Below, piece by piece: positions 1 to 64,000 of a stretch of DNA of 64,000 nucleotides. Both the position numbers and the translations under genes were made by a program. Origin of the DNA: Acidimicrobiaceae bacterium (lineage in GTDB: Bacteria; Actinomycetota; Acidimicrobiia; Acidimicrobiales; Aldehydirespiratoraceae); NCBI GenBank assembly GCA_009837445.1, contig VXTM01000044.1, positions 1 to 64,000 of the forward strand, given 5' to 3'. Below the pieces are notes generated by a model, which was given only the letters and a program-made list of their open reading frames with translations, was not told where the DNA came from and made no database searches. Each line of letters starts with the position of its first letter. Within the stretch, counting starts at the first letter, position 1.

Positions 1-3269
<3,269 letters not shown>

Positions 3270-3389
3270 GTGATACTCCCGAGGGCCGGCTGATCTGGGG
3301 TCACGTGGTCGCGCGTGCGCGCGTCAGCATTGAGGAATTAGCCACGGGAGCCGCCCTCCCAGCGCGCACAGACGACCACGGTAGAGGGG

Positions 3390-3418
3390 ATGCTAGCCCG
3401 CGGTGCGCGCTGACACAA
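3390..3418 (-). promoter_or_regulatory. Candidate sigma-70-type promoter for rpoB
   Basis: On the minus strand, TTGTGT (3413-3418) and TAGCAT (3390-3395) are separated by 17 bases, about 120 nt before the rpoB start. The 225-nt gap (3270-3494) between the phosphatase gene and rpoB holds this and a GC-rich stem (GGCGCGG pairing with CCGCGCC) near 3430-3480, which could be a weak terminator. This is motif matching only. Confidence 0.4.
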
Positions 3419-3494
3419 CCACCCCCGGTGGCGCGGTTGCCGCGAGGTTAGCGGCTGTCGCGCCGCCGCGCCGCAATCGGGCTTGGAGCGCCCC

Positions 3495-4262
3495 TCAGGA
3501 ACGCAGCCGGGCCCGGATGGTGTCGATGTCGGCGTCGCTGGCGCCCGCCGCCGACAGGTAGCCGGCCGCGCCGCCCCACTGGTCGTGCAACTCCTGCAGG
3601 GTGGCGAGAATGACGGCGGGCCGGGCCTCCCAGAGGGGGGCGAACTCAGCTGGATTGAGACCCAGGTCCTGGAGCATCGGCCGGAGCGACCTGGCTTCGG
3701 TGTGATCGCGATCGAGGCTGGGGCGGCGCTGCGACGACAGCGCGTAGTCGGCCGCAACATGCTCCGCGGCCACTCCGGCCAGGTCCAGCAGGAGCATCGA
3801 GGCCACCCCGGTACGGTCCTTGCCGGCGGTGCAATGGATCACGACCGGATCGCCCATCCCGACTTGGCGGGCGATCCTCACGAACGACGGGCCGAAGTTC
3901 TTCATGATGCGCACGTAGCCGGCCACCATCTCCGGCTCGCCGTAGGACTTGATCTCGCCGTCGACTATGCGGTCGTAGATGGTGCGGGTCCGGAAGGTCT
4001 CATCGCTGGTCATCGGCAGGCGCACATAGGACGCCCCCGCGGGGAGCCGGTCGGGGAACTCCGATGCCTCGGCCTCGGAGCGCAGGTCGAAGACGTGTCG
4101 GATGTTGGCCGCCTCCAGGCGGCGCAGGTCGGCGTCGGTGAGCGTGCACAGCCTGTCGGCCCGGAACACCAGGCCGGTCCTGATCGAGCCGCCGCCGGCG
4201 ACGGGCAGGCCGCCGAGGTCGCGGAAGTTGCTGGGACCGTCCAGCTCCACCCGCCGGTCCAT
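3495..4262 (-). CDS. Tyrosine/serine protein phosphatase (DSP-type, PF13350-like)
   Basis: A 255-residue cysteine phosphatase. The P-loop [10 protein letters not shown] has catalytic Cys144 and Arg150 (CX5R), and the N-terminal SNFRDLGGL is typical of the Y_phosphatase3 family. The acidic loop and long C-terminal helices also fit. The ATG at 4262 is preceded in frame by TTG at 4265; neither has a strong ribosome site. It begins 20 nt after the rplL stop with no visible terminator, so it is probably transcribed with rplJ-rplL and sits in the usually contiguous rplL-rpoB interval. The substrate is unknown (phosphotyrosine, phosphoserine or a phosphoinositide are all possible in this family). 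Confidence 0.85.
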
Positions 4263-4282
4263 CAAACCGACCCGCCGGGGCG

Positions 4283-4666
4283 TCAGACGAGCTCGACCTC
4301 GGCGCCGACGCCCTCCAGCGCGGCCTTGGCCTTCTCGGCGTCGTCTTTGGGGAGGCCTTCGAGCACAGGCTTGGGTGCGTTGTCCACGAGCTCCTTGGCT
4401 TCCTTGAGGCCGAGCGAAGTGAGGCTGCGCACCTCCTTGATGACCTGGATCTTCTTATCGCCGACCGCGGCCAGCACGACGTTGAAGGAGTCCTTGGCCT
4501 CCTCGTCCTCAGCGGCCGCGTCTCCGGCGGCGGGGGCCGCCACCGCGACCGCAGCCGGAGCAGCCGCGGTCACGTCGAAGCGCTCCTCGAACTCCTTGAG
4601 CAGTTCGCTCAGCTCGAGCACGGTCATCTGCGAGATCGAATCGAGGATCTCTTCTTTGGTTGCCAT
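4283..4666 (-). CDS. rplL: 50S ribosomal protein L7/L12
   Basis: A 127-residue ribosomal stalk protein that recruits translation GTPases. The N-terminal dimerisation helices ([20 protein letters not shown]) lead into an Ala/Pro-rich hinge at about residues 34-55. The C-terminal domain follows, with KIQVIKEVR and [15 protein letters not shown]. It starts 3 nt after the rplJ stop, with GGAGGCC ahead of the ATG, in the standard rplJ-rplL pair. Length and motifs are normal. Confidence 0.98.
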
Positions 4667-4669
4667 TGT

Positions 4670-5248
4670 TCAGGCCTCCTGTGTTTCGGATTGTTGTTGG
4701 TCGTCGCCGGTTCCGGCGCTGCGGGTATCAATAAGCGCCTTGAGCCCGTAGGCGAAGTTGCGGGGCAGCGCCTCCAGCAAGCCGGCGAGCTTGACCAGCG
4801 GCGCCTGGAGCCCGCCGGCCAGTTGGGCCAGCAGCACGTCGCGGGAGGGAAGGTCGGCCAGGGCGACCAGGTCCTCGGGGCCGAGAACCTTGGTGCCCAG
4901 CACCCCTCCCTTGAGCACCAGGGCCCGATTGGTCCGGGAGAAGTCTCTGAGGGCCTTGGCCACCGCGGCCGCGTCGCCGCCGTCGTCGCCCTCGCCGACG
5001 AACGCGATGGCAGTCGGGCCGGTCAGCATGTGGGCCACGTCGATGCCCAGATCGGCCACCGCCAGCCGCACCATGGTGTTCTTGTAGATGGTGTAGGTGC
5101 CGCCCGCGGCGCGCAGGGACCGGCGCAGGTCGGCCATCTGGGGGACGTTCAGGCCGCGGTACTCGGTCAGCAGGGCCGCATCGCTGGCCTCCAGCCGGTC
5201 ACGCACTTCGGCGACGACGGCCGCCTTCTCAGGCCTAGGGACTGTCAT
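4670..5248 (-). CDS. rplJ: 50S ribosomal protein L10
   Basis: A 192-residue base of the L7/L12 stalk; it binds 23S rRNA and carries L7/L12 dimers on its C-terminal helix. Diagnostic segments are [20 protein letters not shown] and YKNTMVRLA. The start is set at the ATG at 5248, which has a good GAGGAAGG ribosome site; a longer in-frame extension to 5284 runs through leader sequence and is rejected. The tail is Gln-rich (DDQQQSE). Confidence 0.97.
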
Positions 5249-5349
5249 GGGTGCCTTCCTCGTCCGGCGGGCCGGCCGGCCCATTGGTGCTCCCCGCGGA
5301 GCGCACCGGATGTCTCAGGTGAGCGCGGTGATCGGCGAGCCTACCGGGC
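5249..5349 (-). promoter_or_regulatory. Candidate L10 (rplJ) mRNA leader
   Basis: About 100 nt between rplA and rplJ. On the transcribed strand there is a bulged hairpin at 5286-5307 (GGTGC...GCACC with a CTCC/GGAG inner stem) and a 14-bp palindrome GGGCCGGCCGGCCC at 5269-5282. L10-binding leaders that autoregulate rplJ-rplL occur at this place in many bacteria. I see hairpins, but I cannot confirm the specific L10-leader fold. Confidence 0.3.
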
Positions 5350-6048
5350 CTACTCGTCTGCTCCGACCTCGGCTGGGTCGACGCGCACGCCGGGACCCAT
5401 CGAGGAGCTGAGCACCACCTTCTTCACGTACTTGCCCTTCGACGCCGCCGGCTTGGCCCGGTGGAGCTCCGACAGGACCGCTCTGAGGTTCTTGACCAGA
5501 TCCGCCTCCGCGAAGGACGCCCTGCCGATGGGGACGTGCACGTTGGCGAAGCGGTCGGTGCGGTACTCGACCTTGCCCCCCTTGAACTCTTCGATGGTGC
5601 GCTCCACGTCGTTGGTGACGGTGCCGGTCTTGGGGTTGGGCATCAGCCCGCGGGGACCGAGAATGCGGCCCAGCTTGCCGACAACCGGCATCATGTCGGG
5701 CGTGGCGATGGCCACATCGAAGTCGGTCATGCCCCCCTGGACCTGCTCGGCCAGATCGTCCGCCCCCACCAGGTCGGCCCCGGCCTCGCGTGCCTTCGTC
5801 GCGGTCTCGCCCTGCGCGAACACCGCGACCCGCACCTCCTTGCCGGTTCCCGACGGCAGCGAGATCGTCCCCCGCATCATCTGGTCGGCCTTGCGGGGAT
5901 CGACTCCGAGCCGCACGACCACATCGACGCTCTCGTCGAAGCGCCGCTTGGCCAGGCTCTTCACCAGACTCACCGCTTCGCTGTCGCTGTGGAGGCGCAG
6001 CCGGTCGAAGGACTTCACCGCGTCCTCGTGCTTCTTGCCCTTGGCCAT
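5350..6048 (-). CDS. rplA: 50S ribosomal protein L1
   Basis: A 232-residue L1-stalk protein that binds 23S rRNA and often represses its own operon. Recognisable segments include [20 protein letters not shown], the L1 signature around [18 protein letters not shown], and [21 protein letters not shown]. It follows rplK by 27 nt. The ATG has a GGAGAGC site. Normal length. Confidence 0.98.
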
Positions 6049-6075
6049 AGTTGCTCTCCGTGCTCCGGTGGGCCC

Positions 6076-6501
6076 TCAGGCGACGGTGATGCCCATGGAT
6101 CGGGCTGTGCCCTCGACCTGCGCCTTGGCCGCCTCCAGGTCGTTGGCGTTGAGGTCAGGCATCTTCACCTGGGCGATCTCGGTCAACTGCGCGTCGGTGA
6201 TGGTGCCCACCGACTCGCGACCCGGCTCCTCGGCCGCCTTCTCAAGACCAGCGGCCGTGCGGATCAGGTACGACGTCGGAGGGGTCTTGGTGATGAAGGT
6301 GAACGACCGGTCCTCGTAGATCGTTATCTCAGCCGGGATGATCTGCCCCCGCTTGTCCTCGGTGCGGGCGTTGTAGTCCTTGCAGAAGTCCATGATGGCC
6401 ACGCCGTGGGGGCCGAGCGCGGTGCCGACCGGCGGCGCGGGCGTGGCCTGGCCGGCGGGGATCTGGATCTTCACTAGGGCGGCGACCGGCTTTCGTGCCA
6501 T
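6076..6501 (-). CDS. rplK: 50S ribosomal protein L11
   Basis: A 141-residue protein of the GTPase-associated centre. The N-terminus [20 protein letters not shown] carries the proline-rich thiostrepton-site helix, followed by [13 protein letters not shown]. The C-terminal domain ends [20 protein letters not shown]. Normal length; first gene of the L11 group after nusG. Confidence 0.98.
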
Positions 6502-6602
6502 CGGACTCTCTCAACGTGGGGGATGGGGTGGAGGGCGGGAGAATGTGATGCGAACTTCGCAGTGTGGCGGGTTCGGTGGCCGGCTACAACCCGCAGGCCG
6601 GC
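6502..6602 (-). promoter_or_regulatory. nusG-rplK intergenic leader with short palindrome
   Basis: A 101-nt gap upstream of rplK. It contains a perfect odd-centred palindrome TGCGAA-C-TTCGCA at 6549-6561 and GAGAGAG just before the rplK ATG. The palindrome could be an operator or a small RNA hairpin. I see no convincing -35/-10 pair. Confidence 0.2.
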
Positions 6603-7301
6603 CTACAGGCGGGCGACCTGCGCGAACTCGAGCTCTACCGGCGTCTCGCGCCCAAAAATGTTGACCAGCACCTTCACCTTGAGCTGATCCTCGTTGATCT
6701 CGATTATCTCGCCGGAGAAGTCGGCGAAGGGGCCGTCCTTGACCCGGACGGTCTCCCCCATGCCGTACTCGAACATCGGCTTGGCCCGCTTGGACGCCTC
6801 CCGGGACCGGTCGGCCTCCACCCCGAGGAAGGCTTCGACGTCGCGGCGGCGCAACGGCGAGGGCGACCCGCCCTGGTTCACGAAGCCGGTCACGTTGGGG
6901 GTGTCGCGTATGACCGGCCAGACCTCATCGTCCAGCTCGCAGCGCACGAACACGTACCCGGGGAACAGCCGCTTGGAGGAGATCACCTTCTTGCCGTTCT
7001 TGAACTCGGGCACGTCTCGCAGCGGGATGACCACCTCATGGATGCGGCCCTCCATGTTCATGGACGCGGTGCGGGCCTCGAGGTTCTGCTTGACCTTCTT
7101 CTCGTAGCCGGACTGAGTGTGAACGACGAACCACTTGCCCGGCTTGTCGTAGGGGCTGACCGGGGCGGGAGCCTCGGCGCCGGCGTCTGCGGTGGCGTCG
7201 AACAGGTCGTCCTCGGTGAGGACGGTCCCGTCGCCGGGGGCGGGGTCGTCCATTGCGGCCGTGTCGGTGGCGGGTGCGTCTGTGACGGGCGTGTCAGTCA
7301 T
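6603..7301 (-). CDS. nusG: Transcription termination/antitermination protein NusG
   Basis: A 232-residue processivity factor that bridges RNA polymerase to Rho or the ribosome. An acidic, Ala/Asp-rich extension fills about residues 1-55, as is common in actinobacteria. The NGN domain follows (KWFVVHTQSGYEKKVKQNLE, KRLFPGYVFVRCELDD), then the C-terminal KOW domain (GETVRVKDGPFADFSGEI, VLVNIFGRETPVELEF). It starts 13 nt after the secE stop. Confidence 0.97.
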   Translation of the reverse strand: MTDTPVTDAPATDTAAMDDPAPGDGTVLTEDDLFDATADAGAEAPAPVSPYDKPGKWFVVHTQSGYEKKVKQNLEARTASMNMEGRIHEVVIPLRDVPEFKNGKKVISSKRLFPGYVFVRCELDDEVWPVIRDTPNVTGFVNQGGSPSPLRRRDVEAFLGVEADRSREASKRAKPMFEYGMGETVRVKDGPFADFSGEIIEINEDQLKVKVLVNIFGRETPVELEFAQVARL

Positions 7302-7314
7302 GGGTTCCGGGACC

Positions 7315-7608
7315 TCACGTATCGAACAGTTCGAGTATGAATGTGGAGAAGACCCAGTCGAGCCCGTAGATCATGGCTGTGAGGACCACGACCGTGACCA
7401 GCACGACGATGGAGTAGTTGACCGTCTCGGCCCGGCTGGGCCAGGCCACCTTGCGGAGCTCGCCTCTTACCTCGCGCAGGAACTGCGTGGGTGAGGTCCG
7501 CTCGGTCGGCGTCGACGCGGGGCGGCTGCGGGTGCGGACCGGCGTGCCTTCGGCATCGACCTCGCCCTGCTTCTGCAGCATTCGCTTTTGCTGACGGTTC
7601 ATCGCCAT
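7315..7608 (-). CDS. secE: Preprotein translocase subunit SecE
   Basis: A 97-residue single-span SecE. The conserved amphipathic segment FLREVRGELRKVAWPSRAE precedes one transmembrane helix (YSIVVLVTVVVLTAMIYGL). The ATG at 7608 has GAGGTGA upstream; a longer frame reaching 7692 would read into tRNA-Trp and is rejected. Its place between tRNA-Trp and nusG is canonical. Confidence 0.96.
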   Translation of the reverse strand: MAMNRQQKRMLQKQGEVDAEGTPVRTRSRPASTPTERTSPTQFLREVRGELRKVAWPSRAETVNYSIVVLVTVVVLTAMIYGLDWVFSTFILELFDT

Positions 7609-7665
7609 GGTTGGGTTCACCTCGGATGGGTTGTGTCGCCGCAGGCGGTGGCCATCGGCGATTCG

Positions 7666-7738
7666 CAGGGGCGGAGGGACTCGAACCCCCAACCGCCGGT
7701 TTTGGAGACCGGTGCTCTGCCAATTGAGCCACGCCCCT
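7666..7738 (-). tRNA. tRNA-Trp (anticodon CCA)
   Basis: A 73-nt cloverleaf. The acceptor AGGGGCG pairs with CGCCCCT, the anticodon stem is CCGGT/ACCGG with loop CTCCAAA, and the T arm has TTCGAGT. The discriminator is G and CCA is not encoded. It lies just upstream of secE, the usual actinobacterial arrangement. Confidence 0.97.
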
Positions 7739-7818
7739 CAGCAGCCGGAAAGGCTACCAGCGACACCCCCCGAACGGCTACGGCACCAGTCCCCCGGAGG
7801 GGCAGGCGGGCGCGCCTG

Positions 7819-8181
7819 TTAGGAAGCCAGTCTGGCGGCGCGGCGATGACGGGCCGCGATGAAGCCCGCGGTGGCGGCCGCCCCCGCCGCGATGCCGCCC
7901 ACGGCCGCCGCCACGCCGGAGTTGGTGATCCGGGCCCAGCGGTGTCCGTAGACGTCGAGCGTCTCCAAGATCTGCGACTCCAGGCGGGAGTCCTCGCTGG
8001 TGGGCGCCTCCCGCAGCGACTGCATGGCCTCCATCAGCCGCCGGTAGCGGGACTGCTCGGCCCGGCACCGCAGGCATGTGGCCAGATGGTCCAGCTCCGA
8101 GGGTCCGAGGGCACGGTCGGAGCCGGCGGCCGCGGCGAGGGCGTCGCTCACCGAGACGCAGTCGGTGCATTCACTGGCCAT
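7819..8181 (-). CDS. Anti-sigma factor with zinc-binding (ZAS-like) motif
   Basis: A 120-residue partner of the upstream sigma factor, with an 11-nt gene overlap that indicates translational coupling. The HLATCLRC segment (His32, Cys36, Cys39) matches the HX3CX2C zinc anti-sigma signature, with more cysteines near the N-terminus (ECTDC). A hydrophobic Ala/Gly-rich helix at about residues 88-108 is a probable membrane span, followed by a basic tail. I infer that it holds the sigma factor at the membrane until a signal arrives; the signal is unknown. Confidence 0.8.
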   Translation of the reverse strand: MASECTDCVSVSDALAAAAGSDRALGPSELDHLATCLRCRAEQSRYRRLMEAMQSLREAPTSEDSRLESQILETLDVYGHRWARITNSGVAAAVGGIAAGAAATAGFIAARHRRAARLAS

Positions 8182-8833
8182 GATCGTGGTCCTCTCCGGG
8201 AAGGGGGAGCACCTGTTCGCGCAGACGCCGGCGAGCCCGGTGCAGCCGCACCTTCGCGGCGGTCACCGAGATGCCGAGCTCCTTGGCGATGGCATCGTGG
8301 GGGAGGTCGTACATGTCCCGCAGCACGACCACCGACCGCAGGCGGGGCGGGAGGTCGCGGATGGCGGCGTCCAGGTTCACCCGCAGCGCGGCCACGTCCC
8401 CCAGCAGGGTCGGGTCATAGTCGGGCCGGGTGTCGATCACGTCGTCATGGGCGCCGAGGTGATCATGGCGGTGGAGCCGGCGGCGGCCGATGTGAGTGGC
8501 CGCGCAGTTGGCCACGATGCGGTACAGCCAGGTGCTGAAGAGCGCGTCGCCCCGGAATCGGCCGATGCTCCGGTAGGCCCTCAGGTACGCCTCTTGAACC
8601 ACGTCGCGAGCATCCTCCGTACTGCCCGTCAGGCGAAGAGCCAGCGCGTACGAATCAGAGTGGGTGATCCGCACGAGCCGGTCGAACGCCTCCCGATCGC
8701 CGGACTTGGCCCGCTCGACGAGAGAGACCATGTCCGGTGAAGATTGAGACTCGCGATCGCCGCGGACGTTACGCGCCGGCTCCTCGGCAGCGTTGTCCAC
8801 CGGGTTGAGATGACGCCGCGGCGAGGATGCCAT
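8171..8833 (-). CDS. ECF-type RNA polymerase sigma factor
   Basis: 220 residues. Region 2 is clear (DVVQEAYLRAYRSIGRFRG, then FSTWLYRIVANCAATHIGRR), and region 4 has LPPRLRSVVVLRDMYDLPHD and ISVTAAKVRLHRARRRLREQ. The first ATG (8833) lies one nucleotide past the 3' end of tRNA-Met, leaving no room for a ribosome site. An internal ATG at 8731 also lacks one, so the true start is uncertain. It is coupled to the anti-sigma gene downstream and probably shares the tRNA transcript. Confidence 0.9.
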   Translation of the reverse strand: MASSPRRHLNPVDNAAEEPARNVRGDRESQSSPDMVSLVERAKSGDREAFDRLVRITHSDSYALALRLTGSTEDARDVVQEAYLRAYRSIGRFRGDALFSTWLYRIVANCAATHIGRRRLHRHDHLGAHDDVIDTRPDYDPTLLGDVAALRVNLDAAIRDLPPRLRSVVVLRDMYDLPHDAIAKELGISVTAAKVRLHRARRRLREQVLPLPGEDHDHGQ

Positions 8834-8834
8834 G

Positions 8835-8908
8835 TAGCGACGGACAGACTTGAACTGTCGACCTCTCGATTATGAGTCGAGCGCTCTTGCCAACTGAGCT
8901 ACGTCGCC
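8835..8908 (-). tRNA. tRNA-Met (anticodon CAT, elongator type)
   Basis: A 74-nt cloverleaf. The acceptor GGCGACG pairs with CGTCGCT (G1-U72 wobble), the anticodon stem is CTCGA/TCGAG with loop CTCATAA, and the T arm is GACAG/CTGTC. The CAT anticodon could also mark an Ile2 tRNA. Its position beside tRNA-Thr and the acceptor pattern favour elongator Met. Confidence 0.92.
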
Positions 8909-8935
8909 GGGAAACGCAGGCCGGCGCCTGCGCCG

Positions 8936-9008
8936 AGCTCCCTGTCAGAATCGAACTGACGACCTTCTCCTTACCATGGAGACGCTCTGCCGGCTGAGCT
9001 AAGGGAGC
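8936..9008 (-). tRNA. tRNA-Thr (anticodon GGT)
   Basis: A 73-nt cloverleaf. The acceptor GCTCCCT pairs with AGGGAGC, the anticodon stem is TCTCC/GGAGA with loop ATGGTAA, and the T arm is GTCAG/CTGAC. The discriminator is U. It precedes tRNA-Met by 27 nt, so the two are probably one transcript. Confidence 0.96.
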
Positions 9009-9035
9009 GTGCCGGCGCCGGGGCGCCGGTCAGCC

Positions 9036-9064
9036 ATGATGCCACACCGCCGGGTCTATCCCAA
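9036..9064 (-). promoter_or_regulatory. Candidate promoter of the tRNA-Thr/tRNA-Met/sigma transcript
   Basis: On the minus strand, TTGGGA (9059-9064) and CATCAT (9036-9041) are 17 bases apart, about 30 nt before tRNA-Thr. A GGCGCC-rich stem (9010-9030) lies between promoter and tRNA. This is a motif match only. Confidence 0.4.
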
Positions 9065-9079
9065 CCGCCCGCAGGCTCG

Positions 9080-10072
9080 TCAGGCCGCGAACTCGGCGAC
9101 CTGAACCGGCTGGCGCCTCTCGGCGCTGGCTACCGCGGCTTGGAGTACCTCTGTCACCGCCAGGCCGACCCGGCCGTCGGTCTCGACGGGAGCGCCGCTG
9201 GCGATAGCGGCCGCGAAGGCGGCAACCTGATCGACCAGCGGGTCGTTGGCGGCAAGGTCCACCTCGGTGGGGACGGTGTCGCCCTTGGCCTGCACCAGCA
9301 GGCTGGCGCCGTCGCGGCGGTTGAACGCGGCCGCCGAGGTGCCGTGCACGCTGACCTCAACCGCGCCCGGCACGAAGTGAGTGGTGAGGAGGGTTCCGAC
9401 CGCCCCCGACTCGAACTCGAACATGAGCCCGGTGGCGTGGTCCAAGGGCTGGGTGGGCAGGACGCTGCGGCTGAACGCACTGACCGCCGCTATCGGGCCG
9501 AGCAGGTAGTGGTAGGTGTCGATCATGTGAACGCCGAGCCCCGTCATCCCGCCCAGCGGGGTCTCCGTCCCGTTGGCCCGCCAGGTCGCCGGATAGCCGT
9601 GGGACACGTTGAACATGGACGAGGCCACCAGCACCGTGCCCAACTCGCCGTCGTCGAGCATCTGGCGGATGCGGCGGTTCGCGGCCTGGCGGCGCCTCTG
9701 GTAGCCCACCATCAGCACGATCCCGGCCCCCTCGGCGGCGACCACCGCCCGGCGCCCCTCTCCGGCGGTGAGGGTGAACGGCTTCTCGACCAGTACATGC
9801 TTGCCAGCGTCGGCGGCCTCGCAGACTTGGTCGGCGTGGACGCTGTGGGGTGTGGCCAGCATCACCCCCTCCACATCGTCGGCTGCCAGCATCTCCTGCA
9901 TCGAGCCCACCGCCCGGCAACCGACCCGCTGGGCGAAGTCCTCCCGGGCGGCCGCAGTCCGGGCGTGGCACGCCACGACCTCTGCCACACCCGATCGCCG
10001 GGCCGCGGCCGCCAGCTCGCCTCCCCACCAGCCGAGCCCGACCAGGCCCAGCCGAACCTTCCTATCGCTCAT
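9080..10072 (-). CDS. Gfo/Idh/MocA family oxidoreductase
   Basis: A 330-residue NAD(P)-dependent sugar/polyol-type dehydrogenase. The Rossmann motif GLVGLGWWGGELA is near residue 10, and the family EKP signature (VLVEKPFTL) is at about residue 95. The substrate domain has GGMTGLGVHMIDTYHYLLG, with the likely catalytic His. GAGAGGT precedes the ATG. It is last of six same-strand genes (16448 to 9080) with gaps of -4 to 62 nt, probably one operon. It is less like the three other Gfo genes here (29982, 41284, 42426) than those are to each other. The substrate is unknown. Confidence 0.88.
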   Translation of the reverse strand: MSDRKVRLGLVGLGWWGGELAAAARRSGVAEVVACHARTAAAREDFAQRVGCRAVGSMQEMLAADDVEGVMLATPHSVHADQVCEAADAGKHVLVEKPFTLTAGEGRRAVVAAEGAGIVLMVGYQRRRQAANRRIRQMLDDGELGTVLVASSMFNVSHGYPATWRANGTETPLGGMTGLGVHMIDTYHYLLGPIAAVSAFSRSVLPTQPLDHATGLMFEFESGAVGTLLTTHFVPGAVEVSVHGTSAAAFNRRDGASLLVQAKGDTVPTEVDLAANDPLVDQVAAFAAAIASGAPVETDGRVGLAVTEVLQAAVASAERRQPVQVAEFAA

Positions 10073-10108
10073 TGTTGACCTCTCTGCCCATTTCTGAACC
10101 TACGTTTC

Positions 10109-11347
10109 TCACAGCAGCAGCCTCTCCTCGTACTCGACCCTCGACAGCACCCGGGGCTCGCCCTCGGTGACCAGCACCATGTCCTCGATACGCACGCCGC
10201 CCCCGCCCGGGACTTCGGGCACCCACACCAGCGGCTCGACCGCGAACACCATGTTGGGCTCGAACTCGCACACGGTGGCTCCAGGCATACTCTCGCCGAT
10301 GTAGGGCGGCTCGTTGGCGCCCACCCCGATCCCGTGGCCGATGAACAGGCTGAACAGGTGGTCGGCCAGCCCGAACTCGGCGATCTTGGAGACGACCGCC
10401 TCAGCTGCGTCGGCGTTGGTCAGGCCTGGACGCATCTTGTCGATGCCGGCCTTGAGCCCCTCGTAGACCGCGGTGTAGATCTCCCGTTGCTGGCGGCTGG
10501 GCCGGCCTATGACCGTGGTGCGGCCTATGTCGGCGAAGTAGCCGTTCCACATGGCGCCGATGTCGATGAAGCAGAGGTCGTGATTGCGCATCAGCTTGTC
10601 GGTGGCCAGCCGATGCGGCGGCGACATGTGCTCGCCCGAGGCGACGAAAGGAGTGATCACGTGGGCCATCTCGCCGCCGAGGTGGAAGAGCGTCTGCATG
10701 GCGTCGCCGGCCACCTCCAGCTCGCGGCGCCCGGCTCGCGTCTCATCGAGCGCCCGCTGGGTGACGGCGTCGCCGATGGCGCAGGCCTCCTCGATGATGG
10801 CTATCTCCACGTCGGTCTTGATGAGCCGGGCCCGCTGCATGATGGTGTCGCCGTCGATCACCTCGACCTCGGGCAGGTGAGCCCTCAGTGCCTCGATGAA
10901 CGAGACGCTGGCCGCGTCAACCCCCAGCCGGCCGCTGTCGAGGCCTCGCTCGACGAGGATGGGCCGCAGGATGCTGCGCACGAAGCCGTCGACCAGCTCC
11001 GCCTGCTCCATGATGGGGATGGCGTGAGCCTCCGCGATCCAATCCATTCCGGCCCGGGCCTTGTCGATCTCCCCGCCCGAGCACAGCAGAACGGGCTCCT
11101 CGCCCGACTGCAGCAGGGCGCCGTTGAGCGCCATGGTCTTGCCCGCTATCAGCTGCGCCCTCAGCGAGGTGAGGTACCTGACGTTCTCGTCCTTCCACAC
11201 CATCAGCCCGTCCGCACCGGCCTCGGCCAGCTCCCGCTGGGCGGCCGCTACCCGGTCGCGCCGCAGGCGGGCCATGTCGTAGCGTTCCTCCCAATCGACC
11301 GAGAAGGGTCCCTTGGCGTAGCCCCCTAGCGAGCCGGGCGTGCTCAC
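10109..11347 (-). CDS. M24 family metallopeptidase (Xaa-Pro dipeptidase/creatinase fold)
   Basis: 412 residues with the N-terminal creatinase domain and the C-terminal pita-bread domain. All five dinuclear-metal ligands are visible: Asp262 and Asp273 (FIDIGAMWNGYFADIGRTT), His338 (FIGHGIG), Glu371 (FAVEPLVW) and Glu388 (GGVRIEDMV). This copy should therefore be a competent metalloenzyme, unlike its operon neighbour at 13924. The GTG start overlaps the stop of the upstream dehydrogenase by 4 nt (GTGA), indicating translational coupling. Cleavage of an X-Pro or amide substrate is an inference from the family. Confidence 0.88.
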   Translation of the reverse strand: MSTPGSLGGYAKGPFSVDWEERYDMARLRRDRVAAAQRELAEAGADGLMVWKDENVRYLTSLRAQLIAGKTMALNGALLQSGEEPVLLCSGGEIDKARAGMDWIAEAHAIPIMEQAELVDGFVRSILRPILVERGLDSGRLGVDAASVSFIEALRAHLPEVEVIDGDTIMQRARLIKTDVEIAIIEEACAIGDAVTQRALDETRAGRRELEVAGDAMQTLFHLGGEMAHVITPFVASGEHMSPPHRLATDKLMRNHDLCFIDIGAMWNGYFADIGRTTVIGRPSRQQREIYTAVYEGLKAGIDKMRPGLTNADAAEAVVSKIAEFGLADHLFSLFIGHGIGVGANEPPYIGESMPGATVCEFEPNMVFAVEPLVWVPEVPGGGGVRIEDMVLVTEGEPRVLSRVEYEERLLL

Positions 11348-12231
11348 GGTGATGTCTCGGCGAGGTGCCGGTGGAGCACCGCGGCGTCGAGGTCGCCCAG
11401 ACCCCGGTCCATGGCCGCCCGGTACTGCGGCAGGGCGGCATCGAGAAGCGGGGTGAGCGCACCCACTGCCCGGGCGTGCGCCGCGATGATCTCGGAGTCC
11501 TTCCGGATGATGGCCAGGCGGGCCGAGGGCGGCTCGTAGGTCCTCGATGCCATCATCGGCCCCCTGATGTCGAAGATCTTCGACGATCCGACGCCAGCGC
11601 CGATCACCTCCTGCACAACCTGCGGGTCCAGCCCGCTGGCCTCACCGAGCCGGTGCGCCTCGGCGGCGGCCAGGGTGTGGACCGAGACCAGCAGGTTGGC
11701 CACGAACTTCATGCGTGATCCGTTGCCGAACTCGCCCAGGTAGAAGGTCCGCTGGCCGATGTAGCCGAGGATCGGTTCAGCCACCGCGAACGCGTCCGGA
11801 TCACCGCTGGCATAGACGATCAGGGTGGCATCAGCAGCTTGCAGGCCGGTGCCGCTGAGGGGTGCGTCGAGCACCGCCGCGCCGGCGGCCTCCAGGATGG
11901 TCCTCGCCTCCTGCTTGGCCTCGATCCCGAAGGTGCCCGTCTCCACCACCACGAGTCCAGCCTTCCGGGCCGACGCAACGGCCTGGCTGGCTTCACGAAG
12001 CGACTCGACGGACGGCAGGGAGAACACAACCACATCGACCTCGGCGGCCATCTCCGCCGGGGAGGCGGCCGGGCGGACCCCGCATCCGGCGGCGCGGCCC
12101 TCCTCGATGTCGAAACCGACGACATCGTGACCCGCGGCCCGGATGTGCTGGGCCATAGCGCCACCCATCACGCCGAGGCCGACCACCCCGACAGCGGGCA
12201 CGGACCCGGCCTCAGACGTGGACTCAGACAC
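11344..12231 (-). CDS. NAD(P)-dependent oxidoreductase, 3-hydroxyisobutyrate dehydrogenase family
   Basis: 295 residues. The Rossmann motif GVVGLGVMGGAMAQHIRAAG is near residue 15. The substrate-site segment DAPLSGTGLQAADATL and the conserved Lys in SRMKFVANLL place it in the beta-hydroxyacid dehydrogenase family (3-hydroxyisobutyrate dehydrogenase/tartronate semialdehyde reductase). It starts at GTG 12231, 11 nt after the dikinase-like gene, and overlaps the M24 gene downstream. The exact hydroxyacid is unknown. Confidence 0.87.
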   Translation of the reverse strand: MSESTSEAGSVPAVGVVGLGVMGGAMAQHIRAAGHDVVGFDIEEGRAAGCGVRPAASPAEMAAEVDVVVFSLPSVESLREASQAVASARKAGLVVVETGTFGIEAKQEARTILEAAGAAVLDAPLSGTGLQAADATLIVYASGDPDAFAVAEPILGYIGQRTFYLGEFGNGSRMKFVANLLVSVHTLAAAEAHRLGEASGLDPQVVQEVIGAGVGSSKIFDIRGPMMASRTYEPPSARLAIIRKDSEIIAAHARAVGALTPLLDAALPQYRAAMDRGLGDLDAAVLHRHLAETSP

Positions 12232-12242
12232 CTACAACGCCA

Positions 12243-13886
12243 TCATCCTGCGGCGCCGTCGTCGGCACCGAGGATGGCGACACGGCCGACGTCGCCGTCG
12301 AGCATGCCGAGCCTCGGACCGGCTCGCACGATGTCGCCGACAGGGCAGTCGACTACGGCCGGCACGGTCAGCGAGCGGGCGACCTCGAAGAGGTGCGCGG
12401 TGGGCGCGCCGCCCAGCGAGACGAACCCGGCCGCGTCAAACAGCAGCGGCGACAGGTTGGCCAGCGGGTACTGGGTGACGATGATGTCGCGAGGCCGCAC
12501 ATGGTCGGTCTGTTTGGAGTGCTCCACCCAGACCAGCCTCCCGGCGCCCACACCGCCGGAGCTTCCACGGCCGGCGTAGACCTCGCCCTGAAGTGCGGCC
12601 ACGCCCGCAAGGACCGGTTCCCACCGATCGAGGCCCTGCCGGCCCGTGGGGCGGGTCTGCTCGATCAGCCGGCGGGCCATGCCCAGCAGCCGGGCCGCCG
12701 AACTCTCGTCGACCGGCACCAACGCCTGCAGCGCCTCTATCGACTCGTTGGGCCGGTCGCTGCGCATGCGCCTGAGCACGCTCATGGCCCTTGCGTGGGC
12801 CTCGTCGGCGGACTGCGGGGCCACGCCCCACGCCTGAGCCACCAGACGGCGGGAAAGGGCTCGGGCCTCGTCGGCCAGCTCTTCGACACCGATTCCTTCG
12901 GGAGGCTCGACCGGCTTCAGCGGACGACCTCCCATCCCCGGAAGCCATCCCAGCACCAGCTCCTCGCCCACCGAGCCCGGGTACCCGCGGGCCAGGCGCA
13001 CGAAGTCCAACGCGAAGCGGTGGCCGAGAGCGGCTGGCACTTCGAGGCTCTCGGCGCCTGCGCCGGCTTGGGAGCGCTGAACCTGCAACAGCAGCGGCGC
13101 CCCGTCCACCATGACCCACTCGATCAGGTTGCAGCCCAGCTCGCGGCGGGCCCTCATTGCCATCTCGGCCACCGCCAGCAAGCCTTCGGCGCCGACTAGC
13201 TCCACCGCGTCGCTTCCCGCGACCTCGCCGCCGACGATCTCGGCCCGGCTTCCCGACAACCATCCGGCCATCAGGTCACGTGGCGATCCCTTGACCGCGT
13301 CGATCCTCACCGACCCGTCGGCAAAGACCAGCGCGGCCCCTCCGAAGTCGGGGGCGATCTCGGGCTGCACCACCAGGCCCATCGGTGCCGAGACGGGCTC
13401 GACGCCTGAGCCCTCATAGCGCTCCAGCACTTCCAGCGTGTAGCACGAGGCCCAGACGCTCTTGGCCGCCTTGCCTATCTCGTCGCGGCGGACCTCCGGC
13501 ACCGAAGTGAAGGCGCCTGACCACTCGCCGGAGCCTTCAAGAACACTGGAGGAACGCACGATCAGCGGTTCGGGCAGGCGCGCCGCAGCCAAGGCCAGCG
13601 CGTCGGTCAACTCCGCGCCGAGATCACAACCGATGATGGCCATCCGGGCGCCGCCGGAGCCCCGGCTGTCCATCTGGGCCTCAGCGAGCGCCAGCGCGGG
13701 CGCCGACGCTGCGGGAGAGACCACGAAGCCGTCGGGCACGGGGAAGCCGGCAGCCATGGCCCGTGCCAGACCCGCGCCCTTGGCACCCGACGCGGCCACG
13801 TCGGACGCGGCCGGGTGGCCCAGGGGCAAAACCAGCGCCGGGGCCCCGCCGTCGTTTACACCTACCGCAGACACGCTGGCGCTCAC
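12243..13886 (-). CDS. Compact PEP-utilising/dikinase-like protein (ATP-grasp plus phosphohistidine domain)
   Basis: 547 residues. The N-terminal half looks like the PEP synthase/PPDK nucleotide-binding domain (SGAKGAGLARAMAAGFPVPDGF; VRSSSVLEGSGEWSGAF). A helical middle follows. The C-terminal swivelling domain ends in LGGAPTAHLFEVARSLTVPAVV, where His498 should be the phospho-carrying residue (canonical GGxTSHAA is altered to GAPTAH). The large C-terminal PEP/pyruvate barrel of true PEP synthase is absent. The shape resembles rifampicin phosphotransferase-type enzymes that pass phosphate through His to a small molecule. It sits between two M24 genes. Function is unknown. Confidence 0.75.
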   Translation of the reverse strand: MSASVSAVGVNDGGAPALVLPLGHPAASDVAASGAKGAGLARAMAAGFPVPDGFVVSPAASAPALALAEAQMDSRGSGGARMAIIGCDLGAELTDALALAAARLPEPLIVRSSSVLEGSGEWSGAFTSVPEVRRDEIGKAAKSVWASCYTLEVLERYEGSGVEPVSAPMGLVVQPEIAPDFGGAALVFADGSVRIDAVKGSPRDLMAGWLSGSRAEIVGGEVAGSDAVELVGAEGLLAVAEMAMRARRELGCNLIEWVMVDGAPLLLQVQRSQAGAGAESLEVPAALGHRFALDFVRLARGYPGSVGEELVLGWLPGMGGRPLKPVEPPEGIGVEELADEARALSRRLVAQAWGVAPQSADEAHARAMSVLRRMRSDRPNESIEALQALVPVDESSAARLLGMARRLIEQTRPTGRQGLDRWEPVLAGVAALQGEVYAGRGSSGGVGAGRLVWVEHSKQTDHVRPRDIIVTQYPLANLSPLLFDAAGFVSLGGAPTAHLFEVARSLTVPAVVDCPVGDIVRAGPRLGMLDGDVGRVAILGADDGAAG

Positions 13887-13923
13887 CGAACCGGGCCGAG
13901 CCGGACGGCGGCCGCGCCGGAAC

Positions 13924-15162
13924 TCACCCGACGCAGATGATCTCGTCGAGGGGGAACGTGGAGATGAGTTCCACGCCGGTCTCGTTGACGATCATCATCT
14001 CCTCGAGGCGCACGCCGAACTCGTGCAGCTTGCCGTGCTGGGTCTCCAACGCGAAAACCATGCCGGTCTGGATCTCCTGGGGGTGGTCCAGCGACCAGAT
14101 GCGCGAGATCACCGGCTGGTCGTACTGGGCGAGCCCGAGGCCGTGGCCCCAGAGGTTGGCCGCGGCCTCGTCCTCCTCCTCGTAGCCCCAGATGTCCTTG
14201 GCCGAGGGCCACACCGCGGCGATGTCGGCGGTGGTGACACCGGGCCGGGTGGCCTCGATGGAGTCCTGCAACCACTTGTTGGCGAGGTCGTAGTACTGCT
14301 TCTGCTCGTCGGTGGGGGTGCCGCCCACGCAGTAGGTGCGGTACACGCACGACTTGAAGCCGTTCCAGGTGAGTGCGGCCAGGTCGATGATGACCAGGTC
14401 GCCGGGACGGATGATCCGGTCGCCGTGGTTGCGCCAGTTCGGCCAGGCGTTGGGGCCGGAGGAGACGATGACGTCCTCGACGTTCTCCATGCCGGCGAAG
14501 TTGTAGAGGTACTCCATCCCGAAGGCGGTGACCTCGTTCTCGGTGAGCCCCGGCTTGAGGAACTGCGAGAACTCGTAGTGGGTGACGTCGCAGATCGACC
14601 CGACGATGCGCATGGCCTTCTGCTCGTTGGGGCTCTTGATGGCGCGGGCCTCCATCATCGGGGTCATGCCGTCCACCCAGTTGATGTTGCGCTCCTCAAA
14701 GGCCCTGATCATGTTGAGGTCCATGAAGTCCACGCCGAGGGGCTGATCTGAGACTCCGGCGTCCTCGAGGTCGTTCATCAACGCGGAGGTGAACTTGGTG
14801 ACCTGGGCGGTGGACGCAGGCCCGGCCGCTCCCTTGATCCAGGCGTAGGAGTAGCGCACGTTCTCTTTGGGGATCCACGGCGAGTGCTCGCGGATGTGGT
14901 AGCCGATGTCGCCTTGCTCGTACAGGATCGGCTCCTTGCCCTCGATCAGCACCGCGTAGCGCAGACCGGGCTTGAGCTGGTTCCAGCCCGGCGTCATCGT
15001 GGAGGTGACGTACCGGATGTTCTCGTCGTACATCAGCAGCATGGCGCCGAGGCCGTGGCGGCGCATGGCCTCGCGGGCCCGGCGCAGGCGCCATTCGCGC
15101 ACCTCCTGCCAGTTGATCCCTTCCCTCCAGTCGGTTCCGAGAACTCCGAATGCTTCTTTCAC
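13924..15162 (-). CDS. M24 family protein, creatinase-like, with altered metal site
   Basis: 412 residues, M24 fold. Asp260, His340 (NLWGHGLG), Glu373 (FALETQHG) and Glu387/388 are present. The second metal Asp is replaced by Cys272 (WNGFKSCVYRT, against WNGYFADIGRT in the paralogue at 10109). It may therefore bind one metal or none, as creatinase itself works without metal. AAGGAG precedes the GTG start at 15162. It lies second in the operon led by the LeuA-like gene. C-N hydrolysis of a small amidine or amide is possible but unproven. Confidence 0.85.
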   Translation of the reverse strand: MKEAFGVLGTDWREGINWQEVREWRLRRAREAMRRHGLGAMLLMYDENIRYVTSTMTPGWNQLKPGLRYAVLIEGKEPILYEQGDIGYHIREHSPWIPKENVRYSYAWIKGAAGPASTAQVTKFTSALMNDLEDAGVSDQPLGVDFMDLNMIRAFEERNINWVDGMTPMMEARAIKSPNEQKAMRIVGSICDVTHYEFSQFLKPGLTENEVTAFGMEYLYNFAGMENVEDVIVSSGPNAWPNWRNHGDRIIRPGDLVIIDLAALTWNGFKSCVYRTYCVGGTPTDEQKQYYDLANKWLQDSIEATRPGVTTADIAAVWPSAKDIWGYEEEDEAAANLWGHGLGLAQYDQPVISRIWSLDHPQEIQTGMVFALETQHGKLHEFGVRLEEMMIVNETGVELISTFPLDEIICVG

Positions 15163-15224
15163 TGGTGCTCCTTGTTAGAGATGGGATTGCCGGCGGGGGG
15201 CGTCACGGCCCCGTGCGGCGTGGG

Positions 15225-16448
15225 CTAGCTGATGACCTTGCGGGCGCACTCGACGAACTCGTCGTTGTTGAGGAGCCCCTTCTTCTGAAGCGACTTGGCC
15301 TTGACGATCCCGAGGATCTCCAGGATCTCGTCGTCTGTGGCGGACATGTCGTTGCGCTCGAGCCACACCCGTATGGAGTCGACGCCCGAGCCCTTGCCCA
15401 GCACGATCTCGGGGGCGGCCTGGCCGACCAGTTCGGGGCGGAACGGGAAGGCCTCGGTCACCTCGTCGCCGACGTTGCGGACCCAGGTCGCGATGATGCC
15501 GGACTCGACGTTGAACAGCCGTTCCCCGACCACAGGGCGGTTGCCGGGCTGCGCCACCCCGGCCATGGCCAGCACCTCCCGGGAAATGTCGGTGAAGTGC
15601 TCGGTCTTGATGCCGGTGTCGAGCCCGTACATGGTGAGCAGGGCCAGGATGGTCTCCTCGGTGGGCGTATTGCCCGAACGCTCTCCGAGCCCGGTCACGG
15701 TGGTCTGGATGACCTCGACGCCCTCGGTCACGGCCAGGATGGTGTTGGCGACGCCCATGCCGAAGTCCATGTGGAAGTGGGTCTCCATGGGCACACCGAG
15801 GCGGTCGCGGGTCTGTCGCACGAAGTAGGCGACCGCGTGGGGAGACAGCACCCCGAACGTGTCGACCAGGGCCACGGCGTCCACGTACCCGTCGGTGGCC
15901 ACCCGCTCCATCATGTCGAGGTACTCGCCGATGTCGGCCCGGGTGGCGTCGATCGGGAAGAACGTCACCTTCAGGCCGTGGTCGCGAGCGAAGTTGGTGG
16001 CCTCGATGGACGCCTCGAGCGCCCGCTCCACCGGCCAGCGGTAGCCCTTCTGGATCAGATGGTGGCTGGACGGCACCTCCATGACGACGCCGGTGGCGCC
16101 GCAGTCGATAGCCAGCTTGACGTCGTCGACCATGCACCGGGAGAACGCATAGACCTCGGAGTCGAACCCGGCCGCCGCGATCCGGCGAACAGCCTCCTCG
16201 TCGGCGGGTGACACCGCGGGCAGGCCGGCCTCTATGCGATGGATCCCGGCGTTGTTGAGCAACTCAGCGATGCGCAGCTTCTCGTCGGCGGTGAACTCCA
16301 CGCCGGCCTGCTGCTCGCCGTCGCGCAAGGTGACGTCGTGCACCTTGAGGGTCTCGGGGAGATGCATCTCCCCGGTGGCCTCAGGCAGGTAGTTCCACGG
16401 GCTGGAGAACCATCTGTCGGTGATCCACGGGGTCGTCGACGAACTCAT
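15225..16448 (-). CDS. Alpha-isopropylmalate/homocitrate/citramalate synthase family protein (DRE-TIM)
   Basis: 407 residues from the ATG at 16448 (AGGAGG site). An in-frame extension to 16508 crosses the promoter motif and is rejected. DRE-TIM landmarks are visible: VTLRDGEQQAGVEF (Arg42, Asp43), the metal histidines His224 and His226 in ETHFHMDFGMGVAN, and GLGERSGN at 253-260. The usual HCHND is HFHMD here. The regulatory domain of LeuA is missing, though the C-terminal region ends VKAKSLQKKGLLNNDEF. It leads a six-gene catabolic operon, so a lyase or Claisen condensation outside leucine synthesis is likely. Confidence 0.8.
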   Translation of the reverse strand: MSSSTTPWITDRWFSSPWNYLPEATGEMHLPETLKVHDVTLRDGEQQAGVEFTADEKLRIAELLNNAGIHRIEAGLPAVSPADEEAVRRIAAAGFDSEVYAFSRCMVDDVKLAIDCGATGVVMEVPSSHHLIQKGYRWPVERALEASIEATNFARDHGLKVTFFPIDATRADIGEYLDMMERVATDGYVDAVALVDTFGVLSPHAVAYFVRQTRDRLGVPMETHFHMDFGMGVANTILAVTEGVEVIQTTVTGLGERSGNTPTEETILALLTMYGLDTGIKTEHFTDISREVLAMAGVAQPGNRPVVGERLFNVESGIIATWVRNVGDEVTEAFPFRPELVGQAAPEIVLGKGSGVDSIRVWLERNDMSATDDEILEILGIVKAKSLQKKGLLNNDEFVECARKVIS

Positions 16449-16478
16449 CTGGCCTCCTGAGCGTAGCCGCGCCCGCCG

Positions 16479-16497
16479 ATCATATATTATGTCAGGT
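16479..16497. promoter_or_regulatory. Shared 19-bp element, site 1 (degenerate)
   Basis: ATCATATAT-T-ATGTCAGGT, 31 nt upstream of the LeuA-like start. It matches 12 of 18 informative positions of the working consensus ATCRTGCAWNWTGCAYGAT; the left half is identical to the strong sites at 40173, 46793 and 61996. The minus-strand reading supplies a TATGAT-like -10 for the six-gene operon at 16448-9080. Confidence 0.45.
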
Positions 16498-16539
16498 CTG
16501 CCATCCAACGCGGCCGCCAGAGGTCGCTCGGCGCCTCGC

Positions 16540-17589
16540 CTAAAGGTTGAACAGCCGGGCCGCGTTGGAGCCCTTGATTGCGACCCGCTCGGGCTCGGTG
16601 AGGCCCTCGACGCGGTCGATCAGCCCGACCGGGTCGGCCTCGCCCATGTCGAACGGGAAGTCGGTCCCCATCATGACCCGGTCCGAGCCCACCACCTCGA
16701 TCAGGTGCCGCACGTACTGGGGCTGGAACACCATGGTGTCGTAGTAGAGGCGCTTGAAGTAATGGCTGGGCGGCCGGTCCGGGATACGGGTCCGGGTCTC
16801 GGGGCGAACCTCCCAGGTGTGGTCGGCACGGGCCGCGTAGAACGGCACGTACCCGCCGCCGTGCAACAGCACCAGCTTCAGGTCGGGCAGCTCCTCGAAC
16901 AGCCCCGAGAAGACCATCCGGTGCACCGCGACGGTTGTCTCCAGCGGATTGCCGATGCAGTTGACGAAGAAGTACTCGTCGAGGCGGTGACTCTCCTCAT
17001 AGCCGTTGGGATGCAGGATGACCGGCACGCCCTTGGCCGCGGCCGCCTGCCAGAAGGGCCGGAAGCGAGGCTCGTCGAGGTTGTGGCCGTCGACGGTGCC
17101 ACCGATCTGCAGCCCTTTGAAGCCGAGCTCGTCGACAGCCCGGTCCATCTCCGCGATGGCCGCGTCCACGTCCTGCAGCGGAACGGTGGCGCCCACTGCC
17201 GCGAACCGGCCGCCGAAGTCCGCCACCGCCTGCGCCAGGGTGTCGTTCTGCACCCTGGCCGACTCGACGGCGACCGCCGTCGGCAGCCAGTAGCCGTACT
17301 GGGACACGAACGTGGCCAGGCCCTGGACATCGACGCCCATGGCGTCCATCGGTTCGATCCGGGCCTCCGGGTCGTGCAGCTGTGCCGAGATCGACGGGAT
17401 CATCGTCGCGTTGTGGTCCCGGGAGCTCTGGTTCATGAAATAGAGGTAGGGCTCGTAGGCCGGCTGGCGGTGAGCGGCCAGCAGCGGCTCGCATTCCGCC
17501 ACGGCCAAGTGACAGTGAATGTCGATGATGCGGGCCTGCTCCGCGCCCGAGACACCGTCCGCGGGCGCGGCAGAGCCATTGGGTGCCAT
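16540..17589 (-). CDS. Amidohydrolase family protein (ACMSD/decarboxylase type, PF04909)
   Basis: 349 residues from the ATG at 17589 (GAGGAGG site). Metal-site features are IDIHCH near the N-terminus, ILHPNGY, LLHGGGYVPFYAARADH and GTDFPFDMG near the C-terminus. It is closely related to the genes at 34609 and 40257, which share HGGGY and GTD[FY]P[FY]DMG. Members are Zn-dependent hydrolases or non-oxidative decarboxylases of aromatic and unsaturated acids. It follows the GntR gene by 19 nt on the same strand, so the pair is probably one transcript. The substrate is unknown. Confidence 0.88.
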   Translation of the reverse strand: MAPNGSAAPADGVSGAEQARIIDIHCHLAVAECEPLLAAHRQPAYEPYLYFMNQSSRDHNATMIPSISAQLHDPEARIEPMDAMGVDVQGLATFVSQYGYWLPTAVAVESARVQNDTLAQAVADFGGRFAAVGATVPLQDVDAAIAEMDRAVDELGFKGLQIGGTVDGHNLDEPRFRPFWQAAAAKGVPVILHPNGYEESHRLDEYFFVNCIGNPLETTVAVHRMVFSGLFEELPDLKLVLLHGGGYVPFYAARADHTWEVRPETRTRIPDRPPSHYFKRLYYDTMVFQPQYVRHLIEVVGSDRVMMGTDFPFDMGEADPVGLIDRVEGLTEPERVAIKGSNAARLFNL

Positions 17590-17608
17590 CGGCGTTGCCT
17601 CCTCGCTC

Positions 17609-18283
17609 TCAGGAACGCAGGTCGACCTCGAGGACCGACCGCGGGATCTCCAGATGTTCCCTGACCGCCGTGGCGGCGACCTCAGCATCGTGGCGAGAGA
17701 GAGCCTCGAATATGCGCTGATGGTCGCGGGTGGCCTGCTCACGGGCACGCGGCCTGACCTTCAACGCCATGCTGACGTACATCACCGAGGTGTCCAGCAG
17801 GGTGCGGAGGATTGCCAGCAGCCGGGGTGACCCGGCCGCCTCGTAGATGGTCATGTGGAAGTCGCGGTTGAGCATCACCCAGTCGGCTGTGGGGTGCGCC
17901 GCCTGCATCTGCTCCAGCACGGCGCCGACCCGAGCGAGTTGCTCGGGGGTTATCCGCTCCGCGGCCTTCTCCACCGCCACCACCTCGAGCACCAGGCGCA
18001 ACTCGTAGATCTCCTGGAGCTCCTCCTTGCTGATGCGGTGCACGGTGCCGCCCCGATGGGCGTCGAGCTCGACGATGCCCTCCGCAGCGAGGTCTCGCAG
18101 GGCCTCGCGAACCGGGGTGGTGCTGACACTGAGCTGTTCAGCGAGATCGGCCTGCACCAGCCTCGTCCCACCGGGAATGCTCCCATCGAGGATGCCTTCC
18201 CTGAGGGTCTCGCGCACAAACTCGTGCGCAGTCACCCGGGCGCGGGTGTTCTTATGCGAGACGCTGATGCCTGCGTCGGTCAC
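17609..18283 (-). CDS. GntR family transcriptional regulator, FCD (FadR) subfamily
   Basis: 224 residues from GTG 18283 (AAGGAG site). A winged helix-turn-helix at about residues 15-80 (ADLAEQLSVSTTPVREALRD, GIVELDAHRGGTVHRI) is followed by an all-helical FCD ligand domain. Its candidate metal ligands are Asp141, His143 (NRDFH), His188 (RDHQR) and His210 (REHLE). FCD regulators typically sense small organic acids. This is the only DNA-binding regulator I see among the catabolic genes, so it is the prime candidate to bind the repeated 19-bp element. Its own upstream gap (18284-18357) has no clear copy, only a weak CGATAGTATCAG. Confidence 0.92.
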   Translation of the reverse strand: MTDAGISVSHKNTRARVTAHEFVRETLREGILDGSIPGGTRLVQADLAEQLSVSTTPVREALRDLAAEGIVELDAHRGGTVHRISKEELQEIYELRLVLEVVAVEKAAERITPEQLARVGAVLEQMQAAHPTADWVMLNRDFHMTIYEAAGSPRLLAILRTLLDTSVMYVSMALKVRPRAREQATRDHQRIFEALSRHDAEVAATAVREHLEIPRSVLEVDLRS

Positions 18284-18357
18284 GTCCGCTCCTTCTTCAA
18301 TTGCGCAGGAGGTTGGTCGATAGTATCAGCGGCGATGAAGCCGACGGGGAGACCGAC

Positions 18358-19362
18358 ATGAAGTGCGTGCAGGTAACCGCGCCCGGGCAGCTGACCCACA
18401 CCGACGCGGCCGATCCCACGGCGCCCGACCCCACCCACGCCATAGTCAAGATCGACACCGTCGGGATCTGCGGTACCGACGTGAAGATCCTCGGCGGGGC
18501 CATCGGTGTCTCCTACCCGCGGATCATGGGCCATGAGATGGTCGGCGTCGTGGAGGTGGCCGCCGAAACGGGCCCACCTTCGGGCCGAAGGGTGCTCATC
18601 GACCCGGCCATCGTTTGCGGAACCTGCGCCATGTGCCGCAAGGGCCGCGGCAACATCTGCCTCAAGGGCGGTCTGTTGGGCCGAGACGCCGACGGCGTGT
18701 TCGCCGAATACGCGGCTGCACCGAGCCACCGGCTGCTGGAGGTCCCCGACTCGGTCAGCGGTGCCGCGGCGGGACTGCTGCAGGTGCTGGGAACGTGCGT
18801 GCACGCCCAGCGCGGCGCGCGGGTGGCTGTCGGCGACGTCGCGGTGGTGCTGGGCCTCGGCGTCAGCGGCCTGCTGTTCACCCAGTTGCTGTCCGCCGCC
18901 GGGGCCAAGGTTGTGGGCGTGACCCGCTCGGAGTGGAAGCGCGACCTCGCCCGCCGGCTGGGCGCGGCCGCGGTGGCCGCACCCGGCGACGCCGACTCGC
19001 TGGTCCGGGAGATGACCGGGGGTCGGGGAGCGGACCTTGTGGTCGAGGCCGTCGGGACCGAGGCGACCCTGGCCCAGGCCATCGAGCTGGCCGGCACCGG
19101 CGGCGAGGTGATCGTGTTCGGCACCCTCACCGGTGGAGGCCGGGGCCTGCCCTACTACCAGCTCTACTTCAAGGAGCTCATCCTGCGGAACCCTCGGGCT
19201 GCCACCGTTGACGACTACGCCCGCGGGATCGAGCTGGCCGCATCCGGGGTGCTCGACCTCGAGGCCATCGTCACCGACCATTTCGGTCTCTCGGAGGCGC
19301 CGGGGGCCTTCGAGCGAGTCAAGAGCTCCGACTCGCTGAAGGTGCTGATGTCGGTGGCCTGA
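18358..19362 (+). CDS. Zinc-dependent alcohol dehydrogenase (MDR family)
   Basis: 334 residues from the ATG at 18358 (GGGGAG site); upstream in-frame sequence is not used. Catalytic zinc motifs GICGTDVK and GHEMVGVV are present, as are the four structural-zinc cysteines in CGTCAMCRKGRGNIC. The NAD(P) domain has VLGLGVSGLLFTQLL. It resembles threonine/sorbitol/L-idonate-type dehydrogenases. It is transcribed divergently from the GntR gene across a 74-nt gap, an arrangement that often indicates control by that regulator. Confidence 0.9.
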   Translation: MKCVQVTAPGQLTHTDAADPTAPDPTHAIVKIDTVGICGTDVKILGGAIGVSYPRIMGHEMVGVVEVAAETGPPSGRRVLIDPAIVCGTCAMCRKGRGNICLKGGLLGRDADGVFAEYAAAPSHRLLEVPDSVSGAAAGLLQVLGTCVHAQRGARVAVGDVAVVLGLGVSGLLFTQLLSAAGAKVVGVTRSEWKRDLARRLGAAAVAAPGDADSLVREMTGGRGADLVVEAVGTEATLAQAIELAGTGGEVIVFGTLTGGGRGLPYYQLYFKELILRNPRAATVDDYARGIELAASGVLDLEAIVTDHFGLSEAPGAFERVKSSDSLKVLMSVA

Positions 19363-19375
19363 GCCCGCTCGGCCT

Positions 19376-20116
19376 CTAGCTGGCGAGAAGATCGAGCTCT
19401 TCGAACTTGCGCAGAACATGGGCCTTCGCCACCGCCACCTCGTCGTCGGCGGGATCGCGAGGGAAGGGCAGGTCGATCTGGATGTCGTCCTCCAGGCGCC
19501 CGCCCTTGGCGAACACCAGGATCCGGTTCGACAGCTCGACCGCCTCGCCGACATCGTGGGTGACGAACACCACCATCTTCTTGGTCTCGTCCCACATGTG
19601 GTGCAGCTCCCGCCGCAACGCCCGGGCGGTGATGGCGTCGAGGTGGCTGAAGGGCTCGTCCATGAACAGCACGTCGGGCTCGATGGAGAACGCCCGGGCG
19701 ATGCCCACCCGCTGCTGCATGCCGCCGGACAGCTCGCCGGGGAACTTGGTCCCCTTGTCGCCCAACTGAACCATCTCGAGATACCGCTGGCAGCGCTTCC
19801 TGGTGTCCTCGGACCGGTCTTCCTGCACGAACATCAGGTTGTCGGTCACGGTGCGCCAGGGCAGCAGCCGGGCGGCCTGGAACACGTAGCCGGGCGCGGC
19901 GACGTGTCCGTCGCTGGTGATCGCCACCGTTCCGCTGGTAGGCGTCTCGATCCCGGTGAGGATGTTGAGAAGCGTCGACTTCCCGCAGCCGGAGGGCCCG
20001 ACGATGGACACGAAACTGTGCCCGGTGATGTCAAGGTTCACGTCCTCCAGCGCGACCACCTTGTCCTCGCCGACGCCGAACTCCTTGTGTAGGTTCTTGA
20101 TTCTGATCTCAGCCAC
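19376..20116 (-). CDS. ABC transporter ATP-binding protein (NitT/TauT/SsuB type)
   Basis: 246 residues. Walker A GPSGCGKST (40-48), signature ELSGGMQQRVGIARA, Walker B VLFMDEP and switch FVTHDVGEA are all intact. It is the last gene of the importer operon (binding protein 23614, permeases 22010 and 21114, this ATPase). It energises uptake of an anionic or sulfonate-like nutrient if the family analogy holds. GTG start with a weak ribosome site. Confidence 0.92.
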   Translation of the reverse strand: MAEIRIKNLHKEFGVGEDKVVALEDVNLDITGHSFVSIVGPSGCGKSTLLNILTGIETPTSGTVAITSDGHVAAPGYVFQAARLLPWRTVTDNLMFVQEDRSEDTRKRCQRYLEMVQLGDKGTKFPGELSGGMQQRVGIARAFSIEPDVLFMDEPFSHLDAITARALRRELHHMWDETKKMVVFVTHDVGEAVELSNRILVFAKGGRLEDDIQIDLPFPRDPADDEVAVAKAHVLRKFEELDLLAS

Positions 20117-20166
20117 TTGATCGTCCGTTCACTCGTTGTCTCCGACAGTTCCTGCCCTCAACGGGC

Positions 20167-21114
20167 CTATCCGTGCCTAGCGGTCTCTTCCTCGCCGTAG
20201 TGCTCGTGGTGCTCGCCGAAGGCCTCCTCGACCACCTCGGTCTGGAGCTGCGGCCGCCAGCGGAAGGCCCGGCGGCTGATGGGCTCGAAGACGAGCCGCT
20301 CGAAGAGGATGGCGAAGATCACGAAGAATGCGGCGTAGCCGACCACACCGTGGGCCCGGTGGGCGTCGTACCAGAACTTGATGGTCCAGCCGGCGCCGTC
20401 CTGGCCGCCGAACACCTCGGCGATGACCAGGCCCTTCCAGCCGATGGAGAAGCAGTACCGGGCCGCCGCGAACATGAACGGCATCAGCGACGGCACCAGC
20501 ACATGGCGGATCACCTTCGACTGCGGAACCTGGAACGAGCGGGCCATGTCGAATAGCTCGCGCGGCGTGTTGCGCACCCCTTCCCGCACGTTGACGATCA
20601 CGAAGGGGATGCCGGCCAGGATCACCGTCAGGATCGGGCCCCGGTCGTCGAAGCCGAAGATGATGCTGTTGAACAGCGCCCAGGCCAGGGCGGGCATGGC
20701 CAGAATGGCCATGGTCCAGTCGTGGCAGAAGGCGTTGGTGGCCCGCGAGAGGCCCATGGCAAGCCCCAAGGCGGTGCCCAGGACCATGGCTATGGCGAAG
20801 CCTGACAGCAGCCGGCGCAAGGAGATGAAGAAGGTCTCGTAGAGGTTCTTGCGGGCGAGAGTGTCGGTGATGAACTCGTCCCACATGAACCCGCCGACCT
20901 CGCTGGGCGTGGGCAGCACGTCGACCGCGAAGGGCCAGACCTCCTCCACCGCTATCAGTGAGAGCTCCCAAACCGCGAACAGCGCAATGGGGAACAGCAC
21001 TCGGGCCAAGTGCGGCGACTTGGCGATCTTCGCGGGGAGCGAGATAAGGCGCTGCCCGGGGTTGGGCGCCGGCTGCGAGCCGGCGGTGCCCGGACGGGTC
21101 TCGGTGACGGTCAT
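20167..21114 (-). CDS. ABC transporter permease (NitT/TauT type)
   Basis: 315 residues, about six membrane spans (for example VLFPIALFAVWELSLIA and VVGYAAFFVIFAILFERLV). The coupling-helix region NVREGVRNTPRELFDMARSF is typical of TauC/SsuC. It has long charged termini, the C-terminus being Glu/His-rich. The ATG at 21114 has GAGGG upstream. It is the second of two different permeases in the operon, suggesting a heterodimeric channel. Confidence 0.9.
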   Translation of the reverse strand: MTVTETRPGTAGSQPAPNPGQRLISLPAKIAKSPHLARVLFPIALFAVWELSLIAVEEVWPFAVDVLPTPSEVGGFMWDEFITDTLARKNLYETFFISLRRLLSGFAIAMVLGTALGLAMGLSRATNAFCHDWTMAILAMPALAWALFNSIIFGFDDRGPILTVILAGIPFVIVNVREGVRNTPRELFDMARSFQVPQSKVIRHVLVPSLMPFMFAAARYCFSIGWKGLVIAEVFGGQDGAGWTIKFWYDAHRAHGVVGYAAFFVIFAILFERLVFEPISRRAFRWRPQLQTEVVEEAFGEHHEHYGEEETARHG

Positions 21115-21131
21115 GATCGTGAACCCTCCCC

Positions 21132-22010
21132 TCAGGTCGCGGTAACGGCCTGGCGCCAGCGGAAGTAGCGCCTCTCGATGGCTTCCAGAACGACCTTCTC
21201 GAGGAACAGGGCGAAGAAGAAGAAGGCCAGGATCCAGGTCAGGAACTCACTCATGTCGAACAGTACGGCGCTGATCCGCATCTCGAAGCCGATCCCTTCC
21301 GACGACGAGAAGACCTCGGTGAGCACGGTCACCTTCCAGGCGATCGAGAATCCGAATCGCAGACCGGTGAACAGGTAGGGCGCCAGATGCGGGATCACGA
21401 TCTGGCGGTTGCGCTTGAAGACGCTCACCTGGAACGACTTGGCCATGTCGAGGAGGTCCTTGGGCAGCGCCTTGATTCCCTCGGAGACGTTGACGGTGAC
21501 CAGGGCGAAGGTGGTCAGGATGATGGCGATGGCCGGGCCGAGGGGCCGGTTGCCGAAGATGATCGCGGTGATCAGCACCCAGATCAGCCCCGGCGCCGAC
21601 AGGCTGATCAGCACTGCGTCCTTGAAGAACCCCTCGAACCACTTGGACTGCATCAGGATCCCGATCATCGCTCCGATCAGGAACGACAGGCCGAAGCCGA
21701 CCGCGATGCGGGTCAGGGTGGCCTGGAAGGCCGCCGGCATCGTGCCCTCTCCCCAGATCTCGAAGAAGGTGGCCACCACCTCGGAGGGTCCGGGGAGCAG
21801 CTTGGGATCCAGGGGGCTGCCCCGAAGGAAGCTGAAGATGTCGAGGAGGGCGAACTCCCAGATGGCCAGCACCGCGATGTAGCTGAGGATCCGCCAGAAC
21901 CAGCGCGAGGTCAGCTCGGCGCGGCGCGCCTTGCGAGCGAGCTCCTCCTCGGTGACGCGATCAGCCGGCGGCGTTTCGATGGGTGGTGCTGTCGGTTCTG
22001 TGGTCGTCAC
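21132..22010 (-). CDS. ABC transporter permease (NitT/TauT type)
   Basis: 292 residues with about six membrane spans and the same coupling segment (NVSEGIKALPKDLLDMAKSFQ), paralogous to the gene at 20167. GTG start at 22010 with AAGGTGA upstream. The gene lies 203 nt after the binding-protein stop; that gap holds two strong hairpins. It is paired with 20167 and the ATPase at 19376. Confidence 0.9.
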   Translation of the reverse strand: MTTTEPTAPPIETPPADRVTEEELARKARRAELTSRWFWRILSYIAVLAIWEFALLDIFSFLRGSPLDPKLLPGPSEVVATFFEIWGEGTMPAAFQATLTRIAVGFGLSFLIGAMIGILMQSKWFEGFFKDAVLISLSAPGLIWVLITAIIFGNRPLGPAIAIILTTFALVTVNVSEGIKALPKDLLDMAKSFQVSVFKRNRQIVIPHLAPYLFTGLRFGFSIAWKVTVLTEVFSSSEGIGFEMRISAVLFDMSEFLTWILAFFFFALFLEKVVLEAIERRYFRWRQAVTAT

Positions 22011-22101
22011 AGTGGTTCACCTTAGAAAGACTGGTGCGCACAGCCAGGGCATCGGTTGCCGTACGCAAGCTTCCCCTACTCGCATGTCAGTCCCTGCGGC
22101 G

Positions 22102-22141
22102 GGCCGGCGGCCCCTGCAGCACAACGCAGGGGCCGCCGGCC
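22102..22141 (-). terminator. Perfect GC hairpin between binding protein and permease (distal)
   Basis: A 16-bp uninterrupted stem (GGCCGGCGGCCCCTGC pairing with its complement) with an 8-nt loop AGCACAAC. No T-run follows on the minus strand. It lies about 90 nt before the permease start. It is likely a partial terminator or a 3'-end stabiliser of the binding-protein mRNA. Confidence 0.65.
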
Positions 22142-22156
22142 ACGGCAAGGATCGAA

Positions 22157-22198
22157 TGGCGGGCTGACCGTTTGGAGGGGACGCCGGTCAGCCCGCCA
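22157..22198 (-). terminator. Perfect GC hairpin between binding protein and permease (proximal)
   Basis: A 14-bp perfect stem (TGGCGGGCTGACCG pairing with CGGTCAGCCCGCCA) and a 14-nt loop, 16 nt after the stop of the substrate-binding protein. In tandem with the hairpin at 22102-22141 it would let the binding protein be made in excess over the membrane parts. Confidence 0.65.
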
Positions 22199-22213
22199 CT
22201 CTCGCCGCAACAA

Positions 22214-23614
22214 CTAGGGGCCGACTACCTCATATCGAGGAGCCGGATAGCCCACCGGCAGCCCGTTCGGGTTGTCGGGGTGCAACTCGGTCATGAAGTC
22301 GTAGATGGCGACCTCATTGTCGATCCACTCCTGGTCGAGATAGACGCTCTCGACGAACCAGTCGTTGGCTCCCTGCATGAACTGGACGGTGAACTCGACG
22401 TCGGCCTCGTCCTCGACCGCGAAGTGCTGTGGGTACGCCCGCACGATGTCGGCGGTGTTCTCCTCCCACTCCGCGATGCCGATCTGCCACAGCTCCAGGA
22501 ATGCGGCGACCTCACGCGGGTGAGAGTCGTACCATTCCTCGGTGGCGGTGAACAGGTTGGACATCACATGGTTCTTGCCGTCATTGAGACCCGAGAACTC
22601 GTTGTAGAGCTGGAACGGCATCCGTCCGCCGTACATGATCTCGATCTCGCCGGCGCGCAGGTGCGGCACGGCCGCCTCGGGAATGACCACCGCAGCCTCG
22701 CAGTCGCCGCGCAGCAGGTTGGTCGGGTTCACGAAGTGGTCGTTGACGATCAGGTTGTAGTCGCCTCCACCAACGCGGTAGTCGATGCCGTGGAGCTGGT
22801 CGGCCAGCACGGTCCAGAAGCCGGTGTTCGACACGGGGCTGCTCACGCAGATGTTCGAGCCGAGCGGGATGTCGGCAAGGGTCTCGTACGGATCGCCGGC
22901 GCGACGCATCATCGGCGAGCGCTGGAAGTTGTACTTGCCGAAGGTGACCGTCGTAATGGACGTCTCGTTCTCGAGCACCGGGATCTCCTGGGTGCCCATC
23001 GACACGATGTCGCCGTGGCCCCCTGCGAAGTAGGTGAACTCGTCCCAGGTGGAGCTGGTGTGGATGCGGATGTTGTTCTCCTCCTCCCACTGGGCCAGCA
23101 GACCGGTGTCGGTCAGCCAGTCCCAGACGGGGTCCGGAGCGAACGCGAACCGGATGATCGAGGCCGCCTCGGGCTCCATCATCGCCGCTTCCTGGGCGGC
23201 CATCGCCTCGTCCTGAGCGGCCTCAGCGTCGGCCTGAGCCGCCATCGCGTCGGCCTGGGCGGCCTCGGCGGCAGCCTGAGCGGCCTCAGCAGCAGCCAGC
23301 GCCGCATCGAGCTCGGCCTGTGCCGCGGCAGCCGCGGCAGCATCGGCCTCGCCAGCCGCAGCCGCGTCTGCCTGGGCCTGCTCGAACGCAGCGAGCGCCT
23401 CAGCAGCCTGGGCTGCTGCCGCGTCGGCGGCCTCCTGGGCCGCATGAGCCTCAGCGTGGGCCGATTCGGCCTCGGACTGGGCCGCAGCGGCCTCAGCCTC
23501 GATCGCACTGGTGTCGACCACGGCCGCCGGCTCGTCATCGCCGCAGGCCGCAGCCAGCAGGCTGAGAGCGGCGATCGCCGTGACCACCTTTACCAGTCGG
23601 TTCCGTCTTGACAT
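22214..23614 (-). CDS. ABC transporter substrate-binding lipoprotein with long Ala-rich helical stalk
   Basis: 466 residues from the ATG at 23614 (GGGGAGGA site). A lipoprotein signal (basic MSRRNRLVK, hydrophobic core, lipobox LAAAC with Cys24) is followed by about 110 residues (39-147) almost entirely of Ala, Glu, Gln and Asp in AQA/AEA repeats, predicted to form a continuous helix or coiled coil. The NitT/TauT-type periplasmic-binding fold begins near 152 (IIRFAFAPDPVWDWL). This stalk is not part of normal members, which run about 310-350 residues. First gene of the importer operon; a strong copy of the shared element lies 100 nt upstream. Confidence 0.88.
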   Translation of the reverse strand: MSRRNRLVKVVTAIAALSLLAAACGDDEPAAVVDTSAIEAEAAAAQSEAESAHAEAHAAQEAADAAAAQAAEALAAFEQAQADAAAAGEADAAAAAAAQAELDAALAAAEAAQAAAEAAQADAMAAQADAEAAQDEAMAAQEAAMMEPEAASIIRFAFAPDPVWDWLTDTGLLAQWEEENNIRIHTSSTWDEFTYFAGGHGDIVSMGTQEIPVLENETSITTVTFGKYNFQRSPMMRRAGDPYETLADIPLGSNICVSSPVSNTGFWTVLADQLHGIDYRVGGGDYNLIVNDHFVNPTNLLRGDCEAAVVIPEAAVPHLRAGEIEIMYGGRMPFQLYNEFSGLNDGKNHVMSNLFTATEEWYDSHPREVAAFLELWQIGIAEWEENTADIVRAYPQHFAVEDEADVEFTVQFMQGANDWFVESVYLDQEWIDNEVAIYDFMTELHPDNPNGLPVGYPAPRYEVVGP

Positions 23615-23713
23615 TTTGTCCTCCCCTTCGCAGAGAATCGGATCCGGCCACCTCCCGGAGGGTGGCAGCCGCTTCGCCGGCTCGAGCCCGACGGTAGTCG
23701 CGAGGCCCAACCG

Positions 23714-23732
23714 ATCATGCACTATACATTAG
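23714..23732. promoter_or_regulatory. Shared 19-bp element, site 2 (strong left half)
   Basis: ATCATGCAC-T-ATACATTAG; 14 of 18 consensus positions, with the plus-strand left half matching 8 of 9. It lies in the 191-nt gap between the importer operon (minus, 23614) and the ATPase/MFS pair (plus, 23806). The flanking AT-rich ATAATATC provides -10-like sequence. Confidence 0.55.
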
Positions 23733-23805
23733 ATAATATCTTGCCCGCCATTCGAGTCAAGTCGAAGCCCTCGCCGCACGGCCGGAGACTCCGGGGAGAC
23801 CAGCA

Positions 23806-24564
23806 GTGCAGGTCGAACTGAAAGACGTCTCGTACCGGTACGGCGACGGCACAGCCGGCGAGGTGGAGGCCATCAAGGACCTCGACCTCACCATCGAGAC
23901 ACGAACGGTGCACGCCATCGTTGGTCCCACCGGGTGCGGCAAGAGCACCCTCTTGCGGGTGCTTGCAGGCATGGTCGAGCCCCAGGCAGGCTCGGTTCGC
24001 TTCCGCGGCCGCCAGATCCGCCCGAACCGTACGGCCATGGTGTTCCAGGACCCCACGCTGATCCCGTGGTGGACCACTGGCCGCAACATCGGCATCGGGG
24101 TGGAGTTCAGCGCCAAGCGCCGCCAGCTCTACCGCAAGATCCGATCCTTCAGCGCGGACCGCGTCGGCCTCAAGGGAATGCTCAACCGGATGCCCTCGAC
24201 GCTCTCGGCCGGGCAGCAGACCCGGGCCGGCATGTCGAGAGCCTTCGCCCACGACGCCGACGTGCTGCTGCTCGACGAGCCCTTCGTGCACCTCGACGCC
24301 ATCACCCGGCGCAAGCTCTGGGCCGAGTTCGAGACGGCCTGGCAGTTCGACCCGCGCACCTACGTGTTCGTCACCCACGACGTGGAGGAGGCCGTCCTGC
24401 TGTCGGACCGGGTCACGGTGCTCGCCGGGCCGCCGGCATGGGCGCTGGAGACCGTGGAGGTCCCGCTGGCCCGGCCGCGAACCCGAGACACCCCCACCGA
24501 ACCAGCCTTCCGTACGGCCGTAGCGTCGGTGTGGGACGCACTCGAGCGCGCCAGCCTCGGGTGA
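23806..24564 (+). CDS. Second ABC transporter ATP-binding protein (NitT/TauT type)
   Basis: 252 residues from GTG 23806 (GGGGAG site). Walker A is GPTGCGKST, Walker B is VLLLDEP, and FVTHDVEEA is present. The signature is LSAGQQTRAGMSRA rather than LSGGQ. It has no permease or binding protein of its own and is transcribed divergently from the importer operon through a shared regulatory gap. It may serve as an alternative or heterodimer ATPase for that importer. An MFS gene follows immediately. Confidence 0.9.
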   Translation: MQVELKDVSYRYGDGTAGEVEAIKDLDLTIETRTVHAIVGPTGCGKSTLLRVLAGMVEPQAGSVRFRGRQIRPNRTAMVFQDPTLIPWWTTGRNIGIGVEFSAKRRQLYRKIRSFSADRVGLKGMLNRMPSTLSAGQQTRAGMSRAFAHDADVLLLDEPFVHLDAITRRKLWAEFETAWQFDPRTYVFVTHDVEEAVLLSDRVTVLAGPPAWALETVEVPLARPRTRDTPTEPAFRTAVASVWDALERASLG

Positions 24565-24587
24565 GCCGCACCGGGGCCTCGGAGTCC

Positions 24588-25796
24588 ATGACCGGGGCCG
24601 GCGACCGGCGCTCGGCGATCGCCGGCCTCGCCGTGTCGACCACGTCCATCGCGCTCGGGGCCCTGCCGGTCTTCCTGCTGGGCGCATTGGCCGTGTTCAT
24701 CCGCGATGAGCTCTCATTCAGCGAGACCCGGCTCGGACTGGCTGCGTCGGCCTACTACCTGGCCTCCGCGCTCTCGTCGGTCCCCGGAGGCCGCTTCTGC
24801 GAGGCCGTCGGCGGCCGCCGGGCGGTGGCCTCCTCGGCCGTGCTGGGTGGAGCGTCGATGCTGGCGATCGCGCTGCTCGCCCGCGACTATGGCACGCTGC
24901 TGGGGTTGATGGTGGCGGCCGGCATCGCCAACGGCGCCGCCCTGCCGGCGTCCAACCTTGTGATGACCCAGCGGATCCCGGTTCGGCTGCAGGGTGCCGC
25001 CTTCGGGGTGAAGCAATCGTCGGGACCGATCAGCACCCTGCTGGCCGGGGCCTCCGTTCCCCTGCTGGGCCTGACCGTGGGCTGGCGGTGGGCGTTCCTA
25101 CTGGCGGCGGTGGCCACCGTCCCCCTGATCCTGTGGGGTCGCCAGGGCCCGCGCCGCCGCCGCGGCAGCGCGGCCCGTCCCACCGAGGGCGTGCCGGTGG
25201 GACCGCTGGTGGTGCTGGCCGCGGCCGCAGCCACCGCGGTGGTGGGCGGGGCGTCGGTGGCTGCCTTCTACGTGGAGTCGGCCGTCGCGGCCGGAGTGGG
25301 GCCCGGGCCAGCGGGGACCATCCTCGCGGTCAGCAGCGTGACCGGCATCGGCTGCCGGGTCCTGTGGGGCGCGATGGGCGACCGGTCGCCCCGCCTCCAC
25401 GTCCCGCTGCTGGCCGGACTCATGGCGGTGGGCGCTGCCTGCTTCGTGCTCATGGGACAAGTGTCGACGCCCGTGTCGCTGCTGGCAGTGACCGTCCTGG
25501 CCTTCGGGAGCGGCTGGGGCTGGCCGGCGCTGTTCAACTACGCCATCGTGAGCCGCACCCCGTCGGCTCCCGGCCTGGCGACCGGCATCGCCGGGACCGG
25601 GCTCTACGCGGGCGGGATTGTAGGGCCACTGCTGTTCGGCGCGATCGTGGAGGCGCTGGGCTACTCCGCCGCCTGGCTCTGCGTGGCCGCCAGCGCGGCG
25701 TGCTCGTCGCTGCTGATGTACGTGGGCGGCCGCTGGCTGGAGCGGGCCAGCCACGTCCACCCGCTACTCCCAGGGCGGGAGGCCGAACGACGCTGA
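24588..25796 (+). CDS. Major facilitator superfamily transporter
   Basis: 402 residues, about 12 membrane helices, with the loop 2-3 region GGRFCEAVGGRRAVASS matching the MFS pattern. ATG 24588 has GGAG close by; GTG 24561, overlapping the ATPase stop as GTGA, is an alternative. It is cotranscribed with the ATPase at 23806. Its last 33 nt overlap the 3' end of the oppositely oriented MaoC gene. Likely uptake or export of an organic acid; the substrate is unknown. Confidence 0.87.
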   Translation: MTGAGDRRSAIAGLAVSTTSIALGALPVFLLGALAVFIRDELSFSETRLGLAASAYYLASALSSVPGGRFCEAVGGRRAVASSAVLGGASMLAIALLARDYGTLLGLMVAAGIANGAALPASNLVMTQRIPVRLQGAAFGVKQSSGPISTLLAGASVPLLGLTVGWRWAFLLAAVATVPLILWGRQGPRRRRGSAARPTEGVPVGPLVVLAAAAATAVVGGASVAAFYVESAVAAGVGPGPAGTILAVSSVTGIGCRVLWGAMGDRSPRLHVPLLAGLMAVGAACFVLMGQVSTPVSLLAVTVLAFGSGWGWPALFNYAIVSRTPSAPGLATGIAGTGLYAGGIVGPLLFGAIVEALGYSAAWLCVAASAACSSLLMYVGGRWLERASHVHPLLPGREAERR

Positions 25797-26210
25797 GCCG
25801 CGGGTGGTGACGGTGCCGTCGAGCTTGCGAACCCAGAGATCGGCGTCGAAGGACCCCGCCTCCACGTCTACGGCGGTGACCATCCCACCGCACTCCAGGC
25901 CGTCACCGGCGTAGGCCGGAGCGAAGTGGCGGTAGCTGATCGACCGCGGCCACGCCCCCACGCCGAGCCAGGCCTGCACCGCCAGCATCATCCAGGCACC
26001 CTGCAGCGGGCCGTGAACCAGCAGGCCGGGGTGGCCGTCCTGGTCGGTGGTGAAAGGGGCGTCGTAGTGGACCCGATGCAGGAGCCAGGCCGCGGCGCTG
26101 AACATGAACAGGTCGATCTCGTCGGGCCGGCACGTCAGGAGCGGGATGTCGTCGCCGGCAGCCGGGATGGCCGGATCCCGCGGTGCGGTCCCGCCCTCGA
26201 CGGCGCTCAC
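25764..26210 (-). CDS. MaoC-like hydratase, C-terminal type (hot-dog fold)
   Basis: 148 residues. HYDAPFTTDQDGHPGLLVHGPL matches the hydratase-2 motif: the Asp after HYD and the HG loop are the expected catalytic area. GTG 26210 overlaps the stop of the partner subunit (26207) by 4 nt. Together with 26207 and the acyl-CoA dehydrogenase it forms a tight three-gene set for acyl-CoA oxidation and hydration. It resembles the mesaconyl-CoA/3-hydroxyacyl-ACP dehydratase half-proteins that work as heterodimers. Confidence 0.82.
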   Translation of the reverse strand: MSAVEGGTAPRDPAIPAAGDDIPLLTCRPDEIDLFMFSAAAWLLHRVHYDAPFTTDQDGHPGLLVHGPLQGAWMMLAVQAWLGVGAWPRSISYRHFAPAYAGDGLECGGMVTAVDVEAGSFDADLWVRKLDGTVTTRGSASFGLPPWE

Positions 26211-26701
26211 CGGTAGATCCTCGTGAAGCGCTCCCGCATGACCAGCTCCGAGTGCTGGTTCCAGAACGTGAACTGGGTCTTGACGAAGGCCATCGGACCG
26301 GAGCGCCCGATCTTCTCATAGATGTCGACGATCTCCTTGTGCAGGGTGATCGTGTCGCCCGCGACGACCGGCACGCCCATCTCGATCTCGGTCTCACCGG
26401 CCATGGCCCTCTTGACGTCCAGCGGCGGCACGTCCTCGATGGCCGAGCCGTCGACCTCGAGCCGGTCGCGGTCGGCGAGATGAGCGGCGTGCATGCGTAT
26501 GACGTACGGGAAGTAGGGCGGTGCCAGCAGGTCCCGGTAGCCAGCGGCCCGGGCGGCTCCGGCGTCGGTGTGGACGGGGTCGGTGGCCCCGATTGCTTGC
26601 GCGAAGCGCAGGATGTCGTTGCGGCCCACCTCGAAGGTGGCCGGCTCGAAGGGCTCGGCCGCCCAGCGCCGTGCCTGTTCGGTGATGAGGGTGTGCTCCA
26701 T
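26207..26701 (-). CDS. MaoC/FAS1-like dehydratase, N-terminal type
   Basis: 164 residues with the FAS1-like dehydratase region (EVGRNDILRFAQAIGATDPVHTD and APPYFPYVIR). It lies directly after the acyl-CoA dehydrogenase (start 26701, preceding stop at 26702-26704) and overlaps the next gene by 4 nt. It presumably pairs with the 148-residue MaoC protein as a two-subunit enoyl-CoA hydratase. Confidence 0.82.
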   Translation of the reverse strand: MEHTLITEQARRWAAEPFEPATFEVGRNDILRFAQAIGATDPVHTDAGAARAAGYRDLLAPPYFPYVIRMHAAHLADRDRLEVDGSAIEDVPPLDVKRAMAGETEIEMGVPVVAGDTITLHKEIVDIYEKIGRSGPMAFVKTQFTFWNQHSELVMRERFTRIYR

Positions 26702-27844
26702 TCAGATCCCCATCGTCTTGGCGATGATGTTGCGCTGGATGTCGGAAGTGCCGGCGCCGATCACCCCCAGCCGGGACTCGCGGTAGTGGCGCTGGAGGTC
26801 GTGCTCCATGGTGTAGCCGTAGCCGCCGAGCACCTGGAGCCCCTCGTCGGCCACCTTCTTGTAGGCCTCGCACACGTACAGCTTCAAGATGGCGGCGTCC
26901 CTGGTGGTGGCCATGCCGCGGTCGAGGCGGTCGGCGTAGCGGTAGACCAGCATCTCCGATATCTCGGTGAGCATCTGCATCTCGGCCAGCCGGTGGCTCA
27001 CTGCTTGGAACCGTGATATGGGCCGGCCGAACTGCTGGCGCTGCTGGGCGTAGGCGAGAGCGTCTGCGAGGGCCGCCTTGGAGGCCCCGGTACGGGCGGC
27101 CGACAAGCACAGCCGCTCGTATCGCAGGTACACCGCGTTGTCCCGCCAACCGTCGTGGAGGGTGCCCAGCATGCGGCCCCGCGGGACGCGCACGTCGTCG
27201 AAGAACACATGGGCCGTCCCCAGCGGCCAGTGGCCGAGGGTCTCCATCGGCGTCCAGGTGATGCCCGGCGAGGAGGTGTCGACCAGGAAGTTGTTGATGC
27301 CGTGGTGCTTGGGTCCCTCCGACGAGGTGCGAGCGGCCACGAGGTCGTAGTCGCTCACCTTGAATCCCGACGTGAACACTTTCTGACCGTTCAGCACGAA
27401 GTGGTCGCCATCGGGCACCGCCGACAACGAGATGGAGGCCGCATCGGAGCCTGCCTCCGGCTCGGTCAGCGAGTAGCACACCGACCGGGTGCCGTCGGCA
27501 ATCCGGGGCAGCACCTCCCGCTTGAGCTCCTCGGAGCCGTCACGCCCGACGGCCAGCCCGCCCCAGGTGACCGCCCTGAACACCCAGAGGGCCAGGTCCA
27601 GGAACGCCCGGCCGACCTCCTCCAGCAGGACGGCCACCTCGACCGCTCCGCCACCGGCTCCGCCGTACTCGATGGGGATGTTGATGCCCAGCCAGCCCAG
27701 TTGCCCCAGCTTCTCGTAGAGGTCCTGCGGTGCCCGCCGCTCGCGGTCGCACTCCCTTACGTAGTCCCGGGAGATCTCGCGCTCGCAGAAGTCGCGCACC
27801 GCGTCCCGGAACATCTCCTGCTCGGACGTGAGGTCTACCTGCAT
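26702..27844 (-). CDS. Acyl-CoA dehydrogenase (isovaleryl-CoA dehydrogenase-like active site)
   Basis: A 380-residue FAD enzyme. CYSLTEPEAGSDAASI and the C-terminal GAGTSDIQRNIIAK are standard. The medium-chain catalytic Glu position (YEGT) is Ala (IGAGT), whereas YERLCLSAA places Glu243 where isovaleryl-CoA dehydrogenase keeps its base. A short or branched acyl-CoA is therefore likely. GGAGG precedes the ATG. It is divergent from the cyclase gene at 27982 across a 137-nt GC-rich gap that has no copy of the shared 19-bp element. Confidence 0.92.
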   Translation of the reverse strand: MQVDLTSEQEMFRDAVRDFCEREISRDYVRECDRERRAPQDLYEKLGQLGWLGINIPIEYGGAGGGAVEVAVLLEEVGRAFLDLALWVFRAVTWGGLAVGRDGSEELKREVLPRIADGTRSVCYSLTEPEAGSDAASISLSAVPDGDHFVLNGQKVFTSGFKVSDYDLVAARTSSEGPKHHGINNFLVDTSSPGITWTPMETLGHWPLGTAHVFFDDVRVPRGRMLGTLHDGWRDNAVYLRYERLCLSAARTGASKAALADALAYAQQRQQFGRPISRFQAVSHRLAEMQMLTEISEMLVYRYADRLDRGMATTRDAAILKLYVCEAYKKVADEGLQVLGGYGYTMEHDLQRHYRESRLGVIGAGTSDIQRNIIAKTMGI

Positions 27845-27981
27845 GGCCCGGCCTCCAGTCTGGCGGGTCTAGAGCGCTGGCAGCTCGCCGGGCTGGTCCG
27901 GTTTGGCCGGCGTGCCCGCCGTCCGTAGGGTGCCCGGCCGGTACGCCCCCGCCCGCAGGCCCCGAGAAAGGACCCTCCGGA

Positions 27982-28947
27982 ATGGCAACCCCCAACATCG
28001 ACACGGTGCGAGAAATCTCCGAGCGGCTCTCCAACTGGGGCCGCTGGGGAGACGACGATCAGCGAGGGACCCTCAACTTCACCGAGCCCGAGCATGTGGC
28101 CAGGGCCGCGGCCCTGATCAAGGCAGGCAGGACGATCTCGATGGCGCTCCCCTACGACGATGCGGGGCCCCAGACCGGCTCGGGCCGGTTCAATCCCATC
28201 CACCTGATGATCCGGGACGGCGCCGACGCGGTGGCGGGCACCGCGGTGCGGGACTTCTACGGGGGTGTCGACCGGCACTTCGCCGGCACCGACGACATCA
28301 TCATCATGCCGCTGCAATGCGGCACCCAGTGGGACTCGCTGGGCCACATCGTGTTCGAGAAGCGCATCTACAACGGCTACTCCGCCGACTGGGTGACCAG
28401 CAAGGGCGCGCTGAAGAACTCGGTAAGCCAGGGGGCGGGGGCCATGGCCGGCCGGGGGGTGCTCCTCGATGTGGCCGCGGCCAAGGGGCTGGAGTGGCTC
28501 GAGCCCGGCTACGCCATCAGCGGCGACGACCTCGACGAGGCGGCCGCCTTCGGCGGGGTCTCCGTCGGGCAGGGCGACCACGTGTTCGTGCGCACCGGCG
28601 CCATCACCCAGGTCCGGGCCCGCGGCGCCTGGGCCGACTACGCGGGCGGTGATGCGGCCGGGTTGGGGCTGGCCAGCGCCGACTGGCTCGCCGACAACCG
28701 CATCGCGGCGGTGGCCACCGACACCTGGGGCTTCGAGGTTCGGCCCAACGAGACCCCCGACGTCTACCAGCCGATGCACATCGTCGTCATCGTCCACATG
28801 GGCCTGTGGGTGGGCGAGATCTTCGACCTCGACCCGCTCGCCCGGGACTGCTCGGCCGACGGCACCTACGAGTTCTTCTTCTGCGGCCCTCCGCTGCCCT
28901 TCACCCGGGCGGTCGGCTCGCCGCTCAACCCGATGGCAATCAAGTAG
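27982..28947 (+). CDS. Cyclase family protein (PF04199; kynurenine formamidase/isatin hydrolase superfamily)
   Basis: 321 residues. WGRWGDDDQRGTLNF at the N-terminus and CGTQWDSLGHI mark the family. The zinc motif HxGTHxD of KynB reads QCGTQWD, so both histidines are Gln, with the Asp and a later His kept. It is a paralogue of the gene at 56038; both end SPLNPxAIK. AAAGGA precedes the ATG. Probable ring or amide hydrolase with a changed metal site. Confidence 0.85.
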   Translation: MATPNIDTVREISERLSNWGRWGDDDQRGTLNFTEPEHVARAAALIKAGRTISMALPYDDAGPQTGSGRFNPIHLMIRDGADAVAGTAVRDFYGGVDRHFAGTDDIIIMPLQCGTQWDSLGHIVFEKRIYNGYSADWVTSKGALKNSVSQGAGAMAGRGVLLDVAAAKGLEWLEPGYAISGDDLDEAAAFGGVSVGQGDHVFVRTGAITQVRARGAWADYAGGDAAGLGLASADWLADNRIAAVATDTWGFEVRPNETPDVYQPMHIVVIVHMGLWVGEIFDLDPLARDCSADGTYEFFFCGPPLPFTRAVGSPLNPMAIK

Positions 28948-29022
28948 CGAGAGTCGGGCTCGCCACCCGGACCGTCCATCGGACCGTCCATCAGACCCGC
29001 TATCGGACCCATTTCTGACATA

Positions 29023-29045
29023 GTCGATCATATAAGATCGACGCC
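29023..29045. promoter_or_regulatory. Shared element, site 3 (degenerate) within a GTCGATC inverted repeat
   Basis: A perfect inverted repeat GTCGATC-ATATAA-GATCGAC lies at 29023-29042. Its ATCATATAA-G-ATCGACGCC core (29027-29045) matches 12 of 18 consensus positions. A second AT patch, TATAAC (29050-29055), sits 8 nt before the ATG at 29064 and looks like the -10 box. Confidence 0.45.
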
Positions 29046-29063
29046 AGCATATAACCTCTCGAC

Positions 29064-29957
29064 ATGGACGCTGTTGTGCACGCTCTGAGGTCGATGCTCT
29101 TCATCCCCGGCGATCGCCACGACCTCATCCCCAAAGCGGTGAAATCAGGCGCGGACGCCGTGATCGTCGACCTCGAGGACGCGGTGGCACCCTCCGAGAA
29201 GCCGAAGGCGCGGGCCGGGCTGGCGGAACTCCCCCACGCCGGGATCCCCCTTTATGTGAGGACCAACGCCCCCAGCACCGAGATGTTCTGGGACGATGTG
29301 GTCGCGGCCGGCCGTGCCGGCGTCGCCGGCCTGGTGATCCCCAAGGCCGAGAGCCCGACGGTGCTGCACGAGCTCGACGGCGCCCTCCGGGCGCTGGAGA
29401 TGTCGTCCGGGTCCGGTGTCGGATCGATTGTCGTGGCCCCGATGATCGAGAGTGCCGTGGGCGTGCGGGCCACCTACGACATGGCCCGCAGCAGCGACCG
29501 GGTGTCCACCGTGCTGTTCGGCAGCGGGGAGCAGGGCGACCTGGTGGCCGATCTCGGGGTGGAGTGGACCCCGGAGGGCACCGGCCTCATGCACGCCCGC
29601 TCCAAGGTGCTGCTCGACGCCCGGGCCGCCGGCCTGGAGCATCCCATGGACGCGGTGTTCATGGACTTCCGGAACCTCGACGCCCTGCGCACCGAGTGCG
29701 AGCTGGCTCGCCGACTCGGATACGGGGGCAAGGTCGGGATCCACCCCGCGCAGATCCCGGTCATCAACGATGTGTTCACCCCGTCGGAGCAGCAGGTCGC
29801 CCACAGCCGCCGCATCATCGACGAGTTCGAGGGGGCCCTGGCCGACGGGCGGGCCTCGATCGCGGTGGACGGCAGGATGGTGGACTACGCGGTGGCCCGG
29901 GTGGCCCGCACCGTTCTGGCCCGAGCCGAGCTAGCGGCCCGGGCCGCTGACCGCTAG
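29064..29957 (+). CDS. HpcH/HpaI aldolase/citrate lyase beta-like (CitE-like) protein
   Basis: A 297-residue TIM-barrel lyase. RSMLFIPGDRHDLIPKAVK, VIVDLEDAVAPSEK, APMIESAVGVR and LFGSGEQGDLVADLG carry the CitE substrate and Mg ligands. Standalone CitE-like proteins act as malyl- or citramalyl-CoA lyases or thioesterases. There is no ribosome site before the ATG, and a TATAAC box ends 8 nt upstream, so the mRNA may be leaderless. It starts a three-gene plus-strand operon with a Gfo dehydrogenase and a CoA-transferase. Confidence 0.88.
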   Translation: MDAVVHALRSMLFIPGDRHDLIPKAVKSGADAVIVDLEDAVAPSEKPKARAGLAELPHAGIPLYVRTNAPSTEMFWDDVVAAGRAGVAGLVIPKAESPTVLHELDGALRALEMSSGSGVGSIVVAPMIESAVGVRATYDMARSSDRVSTVLFGSGEQGDLVADLGVEWTPEGTGLMHARSKVLLDARAAGLEHPMDAVFMDFRNLDALRTECELARRLGYGGKVGIHPAQIPVINDVFTPSEQQVAHSRRIIDEFEGALADGRASIAVDGRMVDYAVARVARTVLARAELAARAADR

Positions 29958-29981
29958 AAGCCGAGCAGACGGGGAGCGTTC

Positions 29982-31079
29982 ATGACACGCAGCCGCTACA
30001 TCGCAGACGGGGTCGGGGTAGCCGTGATCGGCGCCGGATCCATCGGCACTCTTAGGGCCCAGATCGCCCATCGCCACCCCTGCGTGGACTTCCTCGCAGT
30101 GTGCGACGTGATCGGCGAGAAGGCACAGACCCTGGCCGAGGCCTGCGGCGCCGACGCCTGGTCCACCGACGCGGCCGAGCTGATCGCCCGTCCGGAGGTC
30201 GACGCGGTGATCGTGGCCTCCACCGAGGACGCCCACTTCGACCCGGCCATGGGCTCGATCCTGGCCCGCAAGCCGGCGCTGGTGGAGAAGCCGCTGACGA
30301 TCCTGCCCGACGAGGCCGAGAAGCTGCTGGCCGCGTCCGACGAGTACCGCGTGGCGCTGTACACCGGGTTCACCCAGCGCTTCCGCCGCCGCTACCTGGC
30401 CATCAAGGAGCACGTTCTGCGGGGCCATGTGGGCCAGGTCACCAGCGCCAAAGCGACCATCTACCTGACCGAGGCCGTGGCTCGCTCGGTCATCTCGCGG
30501 GCCGGCACGACCACACCCTCGATCAACACCATGACCTACCTGTTCGACCTGCTGTTCTGGTATCTCGACGGCCCGCTGCCGGCGTCGGCCTACGCCGCCT
30601 CCTCGCGGGGCAGGATCCACGACGACTACGCCGCCCCCGACGCCACCTGGAGCGTGCTCACCTTCGATGACGGGATGGTCGCCAACCTCGGCGTGAGCTG
30701 GGAGCTGCCCGAGTTCTGGCCCGCCTACGTGGCGTCGATGGACTTCGAGCTGTTCGGCCGCGACGGCACGATCAGCGTCAAGGACGACCACCGCGACGTG
30801 CTGATGGCCAGCCGGGTGCCGGTGCCCGCCCCCTACACGCCCGACGTGAGCATGAACGTCGCCCTGCTCGGCTCGTACATGCCCGGAGACTGGGCCCTCG
30901 GGGAGCACTTCGGAGCGATGCAGGAGGAGACCCACGCCTTCATCAACAGCGTGGGCCAACAGCGCCGGGACCCGATCCTCGCTACCGGGGAGGAGGGGCT
31001 GAACGTGCTGATGGTGTCGCGGGCCGTGGACGCCGCCGCCCTCACGGGAGAAGTCGTGCCCATCACCTGGGGCCGGTAG
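29982..31079 (+). CDS. Gfo/Idh/MocA family oxidoreductase
   Basis: 365 residues. Rossmann motif VIGAGSIGTLRAQIA, then ALVEKPLTI. It shares DDHRDVLMASR and STEDAHFDP-like segments with the gene at 41284, so the two are recent paralogues. GGGGAG precedes the ATG. It follows the CitE-like gene by 24 nt. NAD(P)-dependent oxidation of a hydroxyacid or polyol is the family activity; the substrate is unknown. Confidence 0.88.
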   Translation: MTRSRYIADGVGVAVIGAGSIGTLRAQIAHRHPCVDFLAVCDVIGEKAQTLAEACGADAWSTDAAELIARPEVDAVIVASTEDAHFDPAMGSILARKPALVEKPLTILPDEAEKLLAASDEYRVALYTGFTQRFRRRYLAIKEHVLRGHVGQVTSAKATIYLTEAVARSVISRAGTTTPSINTMTYLFDLLFWYLDGPLPASAYAASSRGRIHDDYAAPDATWSVLTFDDGMVANLGVSWELPEFWPAYVASMDFELFGRDGTISVKDDHRDVLMASRVPVPAPYTPDVSMNVALLGSYMPGDWALGEHFGAMQEETHAFINSVGQQRRDPILATGEEGLNVLMVSRAVDAAALTGEVVPITWGR

Positions 31080-31095
31080 CGCAGCCGTGGGAGCC

Positions 31096-32298
31096 ATGCT
31101 GGAGGGCGTCACCGTCCTGGAGCTGGGCCAAGTCATCGCGGGCACGTTCGGCGGAACCATCCTCGCCGACATGGGCGCCGAGGTGATCAAGGTCGAGCCC
31201 CACCGGGGCGACACCGCCCGCAACCCGAACATCGCGCCGCTGCGGGGCGAGAGCGCCATCCACCTGTTCATGAACCGGGGCAAGCGCAGCGTGGTGCTCG
31301 ACCTCAAGAGCGACCGGGGCCTGGAGCTGTTCTACCGGCTGGTGGAGACCGCCGACGTGGTGATCGACAACTTCCGGCCCGGCGTGATGGATCGGCTCGG
31401 CATCGATCACGACTCCCTGAAGGCCCGCAACCCCGACATCATCACGGCCACCGTCACCGGCTTCGGCGAGACGGGGCCCCTGCGGGACAAGGCCGCCTTC
31501 GACCTCGTCATCCAGGCCTACAGCGGCCACATGGACTACACCGGGGAGCCCGACGGTCCCCCGGCCCGGGTGGGCACGCCGCTGGCCGACCTGGCCGGCG
31601 GCATCTACGCCTGCATCTCGATCCTGGGCGCGCTCTGCGGGCGCGAGCTTCACGGCTCCGGCCGCCACGCCGACGTGTCCATGCTCGACTCGCTGGTGTC
31701 GCTGCTGGCCTACGACGGCCTCGACTACCTGAACTCCGGGCGGGTGGCCACCCGCCAGGGCACCGCCCACAGCCACATGGTCCCCTGGCAGGCGTTCACC
31801 ACCCGCGACGGCCATGTGGTGGTGGTGGCCCGCGACGAGAAGTTCTGGCGCAACCTCTGCCAGGCCATCGACCGCCGGGACCTGATCGACGATCCCCGCA
31901 GCCGCGACAACGCCGCCCGGGTGGCCAACCGAGAATTCGTGGTGGGTGAGCTCGAAGCCGTGTTCGCCCGTATGACCAGCGCCGAGCTGACCGAGTTGCT
32001 CGACGGCTACGACATCCCCTCATCCCCGGTCAACGACATGGCCGCGGTGCTGGCCGACGACCACGTGATCGCCCGAGGCATGGTCCGCACCTACCACCAC
32101 CCCACCCTGGGCGAGGTCCGCTACCAGCCCAGCCCCATGAAGCTCAGCGGCTGGCAGCAGCCCGACCGCCACGCCCCCATGCTGGGCGAGGACACCGAGT
32201 CCGTCCTGTCGGAGCGCCTCGGCCTCGGCGGCGATGCGATCGCCGCCCTGGCTGCCGAAGGCGTGATCGGGGTGCTCGACCCCCTCCCCGACCGCTAG
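31096..32298 (+). CDS. Family III CoA-transferase (CaiB/BaiF)
   Basis: 400 residues from the ATG at 31096; GTG 31087 is an alternative. GQVIAGTFGGTILADMGAEV and the catalytic Asp in HADVSMLDSL identify the formyl-CoA transferase fold. It moves CoA between carboxylic acids, activating a substrate without ATP. It ends the CitE/Gfo operon, and its last 4 nt overlap the end of the opposing TauD gene. Two further family III genes lie at 35758 and 53901. Confidence 0.92.
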   Translation: MLEGVTVLELGQVIAGTFGGTILADMGAEVIKVEPHRGDTARNPNIAPLRGESAIHLFMNRGKRSVVLDLKSDRGLELFYRLVETADVVIDNFRPGVMDRLGIDHDSLKARNPDIITATVTGFGETGPLRDKAAFDLVIQAYSGHMDYTGEPDGPPARVGTPLADLAGGIYACISILGALCGRELHGSGRHADVSMLDSLVSLLAYDGLDYLNSGRVATRQGTAHSHMVPWQAFTTRDGHVVVVARDEKFWRNLCQAIDRRDLIDDPRSRDNAARVANREFVVGELEAVFARMTSAELTELLDGYDIPSSPVNDMAAVLADDHVIARGMVRTYHHPTLGEVRYQPSPMKLSGWQQPDRHAPMLGEDTESVLSERLGLGGDAIAALAAEGVIGVLDPLPDR

Positions 32299-33359
32299 AC
32301 CCCTCCACGAACCGGGATCCCGCCGGCGTCCACGAGCTTGAGGCGCTCGTGCAGCGGCGGCGCCACCGGGCGGCGCCGCTCGGGCGGGTAGGAGATCCAC
32401 AGCCGTAGGAGGTGGCGCTTGCGCTCCGGCTCGGGGTAGTCCTCGAAGGCGTCGCGGGCGTGCAGCGTGACGTGGTTGTTCAGCAGCTGGATGTCGCCCT
32501 CCTCGAAGTCCATGGCGAGCTGCATCTCCGGTCGGTTGGCCACCTCCTGCGCGTAGTGGAGGGCCTCGTCCTGCTCGGGGGTGATGGCGTGCTCGGCGCC
32601 GTGACGGGCGGCGCTGTGGAAGTAGGCGATGGTGGTGAAGCGCGAGGTCACCTTGCCGTCGCACTCGCTGAACATAGGGAGCCGGTACCACGGTGCCGTG
32701 CCAGCGGGCTCCTCGTCGCGCCAGTCCAGCGTGAAAGGCTGATACAGCACCTCAAGAAGGTCGGGACGCTCGTCGAGAATCACATCGTGGATGGCGGTGG
32801 CGCTGACGATCCGGCTGGTGCCGCCGGCGCGGGCAGTGCGCAGGCACAGCAACCCCAGCACGTCCACCGGCAGCTTGTCGGCGTGGAAGTCCAGCCTTCC
32901 CCGGGTCTGGTAGGAGCGCACCGAGGGGTCCTCGATCGACTTGCCCTCGTCACGCACATGGCCGATCAGGTCGCCGCGTGCGTTCTGCGACACCGGCCGG
33001 CCGAGTTGCACACCGAGTCCCCAGTAGACGAGCTCGCACTCGGCGTCGGTCAGGTCCCGGCGAGGCAGGCCGCGGATCAGCTGCACGCCGCAGCCGTGGT
33101 CCAACTCGTCTGCGGCCTCTTGCAGGAACGCAGCCACCGCCGGGACCTTGAAGTCCTCCCGGCCGAAGGGGACTCCCAGCTTGCGGTCCACGGCCCGGGC
33201 CAGCGCCGCCTCAATCTCATCCAGCTCGGCCGCGCCCAGATGACGGATCCAGCCCGGATCGTCAGCGAGGTCCGCACCCCGCCAAGCGCTGGCGTCGGCC
33301 ACCGGCGCCCGCCCCGGCACGCCGGCCGGTTCGCGGGTTGTGCAAGCGGCGTCGTTCAT
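32295..33359 (-). CDS. TauD/TfdA family Fe(II)/2-oxoglutarate-dependent dioxygenase
   Basis: 354 residues. The facial triad is His159-Ala-Asp161 (DFHADK) plus His300 (NNHVTLHARDAF). Arg near 319 (RHLLRLW) would bind 2-oxoglutarate. It resembles the TauD-domain hydroxylases that act on small acids rather than TauD itself. GAAAGGT precedes the ATG. Divergent from the enolase-superfamily gene at 33463 with a strong shared element between them. Confidence 0.9.
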   Translation of the reverse strand: MNDAACTTREPAGVPGRAPVADASAWRGADLADDPGWIRHLGAAELDEIEAALARAVDRKLGVPFGREDFKVPAVAAFLQEAADELDHGCGVQLIRGLPRRDLTDAECELVYWGLGVQLGRPVSQNARGDLIGHVRDEGKSIEDPSVRSYQTRGRLDFHADKLPVDVLGLLCLRTARAGGTSRIVSATAIHDVILDERPDLLEVLYQPFTLDWRDEEPAGTAPWYRLPMFSECDGKVTSRFTTIAYFHSAARHGAEHAITPEQDEALHYAQEVANRPEMQLAMDFEEGDIQLLNNHVTLHARDAFEDYPEPERKRHLLRLWISYPPERRRPVAPPLHERLKLVDAGGIPVRGGV

Positions 33360-33417
33360 CGTGGGTGGACCTTTCGCTCACCGCCGAGCCGCTCGTAGAC
33401 CGGCCCGCGATCGCCTG

Positions 33418-33436
33418 ATCCTATATTTTGCACGAT
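33418..33436. promoter_or_regulatory. Shared 19-bp element, site 4
   Basis: ATCCTATAT-T-TTGCACGAT; 15 of 18 consensus positions, with a perfect right half. It is centred between the TauD gene (minus, start 33359) and the enolase-superfamily gene (plus, 33463). TATATT inside it can serve as the plus-strand -10. Confidence 0.65.
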
Positions 33437-33462
33437 AGACGTGCGTGGGGAGGTAGCGGAGC

Positions 33463-34569
33463 TTGCAGATCGAGCGCCTTGAGGCGATACCGGTCGAACT
33501 GCCGCTCATGCGACCCCTGAAGATGGCGGTGGCCACCGTCGACGCCCGGACCTGCATCATCGCCCGGGTGACTACCGACGACGGCGTTGTCGATATCGGC
33601 GAGAGCGTGGTGGCCCGGTACTTCACCGGCGAGAGCCTGGCCTCGGCCAGTGACCTCATCGGTGGCGTGCTGGCCGGGGCGCTGGCAGGCCGCGATCCCC
33701 GCGATCTCATCGCGCTGCGGACCCTGATGGCCCGGGTCACCGTGGGCAACAACGCCGCCCGGGCCGCAGTGGAGATGGCCCTGCACGACGTCGTGGCCCA
33801 GGCCGCGGGCGTTCCCCTCTACGAGTTCTACGGCGGCCGCCGCCGGCCTTCGGTGCCCACCATCTGGCATGTGAGCGGGGGCACGCCCGCCTCACTGGCG
33901 ACCGAGGCGGCCGAGGCGGCCTCGGAGGGCTTCCCCTTGGTGAAGATCAAGGTGGGCTCAGCCGATGTGGACCACGACATTGCCGCCACCCTGGCGGTGC
34001 GGGACGCGGTCGGCCCCGGTGTCGAACTACTGCCCGACGCCAATCAGGGATGGGACCACGATCAAGCCATGCGATACCTGCAGGCCGTGGCCGGGGCCAG
34101 CCCCGGCTTCGTGGAGCAGCCACTGCCCCGGTGGGACCTCATGGGAATGGCCCGCCTGAACGCGGCCAGCCCGGTGACGGTGGCCGCCGACGAGGGCGTG
34201 TTCGACGCCGACGGGTTGCGCACCGCCCTGGCTGTGGGCGCGGTCGGTGCGGTGGTGGCCAAGCTCATGAAGGCGGCCGGACCGCTCGGAGTGCGCGAGG
34301 TCTTCTCGGTGGCCGACGAGGCCGGGATCGGAGTGCACTTCGCAGGCATGGCCGGACAGACCAGCATCGGCGCGGCCCACGCCGCCCACTTGGCTATCGC
34401 CGTGCCCAACCTGCGCTTCGGATCGGGCATCTCGCCCCACTACATCACCGACGACGTGGTCACCGAGCGGTTCCTTCCCGTCGCAGGTCACCTGTACCCC
34501 TCCGATGAGCCGGGGCTGGGGGTCAGGATCGACGAGGAGGCCCTCAGCCGCTACCGGACCGACCGGTAG
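33463..34569 (+). CDS. Enolase superfamily enzyme (mandelate racemase/muconate cycloisomerase, MLE-type)
   Basis: 368 residues from TTG 33463 (GGGAGGT site). Lys161-x-Lys163 (VKIKVG), metal ligands Asp192 (PDANQGW), Glu218 (FVEQP) and Asp243 (AADEG), and the C-terminal Lys267 (VAKLMK) complete the muconate-cycloisomerase subgroup. It abstracts an alpha proton from a carboxylate: dehydration, racemisation or cycloisomerisation. It shares a promoter gap with the TauD oxygenase. Confidence 0.9.
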   Translation: MQIERLEAIPVELPLMRPLKMAVATVDARTCIIARVTTDDGVVDIGESVVARYFTGESLASASDLIGGVLAGALAGRDPRDLIALRTLMARVTVGNNAARAAVEMALHDVVAQAAGVPLYEFYGGRRRPSVPTIWHVSGGTPASLATEAAEAASEGFPLVKIKVGSADVDHDIAATLAVRDAVGPGVELLPDANQGWDHDQAMRYLQAVAGASPGFVEQPLPRWDLMGMARLNAASPVTVAADEGVFDADGLRTALAVGAVGAVVAKLMKAAGPLGVREVFSVADEAGIGVHFAGMAGQTSIGAAHAAHLAIAVPNLRFGSGISPHYITDDVVTERFLPVAGHLYPSDEPGLGVRIDEEALSRYRTDR

Positions 34570-34608
34570 CCGCGGTGCCGTAGCGTCGCGCGGGGTCCGC
34601 TCGCCCTC

Positions 34609-35694
34609 TCAGACTCCGATCCCGAACAGGCGGGCTGCGTTGGCTCCCAGGATCCGGGTGCGGGACTGCTCGGTGAGCCGGGCCTCGGCCAGGAAGGCCA
34701 TGGGGTCGGTGGGACCCATGTCGAAGGGATAGTCGGTCCCGAGCAGGACCTGGGTGTCGCCGAAGGTCTCCACCAGGTACTCGACCATTCCCGGCTCGAA
34801 CACCGTGGTGTCGAAGTGCAGCTTGCGCAGGTACTCGCTGGGCTTGCGGTCGATGTGGCGGCGCAGTTCGGGGCGCACGCCGTAGGCGTGGTCGGTGCGG
34901 GCGAAGTAGTAGGGCAGGTAGCCGCCGCCGTGGACCACCACCATCTGGAGTTCGGGGTGGCGCTGCCACACCCCGCCCAGGATCATGCGGGACACCGCCA
35001 GCGTGGACGCCAGCGGCATGCACACCACGTTGACCAGGTAGTAGTCGTCCATCCGCTGGCCGTGGGTGAACCCCTGGGGATGCATGATCACGGTCATGCC
35101 CAGTTCGACGGCACTCTCCCACACCGGGTCGTAGCGGCGGTCGTCCAGGTCTCCGCCGTTCACGTCGGCGTTGATCTCGAAGCCGCCCATGCCGAAGTCC
35201 CGGCGGGCCTCGACCATCACCTCGACGGCCAGCTCGGGATGGTCCATGGGCAGGTTGGCTACCGCCGCGAACCTCTCCGGGTACTGGGCCACGACCTCGG
35301 CGAGGCGCTCATGTTGGAGGCGGCAGGCCTTGACCGCATGCTCGGCGTCCAGCCAGTAGAAGTACTCGCCGGGCGTGACCGACAGGATCTGCATGTCGAT
35401 GCCCTGCTTGTCCATGTCCTCGATTCGGGCCTCGGCCTGCTCGAACCTGGCCACCATTTCGGGCTGGCTGCGCAGCTCCCGGTTGTAGCGGAGGCTCTCG
35501 GGCGGCGAGAAGAACGAACGCGGGTCCATCTCGGGCGAGAAGTGCGGCTTGGCCAGTGCCGAAGCCGCGGGTATGGACAGGTGGGAGTGCACGTCGATGC
35601 ACAGGCACGGCGGCTTGGGCGCGGCCGAACTCTCCCATCTGGGCCCCAGCTCAGGCCACCACTCGGCCGGCGCTTCGGATTCGGCTGCGGTCAT
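34609..35694 (-). CDS. Amidohydrolase family protein (ACMSD/decarboxylase type)
   Basis: 361 residues. CIDVHSHLS (HxH), MHPQGF, VVHGGGYLPYYFARTDH and GTDYPFDMG give the metal site. It is a paralogue of 16540 and 40257. AAGGAG precedes the ATG at 35694. It is the last of a three-gene minus operon (enoyl-CoA hydratase 37880, CoA-transferase 36960, this gene), hinting at decarboxylation or hydrolysis of a CoA-pathway acid. Confidence 0.88.
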   Translation of the reverse strand: MTAAESEAPAEWWPELGPRWESSAAPKPPCLCIDVHSHLSIPAASALAKPHFSPEMDPRSFFSPPESLRYNRELRSQPEMVARFEQAEARIEDMDKQGIDMQILSVTPGEYFYWLDAEHAVKACRLQHERLAEVVAQYPERFAAVANLPMDHPELAVEVMVEARRDFGMGGFEINADVNGGDLDDRRYDPVWESAVELGMTVIMHPQGFTHGQRMDDYYLVNVVCMPLASTLAVSRMILGGVWQRHPELQMVVVHGGGYLPYYFARTDHAYGVRPELRRHIDRKPSEYLRKLHFDTTVFEPGMVEYLVETFGDTQVLLGTDYPFDMGPTDPMAFLAEARLTEQSRTRILGANAARLFGIGV

Positions 35695-35757
35695 GGCGAC
35701 TCCTTGATGGTCGTGCCGGCCCGCGGCTGCGGGCGGCGCCGGTCGGGCTCTGGGAGG

Positions 35758-36960
35758 TCACTCGACGGTGGTGACCCCGGCGGCCACCAGCTCCGAGATC
35801 GCGGCAGCGTCGAGGCCCAACTCGCCCGCCAGCACCTCGCGGCTGTGCTGGCCCAGCGTCGGTGGCGGCCGGCGTATGACCGCGGGCGTGCCGAACATCC
35901 TGAAAGGCACCCCGGTGAGGGCTAACTCGCCTGCCGTGGGGTGCTCGACGGTGGTAACCATGCCCCGAGCCGTCGTCTGCGGCGAGGCCAGCGCCTCGGC
36001 AACCGAGTTGATCGGCACGCAGGGAATGCCCTTGGCCTGAAGGTCGGCGCTCCACTCGGTCCGGGTGCGGGTGACCATACGGTCGCGGATCAGGCCGTCG
36101 AGCAGGTCGCGGTTGGCGACCCGGTCGGCGTTGCGGGCGAAGCGAGGATCCGAGGACCACCCGTCGCAGCCCAGGACTTGAGCGAACCTGGCAAACTGGG
36201 TGTCGTTGCCCACCGTCACCACCAGCTCGCCGTCGGCCGTTGGGTAGGTCCGGTACGGCACGATGTTGGGATGGCCGTTGCCGTAGCGGACCGCCTCGGC
36301 CCCGCTCACCAAGTGGTTGGCGGCGACGTTGGCCAGCATCTGGAGTCCGGTGTCGTGCAACGACAGCTCGATCCGCTGTCCCTTGCCGGTGCGCCCGCGA
36401 GCCGCCAACCCACCCAGCACCGACATGGCGGCCAGCATTCCGGTGCAGACGTCCACGATGGCCACCCCCAGCTTCATCGACTCGCCGTCGGGTTCGCCCG
36501 TGATGGCCATCAGACCGGTCTCGGCCTGCAGGATGAAGTCGTAGCCCGGCATGGCCGCCTTGGGACCGGTGGATCCGTAGCCGGAGATGGTGGCTCGTAC
36601 CGCGGCCGGCGCCTCCGCCGCGTACCACTCGTCGGTAAAGCCCCACCGGTCGAGGGTGCCGATCTTGAAGTTGTCCAGCACAACGTCCGCAACCCGGATG
36701 AGCTCGGCCAGGATCTCCAGGCCCCGAGGTTGACCCAGGTCCAGCGTGAGGCTCCGCTTGTTGCGGTTGACCCCCAGGAAGTAGGCGGCCTCGGTTCCCG
36801 CGAACGGCGGGCCCCAGGCCCGGGTGTCGTCGCCGGAGCCGGGCCGCTCGACCTTGATGACGTCGGCTCCCATGTCGCCGAGCCACATGGCGCACAGCGG
36901 ACCGGCCAGCACCCGGGTGAGGTCCACCACCCGGACACCGTCCAGCGCACCCTCTGGCAT
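35758..36960 (-). CDS. Family III CoA-transferase (CaiB/BaiF)
   Basis: 400 residues. VRVVDLTRVLAGPLCAMWLG, GADVIKVERPGSGDDTR and the catalytic Asp in RIELSLHDTG are typical. It follows the enoyl-CoA hydratase gene by 50 nt and precedes the amidohydrolase. It presumably activates the substrate that the hydratase then handles. Confidence 0.92.
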   Translation of the reverse strand: MPEGALDGVRVVDLTRVLAGPLCAMWLGDMGADVIKVERPGSGDDTRAWGPPFAGTEAAYFLGVNRNKRSLTLDLGQPRGLEILAELIRVADVVLDNFKIGTLDRWGFTDEWYAAEAPAAVRATISGYGSTGPKAAMPGYDFILQAETGLMAITGEPDGESMKLGVAIVDVCTGMLAAMSVLGGLAARGRTGKGQRIELSLHDTGLQMLANVAANHLVSGAEAVRYGNGHPNIVPYRTYPTADGELVVTVGNDTQFARFAQVLGCDGWSSDPRFARNADRVANRDLLDGLIRDRMVTRTRTEWSADLQAKGIPCVPINSVAEALASPQTTARGMVTTVEHPTAGELALTGVPFRMFGTPAVIRRPPPTLGQHSREVLAGELGLDAAAISELVAAGVTTVE

Positions 36961-37010
36961 GGCTCAGCCGTCCTGCTCCGGGTACCGGCAGGCCCGCGCC
37001 GGCATCGCGG

Positions 37011-37880
37011 TCAGCCCTCCCGGGCCCGGCGGGAGGACTCGCTCTGGTTGCGGCCCTCGTCGAAGTCGTCCATGTACTTGTCGAGCGCGGCCCGGTTGCG
37101 CTCCCGGAACTGGTGGAAGTCGGCCGGGCGCTTCTCCAGGAAGGCGTTCATGCCCTCGAGCGACTCCTCGGTGCCCCAGATGTTGGCCAGCAGCTCCATC
37201 CCGTGCTGCCACGACGGGTAGAGCGCGTCGCTGTCGAAGTTGAGCGACACCTTCGTGGACCGGATGGTCTGGGAGCTGTAGCCCTTGATCTGGGCCACCA
37301 CCTCCTCGACCCGGCCCAGTAGCTCGCCGGCGGGCACGGCCTCGTTGGCGAGACCGATGTGAGCCGCCTCCGCGCCCGAGTACCGCTTGCACAGGAAGAT
37401 CATCTCCTTGGCCCGCCGTTCGCCGATGAGCCTGCCGATGTACTGGGTCGCCCCGACGGTGGGACAGGCCCCGACCCGGGCGCCAGTCTGGCCGAAGATC
37501 GAGTCGTCGGCCGCGATCACCAAGTCGCACCACAGCATCAGCTCGTGCCCGCCGCCCACGCAGGCGCCCTCGACCATGGCGATCACCGGGATGGGAAGGT
37601 TGCGGCAGGTCATGGCCACCTTCTGCATCCGGTCGTTCCACATGTACGAGTTGGCCTTGTTGAGCTTCATCATGGCGTGGAAGTCGCCACCGGCCGAGAA
37701 GTGGCCGCCAACGCCGTACACCACCGCGGCGACGAGGGTGGGGTCCTCCCGGGTGGAGTTGAGCGCGTCGGCAAGCTCATCGAGGGTCTGCTCACGGAAC
37801 GCATTGCGAACCTCGGGGCGGTTGATACCGATCCAGGCCGCGTCGTTGCGGACTTCGAAGACGATCTCTTGGTACGGCAT
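37011..37880 (-). CDS. Enoyl-CoA hydratase/isomerase family protein (MenB-like)
   Basis: A 289-residue crotonase-fold enzyme. GGHFSAGGDF forms part of the oxyanion site, and GACVGGGHELMLWCDLVIA is the second loop. FGQTGARVGACPTVGATQYI resembles naphthoate synthase and cyclohexenyl-CoA hydratase proteins more than FadB. GGAGGT precedes the ATG. Ahead of it, the shared-element region at 37917 separates it from the MFS gene. Confidence 0.9.
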   Translation of the reverse strand: MPYQEIVFEVRNDAAWIGINRPEVRNAFREQTLDELADALNSTREDPTLVAAVVYGVGGHFSAGGDFHAMMKLNKANSYMWNDRMQKVAMTCRNLPIPVIAMVEGACVGGGHELMLWCDLVIAADDSIFGQTGARVGACPTVGATQYIGRLIGERRAKEMIFLCKRYSGAEAAHIGLANEAVPAGELLGRVEEVVAQIKGYSSQTIRSTKVSLNFDSDALYPSWQHGMELLANIWGTEESLEGMNAFLEKRPADFHQFRERNRAALDKYMDDFDEGRNQSESSRRAREG

Positions 37881-37916
37881 GGTGTTGAGACCTCCGGGTG
37901 CTCCGAGGTGGGATGG

Positions 37917-37935
37917 GACATATATTATATATGAT
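37917..37935. promoter_or_regulatory. Shared 19-bp element, site 5 (AT-only variant)
   Basis: GACATATAT-T-ATATATGAT; 12 of 18 consensus positions. It lies between the enoyl-CoA hydratase (minus, 37880) and the MFS gene (plus). TATATG at 37928-37933 sits 6 nt before GTG 37940. Confidence 0.45.
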
Positions 37936-39169
37936 TCCTGTGAGCCCGCCCGCCCGTCTGAGCCGACCCTTCGGCACGGCCACCAGACCCTACGAGCGCC
38001 TGTCCATCGCCATCGCAGTAGGCGCCATGGGTACCCTCGGCTTCTCCGTCACCGCACCCATCCTGCCCGACCTGGCCGACGCCTTCGGCGTGTCCCGCGG
38101 CTCCATCGGACTGGTGCAGGGCTCCATCTCCTTCGCCGGGGTGATGTTCTCGGCCATCATCGGGTATCTGGCCGACCGCGTCGGTCGGCGCCGGGTGGTG
38201 CTGAGCGCGCTGGCGCTCTTCTCGGTGTTCGGGGTGGCCGGGTTCTTCGCCCGCTCCTTCTGGGCGCTGGTAGCGGTGCGCTTCCTACAGGGGGTGGGCA
38301 CCTCCGGGATCCTGGGCGTCGGCATCGTGCTGATCGCCGACTCCTTCGAGGGTGACGCCCGCACCCGGGCCATGGGCATCAATATGACCGGGCTGCAGAT
38401 GACATCGCTGTTGGGCCCGGTGGTCGCCGGACTGCTGGCCATAGGTGGCATCTTCCGGCCGTTCCTCATCTTCCTGATCGGGATTCCCCTGGCCGTTTGG
38501 GCCAGCCGCATGCCGGCCGACCGGCCCGAGATTGCTGCCGAGCGGCCCCTGCGCCACCTGCGTGCCGCGCTGACCACCATGCGCCGCGAGCGCACCCTCG
38601 CCGACTACGCCGGAGTGCTGGCAGCCACGTTCGTGGCCACATACCTGCTGCACGGCCTAGGCCTCACCGTGGTGCCGCTGTTGCTCGACGACGAGTTCGG
38701 AATCGAGGTGGCCGGCCGAGGAGTGTTGATCGCCTCGTTCCAGTTGGGGATCGTGCTGGCCGCGATCCGCATCGGCGTGCTCATCGACTGGATCGGCAAG
38801 GCCAATCTGGTCACCGCCTCCTTCGCCTTGATGGCGGTCGGTTCAGCAATCACAGCACTGGCCGCCTCAGCCGGGTCCGTGGTAGCCGGGCTGGCAGTGT
38901 GCGGCTTCGGGTTCGGGGCTTTCGTGCCCCAGGCTCAAGCCTTCGCGGCCACGGTGGGAGGGCAGGCCTACCGTGGTCTGACCGTGCTGTTCTGGGTGAC
39001 GATCATCCGGCTGAGCCAGGTGAGCGGACCCCCGGCCGGTTCGATGATCTACGACACCCTCGGCCCATCAGTGCCGTTCTGGTCGGCAGCGGCGATCACG
39101 GGCGTTCTGGCCCTGGCCTGGATCCCGGTGCGCCGGGCCGTCTCGAACCCCGCAGGCGCTGCCGGCTAG
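37931..39169 (+). CDS. Major facilitator superfamily transporter
   Basis: About 410 residues, 12 predicted membrane helices. GYLADRVGRRRVVLS is the classic MFS loop 2-3 motif, and the long central loop is Arg-rich. ATG 37931 lies inside the operator-like element. GTG 37940, 6 nt after a TATATG box, could be the start of a leaderless message; neither has a ribosome site. Drug/proton or organic-acid transport is possible. Confidence 0.88.
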   Translation: MIPVSPPARLSRPFGTATRPYERLSIAIAVGAMGTLGFSVTAPILPDLADAFGVSRGSIGLVQGSISFAGVMFSAIIGYLADRVGRRRVVLSALALFSVFGVAGFFARSFWALVAVRFLQGVGTSGILGVGIVLIADSFEGDARTRAMGINMTGLQMTSLLGPVVAGLLAIGGIFRPFLIFLIGIPLAVWASRMPADRPEIAAERPLRHLRAALTTMRRERTLADYAGVLAATFVATYLLHGLGLTVVPLLLDDEFGIEVAGRGVLIASFQLGIVLAAIRIGVLIDWIGKANLVTASFALMAVGSAITALAASAGSVVAGLAVCGFGFGAFVPQAQAFAATVGGQAYRGLTVLFWVTIIRLSQVSGPPAGSMIYDTLGPSVPFWSAAAITGVLALAWIPVRRAVSNPAGAAG

Positions 39170-39196
39170 TCCCCGTCCAGGGACGCTGGCCGGCGG

Positions 39197-40102
39197 CTAG
39201 AAGCCGTAGAACTGCTCGGGAGTATCGACGAGGATGCGCCTCAGCAGGTCGGGATCGCTGACCCACGATCCGAGGGTGTCGACCAGGTCGCCCTCGTCGG
39301 GCACCAGTCCGGTGTCGTACTTGTTGGGATGGGGCCAGTCGGTACCCCACATGATCCGCCCGGGATTGGCCTCGATGGCGGCCTCCGCCAGCGGGGCGAC
39401 ATCGGCGTAGCCGGGCCCACCGGCGGCGCTGACCCGGTCGGCGCCGGAGATCTTCAGCCAGGTGTTCCCGTCGCGCAGCAGCGCCAGCAGGGCCTGGAAG
39501 CCCCCGGCCTCCACTCCGTCGGCTGCGGGCTGGTAGGCGAAGTGGCCGATGCAGGCGGGAACCGGAAGCGAGGCGATCAGCGGCGCGAGTTCGACCATGT
39601 CGCGCCCCGGGAACAGGAACTCCACGTGCCAGCCCATTCCAGCGATGCGACTGCACAGTTCGGGCAGATCGTCCCAGCCGATGGGCATCCCGCCCACGTT
39701 GTCGGTGTTGAGGCGCACGCCGCGTGCACCCCGGGCGTGCATGGCAGCCAACTCCTGGTCGCTCACGTCGCTCCCGACCGCCACCACACTGCGGGCCCGG
39801 CCCGGCGTCGCCTCGTTTAGCGCATCGGAACCATCGAGAATGGCGCCGTTGTCGGTGCCGTAGATGGAGGGCTGGGTGAACACGACCCGCTCGATGCCGA
39901 TGGCCTTGTGCATGGCCACCATGTGCTCCAACCTTGAGTCGGGCGGGTCGTAGCCTCGCTGGGGCGACAGCCGGTAACGGCCGTCGAACACGTGCACATG
40001 GGTGTCGACGCTGCCGGCCGGAAGCATGGTGTTGGGCCGACGGGGCGCACGGGTCGGCGCCAGGCACTGGGGGAGGGATGTCGTCAAGGGATCGCCCGTC
40101 AC
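39197..40102 (-). CDS. Amidohydrolase family protein (2-pyrone-4,6-dicarboxylate lactonase-like)
   Basis: 301 residues. VDTHVHVFDGRYRLSPQRGY and MWGTDWPHPN near the C-terminus match the LigI/PDC-lactonase branch of PF04909, distinct from the three ACMSD-type paralogues here. The GTG at 40102 has no strong ribosome site; an internal ATG at 40027 is possible. Divergent from the operon at 40257 with a strong shared element between. Hydrolysis of a lactone from ring cleavage would fit the neighbours. Confidence 0.82.
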   Translation of the reverse strand: MTGDPLTTSLPQCLAPTRAPRRPNTMLPAGSVDTHVHVFDGRYRLSPQRGYDPPDSRLEHMVAMHKAIGIERVVFTQPSIYGTDNGAILDGSDALNEATPGRARSVVAVGSDVSDQELAAMHARGARGVRLNTDNVGGMPIGWDDLPELCSRIAGMGWHVEFLFPGRDMVELAPLIASLPVPACIGHFAYQPAADGVEAGGFQALLALLRDGNTWLKISGADRVSAAGGPGYADVAPLAEAAIEANPGRIMWGTDWPHPNKYDTGLVPDEGDLVDTLGSWVSDPDLLRRILVDTPEQFYGF

Positions 40103-40172
40103 GGGGTTGCTTAGGTGTGTTGGTCAGACTTCGGCGGGTTGTCGGCCACCTGTGTGGCGGCACGAAAACAGC

Positions 40173-40191
40173 ATCATATATGATGCATCAT
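40173..40191. promoter_or_regulatory. Shared 19-bp element, site 6
   Basis: ATCATATAT-G-ATGCATCAT; 15 of 18 consensus positions. It includes a perfect 16-bp palindrome GCATCATATATGATGC at 40171-40186. TATGAT reads as a -10 box on both strands, suiting a bidirectional promoter for the amidohydrolases at 40102 (minus) and 40257 (plus). Confidence 0.7.
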
Positions 40192-40256
40192 CCGGGCTCC
40201 CAACCGGGCTCTGCGGAGAAGCGAATGCGGCCATCCGGGCCAGCCAGGAGTAGTGA

Positions 40257-41270
40257 GTGAGAGCGCAGCGAAGCGACGGGCCGGTCATCGACATCCACTG
40301 CCACCGCGAGTGCGGGCCCGCCACCGAGATGATGAAGGTCGAGGAGGAGCGAGTCGGGCGGGTGAGGCTGCAGTACGGCAGCGCCATCACCCGAGACGTC
40401 AACCGGCGCCAGCTTGAATACCTCCGGCCCAAGATGGACTCCCTGGAGGTCCGGCTGGCCGACATGGACCGGATGGGCGTGGACATCCAGGCGGTCGCGG
40501 TGGCGGTGTACCAGTACTACTACTGGGCCGAGCCTGAGGTGGGTGCCCGGGTGTGCCGGATCATCAACGAGGAGCTGACCGAGGCCACCTCCAGGTACCC
40601 GGGCCGCTTCTCCCCGCTGGGGACCGTGCCCCTGCAGGACACCGAGGCGGCCGTGGCCGAGCTGCGCCACTGCGTGAACGAGCTGGGCATGCGGGGCCTG
40701 GAGATCGGCAGCCATGTCGAGGGAAGTGAGATCGCGGACCCCCGCCTCGAGAACTTCTGGGCCGAGGTCGAGCGGCTCGGCGCGGTGGTGGTGGTCCACA
40801 CTGATGGGCACACCCACAAGGACCGGCTTCAGGGCCACAACTTCGTCAACATCATCGGACATGCCTTCGAGGCGACCCTGGCTACCGCCCACCTCATCTT
40901 CAACGGGGTGATGGAACGCCGGCCAGAGCTGAAGATCGTGGTGGTGCACGGCGGCGGCTACCTGCCCGCCTACGCCGGCCGCATCGACCACGCCTGGCGG
41001 GCCCGGGCCGACGTGAGCGAGGGGGTGCCCAACCTGCCCTCGAGCTACCTGAAGCGCTTCTTCTTCGACACCATGGTGTTCGAGCCCGACCAGGTCAGGT
41101 TCCTGGTCGACAAGTACGGCGCCGACCATGTGCTGCTGGGCACCGACTACCCCTACGACATGGGCGACGACGACCCGCTCGAGCTGATCGGCTCGGTGCC
41201 CGGCCTCGATCAGGCCAAGGTCGACCTAATCGCGGGCGGCAACGCGGCCCGTCTGCTGGGATACGACTGA
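40257..41270 (+). CDS. Amidohydrolase family protein (ACMSD/decarboxylase type)
   Basis: 337 residues from GTG 40257 (AGGAG site). VIDIHCHREC, VVHTDGH, VVHGGGYLPAYAGRIDH and GTDYPYDMG supply the metal site. Third member of the paralogue set with 16540 and 34609. It heads a plus-strand operon with two Gfo/Idh/MocA genes. Confidence 0.88.
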   Translation: MRAQRSDGPVIDIHCHRECGPATEMMKVEEERVGRVRLQYGSAITRDVNRRQLEYLRPKMDSLEVRLADMDRMGVDIQAVAVAVYQYYYWAEPEVGARVCRIINEELTEATSRYPGRFSPLGTVPLQDTEAAVAELRHCVNELGMRGLEIGSHVEGSEIADPRLENFWAEVERLGAVVVVHTDGHTHKDRLQGHNFVNIIGHAFEATLATAHLIFNGVMERRPELKIVVVHGGGYLPAYAGRIDHAWRARADVSEGVPNLPSSYLKRFFFDTMVFEPDQVRFLVDKYGADHVLLGTDYPYDMGDDDPLELIGSVPGLDQAKVDLIAGGNAARLLGYD

Positions 41271-41283
41271 ACGGGGAGATGAC

Positions 41284-42426
41284 ATGACTGACGGGATCGG
41301 GCTGGCCGTCATCGGCTGCGGCACCATCGGGCGCATCCGCGCCGTGCTGGCCCGCGAGTACTCGGGAGTCGACTGGCTGGGCCTGTGCGACGTCCACGAA
41401 CCGACCGCGAAGCAGCTCGCGGTCGACACCCAGGCCGACTTCGTGACCACCGACGCGGCCGAGTTGCTGGCCCGGGGCGAGGTCACCGCGGTGATCGTGG
41501 CCACCGACGAGCGCGAGCACGTCGACCCCATCATGCAGTCGGTGGCCTACGGGTTTCCCATGTTCATCGAGAAGCCCCTCGCGACCGACCCGGTGGAGTC
41601 CGCCGCAGTGCTCGAGGCCATCGAGAGCCGCGGCATCGACGCCGTCATCGGCTACACGCAGCGCTTCAGGCGCCGGTTCCTCACCGTGAAGCAACGGATC
41701 CGCGACGGCCAACTCGGTGAGGTCACCAGCGTCGTCACCAGGGCCCTCATGAACCGGATGGTGGTGGAGGCCACCCTCTCGAAAGCCGACGACCGAACCA
41801 ACCTCACCCCCATGGTGGTGTCGGGCACTCACAGCCTGGACATGAGCATGTGGCTCATGGAGGGCAAGGAGCCGGTGGAGGTGTACGCCCGCTCGGTGGA
41901 CAAGGTGCTGGGCTCCTGGGACACCTTCGACGCAACCTTCGGCCTGTTCACCATGGACGACGGGACCCTGTTCTCAATGAACATCAGCTGGGCGCTCCCG
42001 GTGGTGTGGCCCGGCGCGGTGTACGGGCTCGAGATCGGCATCGTGGGAACCAAGGGGGTGATCGACATCGAGGACACCCATCGCGACGTGATCGTGGCCT
42101 CGGAGGTCCCCCAGCCGGCCGGCTACCGCAGCCGGGGCTTCGAGGCGCCCGCCGACCGCCATGTGGACTTCATCGGCAGCTACCCGCCGGGCGACCTGTC
42201 AGACGGGCTGCTGTGGGGGCCGATGCGGGAGGAGACCGCCACCTGGTTCAATCGGCTCGCAACCGGCGTGCCCACCCCCCACGCCACCGCCGCGGAGGGC
42301 CACCGCAACCTGCTGCTGACGATGGCGATGGACTACTCGGCCCGTCTGGGCCGCCCGGTGAGCCTGCCCGCGGACCCCACCGAGCTCAGGCGGGGCCTGC
42401 TGCCCCGAAACGAAAGGAACCAGTGA
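41284..42426 (+). CDS. Gfo/Idh/MocA family oxidoreductase
   Basis: 380 residues. VIGCGTIGRIRAVLA and MFIEKPLAT; DTHRDVIVAS matches the paralogue at 29982. It follows the amidohydrolase by 13 nt. Its stop overlaps the next start by 1 nt (TGATG), so the two dehydrogenases are translationally coupled and may form a hetero-oligomer or act in sequence. Confidence 0.88.
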   Translation: MTDGIGLAVIGCGTIGRIRAVLAREYSGVDWLGLCDVHEPTAKQLAVDTQADFVTTDAAELLARGEVTAVIVATDEREHVDPIMQSVAYGFPMFIEKPLATDPVESAAVLEAIESRGIDAVIGYTQRFRRRFLTVKQRIRDGQLGEVTSVVTRALMNRMVVEATLSKADDRTNLTPMVVSGTHSLDMSMWLMEGKEPVEVYARSVDKVLGSWDTFDATFGLFTMDDGTLFSMNISWALPVVWPGAVYGLEIGIVGTKGVIDIEDTHRDVIVASEVPQPAGYRSRGFEAPADRHVDFIGSYPPGDLSDGLLWGPMREETATWFNRLATGVPTPHATAAEGHRNLLLTMAMDYSARLGRPVSLPADPTELRRGLLPRNERNQ

Positions 42427-43505
42427 TGGTGAAGCAACTCAACGTCGGAGTCATCGGCACCGGATGGTGCGGGGGCATCAGGGCGGCGGCCTGCTCCCGG
42501 CACGCGCTGGTCGGCCGCCTCCATATCGCGGAGACCAACCCGGCCCGCCGCACCGAAGTGGAAGAACTAGTCGATCCAGCAACCAGCACCGACGACTGGG
42601 AGTCGCTGCTGGAGATCGACGGCCTCGACGCGGTGATGATCTCGGCCACACCGGAGACGACCCACTACCCGATGGCCCGGGCCGCTCTGGAGGCCGGCCT
42701 GCACGTGCTGCTGGAGAAGCCGATCGCGCTGGCGCTGGAGGAGGCCGACGAGCTGATCGACCTCGCCGACAGCAACGGGCTGAAGTTCACCATCGGCTAC
42801 TCGCAGCGGTTCAACCCCAAGCAGTCGTTCGCGCGGCGCAGCGTGCGCGACGGCAGCGTCGGCGACCTGCGGCATGTGCTGATCACCCGCCACGTCGGTC
42901 GCCGGCTCGGAGCCAAGATCGGCAACCGCATCAAGCTGTCGCCCGCTGCAATGGAGGCCACTCACGACATCGACTTCGCCTTCTGGTGCCTCCAGCCCCG
43001 GCGTCCGGTGCGGGTGTATTCCCAGATGGCCTGGGGAGTGCGCCGGGAGACAGTGGGGCTGCCCGACTCGCAGGTGATGATCGTGACGATGGACGACGGC
43101 GCGGTGGTGACCGTCAACGCAGGCATGGCCCTGCCCGCGGGCGGCTACCCCAACGCGGCCACCACCTGGATCGAGCTGGTCGGGACCGACGGGACGGTGA
43201 TGATCGACGACACCCACAAGGAGATCGTCCACAACACCTCGACCGACGGGGTGCAGTTCCCGCTGTCGACCATGCCCGGCGAGTACGTCGAGTCCACCTA
43301 CGCCGGGCCGATGGAGCGCGAGACCACACACTTCCTGGAGGCGGTCGCCCACGACACCGAGGTGATGGTCGACGCCCGGGACGCCCGGCTGGTGATGGAG
43401 GTCTACATGGCGGCCGACCTGTCCGCAGACCTCAACGAGGTGGTCGAGCTCCCCCTCAGCGCGGAGGCGCAGGGCCTAGCCCTGGCCGCCTCCATCAAGC
43501 AGTAG
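42426..43505 (+). CDS. Gfo/Idh/MocA family oxidoreductase
   Basis: 359 residues from the ATG at 42426 (AAAGGA site). VIGTGWCGGIRAAAC and VLLEKPIAL; the catalytic-domain segment THDIDFAFWCLQ is family-like. Coupled to 41284. An open frame extending upstream to 41850 is merely a read-through of that gene. Substrate unknown. Confidence 0.88.
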   Translation: MVKQLNVGVIGTGWCGGIRAAACSRHALVGRLHIAETNPARRTEVEELVDPATSTDDWESLLEIDGLDAVMISATPETTHYPMARAALEAGLHVLLEKPIALALEEADELIDLADSNGLKFTIGYSQRFNPKQSFARRSVRDGSVGDLRHVLITRHVGRRLGAKIGNRIKLSPAAMEATHDIDFAFWCLQPRRPVRVYSQMAWGVRRETVGLPDSQVMIVTMDDGAVVTVNAGMALPAGGYPNAATTWIELVGTDGTVMIDDTHKEIVHNTSTDGVQFPLSTMPGEYVESTYAGPMERETTHFLEAVAHDTEVMVDARDARLVMEVYMAADLSADLNEVVELPLSAEAQGLALAASIKQ

Positions 43506-43541
43506 CGGCCTCGCGCAAGCGCTAAGGGGCCTGGCCCGACG

Positions 43542-44324
43542 CTACGGCCCCGGGGCGTCGGCCGGGCCGGGTACCGCGTGCGGCCCTAGCCGGGCGACCA
43601 CGGCCGTCTCCATCTCGTCGATCAGGGCGTCGGCGGCCGCATCGGTGGCGGCCTTGGCCGATATCCGGACTCTGGTCTGGTTGTCGGTGAGCATGTAGGC
43701 CAGCGACGGGTTTGTGGAGTCGTTCAGATCGCCGAGGAGTTCCGCCACCTGGGACTCGCCCAGGCCCACGGTCTGCAGCAGGCGGCTTCGCAGCACCGCC
43801 GGCTCGCCCACCAGGGCGCGGAGTCTGGGCATCACCTCTGCGTCGAGCATGGCGACCATCTCCGAGGGGACCCCGGGCAGGGCGAACAGGTGGACGCCTT
43901 CATGCTCCATGGCCGCGCCGAGGGCGACTCCCACCGGGTTCGGCAGAGGGTCAGAACCTTCCGGGTGGTCGGCCATCCGCAGGGCGCTTTCGGTGACCGA
44001 GCCCCTCGCCTGGTGCACCCGGTCGCGGATGCGCTGCTCCTGGGCCGCGTCGCGCGCGATGCCGACGCCCGCGAACGCGCACAGCGCGTCGCGGGTCAGG
44101 TCGTCGGGGGTGGGGCCCATGCCGCCGGTCAGCACCACCGCGTCGGCCCGGGCCGCGGCGTCGGCGATGGCACCGGTCAGGCGCTTCAGGTTGTCCCCCA
44201 CGGTCGTCTGGTAATGGGCGTCGAGCCCGGCCGCGGCCAGTCGCTGGGCGATGGTGGCCGCGTTGGAGTTCACGATCTGGCCAAGCAGCAGCTCGGTCCC
44301 CACCGAGATCACCTCGACGATCAC
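43542..44324 (-). CDS. CinA-like molybdopterin-binding-fold protein (COG1058)
   Basis: 260 residues from GTG 44324, 10 nt after the FAH stop. ISVGTELLLGQIVNSNAATIAQRL and VLTGGMGPTPDDLTRDAL are the CinA/MoCF fold signature. The C-terminal nicotinamide-nucleotide amidase domain of full-length CinA is absent. Stand-alone domains act as nucleotide pyrophosphatases or are of unknown role. Last gene of the cupin/Ldh2/FAH operon; a repair role for oxidised or deamidated cofactors is possible. Confidence 0.85.
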   Translation of the reverse strand: MIVEVISVGTELLLGQIVNSNAATIAQRLAAAGLDAHYQTTVGDNLKRLTGAIADAAARADAVVLTGGMGPTPDDLTRDALCAFAGVGIARDAAQEQRIRDRVHQARGSVTESALRMADHPEGSDPLPNPVGVALGAAMEHEGVHLFALPGVPSEMVAMLDAEVMPRLRALVGEPAVLRSRLLQTVGLGESQVAELLGDLNDSTNPSLAYMLTDNQTRVRISAKAATDAAADALIDEMETAVVARLGPHAVPGPADAPGP

Positions 44325-44334
44325 GGGGCCTGTC

Positions 44335-45210
44335 TCACACGACGGGGTTCGTGAGGGTGCCGATGCCGCCGATCGACACCTCGACCGTGTCACCGGGCTG
44401 GAGGTACACCGGGGGGTCGAAGCCGATGCCCACCCCCGACGGCGTGCCGGTGGCGATCACGTCCCCGGGCCGGAGCAGGACCGCGGCCGAGATGGCCTCG
44501 ATGAGTGTTCCTATGTCGAAGATCAGGTCGCTGATGGGGGCGTCCTGGCGGGGTTCGCCGTTGACCGCGGTGCGCAGGCGGGCGGCGCCGATGTCGCCGA
44601 TCTCGTCGGCGGTGACGATGCACGGCCCCATGGGGCAGAAGGTGGCCGCGCTCTTGCCGATGAAGAACTGCACGTGCTGGGCCTGGAGAGCCCGGGCCGT
44701 GACGTCATTGATGACGGTGTAGCCGAAGACGTGGGCCATGGCGCCGGCTGCGGCGATGCGGTGGCCGCCGGTGCCGATCACCACACCCAGCTCGCCCTCG
44801 TAGTCGCTGGTGCCAGTGGGGTCCATGGACGTGTCGATGGCGTCACCCGGCCCCACTATCGACGACAGGGCCTTGGTGAAGATGATCGGATGGTCGGGGA
44901 TCATCTTCTTCTCGGAGGCGTCGAAGCCGCTGGCCGAGAACTCCTTGGCGTGGTCGTGGTAGTTGCGGCCCACCGCCATCACGTTGTTGCGGGGCATGAT
45001 CGGCGCCAGCAGCCGGACCGAGCGCTCCGCCAGCACCGGGCTCGATGCGAGCGCCGCCCGAGCCGCGTCGAGCCCGGCCTCGCCGGCCTCCACCACTTCG
45101 AGCATGGTGTCGCCCACACCCGCCGCTCCCGACACGTCCACCACGGCCCCGCCGGCGTCCAGCACCCCGACCCGCGGCCCGGTCCCGTCGTCGAATGTCA
45201 CCAGCTTCAT
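44335..45210 (-). CDS. Fumarylacetoacetate hydrolase (FAH) family protein
   Basis: 291 residues from the ATG at 45210 (GAGAGGT site). VGRNYHDHAKEF, SDYEGELGVVIG (acidic metal ligands), GYTVINDVTAR and GDVIATGTPSGVG cover the FAH core. Members hydrolyse or decarboxylate beta-diketo acids from ring cleavage, or tautomerise oxaloacetate. Third gene of the minus operon starting at 46733. Confidence 0.92.
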   Translation of the reverse strand: MKLVTFDDGTGPRVGVLDAGGAVVDVSGAAGVGDTMLEVVEAGEAGLDAARAALASSPVLAERSVRLLAPIMPRNNVMAVGRNYHDHAKEFSASGFDASEKKMIPDHPIIFTKALSSIVGPGDAIDTSMDPTGTSDYEGELGVVIGTGGHRIAAAGAMAHVFGYTVINDVTARALQAQHVQFFIGKSAATFCPMGPCIVTADEIGDIGAARLRTAVNGEPRQDAPISDLIFDIGTLIEAISAAVLLRPGDVIATGTPSGVGIGFDPPVYLQPGDTVEVSIGGIGTLTNPVV

Positions 45211-45247
45211 GGATGCGCCACCTCTCCCGTTCGTCCGGTCGCCGAAA

Positions 45248-46300
45248 TCATTGGGCCAGTTCCTCGACGCCCAGCCTGCGGGCGAGCGCGTCGAGTTCAT
45301 CCAGCAGCCGCGGCGGGACCGCGATCCCGAGGGCCAGGTTCTCAGCCTCGAGCCGGGCCGCCTCGTCGCCGGGGAGCCTCAGCGGCCCGGGACGGTTGGA
45401 GCCCGAGTGCCGCAGTTCGGCTAGATGCTCGGCGACCGCCCCGCCCGCGTCGTCGGGCCGGAACAGGTCGGGCCGCATGGCGAGCATGGCCTGCCCGGTG
45501 TTGGTGGGCGAGCCGAGGTCCGCGTTCTGATCGACGACCGAGCGGCCGAAGGCGGCACCGTTGAGCACGCCGGCCAGCAGGCCGATGGCAATGTTGAGCC
45601 CTGAGCCCTTGTAGCCGCCGATGGGCATCAGGAACCCGTCGTGAGCCCGGCTCGGATCGGTGATGGGCTCGCCGTCGGCGTCGATCACCCATCCGACCGG
45701 CATCTGCTGACCGGCCTGGGCCGCGACCTTGATGGTTCCGTGGGATGCAACCGTGGTGGCGATGTCGAGCTGGAAGGGCGGGCCGTCGCCGGCGGGCACG
45801 GCGACGGCGATGGGGTTGGTGCTCAGCAGCTTCTCGTTTCCTCCCCACGGCGGCATCGAGTTGGCGTTGCCCACCGCCATGTAGATCGAGATCAGGCCCC
45901 GGCGTGCGGCCATGGCCGGGTAGATCCCGGCGGCGCCTGCGTGGTTGGAGTTGACGGTGCCCACCCAGGCCATGCCCATCTCGGTGGCCTTGGCCATGGC
46001 GATCTCGGCCGCGGTGGTCATCACCACCTGGCCCAGGCCGTTGTCCCCGTCGACGAGGGCAGACGTAGGCCCCTCGGACACTACCGACACCTCGGGCCTC
46101 AGGTTGACGCTGCCGGCCTCGATGCGCCTCACGTAGAGCGGGATGCGGATCAGGCCGTGGCCGGTGCGGCCGCGCAGGTCAGCCTCCAGCAACCGTTCGG
46201 CGGTAACTTCGGCGTGGTCGGGCTCGACTCCGGTGGCCTGCAGGATCCCGGCCGCGAACACCCTGAGGGCATCGTGGCCGAACCGGCGCGTCTCAGTCAT
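45248..46300 (-). CDS. Malate/L-lactate dehydrogenase-type oxidoreductase (Ldh2 family)
   Basis: 350 residues from the ATG at 46300; longer open sequence to 46696 overlaps the cupin gene and is rejected. RTGHGLIRIPLYVRR, NSNHAGAAGIYPAMAARRG, GGNEKLLSTNPIAVAVP and GGYKGSGLNIAIGLLAGVL are typical of NAD(P)-dependent malate, sulfolactate or ureidoglycolate dehydrogenases. Second gene of the cupin operon. Confidence 0.92.
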   Translation of the reverse strand: MTETRRFGHDALRVFAAGILQATGVEPDHAEVTAERLLEADLRGRTGHGLIRIPLYVRRIEAGSVNLRPEVSVVSEGPTSALVDGDNGLGQVVMTTAAEIAMAKATEMGMAWVGTVNSNHAGAAGIYPAMAARRGLISIYMAVGNANSMPPWGGNEKLLSTNPIAVAVPAGDGPPFQLDIATTVASHGTIKVAAQAGQQMPVGWVIDADGEPITDPSRAHDGFLMPIGGYKGSGLNIAIGLLAGVLNGAAFGRSVVDQNADLGSPTNTGQAMLAMRPDLFRPDDAGGAVAEHLAELRHSGSNRPGPLRLPGDEAARLEAENLALGIAVPPRLLDELDALARRLGVEELAQ

Positions 46301-46334
46301 CGCGGCCCGACACCCGGCAGCGGCCAGCCCTTGA

Positions 46335-46733
46335 TCAAGCGGGCCGGGTCGGGGCGGCCATCTGGGAGACGGTCTCGCCGGTGTCGGTGAATGTGCGGTT
46401 GACCTCGGTGGCGCCGTACACCCACAGGATCCGCATGACGGTGTCGCCGTCGTTGTGGAAGCGGTGCGGCACATCCGCCTGGACCTTGGTCGTGTCGTAG
46501 GGGCGGATGCGGTGCTCCACACCGTCAATCTCGACGATGCCGGTGCCCTCCAGCAGGGTGACCTGCTCGACGGTGTTGTGGCTGTGCCGGGCGAGGCCCG
46601 CGCCCGGCGGGAACGAGGTGATCCCCATGATGAAGCTCTGCCCGGGGAGCGGATCGCCGGTGAGGCGGACGCTGGTGATGCCGTCGCCCCGCTCAACCCG
46701 GGGCGACGATGCGTAGTCGATCAACTCTGTCAT
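46335..46733 (-). CDS. Small cupin-domain protein
   Basis: 132 residues from the ATG at 46733 (GGGAGGT site). A single cupin barrel: ARHSHNTVEQVTLLEGTG carries the metal histidines, with HRFHND in the second motif. It could be an isomerase, dioxygenase or lyase; cupins this small are often ureidoglycolate-lyase- or sugar-acid-isomerase-like. First gene of the operon running to 43542. Confidence 0.85.
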   Translation of the reverse strand: MTELIDYASSPRVERGDGITSVRLTGDPLPGQSFIMGITSFPPGAGLARHSHNTVEQVTLLEGTGIVEIDGVEHRIRPYDTTKVQADVPHRFHNDGDTVMRILWVYGATEVNRTFTDTGETVSQMAAPTRPA

Positions 46734-46792
46734 GGGCACCTCCCGGTTGCGCGGATGCAGGATCCCCGGCGAACTCTGTCCGCTGGGAGCCG

Positions 46793-46811
46793 ATCATATA
46801 TGTTGCAGGAT
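46793..46811. promoter_or_regulatory. Shared 19-bp element, site 7
   Basis: ATCATATAT-G-TTGCAGGAT; 15 of 18 consensus positions. A further GATGATC follows immediately. It lies in the gap between the cupin operon (minus, 46733) and the enolase-superfamily operon (plus, 46888). Confidence 0.68.
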
Positions 46812-46887
46812 GATCAGGTTGGGGCTCGCTCCCGGGGTGGCGAGAGTACCGGCTGCACATCTTCGGACTCCGGCGGAGGAGGCCCGC

Positions 46888-47961
46888 ATGCGGATCGTCA
46901 GCGTGGAGGCGGTACCCATCACAGTTGGGTTGGCCAAGCCGGTGGTGATGGCCCAGATCACCGTGGAGCGCTCCCACAACGTGCTGGCAAAGATCACCGC
47001 CGACAACGGCCTCGTCGGATGGGGCGAGGGCGTGGAGGCCGTCAACCTGACCGGCGACACCCAGGGCGCCATCGCGTCCGCCATCGACTTCCTCGGCCCC
47101 CGCCTGGTGGGAGAAGACCCCCTCCGCCGCACCGCCCTGTGGTGGGCCATGCGAAAGATGATCCAGGCGAACGACACCGCCATCGGCGCCATCGACATGG
47201 CCCTCCACGACCTTGCCGGCAAGCACTTCGGGGTTCCCGTGGTGGAGCTGCTCGGAGGCAGGGTCCGGGGATCGGTTCCCGCGATCACCATCTTCGGCAG
47301 CGGCGACCCCGACGCGGACGTTGCCGCGGCCCGGGCCAAGCACGAGTCCGGGTTCCGATGGTTCAAGTTGAAGCTCGGCCTCGGGCCCGTCGACGCCGAG
47401 CTCGAAACGATGCGGCGAGTCCGCGAGGCCCTGCCCGCGGACTGCGTGCTCAGCGGCGACGCCAACCAGGGCTGGTCCGAGCCCGAGGCGGTCCGGTTCC
47501 TGCGAGCGCTCGACGGCCTCGACGTCGGCTTCATCGAGCAGCCAATCCTTCAGGGCGACCACGCCGCCATGGTGAGGGTGGCCCGGGCCTCGCCTGTCCC
47601 GATCTGCGTCGACGAGAGCATCCACTCCCACAACGACATCCTCGGCTTCGGGCGCACCGGCGTGGCAGGGGTGAGCCTCAAGCTGATCAAGCTGGGCGGC
47701 ATCACCGGCGTGATGAGGGGCGCCACGTTGTGCGAGTCGCTGGGACTGGAGGTGAACCTCGCCGGCAAGATCGCCGAGTCGAGCGTCGCCGCCGCGGCCA
47801 ACGTCCACTGCGCGGCGGCACTGCAGAACCTGGGCTTCGGATGCAGCCCCGGCAACCAGGGGGCCAGCTCCGACGTGGCCTCGGCGCCGCTGGTCGCCGT
47901 CAACGGCGAATACCCGGTGCCCTCAGGTCCCGGTCTCGGCGTAGAAGTCGACCAGGTGTGA
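46888..47961 (+). CDS. Enolase superfamily enzyme (mandelate racemase/muconate cycloisomerase, MLE-type)
   Basis: 357 residues from the ATG at 46888 (GGAGGAGG site). Lys160-x-Lys162 (FKLKLG), Asp191 (GDANQGW), Glu217 (FIEQP), Asp242 (CVDES) and the C-terminal Lys268 (LKLIKLGG) complete the muconate-cycloisomerase/dipeptide-epimerase subgroup. It leads a plus operon with a hydroxyacid dehydrogenase and an aldehyde dehydrogenase. Confidence 0.9.
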   Translation: MRIVSVEAVPITVGLAKPVVMAQITVERSHNVLAKITADNGLVGWGEGVEAVNLTGDTQGAIASAIDFLGPRLVGEDPLRRTALWWAMRKMIQANDTAIGAIDMALHDLAGKHFGVPVVELLGGRVRGSVPAITIFGSGDPDADVAAARAKHESGFRWFKLKLGLGPVDAELETMRRVREALPADCVLSGDANQGWSEPEAVRFLRALDGLDVGFIEQPILQGDHAAMVRVARASPVPICVDESIHSHNDILGFGRTGVAGVSLKLIKLGGITGVMRGATLCESLGLEVNLAGKIAESSVAAAANVHCAAALQNLGFGCSPGNQGASSDVASAPLVAVNGEYPVPSGPGLGVEVDQV

Positions 47962-47972
47962 CGGTTGGGCCC

Positions 47973-48830
47973 ATGAGAGTCGGGTTCGTGGGTATGGGCC
48001 GGATGGGCCTGCCCATGGCCCGACGGGCGGCGGACGCCGGGCACGACGTGACGGCGTTCGACGCCTCCCCGCAAGCCGCACGACGGGCCGCGGCGTCGGG
48101 GCTGGCCACGGTCGACGGCCTCGACGGGCTGGCGGGGTGCGAGGTGGTGTGCTCGTCGCTGCCCGGCAGCGACGATGTGGAGGCGGTGTACTGCTCGGGA
48201 GGCGGGCTGCTGGAGGTGCTGGAGCCACCCGCGGTGGCCGCGGACCTGTCGACGGTGTCGGTGGCTGTGAGCCGCCGCGTGGCCGCCGAGGCCCGGCGGC
48301 GCTCGATCGGCTTCCTTGACGCGCCGGTGAGCGGCACGTCCATCCACGCCGAGGCCGGGACGCTCACCGTGATGGTCGGCGGCCCGGCCGAGGCGCTGAG
48401 TGCAGCCCGCGGCGTGCTGGAGACGTTCTCGAGCAGGGTCGAGCGGGTGGGCGACAACGGGTCGGGCCTGCTGCTCAAGCTGATCAGCAACCGGCTGCTC
48501 ACCTCATACCTGGGTGCCATCGCGGAGGCGGTGGTGGCCATGGAACGCACCGGGCTCGATGTGTCGCAAGGCATCGAGCTGCTCCGCGCCGGCGCCGCGC
48601 CCCGCCAGCTGGACTACAAGGCCGAGCCGATGGCCGCCCGGGACTTCGCCCCCATGTTCACCGTCGATCTGATGCGCAAGGACCTGCGGCTGGCCGCCGA
48701 GGCCCTTGGTGCGGCCCGCATCGCCGGCGTCGCCCAGGCTGTCCTGGAGGAGACCGCGGCCGCGGGCCGCGGTTCCGAGGACCTGGGCGCGCTTATAACG
48801 GCAGTCGAGCGCCACATGGACGGGCCATGA
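47973..48830 (+). CDS. NAD(P)-dependent oxidoreductase, 3-hydroxyisobutyrate dehydrogenase family
   Basis: 285 residues. VGFVGMGRMGLPMARRAADAG, DAPVSGTSIHAEAGTLTVMV and the catalytic Lys in GLLLKLISNRLL. ATG 47973 is chosen; GTG 47958 overlaps the upstream stop and is an alternative. Its own stop overlaps the aldehyde dehydrogenase ATG (ATGA). A hydroxyacid-to-semialdehyde-to-acid sequence with 48827 is a natural reading. Confidence 0.87.
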   Translation: MRVGFVGMGRMGLPMARRAADAGHDVTAFDASPQAARRAAASGLATVDGLDGLAGCEVVCSSLPGSDDVEAVYCSGGGLLEVLEPPAVAADLSTVSVAVSRRVAAEARRRSIGFLDAPVSGTSIHAEAGTLTVMVGGPAEALSAARGVLETFSSRVERVGDNGSGLLLKLISNRLLTSYLGAIAEAVVAMERTGLDVSQGIELLRAGAAPRQLDYKAEPMAARDFAPMFTVDLMRKDLRLAAEALGAARIAGVAQAVLEETAAAGRGSEDLGALITAVERHMDGP

Positions 48831-50314
48831 GGGCGCCGAACCGGTTGGCACTGGCCGACCCGGCCCTGCTCCGGGCCGACGGCTACATCGGCGGGCGCTG
48901 GATCCCGCCGGACTCAGGCGGAAGGTTCGACGTGGTGGACCCGGCCACCGGCGAGCCGATCGCCGCGGTGGCCGACATGGGCGGGGCCGAGACCGGTCGG
49001 GCCGTCGCTGCGGCCGCGGCGGCCCTCCCGGCCTGGCGGGCGCTCACCGCCAAGCAGCGCTCCGCCGTACTGCGACGCTGGTACGAGCTGATGGTGGAGA
49101 ACGCCTCGGACCTCGCCGCCATCATCACCGCCGAGATGGGCAAGCCCCTGGCCGAGGGACGGGGCGAGATACTGGCCGGGGCCGCCTACGTGGAGTGGTT
49201 CGCCGAGGAGGCCAAGCGGGCCTACGGCGAGACCATCCCGACCCACGACCCGTCCATGCGCCTGGTGGTGATCAAGCAGCCGGTCGGGGTGGTGGCCGCC
49301 ATCACGCCATGGAACTTCCCGTTCGCCACCATCGCCCGCAAGGCCGCTCCCGCGCTGGCCGTGGGCTGCACGGTGGTGGCCAAGCCGGCTGAGGACACTC
49401 CACTGGCGGCTCTGGCCCTGGCCGAGCTGGCCGAGCGGGCCGGGGTGCCCGCCGGGGTGTTCAACGTGGTGACCACCTCGGATCCCGCTCCGGTCGGCGC
49501 CGAGCTGACCGCCCACCCGGCAGTGAAGAAGATCTCGTTCACGGGCAGCACCGAGGTCGGCAAACTGCTGATGGGCCAGGCTGCCGGGACCGTCAAGAAG
49601 GTCGCCCTCGAGCTCGGGGGAAACGCCCCGCTCATCGTCTTCGACGACGCCGACGTGGAAGCGGCCGTGGCCCACGCCATCGTCTCGAAGTTCCGCAACG
49701 GCGGGCAGACCTGCATCTGCGCCAACCGGATCCTGGTCCAGGCCGGCGTCTACGACGAGTTCGTGGACCGCTTCTGCGCCGCCGCGGCGGCCTTGAACGT
49801 CGGGCCGGGCACCGATCCCGGTACCGACATCGGCCCGCTGATCAACGGCGAGGCGCTGGCCAAGGTGCAGCGTCTGGTGGACGCAGCGGTGGCCGGCGGC
49901 GCCACCGCACGCCTAGGGGCCGCGGCCCATGCGCTCGGCGGCACCTTCTACGAGACCACGGTCCTGACCGGCGTTACCGACGACATGGACATCACGGCCG
50001 AGGAGGTGTTCGGCCCCGTGGCGTCGATCCTCCGGTTCGACACCGACGACGAGGCGGTGGCCGCGGCCAACGACACCCCCTACGGCCTGGCCGCCTACTT
50101 CTTCACCAGGGACCTGGCCCGGGCCTGGCAGGTGGGCGAGGCCCTCGAGTACGGCATGGTGGCTGTCAACTCCGGCCTGCTGATGACCGAGCTGGCCCCG
50201 TTCGGCGGGGTCAAGGAGTCCGGCATCGGCCGCGAGGGCGCCCGCGAAGGCCTCGATGAATTCCTGGAGACCAAGTACCTGGCCATGGGCGGCCTGGACC
50301 GCGCCAGCAGTTAG
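48827..50314 (+). CDS. Aldehyde dehydrogenase (succinate-semialdehyde dehydrogenase-like)
   Basis: 495 residues. ITPWNFPFATIARKAAPALAVG, FTGSTEVGK, LELGGNAPLIVFDDAD with the general-base Glu, and the catalytic Cys in NGGQTCICANRI. This fits the NAD(P)-dependent semialdehyde branch (GabD type). It is coupled to the preceding dehydrogenase by a 4-nt overlap. Confidence 0.93.
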   Translation: MRAPNRLALADPALLRADGYIGGRWIPPDSGGRFDVVDPATGEPIAAVADMGGAETGRAVAAAAAALPAWRALTAKQRSAVLRRWYELMVENASDLAAIITAEMGKPLAEGRGEILAGAAYVEWFAEEAKRAYGETIPTHDPSMRLVVIKQPVGVVAAITPWNFPFATIARKAAPALAVGCTVVAKPAEDTPLAALALAELAERAGVPAGVFNVVTTSDPAPVGAELTAHPAVKKISFTGSTEVGKLLMGQAAGTVKKVALELGGNAPLIVFDDADVEAAVAHAIVSKFRNGGQTCICANRILVQAGVYDEFVDRFCAAAAALNVGPGTDPGTDIGPLINGEALAKVQRLVDAAVAGGATARLGAAAHALGGTFYETTVLTGVTDDMDITAEEVFGPVASILRFDTDDEAVAAANDTPYGLAAYFFTRDLARAWQVGEALEYGMVAVNSGLLMTELAPFGGVKESGIGREGAREGLDEFLETKYLAMGGLDRASS

Positions 50315-50323
50315 AACGGCGGA

Positions 50324-51076
50324 TCAGGCCATGAATCGGCCGCCGTTCACGGTGACCGTCTGGCCGGTCATGTAGGCGGCTTCATCGGAGGCCAGGAACA
50401 TCATCCAGTTGACGATCTCGCCGGTGGTGCCGTAGCGGCCGAGCGGGATGGAAGCCTCGGTGCGGGCCCGCTCGTCGGGGCCCCGGACCTCGCGGATCCG
50501 GTCGGTCATCACCGCGCTCGGTGCGATCGCGTTGGACGTGACGCCGTCGGGAGCCAGCTCGTAGGCGAACACCCGGCTGAGGGCCAGCACCCCGGCCTTG
50601 GACGCGGCGTAGGCGGGGGAGGACCGGTAGACCGCGGTCTGGCCCGCCAGCGAGGACAGCGTGATGATGCGGCCCGCCGGTGACCGGCGCAGCAGGGGCA
50701 TGGCCCGCCGGGTGCACAGGAACACGCCCTTGAGGTTGAGGTCCACGACCGCGTCCCACTCGCTGGTGGGCAGCGACTCGGTGGTGTGCTGATGCCAGAA
50801 CCCGCCCGCGTTGTTGATCAGCACATCGAGTCGGCCCGAGTGCTGCTCGACCCGGTCGAACGCGGCCTCCACCGGCGCGGCATCGGTAACGTCGCAGCGC
50901 AAGAAGCGGGCCCCGGCGCCGGCTGCGACCTCTGAGCCCCGCTCCTCGTCGATGTCGAGCCCGTACACCTCGGCGCCGGCCGCGGCGAAGGCCCTGACCG
51001 CATCCGCCCCCATGCCCGATGCCGAGCCGGTGACGGCCACAACCCGTCCCGAGAAGTCCCAGGCGACGTTGCTCAC
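50324..51076 (-). CDS. Short-chain dehydrogenase/reductase (SDR)
   Basis: 250 residues, classical SDR. TGSASGMGADAVRAF cofactor motif, LINNAGGF, catalytic Ser in ITLSSLAG, and YAASK with Tyr and Lys. The C-terminus GQTVTVNGGRFMA is typical of FabG-like enzymes. GTG/ATG-region start just after the aldehyde dehydrogenase gene (13-nt gap), forming a two-gene minus operon. Confidence 0.92.
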   Translation of the reverse strand: MSNVAWDFSGRVVAVTGSASGMGADAVRAFAAAGAEVYGLDIDEERGSEVAAGAGARFLRCDVTDAAPVEAAFDRVEQHSGRLDVLINNAGGFWHQHTTESLPTSEWDAVVDLNLKGVFLCTRRAMPLLRRSPAGRIITLSSLAGQTAVYRSSPAYAASKAGVLALSRVFAYELAPDGVTSNAIAPSAVMTDRIREVRGPDERARTEASIPLGRYGTTGEIVNWMMFLASDEAAYMTGQTVTVNGGRFMA

Positions 51077-51089
51077 CGGCTCGGACCGC

Positions 51090-52589
51090 TCAGTTGAGCC
51101 GGGTGTTGTCGCCCCGGTACCAGTCGACGGGATCGGGCGCGGTGCGCACCGTCACCGAGCGGACGTGGGTGAACTCGTGGAACGACTCCCAGCCCCCTTC
51201 TCGGCCGGTTCCGCTGTCGCGCACTCCGCCCCACGGCAGCGACGGGTCGAGGCGGTGGTGGTCGTTGACCCAGACGATCCCGTGCTCCAGACCGTCGGCA
51301 ACCCGGTGGGCCCGGGCCACATCGGAGGTCCACACCGACGATCCAAGCCCGTACACCGAGTCGTTGGCCAGAGCCAGCGCCTCGGCCTCGTCGCGGAACG
51401 GGATCACCACCACCACCGGCCCGAAGATCTCGTCCCGGGCGCAGGCCATGTCGTTGGTCACCCCGGTGAGCACGGTCGGCTCCACGTAGAAGCCGCTGCT
51501 CAGGGCGGGATCGGCCGGCACTCCCCCACCGCACACGATCCTCGCACCGTCGCTGACCGCTCCCGCGATGCAGCCAAGCACACGCTGCCTGGCCTTCTCG
51601 CTGATGACCGGACCGAGCTGGGTGGCCTCCTCGGCCGGATCCCCGATCCGGATCGAGCGGGCTATGGATGCGAGCGCCTCGACGAACTCGTCGTGGATGG
51701 AGGCCTCCACCAGCACCCGGCTGCCGCAGATGCAGGTCTGGCCCGCGGCGATGAACCCGCCGAAGGCCACCCCGGGGGCGGACACGGCCACCGGCTGGTC
51801 GGCGAACACCAGCACCGGCGTCTTGCCGCCCAACTCGACGGTGACCTTGGCGAAGCGACTCGACGCCGCGGCCGCAACCGAGCGTCCGGCATCGGTGCCT
51901 CCCGTGAACACCAGCTTGCCCACGTCGGGATGCTCGGCCAGGCGGGCGCCGGCCACCGAGCCGATCCCGGTGACGACGTTCAGCACGCCCGGGGGCACCC
52001 CGGCCTCGGCGGCCAGGTCGGCTAGGCGCAGCGGCGTGAACGGGGTGAGCTCCGACGGCTTGACCACCACCGAGTTCCCGGTGGCCAGGGCGGGGGCGAG
52101 GCTCTTGGACGTGATCATCAGCGGGTGGTTGAACGAGCTGAGGATGCCGACGGTGCCGATCGGGAAGCGGCTGGTGTAGGCGTGGTAGGGGCCCGGCATG
52201 GGCGCCACCGACGTGCGGTCGGCCACCAGCAGCGAGGCGTTGTAGCGGTACCAGCCCGACAGCCTCGAAACCTGGGCCCGGGTCTCGGCGATCGGCCGCC
52301 CGTTGTTGAGGGTCTCCAGGCGGAACAGGTCGTCGAGGTTGCCGTCGATGGCGTCGGCGAGACGATGCAGCACCGCGGCCCGCTCCGCGATCGGCATGTG
52401 CCGCCACTGGCCGCGCTCGAAGGCCTCCTTGGCCGCAGCCACGGCGCGGTCAACATCGGCGGGCCCCGCCGCCGCGGACGCGCCGAGGGTCCGGCCGTTG
52501 GATGGATTGACGATGTCGAGGGTCGACCCGTCGGTTGCGGCCACCTCCTCGCCGCCGATCAGCAGCCCCCGACTCAAGCGATCAGTCAT
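51090..52589 (-). CDS. Aldehyde dehydrogenase
   Basis: 499 residues. FNHPLMITSKSLAPALATGN, FTGGTDAGR, VELGGKTPVLVFAD and the catalytic Cys in AAGQTCICGSRV. It is of the betaine-aldehyde/4-hydroxymuconic-semialdehyde-like branch rather than GabD. The ATG at 52589 lacks a good ribosome site, and a 7-codon upstream frame (ATG near 52610, stop overlapping the start as ATGA) could couple translation. It precedes the SDR gene. Confidence 0.92.
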   Translation of the reverse strand: MTDRLSRGLLIGGEEVAATDGSTLDIVNPSNGRTLGASAAAGPADVDRAVAAAKEAFERGQWRHMPIAERAAVLHRLADAIDGNLDDLFRLETLNNGRPIAETRAQVSRLSGWYRYNASLLVADRTSVAPMPGPYHAYTSRFPIGTVGILSSFNHPLMITSKSLAPALATGNSVVVKPSELTPFTPLRLADLAAEAGVPPGVLNVVTGIGSVAGARLAEHPDVGKLVFTGGTDAGRSVAAAASSRFAKVTVELGGKTPVLVFADQPVAVSAPGVAFGGFIAAGQTCICGSRVLVEASIHDEFVEALASIARSIRIGDPAEEATQLGPVISEKARQRVLGCIAGAVSDGARIVCGGGVPADPALSSGFYVEPTVLTGVTNDMACARDEIFGPVVVVIPFRDEAEALALANDSVYGLGSSVWTSDVARAHRVADGLEHGIVWVNDHHRLDPSLPWGGVRDSGTGREGGWESFHEFTHVRSVTVRTAPDPVDWYRGDNTRLN

Positions 52590-52615
52590 CCGTCAGGCCG
52601 TTCCGTCATCGCTTG

Positions 52616-52634
52616 ATCCTATAACATATATTTT
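52616..52634. promoter_or_regulatory. Shared element, site 8 (weak)
   Basis: ATCCTATAA-C-ATATATTTT; only 11 of 18 consensus positions, although the first five bases equal those of the strong site at 33418, and TTCTGCGTC follows. It lies in the gap between the aldehyde dehydrogenase (minus, 52589) and the FAD monooxygenase (plus, 52688). It may simply be AT-rich promoter DNA. Confidence 0.3.
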
Positions 52635-52687
52635 TCTGCGTCCCGCGAGACCCAGGCACTAGCTTCTGTTCGCGTGACGAGCGGGAC

Positions 52688-53890
52688 ATGGCCGTGAACG
52701 GCCTGCGAGTGGGGGTAGTGGGCGGCTCGATCGGAGGGCTGACCGCGGCGGTGCTCCTGCACGAGATGGGCTGCGACGTCCAAGTGTTCGAACGCTCGAC
52801 CGAGGCCCTGCAGGGTCGGGGCGCCGGGATCGTGGTGCTCCCCATGACCGAGCGGTACTTCACGGAGTCGGGCACAGGACTCCGCGCCAGCCAGGACTGG
52901 GACCGCCAGGTCGCCCTCACGCTCACGTACTGGAGCTACATCGACCGCGCCGGCTCCATCATCGACGCGGCCGCCACCCACAACCGCTTCACCTCGTGGA
53001 ACACCTTGTACCGGGCGCTGCTCGAGCGCCTGCCCCCGGAGCGGTACCACCTAGGTTGCAGCGCGACCGGCGTGTCGACGGCAAGCGACTCCGCCACGGT
53101 GCACTTCGCCGAGGGCGGCACCGACTCCTTGGACCTGGTGGTCGGCGCCGACGGGATCGGCTCGACCGTGCGGGAGACGGTGGCGCCCGGCACCCCTACC
53201 ACCTACGCCGGCTACGTGGCCTGGCGGGGCACGGTGCTCGAGCGTGACCTGTCGCCGAGCAGCGCGGCCGTCTTCGTCGACGCCATGGTCTACCAAGTGC
53301 TCGACCGATCCCATGTGCTCGTGTACGCCATCCCGGGGCCCGGCGACTCGGCCGAGGCAGGCGAGAGAGCCCTCAACTTCGTGTGGTACCGCAACGCCCG
53401 CGGCACCGACTACGACGAGTTGATGACGGACCGGCACGGTGTGCACCGGCCGGCCACCATGCCGCCGGGGCTGGTGCAGCAACGCTTCGTGCAGGCGCTG
53501 CACGCTGATGCCGCCGCCCAGCTGGCACCGCAGCTGGCCGAGCTGGTGCAGGCCTGCGACCAGCCCTTCATACAGGCGATATTCGACATGGCCGCGGATC
53601 GGTTCCGCCGGGGCCGAGCCATCCTCATCGGCGATGCCGCCGCCGCGCTGAGGCCCCATGTCGCCGCGGGAACGGCCAAGGCCTGCGCCGACGGATGGGC
53701 GTTGCGGGACTTCCTGGCCGGTGCGGACGGTATCGACGAGGCACTGGCGGGCTGGGAGGCTCAGCAGCTGGCCCTGGCCCGGCGCGTCGCGGCCAAGTCC
53801 CGAGCGATGGGCGAGGCGGCTCAGACGACCGGCACGATGGTGCCGGGCGACCCCGACTGGCGATTCGGTCTCTTCGGCCCCGGGAACTGA
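52688..53890 (+). CDS. FAD-dependent monooxygenase (aromatic hydroxylase family)
   Basis: 400 residues. VGVVGGSIGGLTAAVLLHEMG (FAD fold), LVVGADGIGSTVRE (DG motif) and ILIGDAAAALRPHVAAGTAKA (GD motif) match PHBH/salicylate-hydroxylase enzymes, close to 2,6-dihydroxypyridine hydroxylase-like members. NAD(P)H-driven ring hydroxylation is expected. It is divergent from the aldehyde dehydrogenase operon. Confidence 0.9.
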   Translation: MAVNGLRVGVVGGSIGGLTAAVLLHEMGCDVQVFERSTEALQGRGAGIVVLPMTERYFTESGTGLRASQDWDRQVALTLTYWSYIDRAGSIIDAAATHNRFTSWNTLYRALLERLPPERYHLGCSATGVSTASDSATVHFAEGGTDSLDLVVGADGIGSTVRETVAPGTPTTYAGYVAWRGTVLERDLSPSSAAVFVDAMVYQVLDRSHVLVYAIPGPGDSAEAGERALNFVWYRNARGTDYDELMTDRHGVHRPATMPPGLVQQRFVQALHADAAAQLAPQLAELVQACDQPFIQAIFDMAADRFRRGRAILIGDAAAALRPHVAAGTAKACADGWALRDFLAGADGIDEALAGWEAQQLALARRVAAKSRAMGEAAQTTGTMVPGDPDWRFGLFGPGN

Positions 53891-53900
53891 GCCAGGACTG

Positions 53901-55100
53901 TCAGCCGGAGACAGCGGCGCCCTCAGCGATCAGCGCCTCGATCTCGGCGTCGGCGGCGCCGATCTCGCGGAGCACTTCGCGGGTGTGCTCACCCAGTTCG
54001 GGAGGGGGACGGCCGGCCACCGCCGGCTCGCGGTCGACCTGCACCGGCGAACCGGTCACTGGTACCGGCCCGCGCCGGGGATGGGCGAGTTCCACCCTCA
54101 TCCGGTTGTGGCGCACCTGGGGGTCGTCGAACACCTCCGGCAGGTCGAGGATCCGGCCGGCCGGCAGGCCCCGCCCGTGCATCCGCTCGAGCCAGGCCTC
54201 AGTCGTGTCGCCGGCCAGCGCCTCCGACACCGCCGCCTCCAACTCCGACCGGTGCTGCACCCGCAGTTCGTTGGTGGCGTACTCGGGACGCTCAGCCAGG
54301 TCGAGGCCCAACTCGTCGCACAGGATCTCGAAGTGCCGATCGCTGACGATGGCCAAGTTCAGATGCCCGTCGGAGGTGGCGAAGGTGGCGGTCGGGGCGG
54401 TGAACCAGGATCCGGTGCCCACCCTGGCCGGCTGGATGCCGTCGGCGAAGAACATCGCGTTCCAGCTCGACTGGATGGCCACCAACCCGTCGCGCAGCGA
54501 GATGTCCACCCGCCCGCCCTCGCCGGTCGACTGCCGGCGGAACAGCGCCGCGCATACGGCCAGAGCCGCGTTCGTTCCCGCCAGATAGTCGCCCACCGTG
54601 GTCGCGGTCTTGGCGGGAGGTCCGCCCTCGTCGCCGGTGATGCTCATCATGCCCGACTCGCCCTGGAACAGGATGTCGATTCCGGCTCGGGCCGCATCGG
54701 GACCGGTAGACCCGAACGCGCTCACCTCGGCGTAGACCAGGCGGGGATTCTCGGCGAGCAGGTCGTCACAACCCAGCCCTATGCGCTCCATGGCACCGTG
54801 GCGGAGGTTGTGCAGCACGACGTCGGCAGTCACGCAGAGCCGGCGGACCCAGGGCGCGGCCAGTGGCGAGCGCGGGTCCACGGCCAGGCTGCGCTTGCCC
54901 CGGTTGATGGCCGCGAAGTAGTAGCTCACCCCGTCGACGTACGGGCCGAAACCCCGGGCTAGGTCCCCGCCGGGAGGCTCCACCTTCACCACGTCGGCCC
55001 CCATGTCGGCCAGCAGCATCCCGGCGTAGGGCCCGCCGATGATGTTGCCCAACTCGACCACCCGCACTCCTGCCAGGGGTGGACCCCCGGTTGCAGCCAT
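53901..55100 (-). CDS. Family III CoA-transferase (CaiB/BaiF)
   Basis: 399 residues from the ATG at 55100 (GGAGGAGG site); the longer open frame to 55250 runs through the promoter repeats. VRVVELGNIIGGPYAGMLLA, GADVVKVEPPGGDLARG and the catalytic Asp in RVDISLRDGL. Third member here. Divergent from the alpha/beta-hydrolase gene, with tandem shared elements between. Confidence 0.92.
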   Translation of the reverse strand: MAATGGPPLAGVRVVELGNIIGGPYAGMLLADMGADVVKVEPPGGDLARGFGPYVDGVSYYFAAINRGKRSLAVDPRSPLAAPWVRRLCVTADVVLHNLRHGAMERIGLGCDDLLAENPRLVYAEVSAFGSTGPDAARAGIDILFQGESGMMSITGDEGGPPAKTATTVGDYLAGTNAALAVCAALFRRQSTGEGGRVDISLRDGLVAIQSSWNAMFFADGIQPARVGTGSWFTAPTATFATSDGHLNLAIVSDRHFEILCDELGLDLAERPEYATNELRVQHRSELEAAVSEALAGDTTEAWLERMHGRGLPAGRILDLPEVFDDPQVRHNRMRVELAHPRRGPVPVTGSPVQVDREPAVAGRPPPELGEHTREVLREIGAADAEIEALIAEGAAVSG

Positions 55101-55122
55101 GATGCGCCTCCTCCGAACGCCG

Positions 55123-55177
55123 AAATTGCATTTTGCGTTCACATTGAATCCTGCGCCGATATTGCATTTTGCACGAT
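55123..55177. promoter_or_regulatory. Shared 19-bp element, site 9 (tandem pair)
   Basis: Two copies 36 bp apart. The one at 55159-55177, ATATTGCAT-T-TTGCACGAT, matches 16 of 18 consensus positions. The one at 55123-55141, AAATTGCAT-T-TTGCGTTCA, matches 11. Both contain ATTGCATTTTGC. They sit between the CoA-transferase (minus, 55100) and the hydrolase operon (plus, 55219). A 36-bp spacing could allow cooperative binding. Confidence 0.65.
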
Positions 55178-55218
55178 CCGGGGCCAACCTTGCGATCTGA
55201 GCGACTCGGGAGGACGGC

Positions 55219-56001
55219 TTGCCCGCAGTGCACATCGATTCGTCGGGCACGGGCCCGCCGCTGGTGCTGATCCACTCGCTGCTGACCGACGCCCGCGCCT
55301 ACGACGCCACCGTCATCGAACTGGGCGACCGCTACTGCGTGCACCGCGTGTGGCTTCCGGGGTTCGGTCCTTCAGCGCCCCTCGACGGCAGCGAGCCACA
55401 CACGCTGTTCGACTTGGCCGGCATGGTGGCCGACGCGATGTCGGACGGCGGCGTCAGCCCCGGCGCAGCCGTGCTCGGCAACGGGCTGGGTGCCTTCGTC
55501 GCGGTCGCCATGGCCATTGCTCACGGCTCGGACTTCGGACCGTTGATCGTCGCCAACGGCGGCGCGGTCTTCTCCGAGGACCGCCGGGGAGCCTTCGAGA
55601 CCATGAGCCGCCTGGTGTCGGAGGCAGGCATGGCCGCAGTGGTCGACACCGCGGTGCGACGCATCTTCCCCGAGGAATACCTCGCTGCTCACCCCGAGAC
55701 GATCGAGGACAGGCGCCGCGTGCTGCTGGACATTGACCCGATCTCGTTCGCAGCATGCTGCCGGGCGCTGCACGCCATGGACCTGCGCCCCGATCTTGGT
55801 CGGATCACCAACCCCACCCTGGTCATCGGCGGGTCCGCGGACGCCACCACCCCTCCGGAGATGTCGGCCGAACTGGCGGCGTCCATAGCCGGAGCCGAGC
55901 TGGTGATCCTCGACGACTGCGGTCACTGCCCACCCCTGCAGCAGCCGGAGGCCCTATCGGCCGCGGTCGACGCCTTCTTGAGCCGTCACCTCCAACGGTG
56001 A
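55219..56001 (+). CDS. Alpha/beta-hydrolase fold protein lacking the nucleophile serine
   Basis: 260 residues from TTG 55219 (GGGAGG site). The fold resembles PcaD/MhpC-type hydrolases: PPLVLIHS, VWLPGFGPS, then the nucleophile elbow VLGNGLGAF. Gly89 (codon GGG) replaces the usual Ser in GxSxG. The acid Asp208 (GGSADATTPPE) and the base His236 (DDCGHCPPL) remain. It is either inactive as an esterase, uses a different mechanism, or binds a ligand. The cyclase gene follows in the same operon. Confidence 0.85.
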   Translation: MPAVHIDSSGTGPPLVLIHSLLTDARAYDATVIELGDRYCVHRVWLPGFGPSAPLDGSEPHTLFDLAGMVADAMSDGGVSPGAAVLGNGLGAFVAVAMAIAHGSDFGPLIVANGGAVFSEDRRGAFETMSRLVSEAGMAAVVDTAVRRIFPEEYLAAHPETIEDRRRVLLDIDPISFAACCRALHAMDLRPDLGRITNPTLVIGGSADATTPPEMSAELAASIAGAELVILDDCGHCPPLQQPEALSAAVDAFLSRHLQR

Positions 56002-56037
56002 GGAGACGACCCGTTCACCAGCGATCGGAGACCTGAC

Positions 56038-56982
56038 GTGGACATCAACACCGACCTGCTCGACGACTACTGCGCCCGCTACCGCAACTGGGGGCGCTGG
56101 GGGGACGACGACGAGCTCGGCACCCTCAACTTCATCACGCCCGCCAAGATCGCCGAGTCGGCCCAGCTGGTGAGGCAGGGCAAGGTGTTCTCGCTGGAGC
56201 TCCCCCTCGACGGCAACGGCCCCCAGACCGGCGCCTTCGGCCGGGTCAACGCAGTACACCAGATGGTGGCCACCGGCACCGACCACGTCGCCGGCACCCA
56301 GGGCTGGCCAATGGGGTGGGGCGTGGCCGACGACACCCTGTTCCTGTTCCTGCAGGGCGGCACCCAGTGGGACGCGCTGGCCCACATCTTCCACAACGGC
56401 AAGATGTACAACGGCTACGACGCCGGCCTGGTCGACAGCCGCGGCGCGGCCCGCAACGGCATCGAGAACGTCAAGACGGTGGTGAGCCGGGGCGTGCTGC
56501 TGGACATCCCCAGGGTCCTCGGCGTCGACCATCTCGAGCCCGGCTTCGCCATCGGCGCCGACCTGCTGGACGAGGCCTGCGAGGCCCACGGCGTGGAGGT
56601 GGGCACGGGCGACATGGTCCTGATCCGCACCGGCGACATGGCCCGCCGGCGGGAACTGCCCGGCTGGGACGGCTACTCGGCCGGCGACTCACCCGGACTG
56701 TCGCTGCTGGCCGCACCCTGGCTGGCGGAGCGCGAGATCGCCGCGCTGGCCACCGACACCTGGGGTGCCGAGGTTCGCCCCAACGAGATCGACGGGAGCT
56801 TCCAGCCGCTGCACCTGGTGATGGTGGTGAGCATGGGCCTGCTGGTGGGAGAGATCTGGTATCTCGACGAGTTGGCCGCCGACTGCGCGGCCGACGGCGT
56901 CTACGAGTTCCAGCTGGTGGCGCCCGGCCTGGTGATCCCCGGCGCGGTGGGCTCGCCCCTCAACCCGCAAGCCATCAAGTAG
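56038..56982 (+). CDS. Cyclase family protein (PF04199)
   Basis: 314 residues from GTG 56038 (GGAGA site). NWGRWGDDDELGTLNF and GGTQWDALAHIFH parallel the paralogue at 27982 throughout. Again the zinc histidines of HxGTHxD are replaced (QGGTQWD). Metal-dependent hydrolysis of a cyclic amide or ester is the family role. It lies 36 nt after the Ser-less hydrolase. Confidence 0.85.
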   Translation: MDINTDLLDDYCARYRNWGRWGDDDELGTLNFITPAKIAESAQLVRQGKVFSLELPLDGNGPQTGAFGRVNAVHQMVATGTDHVAGTQGWPMGWGVADDTLFLFLQGGTQWDALAHIFHNGKMYNGYDAGLVDSRGAARNGIENVKTVVSRGVLLDIPRVLGVDHLEPGFAIGADLLDEACEAHGVEVGTGDMVLIRTGDMARRRELPGWDGYSAGDSPGLSLLAAPWLAEREIAALATDTWGAEVRPNEIDGSFQPLHLVMVVSMGLLVGEIWYLDELAADCAADGVYEFQLVAPGLVIPGAVGSPLNPQAIK

Positions 56983-57038
56983 GCCCGGCGAGAGGGGCCG
57001 GGCGAGAGGGGCTCCCGGCTCCGGAGACGTGAGGTGAG

Positions 57039-57057
57039 ATCATGTATGATGCACGAT
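57039..57057 (+). promoter_or_regulatory. Shared 19-bp element, site 10 (best match)
   Basis: ATCATGTAT-G-ATGCACGAT; 17 of 18 consensus positions and nearly palindromic (7 of 9 paired positions). It lies 24 nt upstream of GTG 57081, downstream of the cyclase gene on the same strand. TATGAT (57045-57050) is the likely -10, so a bound protein would cover the promoter. Confidence 0.72.
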
Positions 57058-57080
57058 TCCGCTCCTTAGGAGGCTGAACG

Positions 57081-58331
57081 GTGGCCCGCCCCAAGGTGAT
57101 CATCCAGATCTACCCGATGCTTCCGGCGGACGGGATGGAAGGGCGCATCGCCGCCGCGCCCCTGGGCCGCAACCGTGAGCTATACCACCAGGTCCTGCAC
57201 GACTGGACCGACCTGGTGCGCCTCGCCGACGACCTGGGAGTGTGGGGAATCAGCACCATCGAACACCACCTGCACTCGGAGGGCTACGAGGTCGGTCCGA
57301 ACCCCGGCGTGCTCAACGGCTACTGGGCCTCGATGGTCAAGAACGCCTACATCGGCTCGCTCGGCTACGTGATGGCCACCCAGGACCCCATACGGGTGGC
57401 CGAGGAGACCGCCATCCTCGACCATCTCACCCGGGGCAGGTTCTTCGTGGGCCTGGCCCGCGGCTACCAGTCGCGCTGGACCAACATCTTGGGCCAGCGC
57501 GGCGGCGCAGTGGCCGCGCTCGGCGACAAGAGCGACGAGGACTGGCGCAACCGCGACCTGTTCGAGGAGCGCACCGAGATGCTCCTGAAGTGCTGGACCG
57601 AGGAGTCGCTCGAGTTCAAGGGCAACAGCTACGAGGTGCCCTTCCCCTACGAGACGGGGGTGCTGGACTATCCGGCTCGCCGCATCGCGTCGCGTGCCGG
57701 CACATCGGGCGAGGTGGACGCGGCTGGGGCCGTGAGGCGGGTGTCGGTGGTGCCCAAGCCGTACACGCTGCCCCACCCTCCGGTGTTCGTGGCCACCAGC
57801 AAGAGCCCCGAGACGATCGTCTATTGCGCCGAGCGGGGCTTCATCCCCACCTACTTCATGCCCATCAAGGCCATCGCCGAACACTCGCATCTGTATGTGG
57901 AGGCCGCGGCCGCCGCCGGGATCGACCGCCGTCACGGGGAGCGCCAGAACGTGGTGCGATGGCCCCACATCACCGGAACCGCGGCCGAGTACGACCGCAG
58001 GCTGCACGACTACGACCTCGACATCTACCAGAACTTCTACGGGCCGTTCTTCCCGCAGTTCCCCAACGAGCCTGGCACCGACCACATCGCGGCAATGAAG
58101 GAGTCCGACATCTTCATCGGCGGCACCGTAGAACAGTCCGTCGAGGCCTGGCAGCAGCTGGTTGAACAGGTGCCGGCGGAGTACATCACCCTGATCTGGC
58201 ACTACGCGCAGATACCCAAGGACGAGGTGGCCGAGGAGCTGACCCTGTTCATGGAAGAGGTTCTTCCCTGCCTCGACGTACCCGACTTCGACGTGGCCTC
58301 TCCCGCCGCAACTGCGCCGGACGCACCCTGA
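57081..58331 (+). CDS. LLM class flavin/F420-dependent monooxygenase (luciferase-like)
   Basis: 416 residues from GTG 57081 (AGGAGG site). A bacterial luciferase-type TIM barrel: STIEHHLHSEGYEVGPNPGV, LDHLTRGRFFVGLARGY, EMLLKCWTEESLEFKG and VFVATSKSPETI. A 35-residue insertion lies near residues 195-225. Members oxygenate small molecules using reduced FMN or use F420. It starts an operon with an SMP-30 lactonase-like gene and an F420-type oxidoreductase. Confidence 0.9.
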   Translation: MARPKVIIQIYPMLPADGMEGRIAAAPLGRNRELYHQVLHDWTDLVRLADDLGVWGISTIEHHLHSEGYEVGPNPGVLNGYWASMVKNAYIGSLGYVMATQDPIRVAEETAILDHLTRGRFFVGLARGYQSRWTNILGQRGGAVAALGDKSDEDWRNRDLFEERTEMLLKCWTEESLEFKGNSYEVPFPYETGVLDYPARRIASRAGTSGEVDAAGAVRRVSVVPKPYTLPHPPVFVATSKSPETIVYCAERGFIPTYFMPIKAIAEHSHLYVEAAAAAGIDRRHGERQNVVRWPHITGTAAEYDRRLHDYDLDIYQNFYGPFFPQFPNEPGTDHIAAMKESDIFIGGTVEQSVEAWQQLVEQVPAEYITLIWHYAQIPKDEVAEELTLFMEEVLPCLDVPDFDVASPAATAPDAP

Positions 58332-58333
58332 CG

Positions 58334-59350
58334 ATGGCCACCAACCCGATCGACGGCTTCGAGGTGGACCCGGCCGGCATCGGCTACGTGGGCGAGGGCC
58401 TGCAGCGGCCCGAATGCATACTGGCCGAGCGCGACGGCACCCTGTGGTCCGCGGACGCCCGGGGCGGCGTCGTGCGCATCGACACCGCCACCGGAGAGCA
58501 GGAGCTGATCCTCCAGGAGGCCGACACCCGGTTCTCCGACGCTGTCGACGACGCCGAGCGGTTCACCACCGGCACCCTCCCCAACGGGCTGGCGTTCGCG
58601 TCCAACGGCGACATCCTGATATCGAACTTCGGCACCGACCGGCTGGAGCGCATGACCCGGACCGGCGAGTCGACGGTGATGCACGACTCGGTCGACGGCC
58701 AGCCGATCGGCAAGGTCAACTTCGTGATCCGGGACTCCAGGGACCGGATCTACATGACGGTCTCCACAATGATCACCAACTGGATGGAGGCGATCAGCCC
58801 CAACGTCGCCGACGGCCGGATCGTGCTGGTCGACGAGCAGGGCATCCGTGTGGTGGCCGACGGGCTGGCGTTCACGAACGAGATACGCCTCGATGCCAAC
58901 GAGGAGTGGATGTACATCGCCGAGACCTGCGGCAAGCGGGTCAGTCGCATGCGGGTGCTGCCCGACGGCTCCCTCGCCGGCTACGAGGTGTTCGGTCCGT
59001 CCGACACCGGCGCCTTGATCGACGGCATCGCCTTCGACTCATTCGGCAACCTGTGGGGCACGCATGTGTTCAACGACCGCATCTTCGCGATCACACCGGA
59101 CGGGGACCTTCGCATCCTCCTCGACGACGACCGGGGCTCCGCGGCGGGGCAGGCGTTCCTCGACGCATTCCACCGCGACGAGGCCACTTCCGAGTTGATG
59201 CTGGCCGCGGGCGGCACCATCGCCCCGTGGACCGCCAGCGTCACCTTCGGGGGTCCCGACCTGCGCACGGTCTATGTGGGCAGCCTGCGAGGCACCCGGA
59301 TTCCCTATTTCCGCAGCCCGGTGGCGGGACTGCCGATGGTCCACTGGTAG
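58334..59350 (+). CDS. SMP-30/gluconolactonase-like beta-propeller protein
   Basis: 338 residues, starting 2 nt after the monooxygenase stop. Repeats of LWSADARGGVVRID, NGLAFASNGDILISNFG, LAFTNEIRLDANEEWMYIAET and IDGIAFDSFGNLWGTHVFN are the six-bladed SMP-30 pattern with its Asn/Asp/Glu metal residues. Lactone hydrolysis after a Baeyer-Villiger-like oxidation by 57081 would be a coherent pair; this is inference. Confidence 0.88.
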   Translation: MATNPIDGFEVDPAGIGYVGEGLQRPECILAERDGTLWSADARGGVVRIDTATGEQELILQEADTRFSDAVDDAERFTTGTLPNGLAFASNGDILISNFGTDRLERMTRTGESTVMHDSVDGQPIGKVNFVIRDSRDRIYMTVSTMITNWMEAISPNVADGRIVLVDEQGIRVVADGLAFTNEIRLDANEEWMYIAETCGKRVSRMRVLPDGSLAGYEVFGPSDTGALIDGIAFDSFGNLWGTHVFNDRIFAITPDGDLRILLDDDRGSAAGQAFLDAFHRDEATSELMLAAGGTIAPWTASVTFGGPDLRTVYVGSLRGTRIPYFRSPVAGLPMVHW

Positions 59351-59407
59351 GCCGCCGGACGACCGACTGTAGGGTTCGGCGCTGATCCAACAGCAAAGGA
59401 GTTGACG

Positions 59408-59929
59408 ATGACGATCAGGTTGTACCAGTTCCTGGATGTGTCGGCCGGCTTGCAGGCCGGCCAGTTCGGGATCGGGGGACGAAGCGAGATCGAGAGCCTC
59501 GAAGAGCTCGACCCCATCTACAAGCGGCTGCTCGACGAGCAGGTCACCGCGGTGGTGTCGGTGATCGGTGCCGACGGCCGGCCCAGCCTCACCCCGATGT
59601 GGTTCGACTACGCCGGGGACAAGGTGCTGGTCAACGTGGCCGCGCATCGCAAGAAGACCGCGTGGATCCGCAGCAGCCCGGAGATCTCGCTGATCCTCAT
59701 CAACCCGCAGAACCCGTACCACTGGGTGTCGATGAAGATCACCGTGGAGCGGGAGATTCTCGAGGACGACCCCGTCGAGGGTGCCCGGGTCACCGAGCAG
59801 CTCGACGGGATCTGGACGAAGTACACCGGCGCGGAGCCGCCCTACGGCCTGCGCGATCCGTCCATCGACGAGCGCCGGGTGCTGTTCGAGTGCCGGGTGG
59901 ACAAGGTCTCCACGTTCGGGCAGCCCTGA
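59408..59929 (+). CDS. PPOX-class F420-dependent oxidoreductase
   Basis: 173 residues from ATG 59408 (AGGAG 6 nt upstream); TTG 59402 is less likely. A split-barrel flavin/F420 fold: VSVIGADGRPSLTPMWFDYAGDKVLVNVAAHRKK (two consecutive segments) and PYHWVSMKITVERE. Widespread in actinobacteria with F420. In this operon it may reduce a product of, or recycle cofactor for, the monooxygenase at 57081. Confidence 0.88.
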   Translation: MTIRLYQFLDVSAGLQAGQFGIGGRSEIESLEELDPIYKRLLDEQVTAVVSVIGADGRPSLTPMWFDYAGDKVLVNVAAHRKKTAWIRSSPEISLILINPQNPYHWVSMKITVEREILEDDPVEGARVTEQLDGIWTKYTGAEPPYGLRDPSIDERRVLFECRVDKVSTFGQP

Positions 59930-59966
59930 CCGCCGGGCCCTGCGTCCCGCCCGAAGCACTCTGCCG

Positions 59967-61049
59967 CTAGTACTCGACTGAGAATTCTCGGCGCGCCTCG
60001 GGCGTGAACTCTGCCCCGTGCCCCGGCGCGTTGGGGATCTCGATGGCGCCGTCGACCACGTCGAAGGAACGGGTCAGCGCGCCGTCGGGGATGAACTCGG
60101 CGTACTCGCATGCCCAGCCCGACGAGAATGCCCCCACCAGGCTGATCGACAGCTCGTGCCACAGGTGGCTGCTCAACGCCAGGCCGGCGGCGTCAGCGAG
60201 CGCGCCGATCTTGCGGAACTCGGTGACTCCCCCGCAGCGGCCGATGTCGGGCTGCAGGAACGCCGCGGCGCGCCGCTCCACGATCTCGCGAAAGCCCCAG
60301 CGGAAGTAGGCGTTCTCGCCGGCCGCGGTGGGAGTGGGACTGCGCTTTGCGACTTCGGCGAGGTCGTCAACGGAATCGGCCACGACCGGCTCCTCCAGCC
60401 AGGCCACGCCGTAGTCGGCGAGCATCTCGCCCACCGCCACCGCCTCGCGCACGCTGTAGCACTGGTTGGCGTCGGCGAGCAGCACGAAGCTGTCGCCCAT
60501 GGCGTTACGCAGCCGGGCCGTGCGGGCCTCGTCACGGGTTGTGCCGATCTTGTACTTGTAGGCCTTGATTCCTTGGGCCGCGAACCGCTGGCACTCCTTC
60601 ACCAGCTCGTCGTCGGTGAGGGTGTGCCAGCCGCCGCTGCCGTAGACAGGCACACGGTCGCGGTAGCCGCCGAGCATTGTGCACAGCGGCAGCCCGGCGT
60701 GGCGGGCCAGGGCGTCCCACACGGCCGTGTCGAGCGCCGAGAGCCCCCACGCCCCGATGCCGGCACGCTGGCGGGCCTTGTTAGGCCCCCAGACTCTGTG
60801 CCAGAGCGCCTCCGGGGCCAGGACGCTCCGGCCGATGACCGCGGGTGCCAGCTCGTCCCGGACGTAGAGGGCCACCGCGGCGCCGGACCAACCGCCGAGG
60901 CAGGCCGTGAAGCCCTGGCCGCTGGGACCGTTGCGGGTATGTACGTCCACGACTGTGCAGTCGACGTGCGAGTACCGGCCCAGCGCGCTGGCGATGGGCC
61001 TGGCCAGCGGCAGCCTCAGCGCCGCCGCGTCCACCCTCGCGATCGTCAA
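59967..61049 (-). CDS. Enolase superfamily enzyme (mandelate racemase subgroup)
   Basis: About 360 residues. TTG 61049 gives the family-like start MTIARVDAAALRLPLARP; an upstream open frame overlaps the PhyH gene and is rejected, and the exact start is uncertain. Lys165-x-Lys167 (YKYKIG), Asp193 (ADANQ), Glu219 (WLEEP), Glu245 (GEN), Asp268 (QPDIGRCGG) and His295/298 (SSHLWHEL) give the mandelate-racemase His-Asp dyad, unlike the other two enolase-superfamily genes here. Acid-sugar dehydration is common in this subgroup. Second gene after PhyH. Confidence 0.88.
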   Translation of the reverse strand: MTIARVDAAALRLPLARPIASALGRYSHVDCTVVDVHTRNGPSGQGFTACLGGWSGAAVALYVRDELAPAVIGRSVLAPEALWHRVWGPNKARQRAGIGAWGLSALDTAVWDALARHAGLPLCTMLGGYRDRVPVYGSGGWHTLTDDELVKECQRFAAQGIKAYKYKIGTTRDEARTARLRNAMGDSFVLLADANQCYSVREAVAVGEMLADYGVAWLEEPVVADSVDDLAEVAKRSPTPTAAGENAYFRWGFREIVERRAAAFLQPDIGRCGGVTEFRKIGALADAAGLALSSHLWHELSISLVGAFSSGWACEYAEFIPDGALTRSFDVVDGAIEIPNAPGHGAEFTPEARREFSVEY

Positions 61050-61072
61050 GTCCTCCAAAGCGCTTCGATCCG

Positions 61073-61951
61073 TCAGTGCGAGGCCTCGGCAAAGTGTGAG
61101 CGGCTCAAGCCGCGCTGGATCTCGTACAGGCCGAGGGCGGGCGCCACCGGCAGCGGCACCTTCACCGGGCACGGCGCCAGCCGGGCCTCCACCGAGGGCC
61201 GTCCCCGGAGGATCCGGTCGTCCCAGGCGGGCCAGTCCGACGGCTGGTGCTGGGCCATCAGAGGCCATGCGTCCACCGCGGCGTAGCCCTGAAGGAGCAG
61301 CCTGCGCTGGGACCGGCTGCGGTTCGGGCCCGAGCCGTGCAGCAGGCGGACGTGATGGATGGAGATGTCTCCGGGTTCGAGTTCCAGGCTCACCGCGGCC
61401 TGCGGGTCGAAACTGCCCGGCGCCACCGCGCCCACGAACCGGCCGTTCTCTGTGTGGCTGAGGGCCGGACCGCGGTGAGAGCCGGGAACCACCCTGAGGC
61501 AGCCGCTGGCCTCGGTGGAGGTGTCTAGGGCGATGCTGACCTCCAGCAGGTCGTCGTTGGTGTGGGGGTAGTAGCCCCAGTCGGTGTGCCACTCCACATG
61601 ACCAGACCCGCACGGCTGCTTGGCGTTGAGCTTGGTGTGGTGCCAGCGGATGTCCGGGCCGATGAGCTCCTCCACCTTGTCCAGCAGCGGCGGGTGGGCC
61701 AGCATGGCCGCGAAGGACTCGTGGTGGAAGTGGGGGCTCTTAATCCGGCGGATCCGGGCCGGGCCGCCGGCGAGAGCAGCCGCGTCGTCGAGCTCGATCG
61801 AGTCGGTGTCTTGGGCCAGCCTCGAGGCCTGCTCCGCGAAGCTGTCGGCGGCCTCCCGCAGTTGAGAGACACCTCGCTTCGGCAGCGCGTTGCGCACCAC
61901 GACGTAGCCGTCGTTGCGATAGGCCTCCACCTGGCCGGGTGTCAGGGTCAT
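61073..61951 (-). CDS. Phytanoyl-CoA dioxygenase family (PhyH) Fe(II)/2-oxoglutarate oxygenase
   Basis: 292 residues. His122-Thr-Asp124 (EWHTDWGYYPH) and His205 (LLHGSGPNRS) form the iron triad, with Arg211 for 2-oxoglutarate. LRVVPGSHRGPALSH is the standard mid-domain motif. GAGAGGTGTGA precedes the ATG. Divergent from the ThDP enzyme, with a strong shared element between; paired with the enolase-superfamily gene at 59967. Confidence 0.92.
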   Translation of the reverse strand: MTLTPGQVEAYRNDGYVVVRNALPKRGVSQLREAADSFAEQASRLAQDTDSIELDDAAALAGGPARIRRIKSPHFHHESFAAMLAHPPLLDKVEELIGPDIRWHHTKLNAKQPCGSGHVEWHTDWGYYPHTNDDLLEVSIALDTSTEASGCLRVVPGSHRGPALSHTENGRFVGAVAPGSFDPQAAVSLELEPGDISIHHVRLLHGSGPNRSRSQRRLLLQGYAAVDAWPLMAQHQPSDWPAWDDRILRGRPSVEARLAPCPVKVPLPVAPALGLYEIQRGLSRSHFAEASH

Positions 61952-61995
61952 TCACACCTCTCGGTTGCCTCTGTCGTGGCCGCCCGCCGCGGCAG

Positions 61996-62014
61996 ATCAT
62001 ATATTCTGCATGAT
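61996..62014. promoter_or_regulatory. Shared 19-bp element, site 11
   Basis: ATCATATAT-T-CTGCATGAT; 15 of 18 consensus positions. It lies between the PhyH operon (minus, 61951) and the ThDP gene (plus, 62077). TATATT (plus) and TATGAT (minus) can act as -10 boxes in the two directions. Confidence 0.68.
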
Positions 62015-62076
62015 TCGTGTCGGACCGGCTAGCCGGGCGGGCCTGCCGTCCGCTACGAAGGGGGATGATGGGAGAG

Positions 62077-63753
62077 ATGTCACCGCGCACCGGGGCCGAG
62101 GCGCTGGCCCTCATGCTCTCGGAGTACGGCGTCACCCACGTCTTCCAGGTGCCGGCGGTGCTGCGGCGCACAATGGTGGAGATCGAGCGGCTCACCGGCA
62201 TCAAGCGGATCCGCCCCCACGGCGAAAAGCCGGCCGCTTATATGGCCGACGGCTACGCCCGGGCGTCGCGCCAGCCCGGCGTGTGCATGGCCCAGGTGGT
62301 GGGCGCCCTCAACCTGTGTGCCGGCTTGCGGGACGCCGCTCTGGCCCACTCGCCGGTGATCGCGCTCACCGGCGGCCGCGAGCCGTCCACGAAGTTCCGC
62401 AACGTCTACCAGGAGGTCGACGACGTGCCCGCCTTCGAGACGGTCACCAAGTGGAACGCCACCATCGACGACCCCGAACGCATCCCGGACATGGTGCGCC
62501 AAGCCTTCCGGGTGGCGACCTCCGGCTCGCCCGGTCCGGTGCACCTCCAGTTCGCGGGCAGTGAGGGTCAGCTCGACGCCGGCGCCATCGAGGCCGCGGC
62601 CCACACCGAGGCGCGCTATTCGTCGGTGCCACCCCACCGGCCTGTCCCGTCGGACGCAACCGACGTGGACCGCGCCGTCGAGATGCTGCGCACTGCCGAG
62701 CGCCCGGTGCTGGTGGCCGGCGGGGGCGCCAGATGGTCGGGCGCAGGTCGCCTGCTGGTCGAGCTGGCCGAACGGCTCGACATTCCGGTGGCCACCAGCC
62801 TCAACGGCAAGGACTCGATCCCTGGGGGGCACCGGCTGTCGGTGGGGGTGGTCGGCACCTACTCGCGGGCCTCGGCCAACCGCATCGTCTCGCAGGCCGA
62901 CCTCGTCTGCTACGTGGGCAGCGAGACCGGCAGCATGTCGACCCACTTCTGGCAGGTGCCGCCGCCGGGTCGCGACATCATCCAGATCGACGTCGACCCC
63001 GAGGCGATCGGGCGCAACTACCCCGCGTCGGTCGGCATCTGCGGCGACGCGGCCGCAGTGCTGGAACTGATGCTGGTCGGGGCGGGTGAGCCCATGTCCA
63101 GGCCCGAATGGACTGCCGCAGCCAGAGACGCCGTCGGGCAGTGGCGGGCCGAGCACGGGGCGGAACTGCTCTCCGAAGCGGTGCCGGTGCGCCCCGAGCG
63201 TGTCTGCGCCGAGCTGACCGAGCACACCCCGTCCGACGCCATCGTGGTGGTCGACACCGGCCACGCGGGGATGTGGATGGGAGGAATGTTCGACGTGGCC
63301 GACGGCCAGGACTACATGCGCTCGGCCGGCCACCTCGGGTGGGCCTTCCCTGCTGCGCTGGGGGCCAAGTGCGCCCAGCCCGACCGCCCGGTGGTCTGCT
63401 TCACCGGCGACTCAGGATTCTGGTACCACGTGGCCGAGATCGAGACCGCGGTCCGTTGGAACATCGCCGCGGTGACGGTGGTGAACAACAACGCCTCGGG
63501 GAACCAGTCCAAGCGGGGCTTCGACCGGGCCTACGGCGGCGTGCAGACGGAGCGGGGCGCCTCAGACCTGTGGAAGTTCACGATGGTCGACTTCGCCGCA
63601 CTGGCCACCCAGATCGGAGCGCTCGGCCTGCGTGTCACCAAGCCCGGAGACTTCGCGCCGGCTCTAGCTCATGCCGTGGAGTCGGGCCGGCCCACTGTGA
63701 TCGACGTGGTCACCGATATCGACGCGCTGGCGCCACTGGCCGTGGTGGACTGA
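62077..63753 (+). CDS. Thiamine-diphosphate-dependent enzyme (acetolactate synthase-like)
   Basis: 558 residues from ATG 62077; ATGs at 62065 and 62068 are nearer the AAGGGGG ribosome site. The three-domain ThDP fold is complete: PHGEKPAAYMADGYARAS with the ylide Glu, the central domain with VATSLNGKDSIPGGHRLSVG, and the C-terminal cofactor motif. That motif reads GDSGFWYHVAEIETAV...VVNNN, so Ser replaces the second Gly of GDG while the Mg ligands Asp and Asn remain. A 2-oxoacid decarboxylase, ligase or C-C lyase; the substrate cannot be told. Confidence 0.9.
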   Translation: MSPRTGAEALALMLSEYGVTHVFQVPAVLRRTMVEIERLTGIKRIRPHGEKPAAYMADGYARASRQPGVCMAQVVGALNLCAGLRDAALAHSPVIALTGGREPSTKFRNVYQEVDDVPAFETVTKWNATIDDPERIPDMVRQAFRVATSGSPGPVHLQFAGSEGQLDAGAIEAAAHTEARYSSVPPHRPVPSDATDVDRAVEMLRTAERPVLVAGGGARWSGAGRLLVELAERLDIPVATSLNGKDSIPGGHRLSVGVVGTYSRASANRIVSQADLVCYVGSETGSMSTHFWQVPPPGRDIIQIDVDPEAIGRNYPASVGICGDAAAVLELMLVGAGEPMSRPEWTAAARDAVGQWRAEHGAELLSEAVPVRPERVCAELTEHTPSDAIVVVDTGHAGMWMGGMFDVADGQDYMRSAGHLGWAFPAALGAKCAQPDRPVVCFTGDSGFWYHVAEIETAVRWNIAAVTVVNNNASGNQSKRGFDRAYGGVQTERGASDLWKFTMVDFAALATQIGALGLRVTKPGDFAPALAHAVESGRPTVIDVVTDIDALAPLAVVD

Positions 63754-63804
63754 CACTGCAGCCGGGTGGTTACGCCGCTTGGAAGGATTCCATTATTCTT
63801 CATG

Positions 63805-63837
63805 TTGCACAGTGATGTATCAGTGCTATCCTGATAG
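63805..63837 (+). promoter_or_regulatory. Candidate promoter with overlapping palindromes
   Basis: TTGCAC (63805-63810) and TATCCT (63827-63832), 16 nt apart, read as a promoter toward the right edge. TATCAG-N7-CTGATA (63818-63836) and CTATC-CT-GATAG (63826-63837) overlap the -10. The 247-nt tail 63754-64000 holds this, the hairpin at 63842-63900 and an AT-rich stretch (63901-63945), but no gene that I can support. Confidence 0.35.
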
Positions 63838-63841
63838 TTCG

Positions 63842-63900
63842 GAGTGGGGTGGCCCCGCAGGCCGAGTCCGGTTGAGAAACTCCTCGGGGTCACCCCACTC
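63842..63900 (+). repeat. Long near-perfect inverted repeat (hairpin)
   Basis: GAGTGGGGTGGCCCC (63842-63856) pairs with GGGGTCACCCCACTC (63886-63900): 14 Watson-Crick pairs and one G-T in 15, with a 29-nt loop. No T-run follows directly. Starting about 5 nt after the candidate promoter's +1, it could be a 5' leader structure, a small RNA or a terminator. Confidence 0.6.
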
Positions 63901-64000
63901 GCACTATACGGATATATCGATAATTTTCAATCATTTCTGTCTCTCAACGCACGCCAGGGCTCTGGTGGAGAGGGCGACACGGCGGCGGGCTGAGGCGAGG

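Follow-up and report, generated by a model that had tools for sequence, protein, structure and literature searches.

Atu1419 of Agrobacterium fabrum is a GntR-type repressor whose operator, the 10-mer ATGTATACAT, overlaps the -10 region. The published account describes that Arg45 in its recognition helix reads a G and that its zinc site consists of Asn137, His141, His192 and His214 (PMC7797058). Operators of the FadR subfamily have been given as TNGTNNNACNA (PMC2230225) or as TKGT-N3-ACMA, with GT and AC boxes lying 3 nt apart, and one site per divergon usually serves both operons (PMC4494728). The same survey assigned 1740 operons to 634 FadR-subfamily regulators, 2.7 on average (PMC4494728).

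The window studied here (the whole stretch of DNA that was analysed, 64,000 bp) contains a catabolic island in which a palindrome is repeated at the promoters. Judging from comparative sequence analysis, this palindrome is very likely bound as an operator by the GntR/FCD protein that the island itself encodes (17609-18283), which would act as a ligand-released repressor of 19 unit heads and approximately 40 genes. The proposed system resembles that of Atu1419 in the combination of GntR and FCD domains, the palindromic site, the catabolic targets and repression by the regulator (here proposed), as well as in the spacing of an Asn and three His residues, for which N139, H143, H188 and H210 are the predicted counterparts (PMC7797058). 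It differs in that Thr55 takes the place of Arg45, in that the site is a 19-bp odd palindrome lacking GT/AC rather than a 10-mer, and in that approximately 40 genes are predicted as targets, whereas three repressed genes are described for Atu1419 (PMC7797058). As in FadR-subfamily operators, the palindrome is odd, its inner boxes are 3 nt apart and the divergon site is shared; in contrast, YA-N3-TR takes the place of GT-N3-AC, and about 19 predicted units per regulator are unusual in comparison to 2.7 operons (PMC4494728). The locus thus appears to hold a large regulon that is new but of a known type, with a departing operator code. A search of one open library returned no literature on this regulon or operator, nor on Aldehydirespirator or under the names of the MAGs.

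The palindrome and its position at promoters

The sequences were inspected at all twelve coordinates that the first-pass annotation had assigned to a single motif. Eleven of them belong to a symmetric 19-bp odd palindrome with the consensus ATCATRYATNATRYATGAT and were retained in the iterated symmetric model, while the twelfth, at 55123, was only a weak partial copy. The site placed at 29027 is a member of the motif, with a better register at 29020. The features are listed below; operators and the regulon are given without strand, and LOO denotes the leave-one-out score from a model built on the other ten sites.

16479-16497: operator upstream of the HMGL-like gene 15225-16448 (minus strand); LOO 21.3
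23714-23732: operator between substrate-binding protein/ABC genes (minus) and a second ABC ATPase/MFS (plus); LOO 20.2; conserved in seven genomes
29020-29038: operator upstream of the HpcH/HpaI, Gfo/Idh and CoA-transferase III run (plus); LOO 19.6, the lowest; conserved in five genomes
33418-33436: operator between TauD (minus) and MR_MLE (plus); LOO 25.4
37917-37935: operator between an enoyl-CoA hydratase run (minus) and MFS (plus); LOO 26.3
40173-40191: operator flanked by two amidohydrolase units, one on each side; LOO 27.7
46793-46811: operator between a cupin run (minus) and an MR_MLE run (plus); LOO 26.8
52616-52634: operator between aldehyde dehydrogenase/SDR (minus) and an FAD monooxygenase-like gene (plus); LOO 24.5
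55123-55141: weak partial copy, possible auxiliary half-site, 36 bp before 55159; score 7.2, registered at 55116
55159-55177: operator between CoA-transferase III (minus) and alpha/beta hydrolase/cyclase (plus); LOO 21.9
57039-57057: operator upstream of a luciferase-like monooxygenase run (plus); LOO 27.6
61996-62014: operator between PhyH/MR_MLE (minus) and a TPP enzyme (plus); LOO 28.0
17609-18283, minus strand: GntR/FCD regulator, proposed operator binder; Pfam GntR 52.9 bits (cut-off 27), FCD 101 bits (cut-off 24.3)
15225-63753: proposed regulon of 19 unit heads and 39 genes, counted as same-strand runs that are presumed to be co-transcribed

Leave-one-out scoring was used because the scores of the self-trained model (22-33 for the eleven sites) are circular. 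All eleven left-out sites scored 19.6-28.0, and in these runs the highest score at any other position of the 64-kb window was 7.1-8.7. Sixty order-2 Markov copies of the window peaked at 18.2, and 200 column-permuted palindromic models never yielded more than 2 positions above 19 (0.09 on average), versus 12 with the real model. The copy at 55123, in its 55116 register, was the top-scoring window position outside the eleven under the self-trained model; a repeat resembling it was visible in the alignments of two congeners (G004 and G008).

The profile of 36 different sites from eight genomes reads ATC-ATRYAT-N-ATRYAT-GAT with an uninformative centre. The two-fold symmetry spans 19 bp, and the outer ATC/GAT arms carry information. 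ATRYAT-like hexamers were present at both expected places, 7 bp apart, in 58/68 and 48/68 extended sites. The odd centre and the inner boxes 3 nt apart correspond to the geometry of FadR-subfamily operators; the GT and AC boxes of that subfamily are absent from this profile, positions 7-8 being Y-A and 12-13 being T-R. An apparent third half-site at a distance of 7 bp from the operator (offsets -7 and +7 high in 28/68 and 31/68) was dropped because shuffled flanks gave 36.9 and 26.8, and it was attributed to the self-similarity of the motif.

With gene boundaries taken from our own codon-model gene calls, all eleven sites were intergenic, and the gaps total only 4431 of the 64,000 bp. Sites occupied 8 of the 10 divergent, 3 of the 26 tandem and none of the 9 convergent gaps of the island, in agreement with the first-pass annotation, in which nearly every divergent promoter from 16 to 62 kb was said to have a copy. 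The divergent gap at 27845-27981, noted there as an exception, indeed lacked a site, and so did 18284-18312, between gntR and the ADH gene. The reported absence of copies from the housekeeping part was borne out in 14 gaps outside the island, all of which were tandem, so that no outside divergent gap was available for comparison.

The distance from operator to unit head ranged from 4 to 145 bp over the 19 heads. Four of them (29064, 33463, 37940 and 57081) start 25, 26, 4 and 23 bp from the operator, if the start codons are right, and occlusion fits this arrangement better than activation from upstream of the promoter. The element could alternatively be an activator site, or the GntR protein could both activate and repress, as described for GntR1/2 of C. 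glutamicum, which are also FCD regulators (PMC2230225). The 15 heads located 30-145 bp from the operator would accommodate such a role, whereas the four close ones are hard to square with it, although they bear on those four only. We consider activation unlikely and favour repression by operator occlusion.

The GntR/FCD protein and its association with the palindrome

The first-pass annotation had named no regulator; the comparative evidence points to the island's GntR/FCD protein. Its N-terminal winged-helix GntR domain and C-terminal FCD domain place it in the FCD subgroup of the GntR superfamily, and it was the sole transcription factor recognised by Pfam among the 51 proteins scanned (9080 to 63753), two of which gave no Pfam match. 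The cupin at 46335 matched the AraC ligand-binding domain without the DNA-binding part. The best NCBIfam match of the GntR/FCD protein was PhnR_burk (TIGR03338), a related FCD-type GntR; at 126.4 bits versus a curated cut-off of 271.5, the island protein is not a member of that family.

The four predicted metal-site residues were retained in all eight orthologues, which makes a carboxylate effector a reasonable guess, no more. The position of the FadR/Atu1419 arginine is occupied by Thr55 in all eight orthologues; the threonine was also found in 38 of the 45 other clade members. Replacement of the guanine-reading Arg45 by Thr55 matches the operator sequence, in which YA-N3-TR has replaced GT-N3-AC. 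Absence of Arg does not by itself distinguish the clade, because 12 of the 23 paralogues carry Ala and one carries Phe at this position.

Orthologues of gntR (75-100% identity) were present in seven of the eight congeners with at least five consensus matches and in none of the eight remaining congeners, where the best matches reached 35-37%. This co-occurrence within the genus is weak evidence alone and is not independent, because gntR lies in the island. The eighth operator-bearing congener, G004 (an 84%-complete assembly), has operators, and a gntR orthologue was not found in it; the left half of the island is absent from it altogether, its best match to 9080-23587 being 69-73% over a few hundred bases. 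No operator was found in the gntR/ADH gap at 18284-18312, though an operator does precede gntR in several distant homologues. A block common to six of the seven orthologues in this gap, TCGATAGTATCA, does not fit the operator, and autoregulation in the window was rejected.

The loci of distant homologues were scanned with a model built from window sites only. A 27-kb contig (G358, 73% GC) encoding a homologue of 44% identity had sites scoring 26.2, 22.8 and 17.4, with the next best at 6.1, and one of them lies approximately 45 bp before gntR. Two sites, scoring 29.7 and 24.2 against a Markov maximum of 26.9 in 200 copies, were located upstream of gntR in a MAG labelled Oculatellaceae cyanobacterium (44% identity). 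The top score at a Salinicoccus homologue (38%), 17.8, fell below the Markov mean of 19.0, and this locus was not counted as support. In the first set, from a phylum search, the Markov null was beaten (empirical p at most 0.02) by 9/14 homologue loci and by 1/23 paralogue loci; a score of at least 18 was reached in 4 of the 14 homologue loci. The second set, from a class search, comprised 29 loci fetched after the model had been fixed. A site scoring at least 18 was found in 15 of these versus none of the 23 GntR paralogue loci (Fisher 1.7e-5), the other 14 homologue loci being without a strong site. A score of at least 12 within 300 bp upstream of gntR occurred in 8/29 loci versus 0/23 paralogues (Fisher 0.006), and downstream of the same gntR genes in 2/29. 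The Fisher values are optimistic because some loci within a set are related to one another, with two pairs that overlap or are adjacent; the thresholds were scanned rather than pre-set, and the 23 paralogue controls come mostly from congeners of the window and are mutually related. In the tree, operator-bearing homologues were spread through the clade of the window protein, with one (L125) outside its main group. Inspection by eye of ten GntR loci that do not belong to the ortholog group revealed no common palindrome nearby.

The evidence for attributing the palindrome to the GntR/FCD protein is good but indirect. The palindrome might instead be bound by a transcription factor whose gene lies at another place in the genome, with the local GntR protein having a different site, and the empty gntR promoter and the sites of G004, where gntR was not detected, would agree with this, binding by the GntR protein being itself a prediction. 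G004, however, lacks an entire half of the island rather than gntR alone, and the sites recur beside distant GntR homologues in other families and in the cyanobacterial-labelled MAG, not beside the 23 paralogues. We therefore judge a separate factor improbable, and retain the GntR/FCD protein as the putative binder.

Confinement to the island and conservation among congeners

The motif is real, specific and conserved. An asymmetric pattern akin to the consensus of the first-pass annotation gave 6 matches in the 3.9-Mb genome at up to 3 mismatches, all in the window, and the symmetric consensus at the same stringency gave 8, again all in the window, versus 2 for the reversed control. The looser pattern ATNNTRYATNATRYANNAT, picked post hoc to recover all eleven sites, gave 19 genome matches at up to 2 mismatches, of which 13 were in the window (the eleven and two overlapping) and 6 elsewhere, versus 3 for its reversed control. 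These six scored 12.5-17.0, under every left-out window site. The concentration proposed as a check on the motif was thus found with all three patterns (6/6, 8/8 and 13/19 matches in the window).

Conservation at equivalent promoters in relatives, the second check proposed, was likewise found. A total of 70 sites (36 different) were assigned to the 11 orthologous promoters in eight genomes, 59 of them in seven congeners: G001 5, G004 8, G006 6, G008 11, G009 11, G011 9 and G014 9, counts that include genomes where some promoters lie on contigs not found. The 19-bp block was constant in the alignments, and much of the adjacent non-coding DNA was variable; the 19-mer at 16479 was identical in six of seven aligned genomes with differing flanks, among the alignments listed. 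In G008, the block corresponding to 34609-43505 is inverted and has carried its operators along with it. The eight congeners without a gntR orthologue had 0-2 strict consensus matches and 3-8 loose-pattern matches, and the eight with at least five strict matches had 9-24 loose ones; G197 and G271 had three consensus matches each, without a close gntR. The congeners are Acidimicrobiia or Acidimicrobiaceae MAGs together with Candidatus Aldehydirespirator catecholifindens (Acidimicrobiales); from isolate names, we take MAGs of this group to be of sponge origin. Operator-like matches of up to 22.4 were also seen on one contig of G001 (C96) that had no matches to window proteins.

These distributions bear on two further readings. 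The element might be the core of a lineage-specific promoter, since it is A/T-rich in a window of 69% GC, contains TATGAT-like and TATATT-like hexamers and lies at divergent promoters. A -10 region would not, however, be expected to be confined to one island within 3.9 Mb of genome and almost missing from congeners that lack the island, nor to show two-fold symmetry over 19 bp with informative outer arms, and we regard this reading as very improbable, in keeping with the first-pass statement that the half-site is not a generic -10 box. Repetition of a near-identical sequence could also suggest copies of a mobile repeat, or of a transposon end, dispersed across the island, an idea with next to no likelihood given that the 19-bp core alone is common to the sites, a flanking repeat is absent and every copy is intergenic and orthologously placed.

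Predicted regulon and mode of action

Under the preferred reading, a dimer of the GntR/FCD protein would bind a pair of ATRYAT half-sites spaced by 7 bp, with ATC and GAT on the outer sides, and a single operator in each divergent gap would act in both directions. When the inducer is absent, the protein would cover the promoters, and the 19 unit heads, with approximately 40 catabolic and transport genes, would be repressed. A small substrate or intermediate of the island, probably bearing a carboxylate, would enter the metal-site FCD domain and release the protein from the DNA.

The suggestion of the first-pass annotation that some 40 genes form one regulon is supported; the same-strand runs behind the operators amount to 19 heads with 39 genes, a figure that rises to 44 should the minus-strand run below 15225 extend as far as 9080, and their joint response in the cell is what the model would predict. 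The covered genes include CoA-transferases III, enolase-superfamily enzymes, amidohydrolases, dehydrogenases and transporters, as well as oxygenases (TauD, PhyH, luciferase-like and FAD-dependent). Island genes without an operator were gntR with the amidohydrolase 16540, ADH 18313, the acyl-CoA dehydrogenase run 25764-27844 and the cyclase 27982. We claim no pathway, because NCBIfam yielded a curated-level name for only one of 20 proteins, 48845, a succinate-semialdehyde dehydrogenase (TIGR01780, 647.4 versus 646.35).

A single chemical signal probably controls approximately forty genes from unrelated enzyme families in concert. If so, these seemingly unrelated genes would form one previously unrecognised degradation programme, a single nutritional response for all units, and one regulator would be linked to 45 kb of orphan enzyme genes from an uncultured group of actinobacteria. 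Screening inducers against this one protein could then reveal the degraded compound. The presence of Thr55 rather than the usual Arg offers a convenient way to test specificity within the GntR family, and the operator model predicts regulons in other genomes. More tentatively, the protein may represent a distinct GntR/FCD subgroup with a changed operator code, found in several actinobacterial families and in the cyanobacterial-labelled MAG, whose control would have spread here from a small number of neighbouring genes to the entire island, so that one small molecule would be the master switch of approximately 40 genes. The neighbourhoods of several distant homologues share ABC transporter, Amidohydro_2, M24, Gfo/Idh, HMGL, ADH and PPDK-like genes with the island, which suggests that the island may have grown from an ancestral core that was enlarged later.

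Border of the island, and the island in a genome of another family

The catabolic gene region of the window (the island) is bordered by a group of tRNA genes:

7665-9008, tRNA-Trp, tRNA-Met and tRNA-Thr, separating the island from the rpoB/rplK/nusG-like housekeeping block

This border was conserved in two congeners, G008 and G009. The island was also present in G414, a genome of another family of the same order, with 92-94% DNA identity to the window (loci L090 on contig C86 and L137-L138 on contig C46). Only its own copy of rpoB was found in G414, at 79% to that of the window, and matches to the operator consensus were absent from most of the sampled same-genus relatives. The island contigs of G414 stop short of any junction, and their presence reflects either horizontal transfer or mis-binning.

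The gntR/ADH gap and a distant gntR homologue

The element TCGATAGTATCA (window 18284-18360) was kept in six of the seven orthologous gaps between gntR and the divergent ADH gene, and may be a shared promoter core. A MAG labelled Oculatellaceae cyanobacterium has two operator-like sites, spaced 175 bp apart, 5' of a gntR homologue (locus L110, 9253-9446).

Two island proteins

The ABC substrate-binding protein (22214-23587) has a lipoprotein-like start followed by a long Ala/Glu/Gln-rich stretch, and Pfam and NCBIfam searches returned no match for it. The CinA-like protein (43542-44324), encoded within a catabolic run of the island, contains molybdopterin-binding and KH domains only, according to Pfam.
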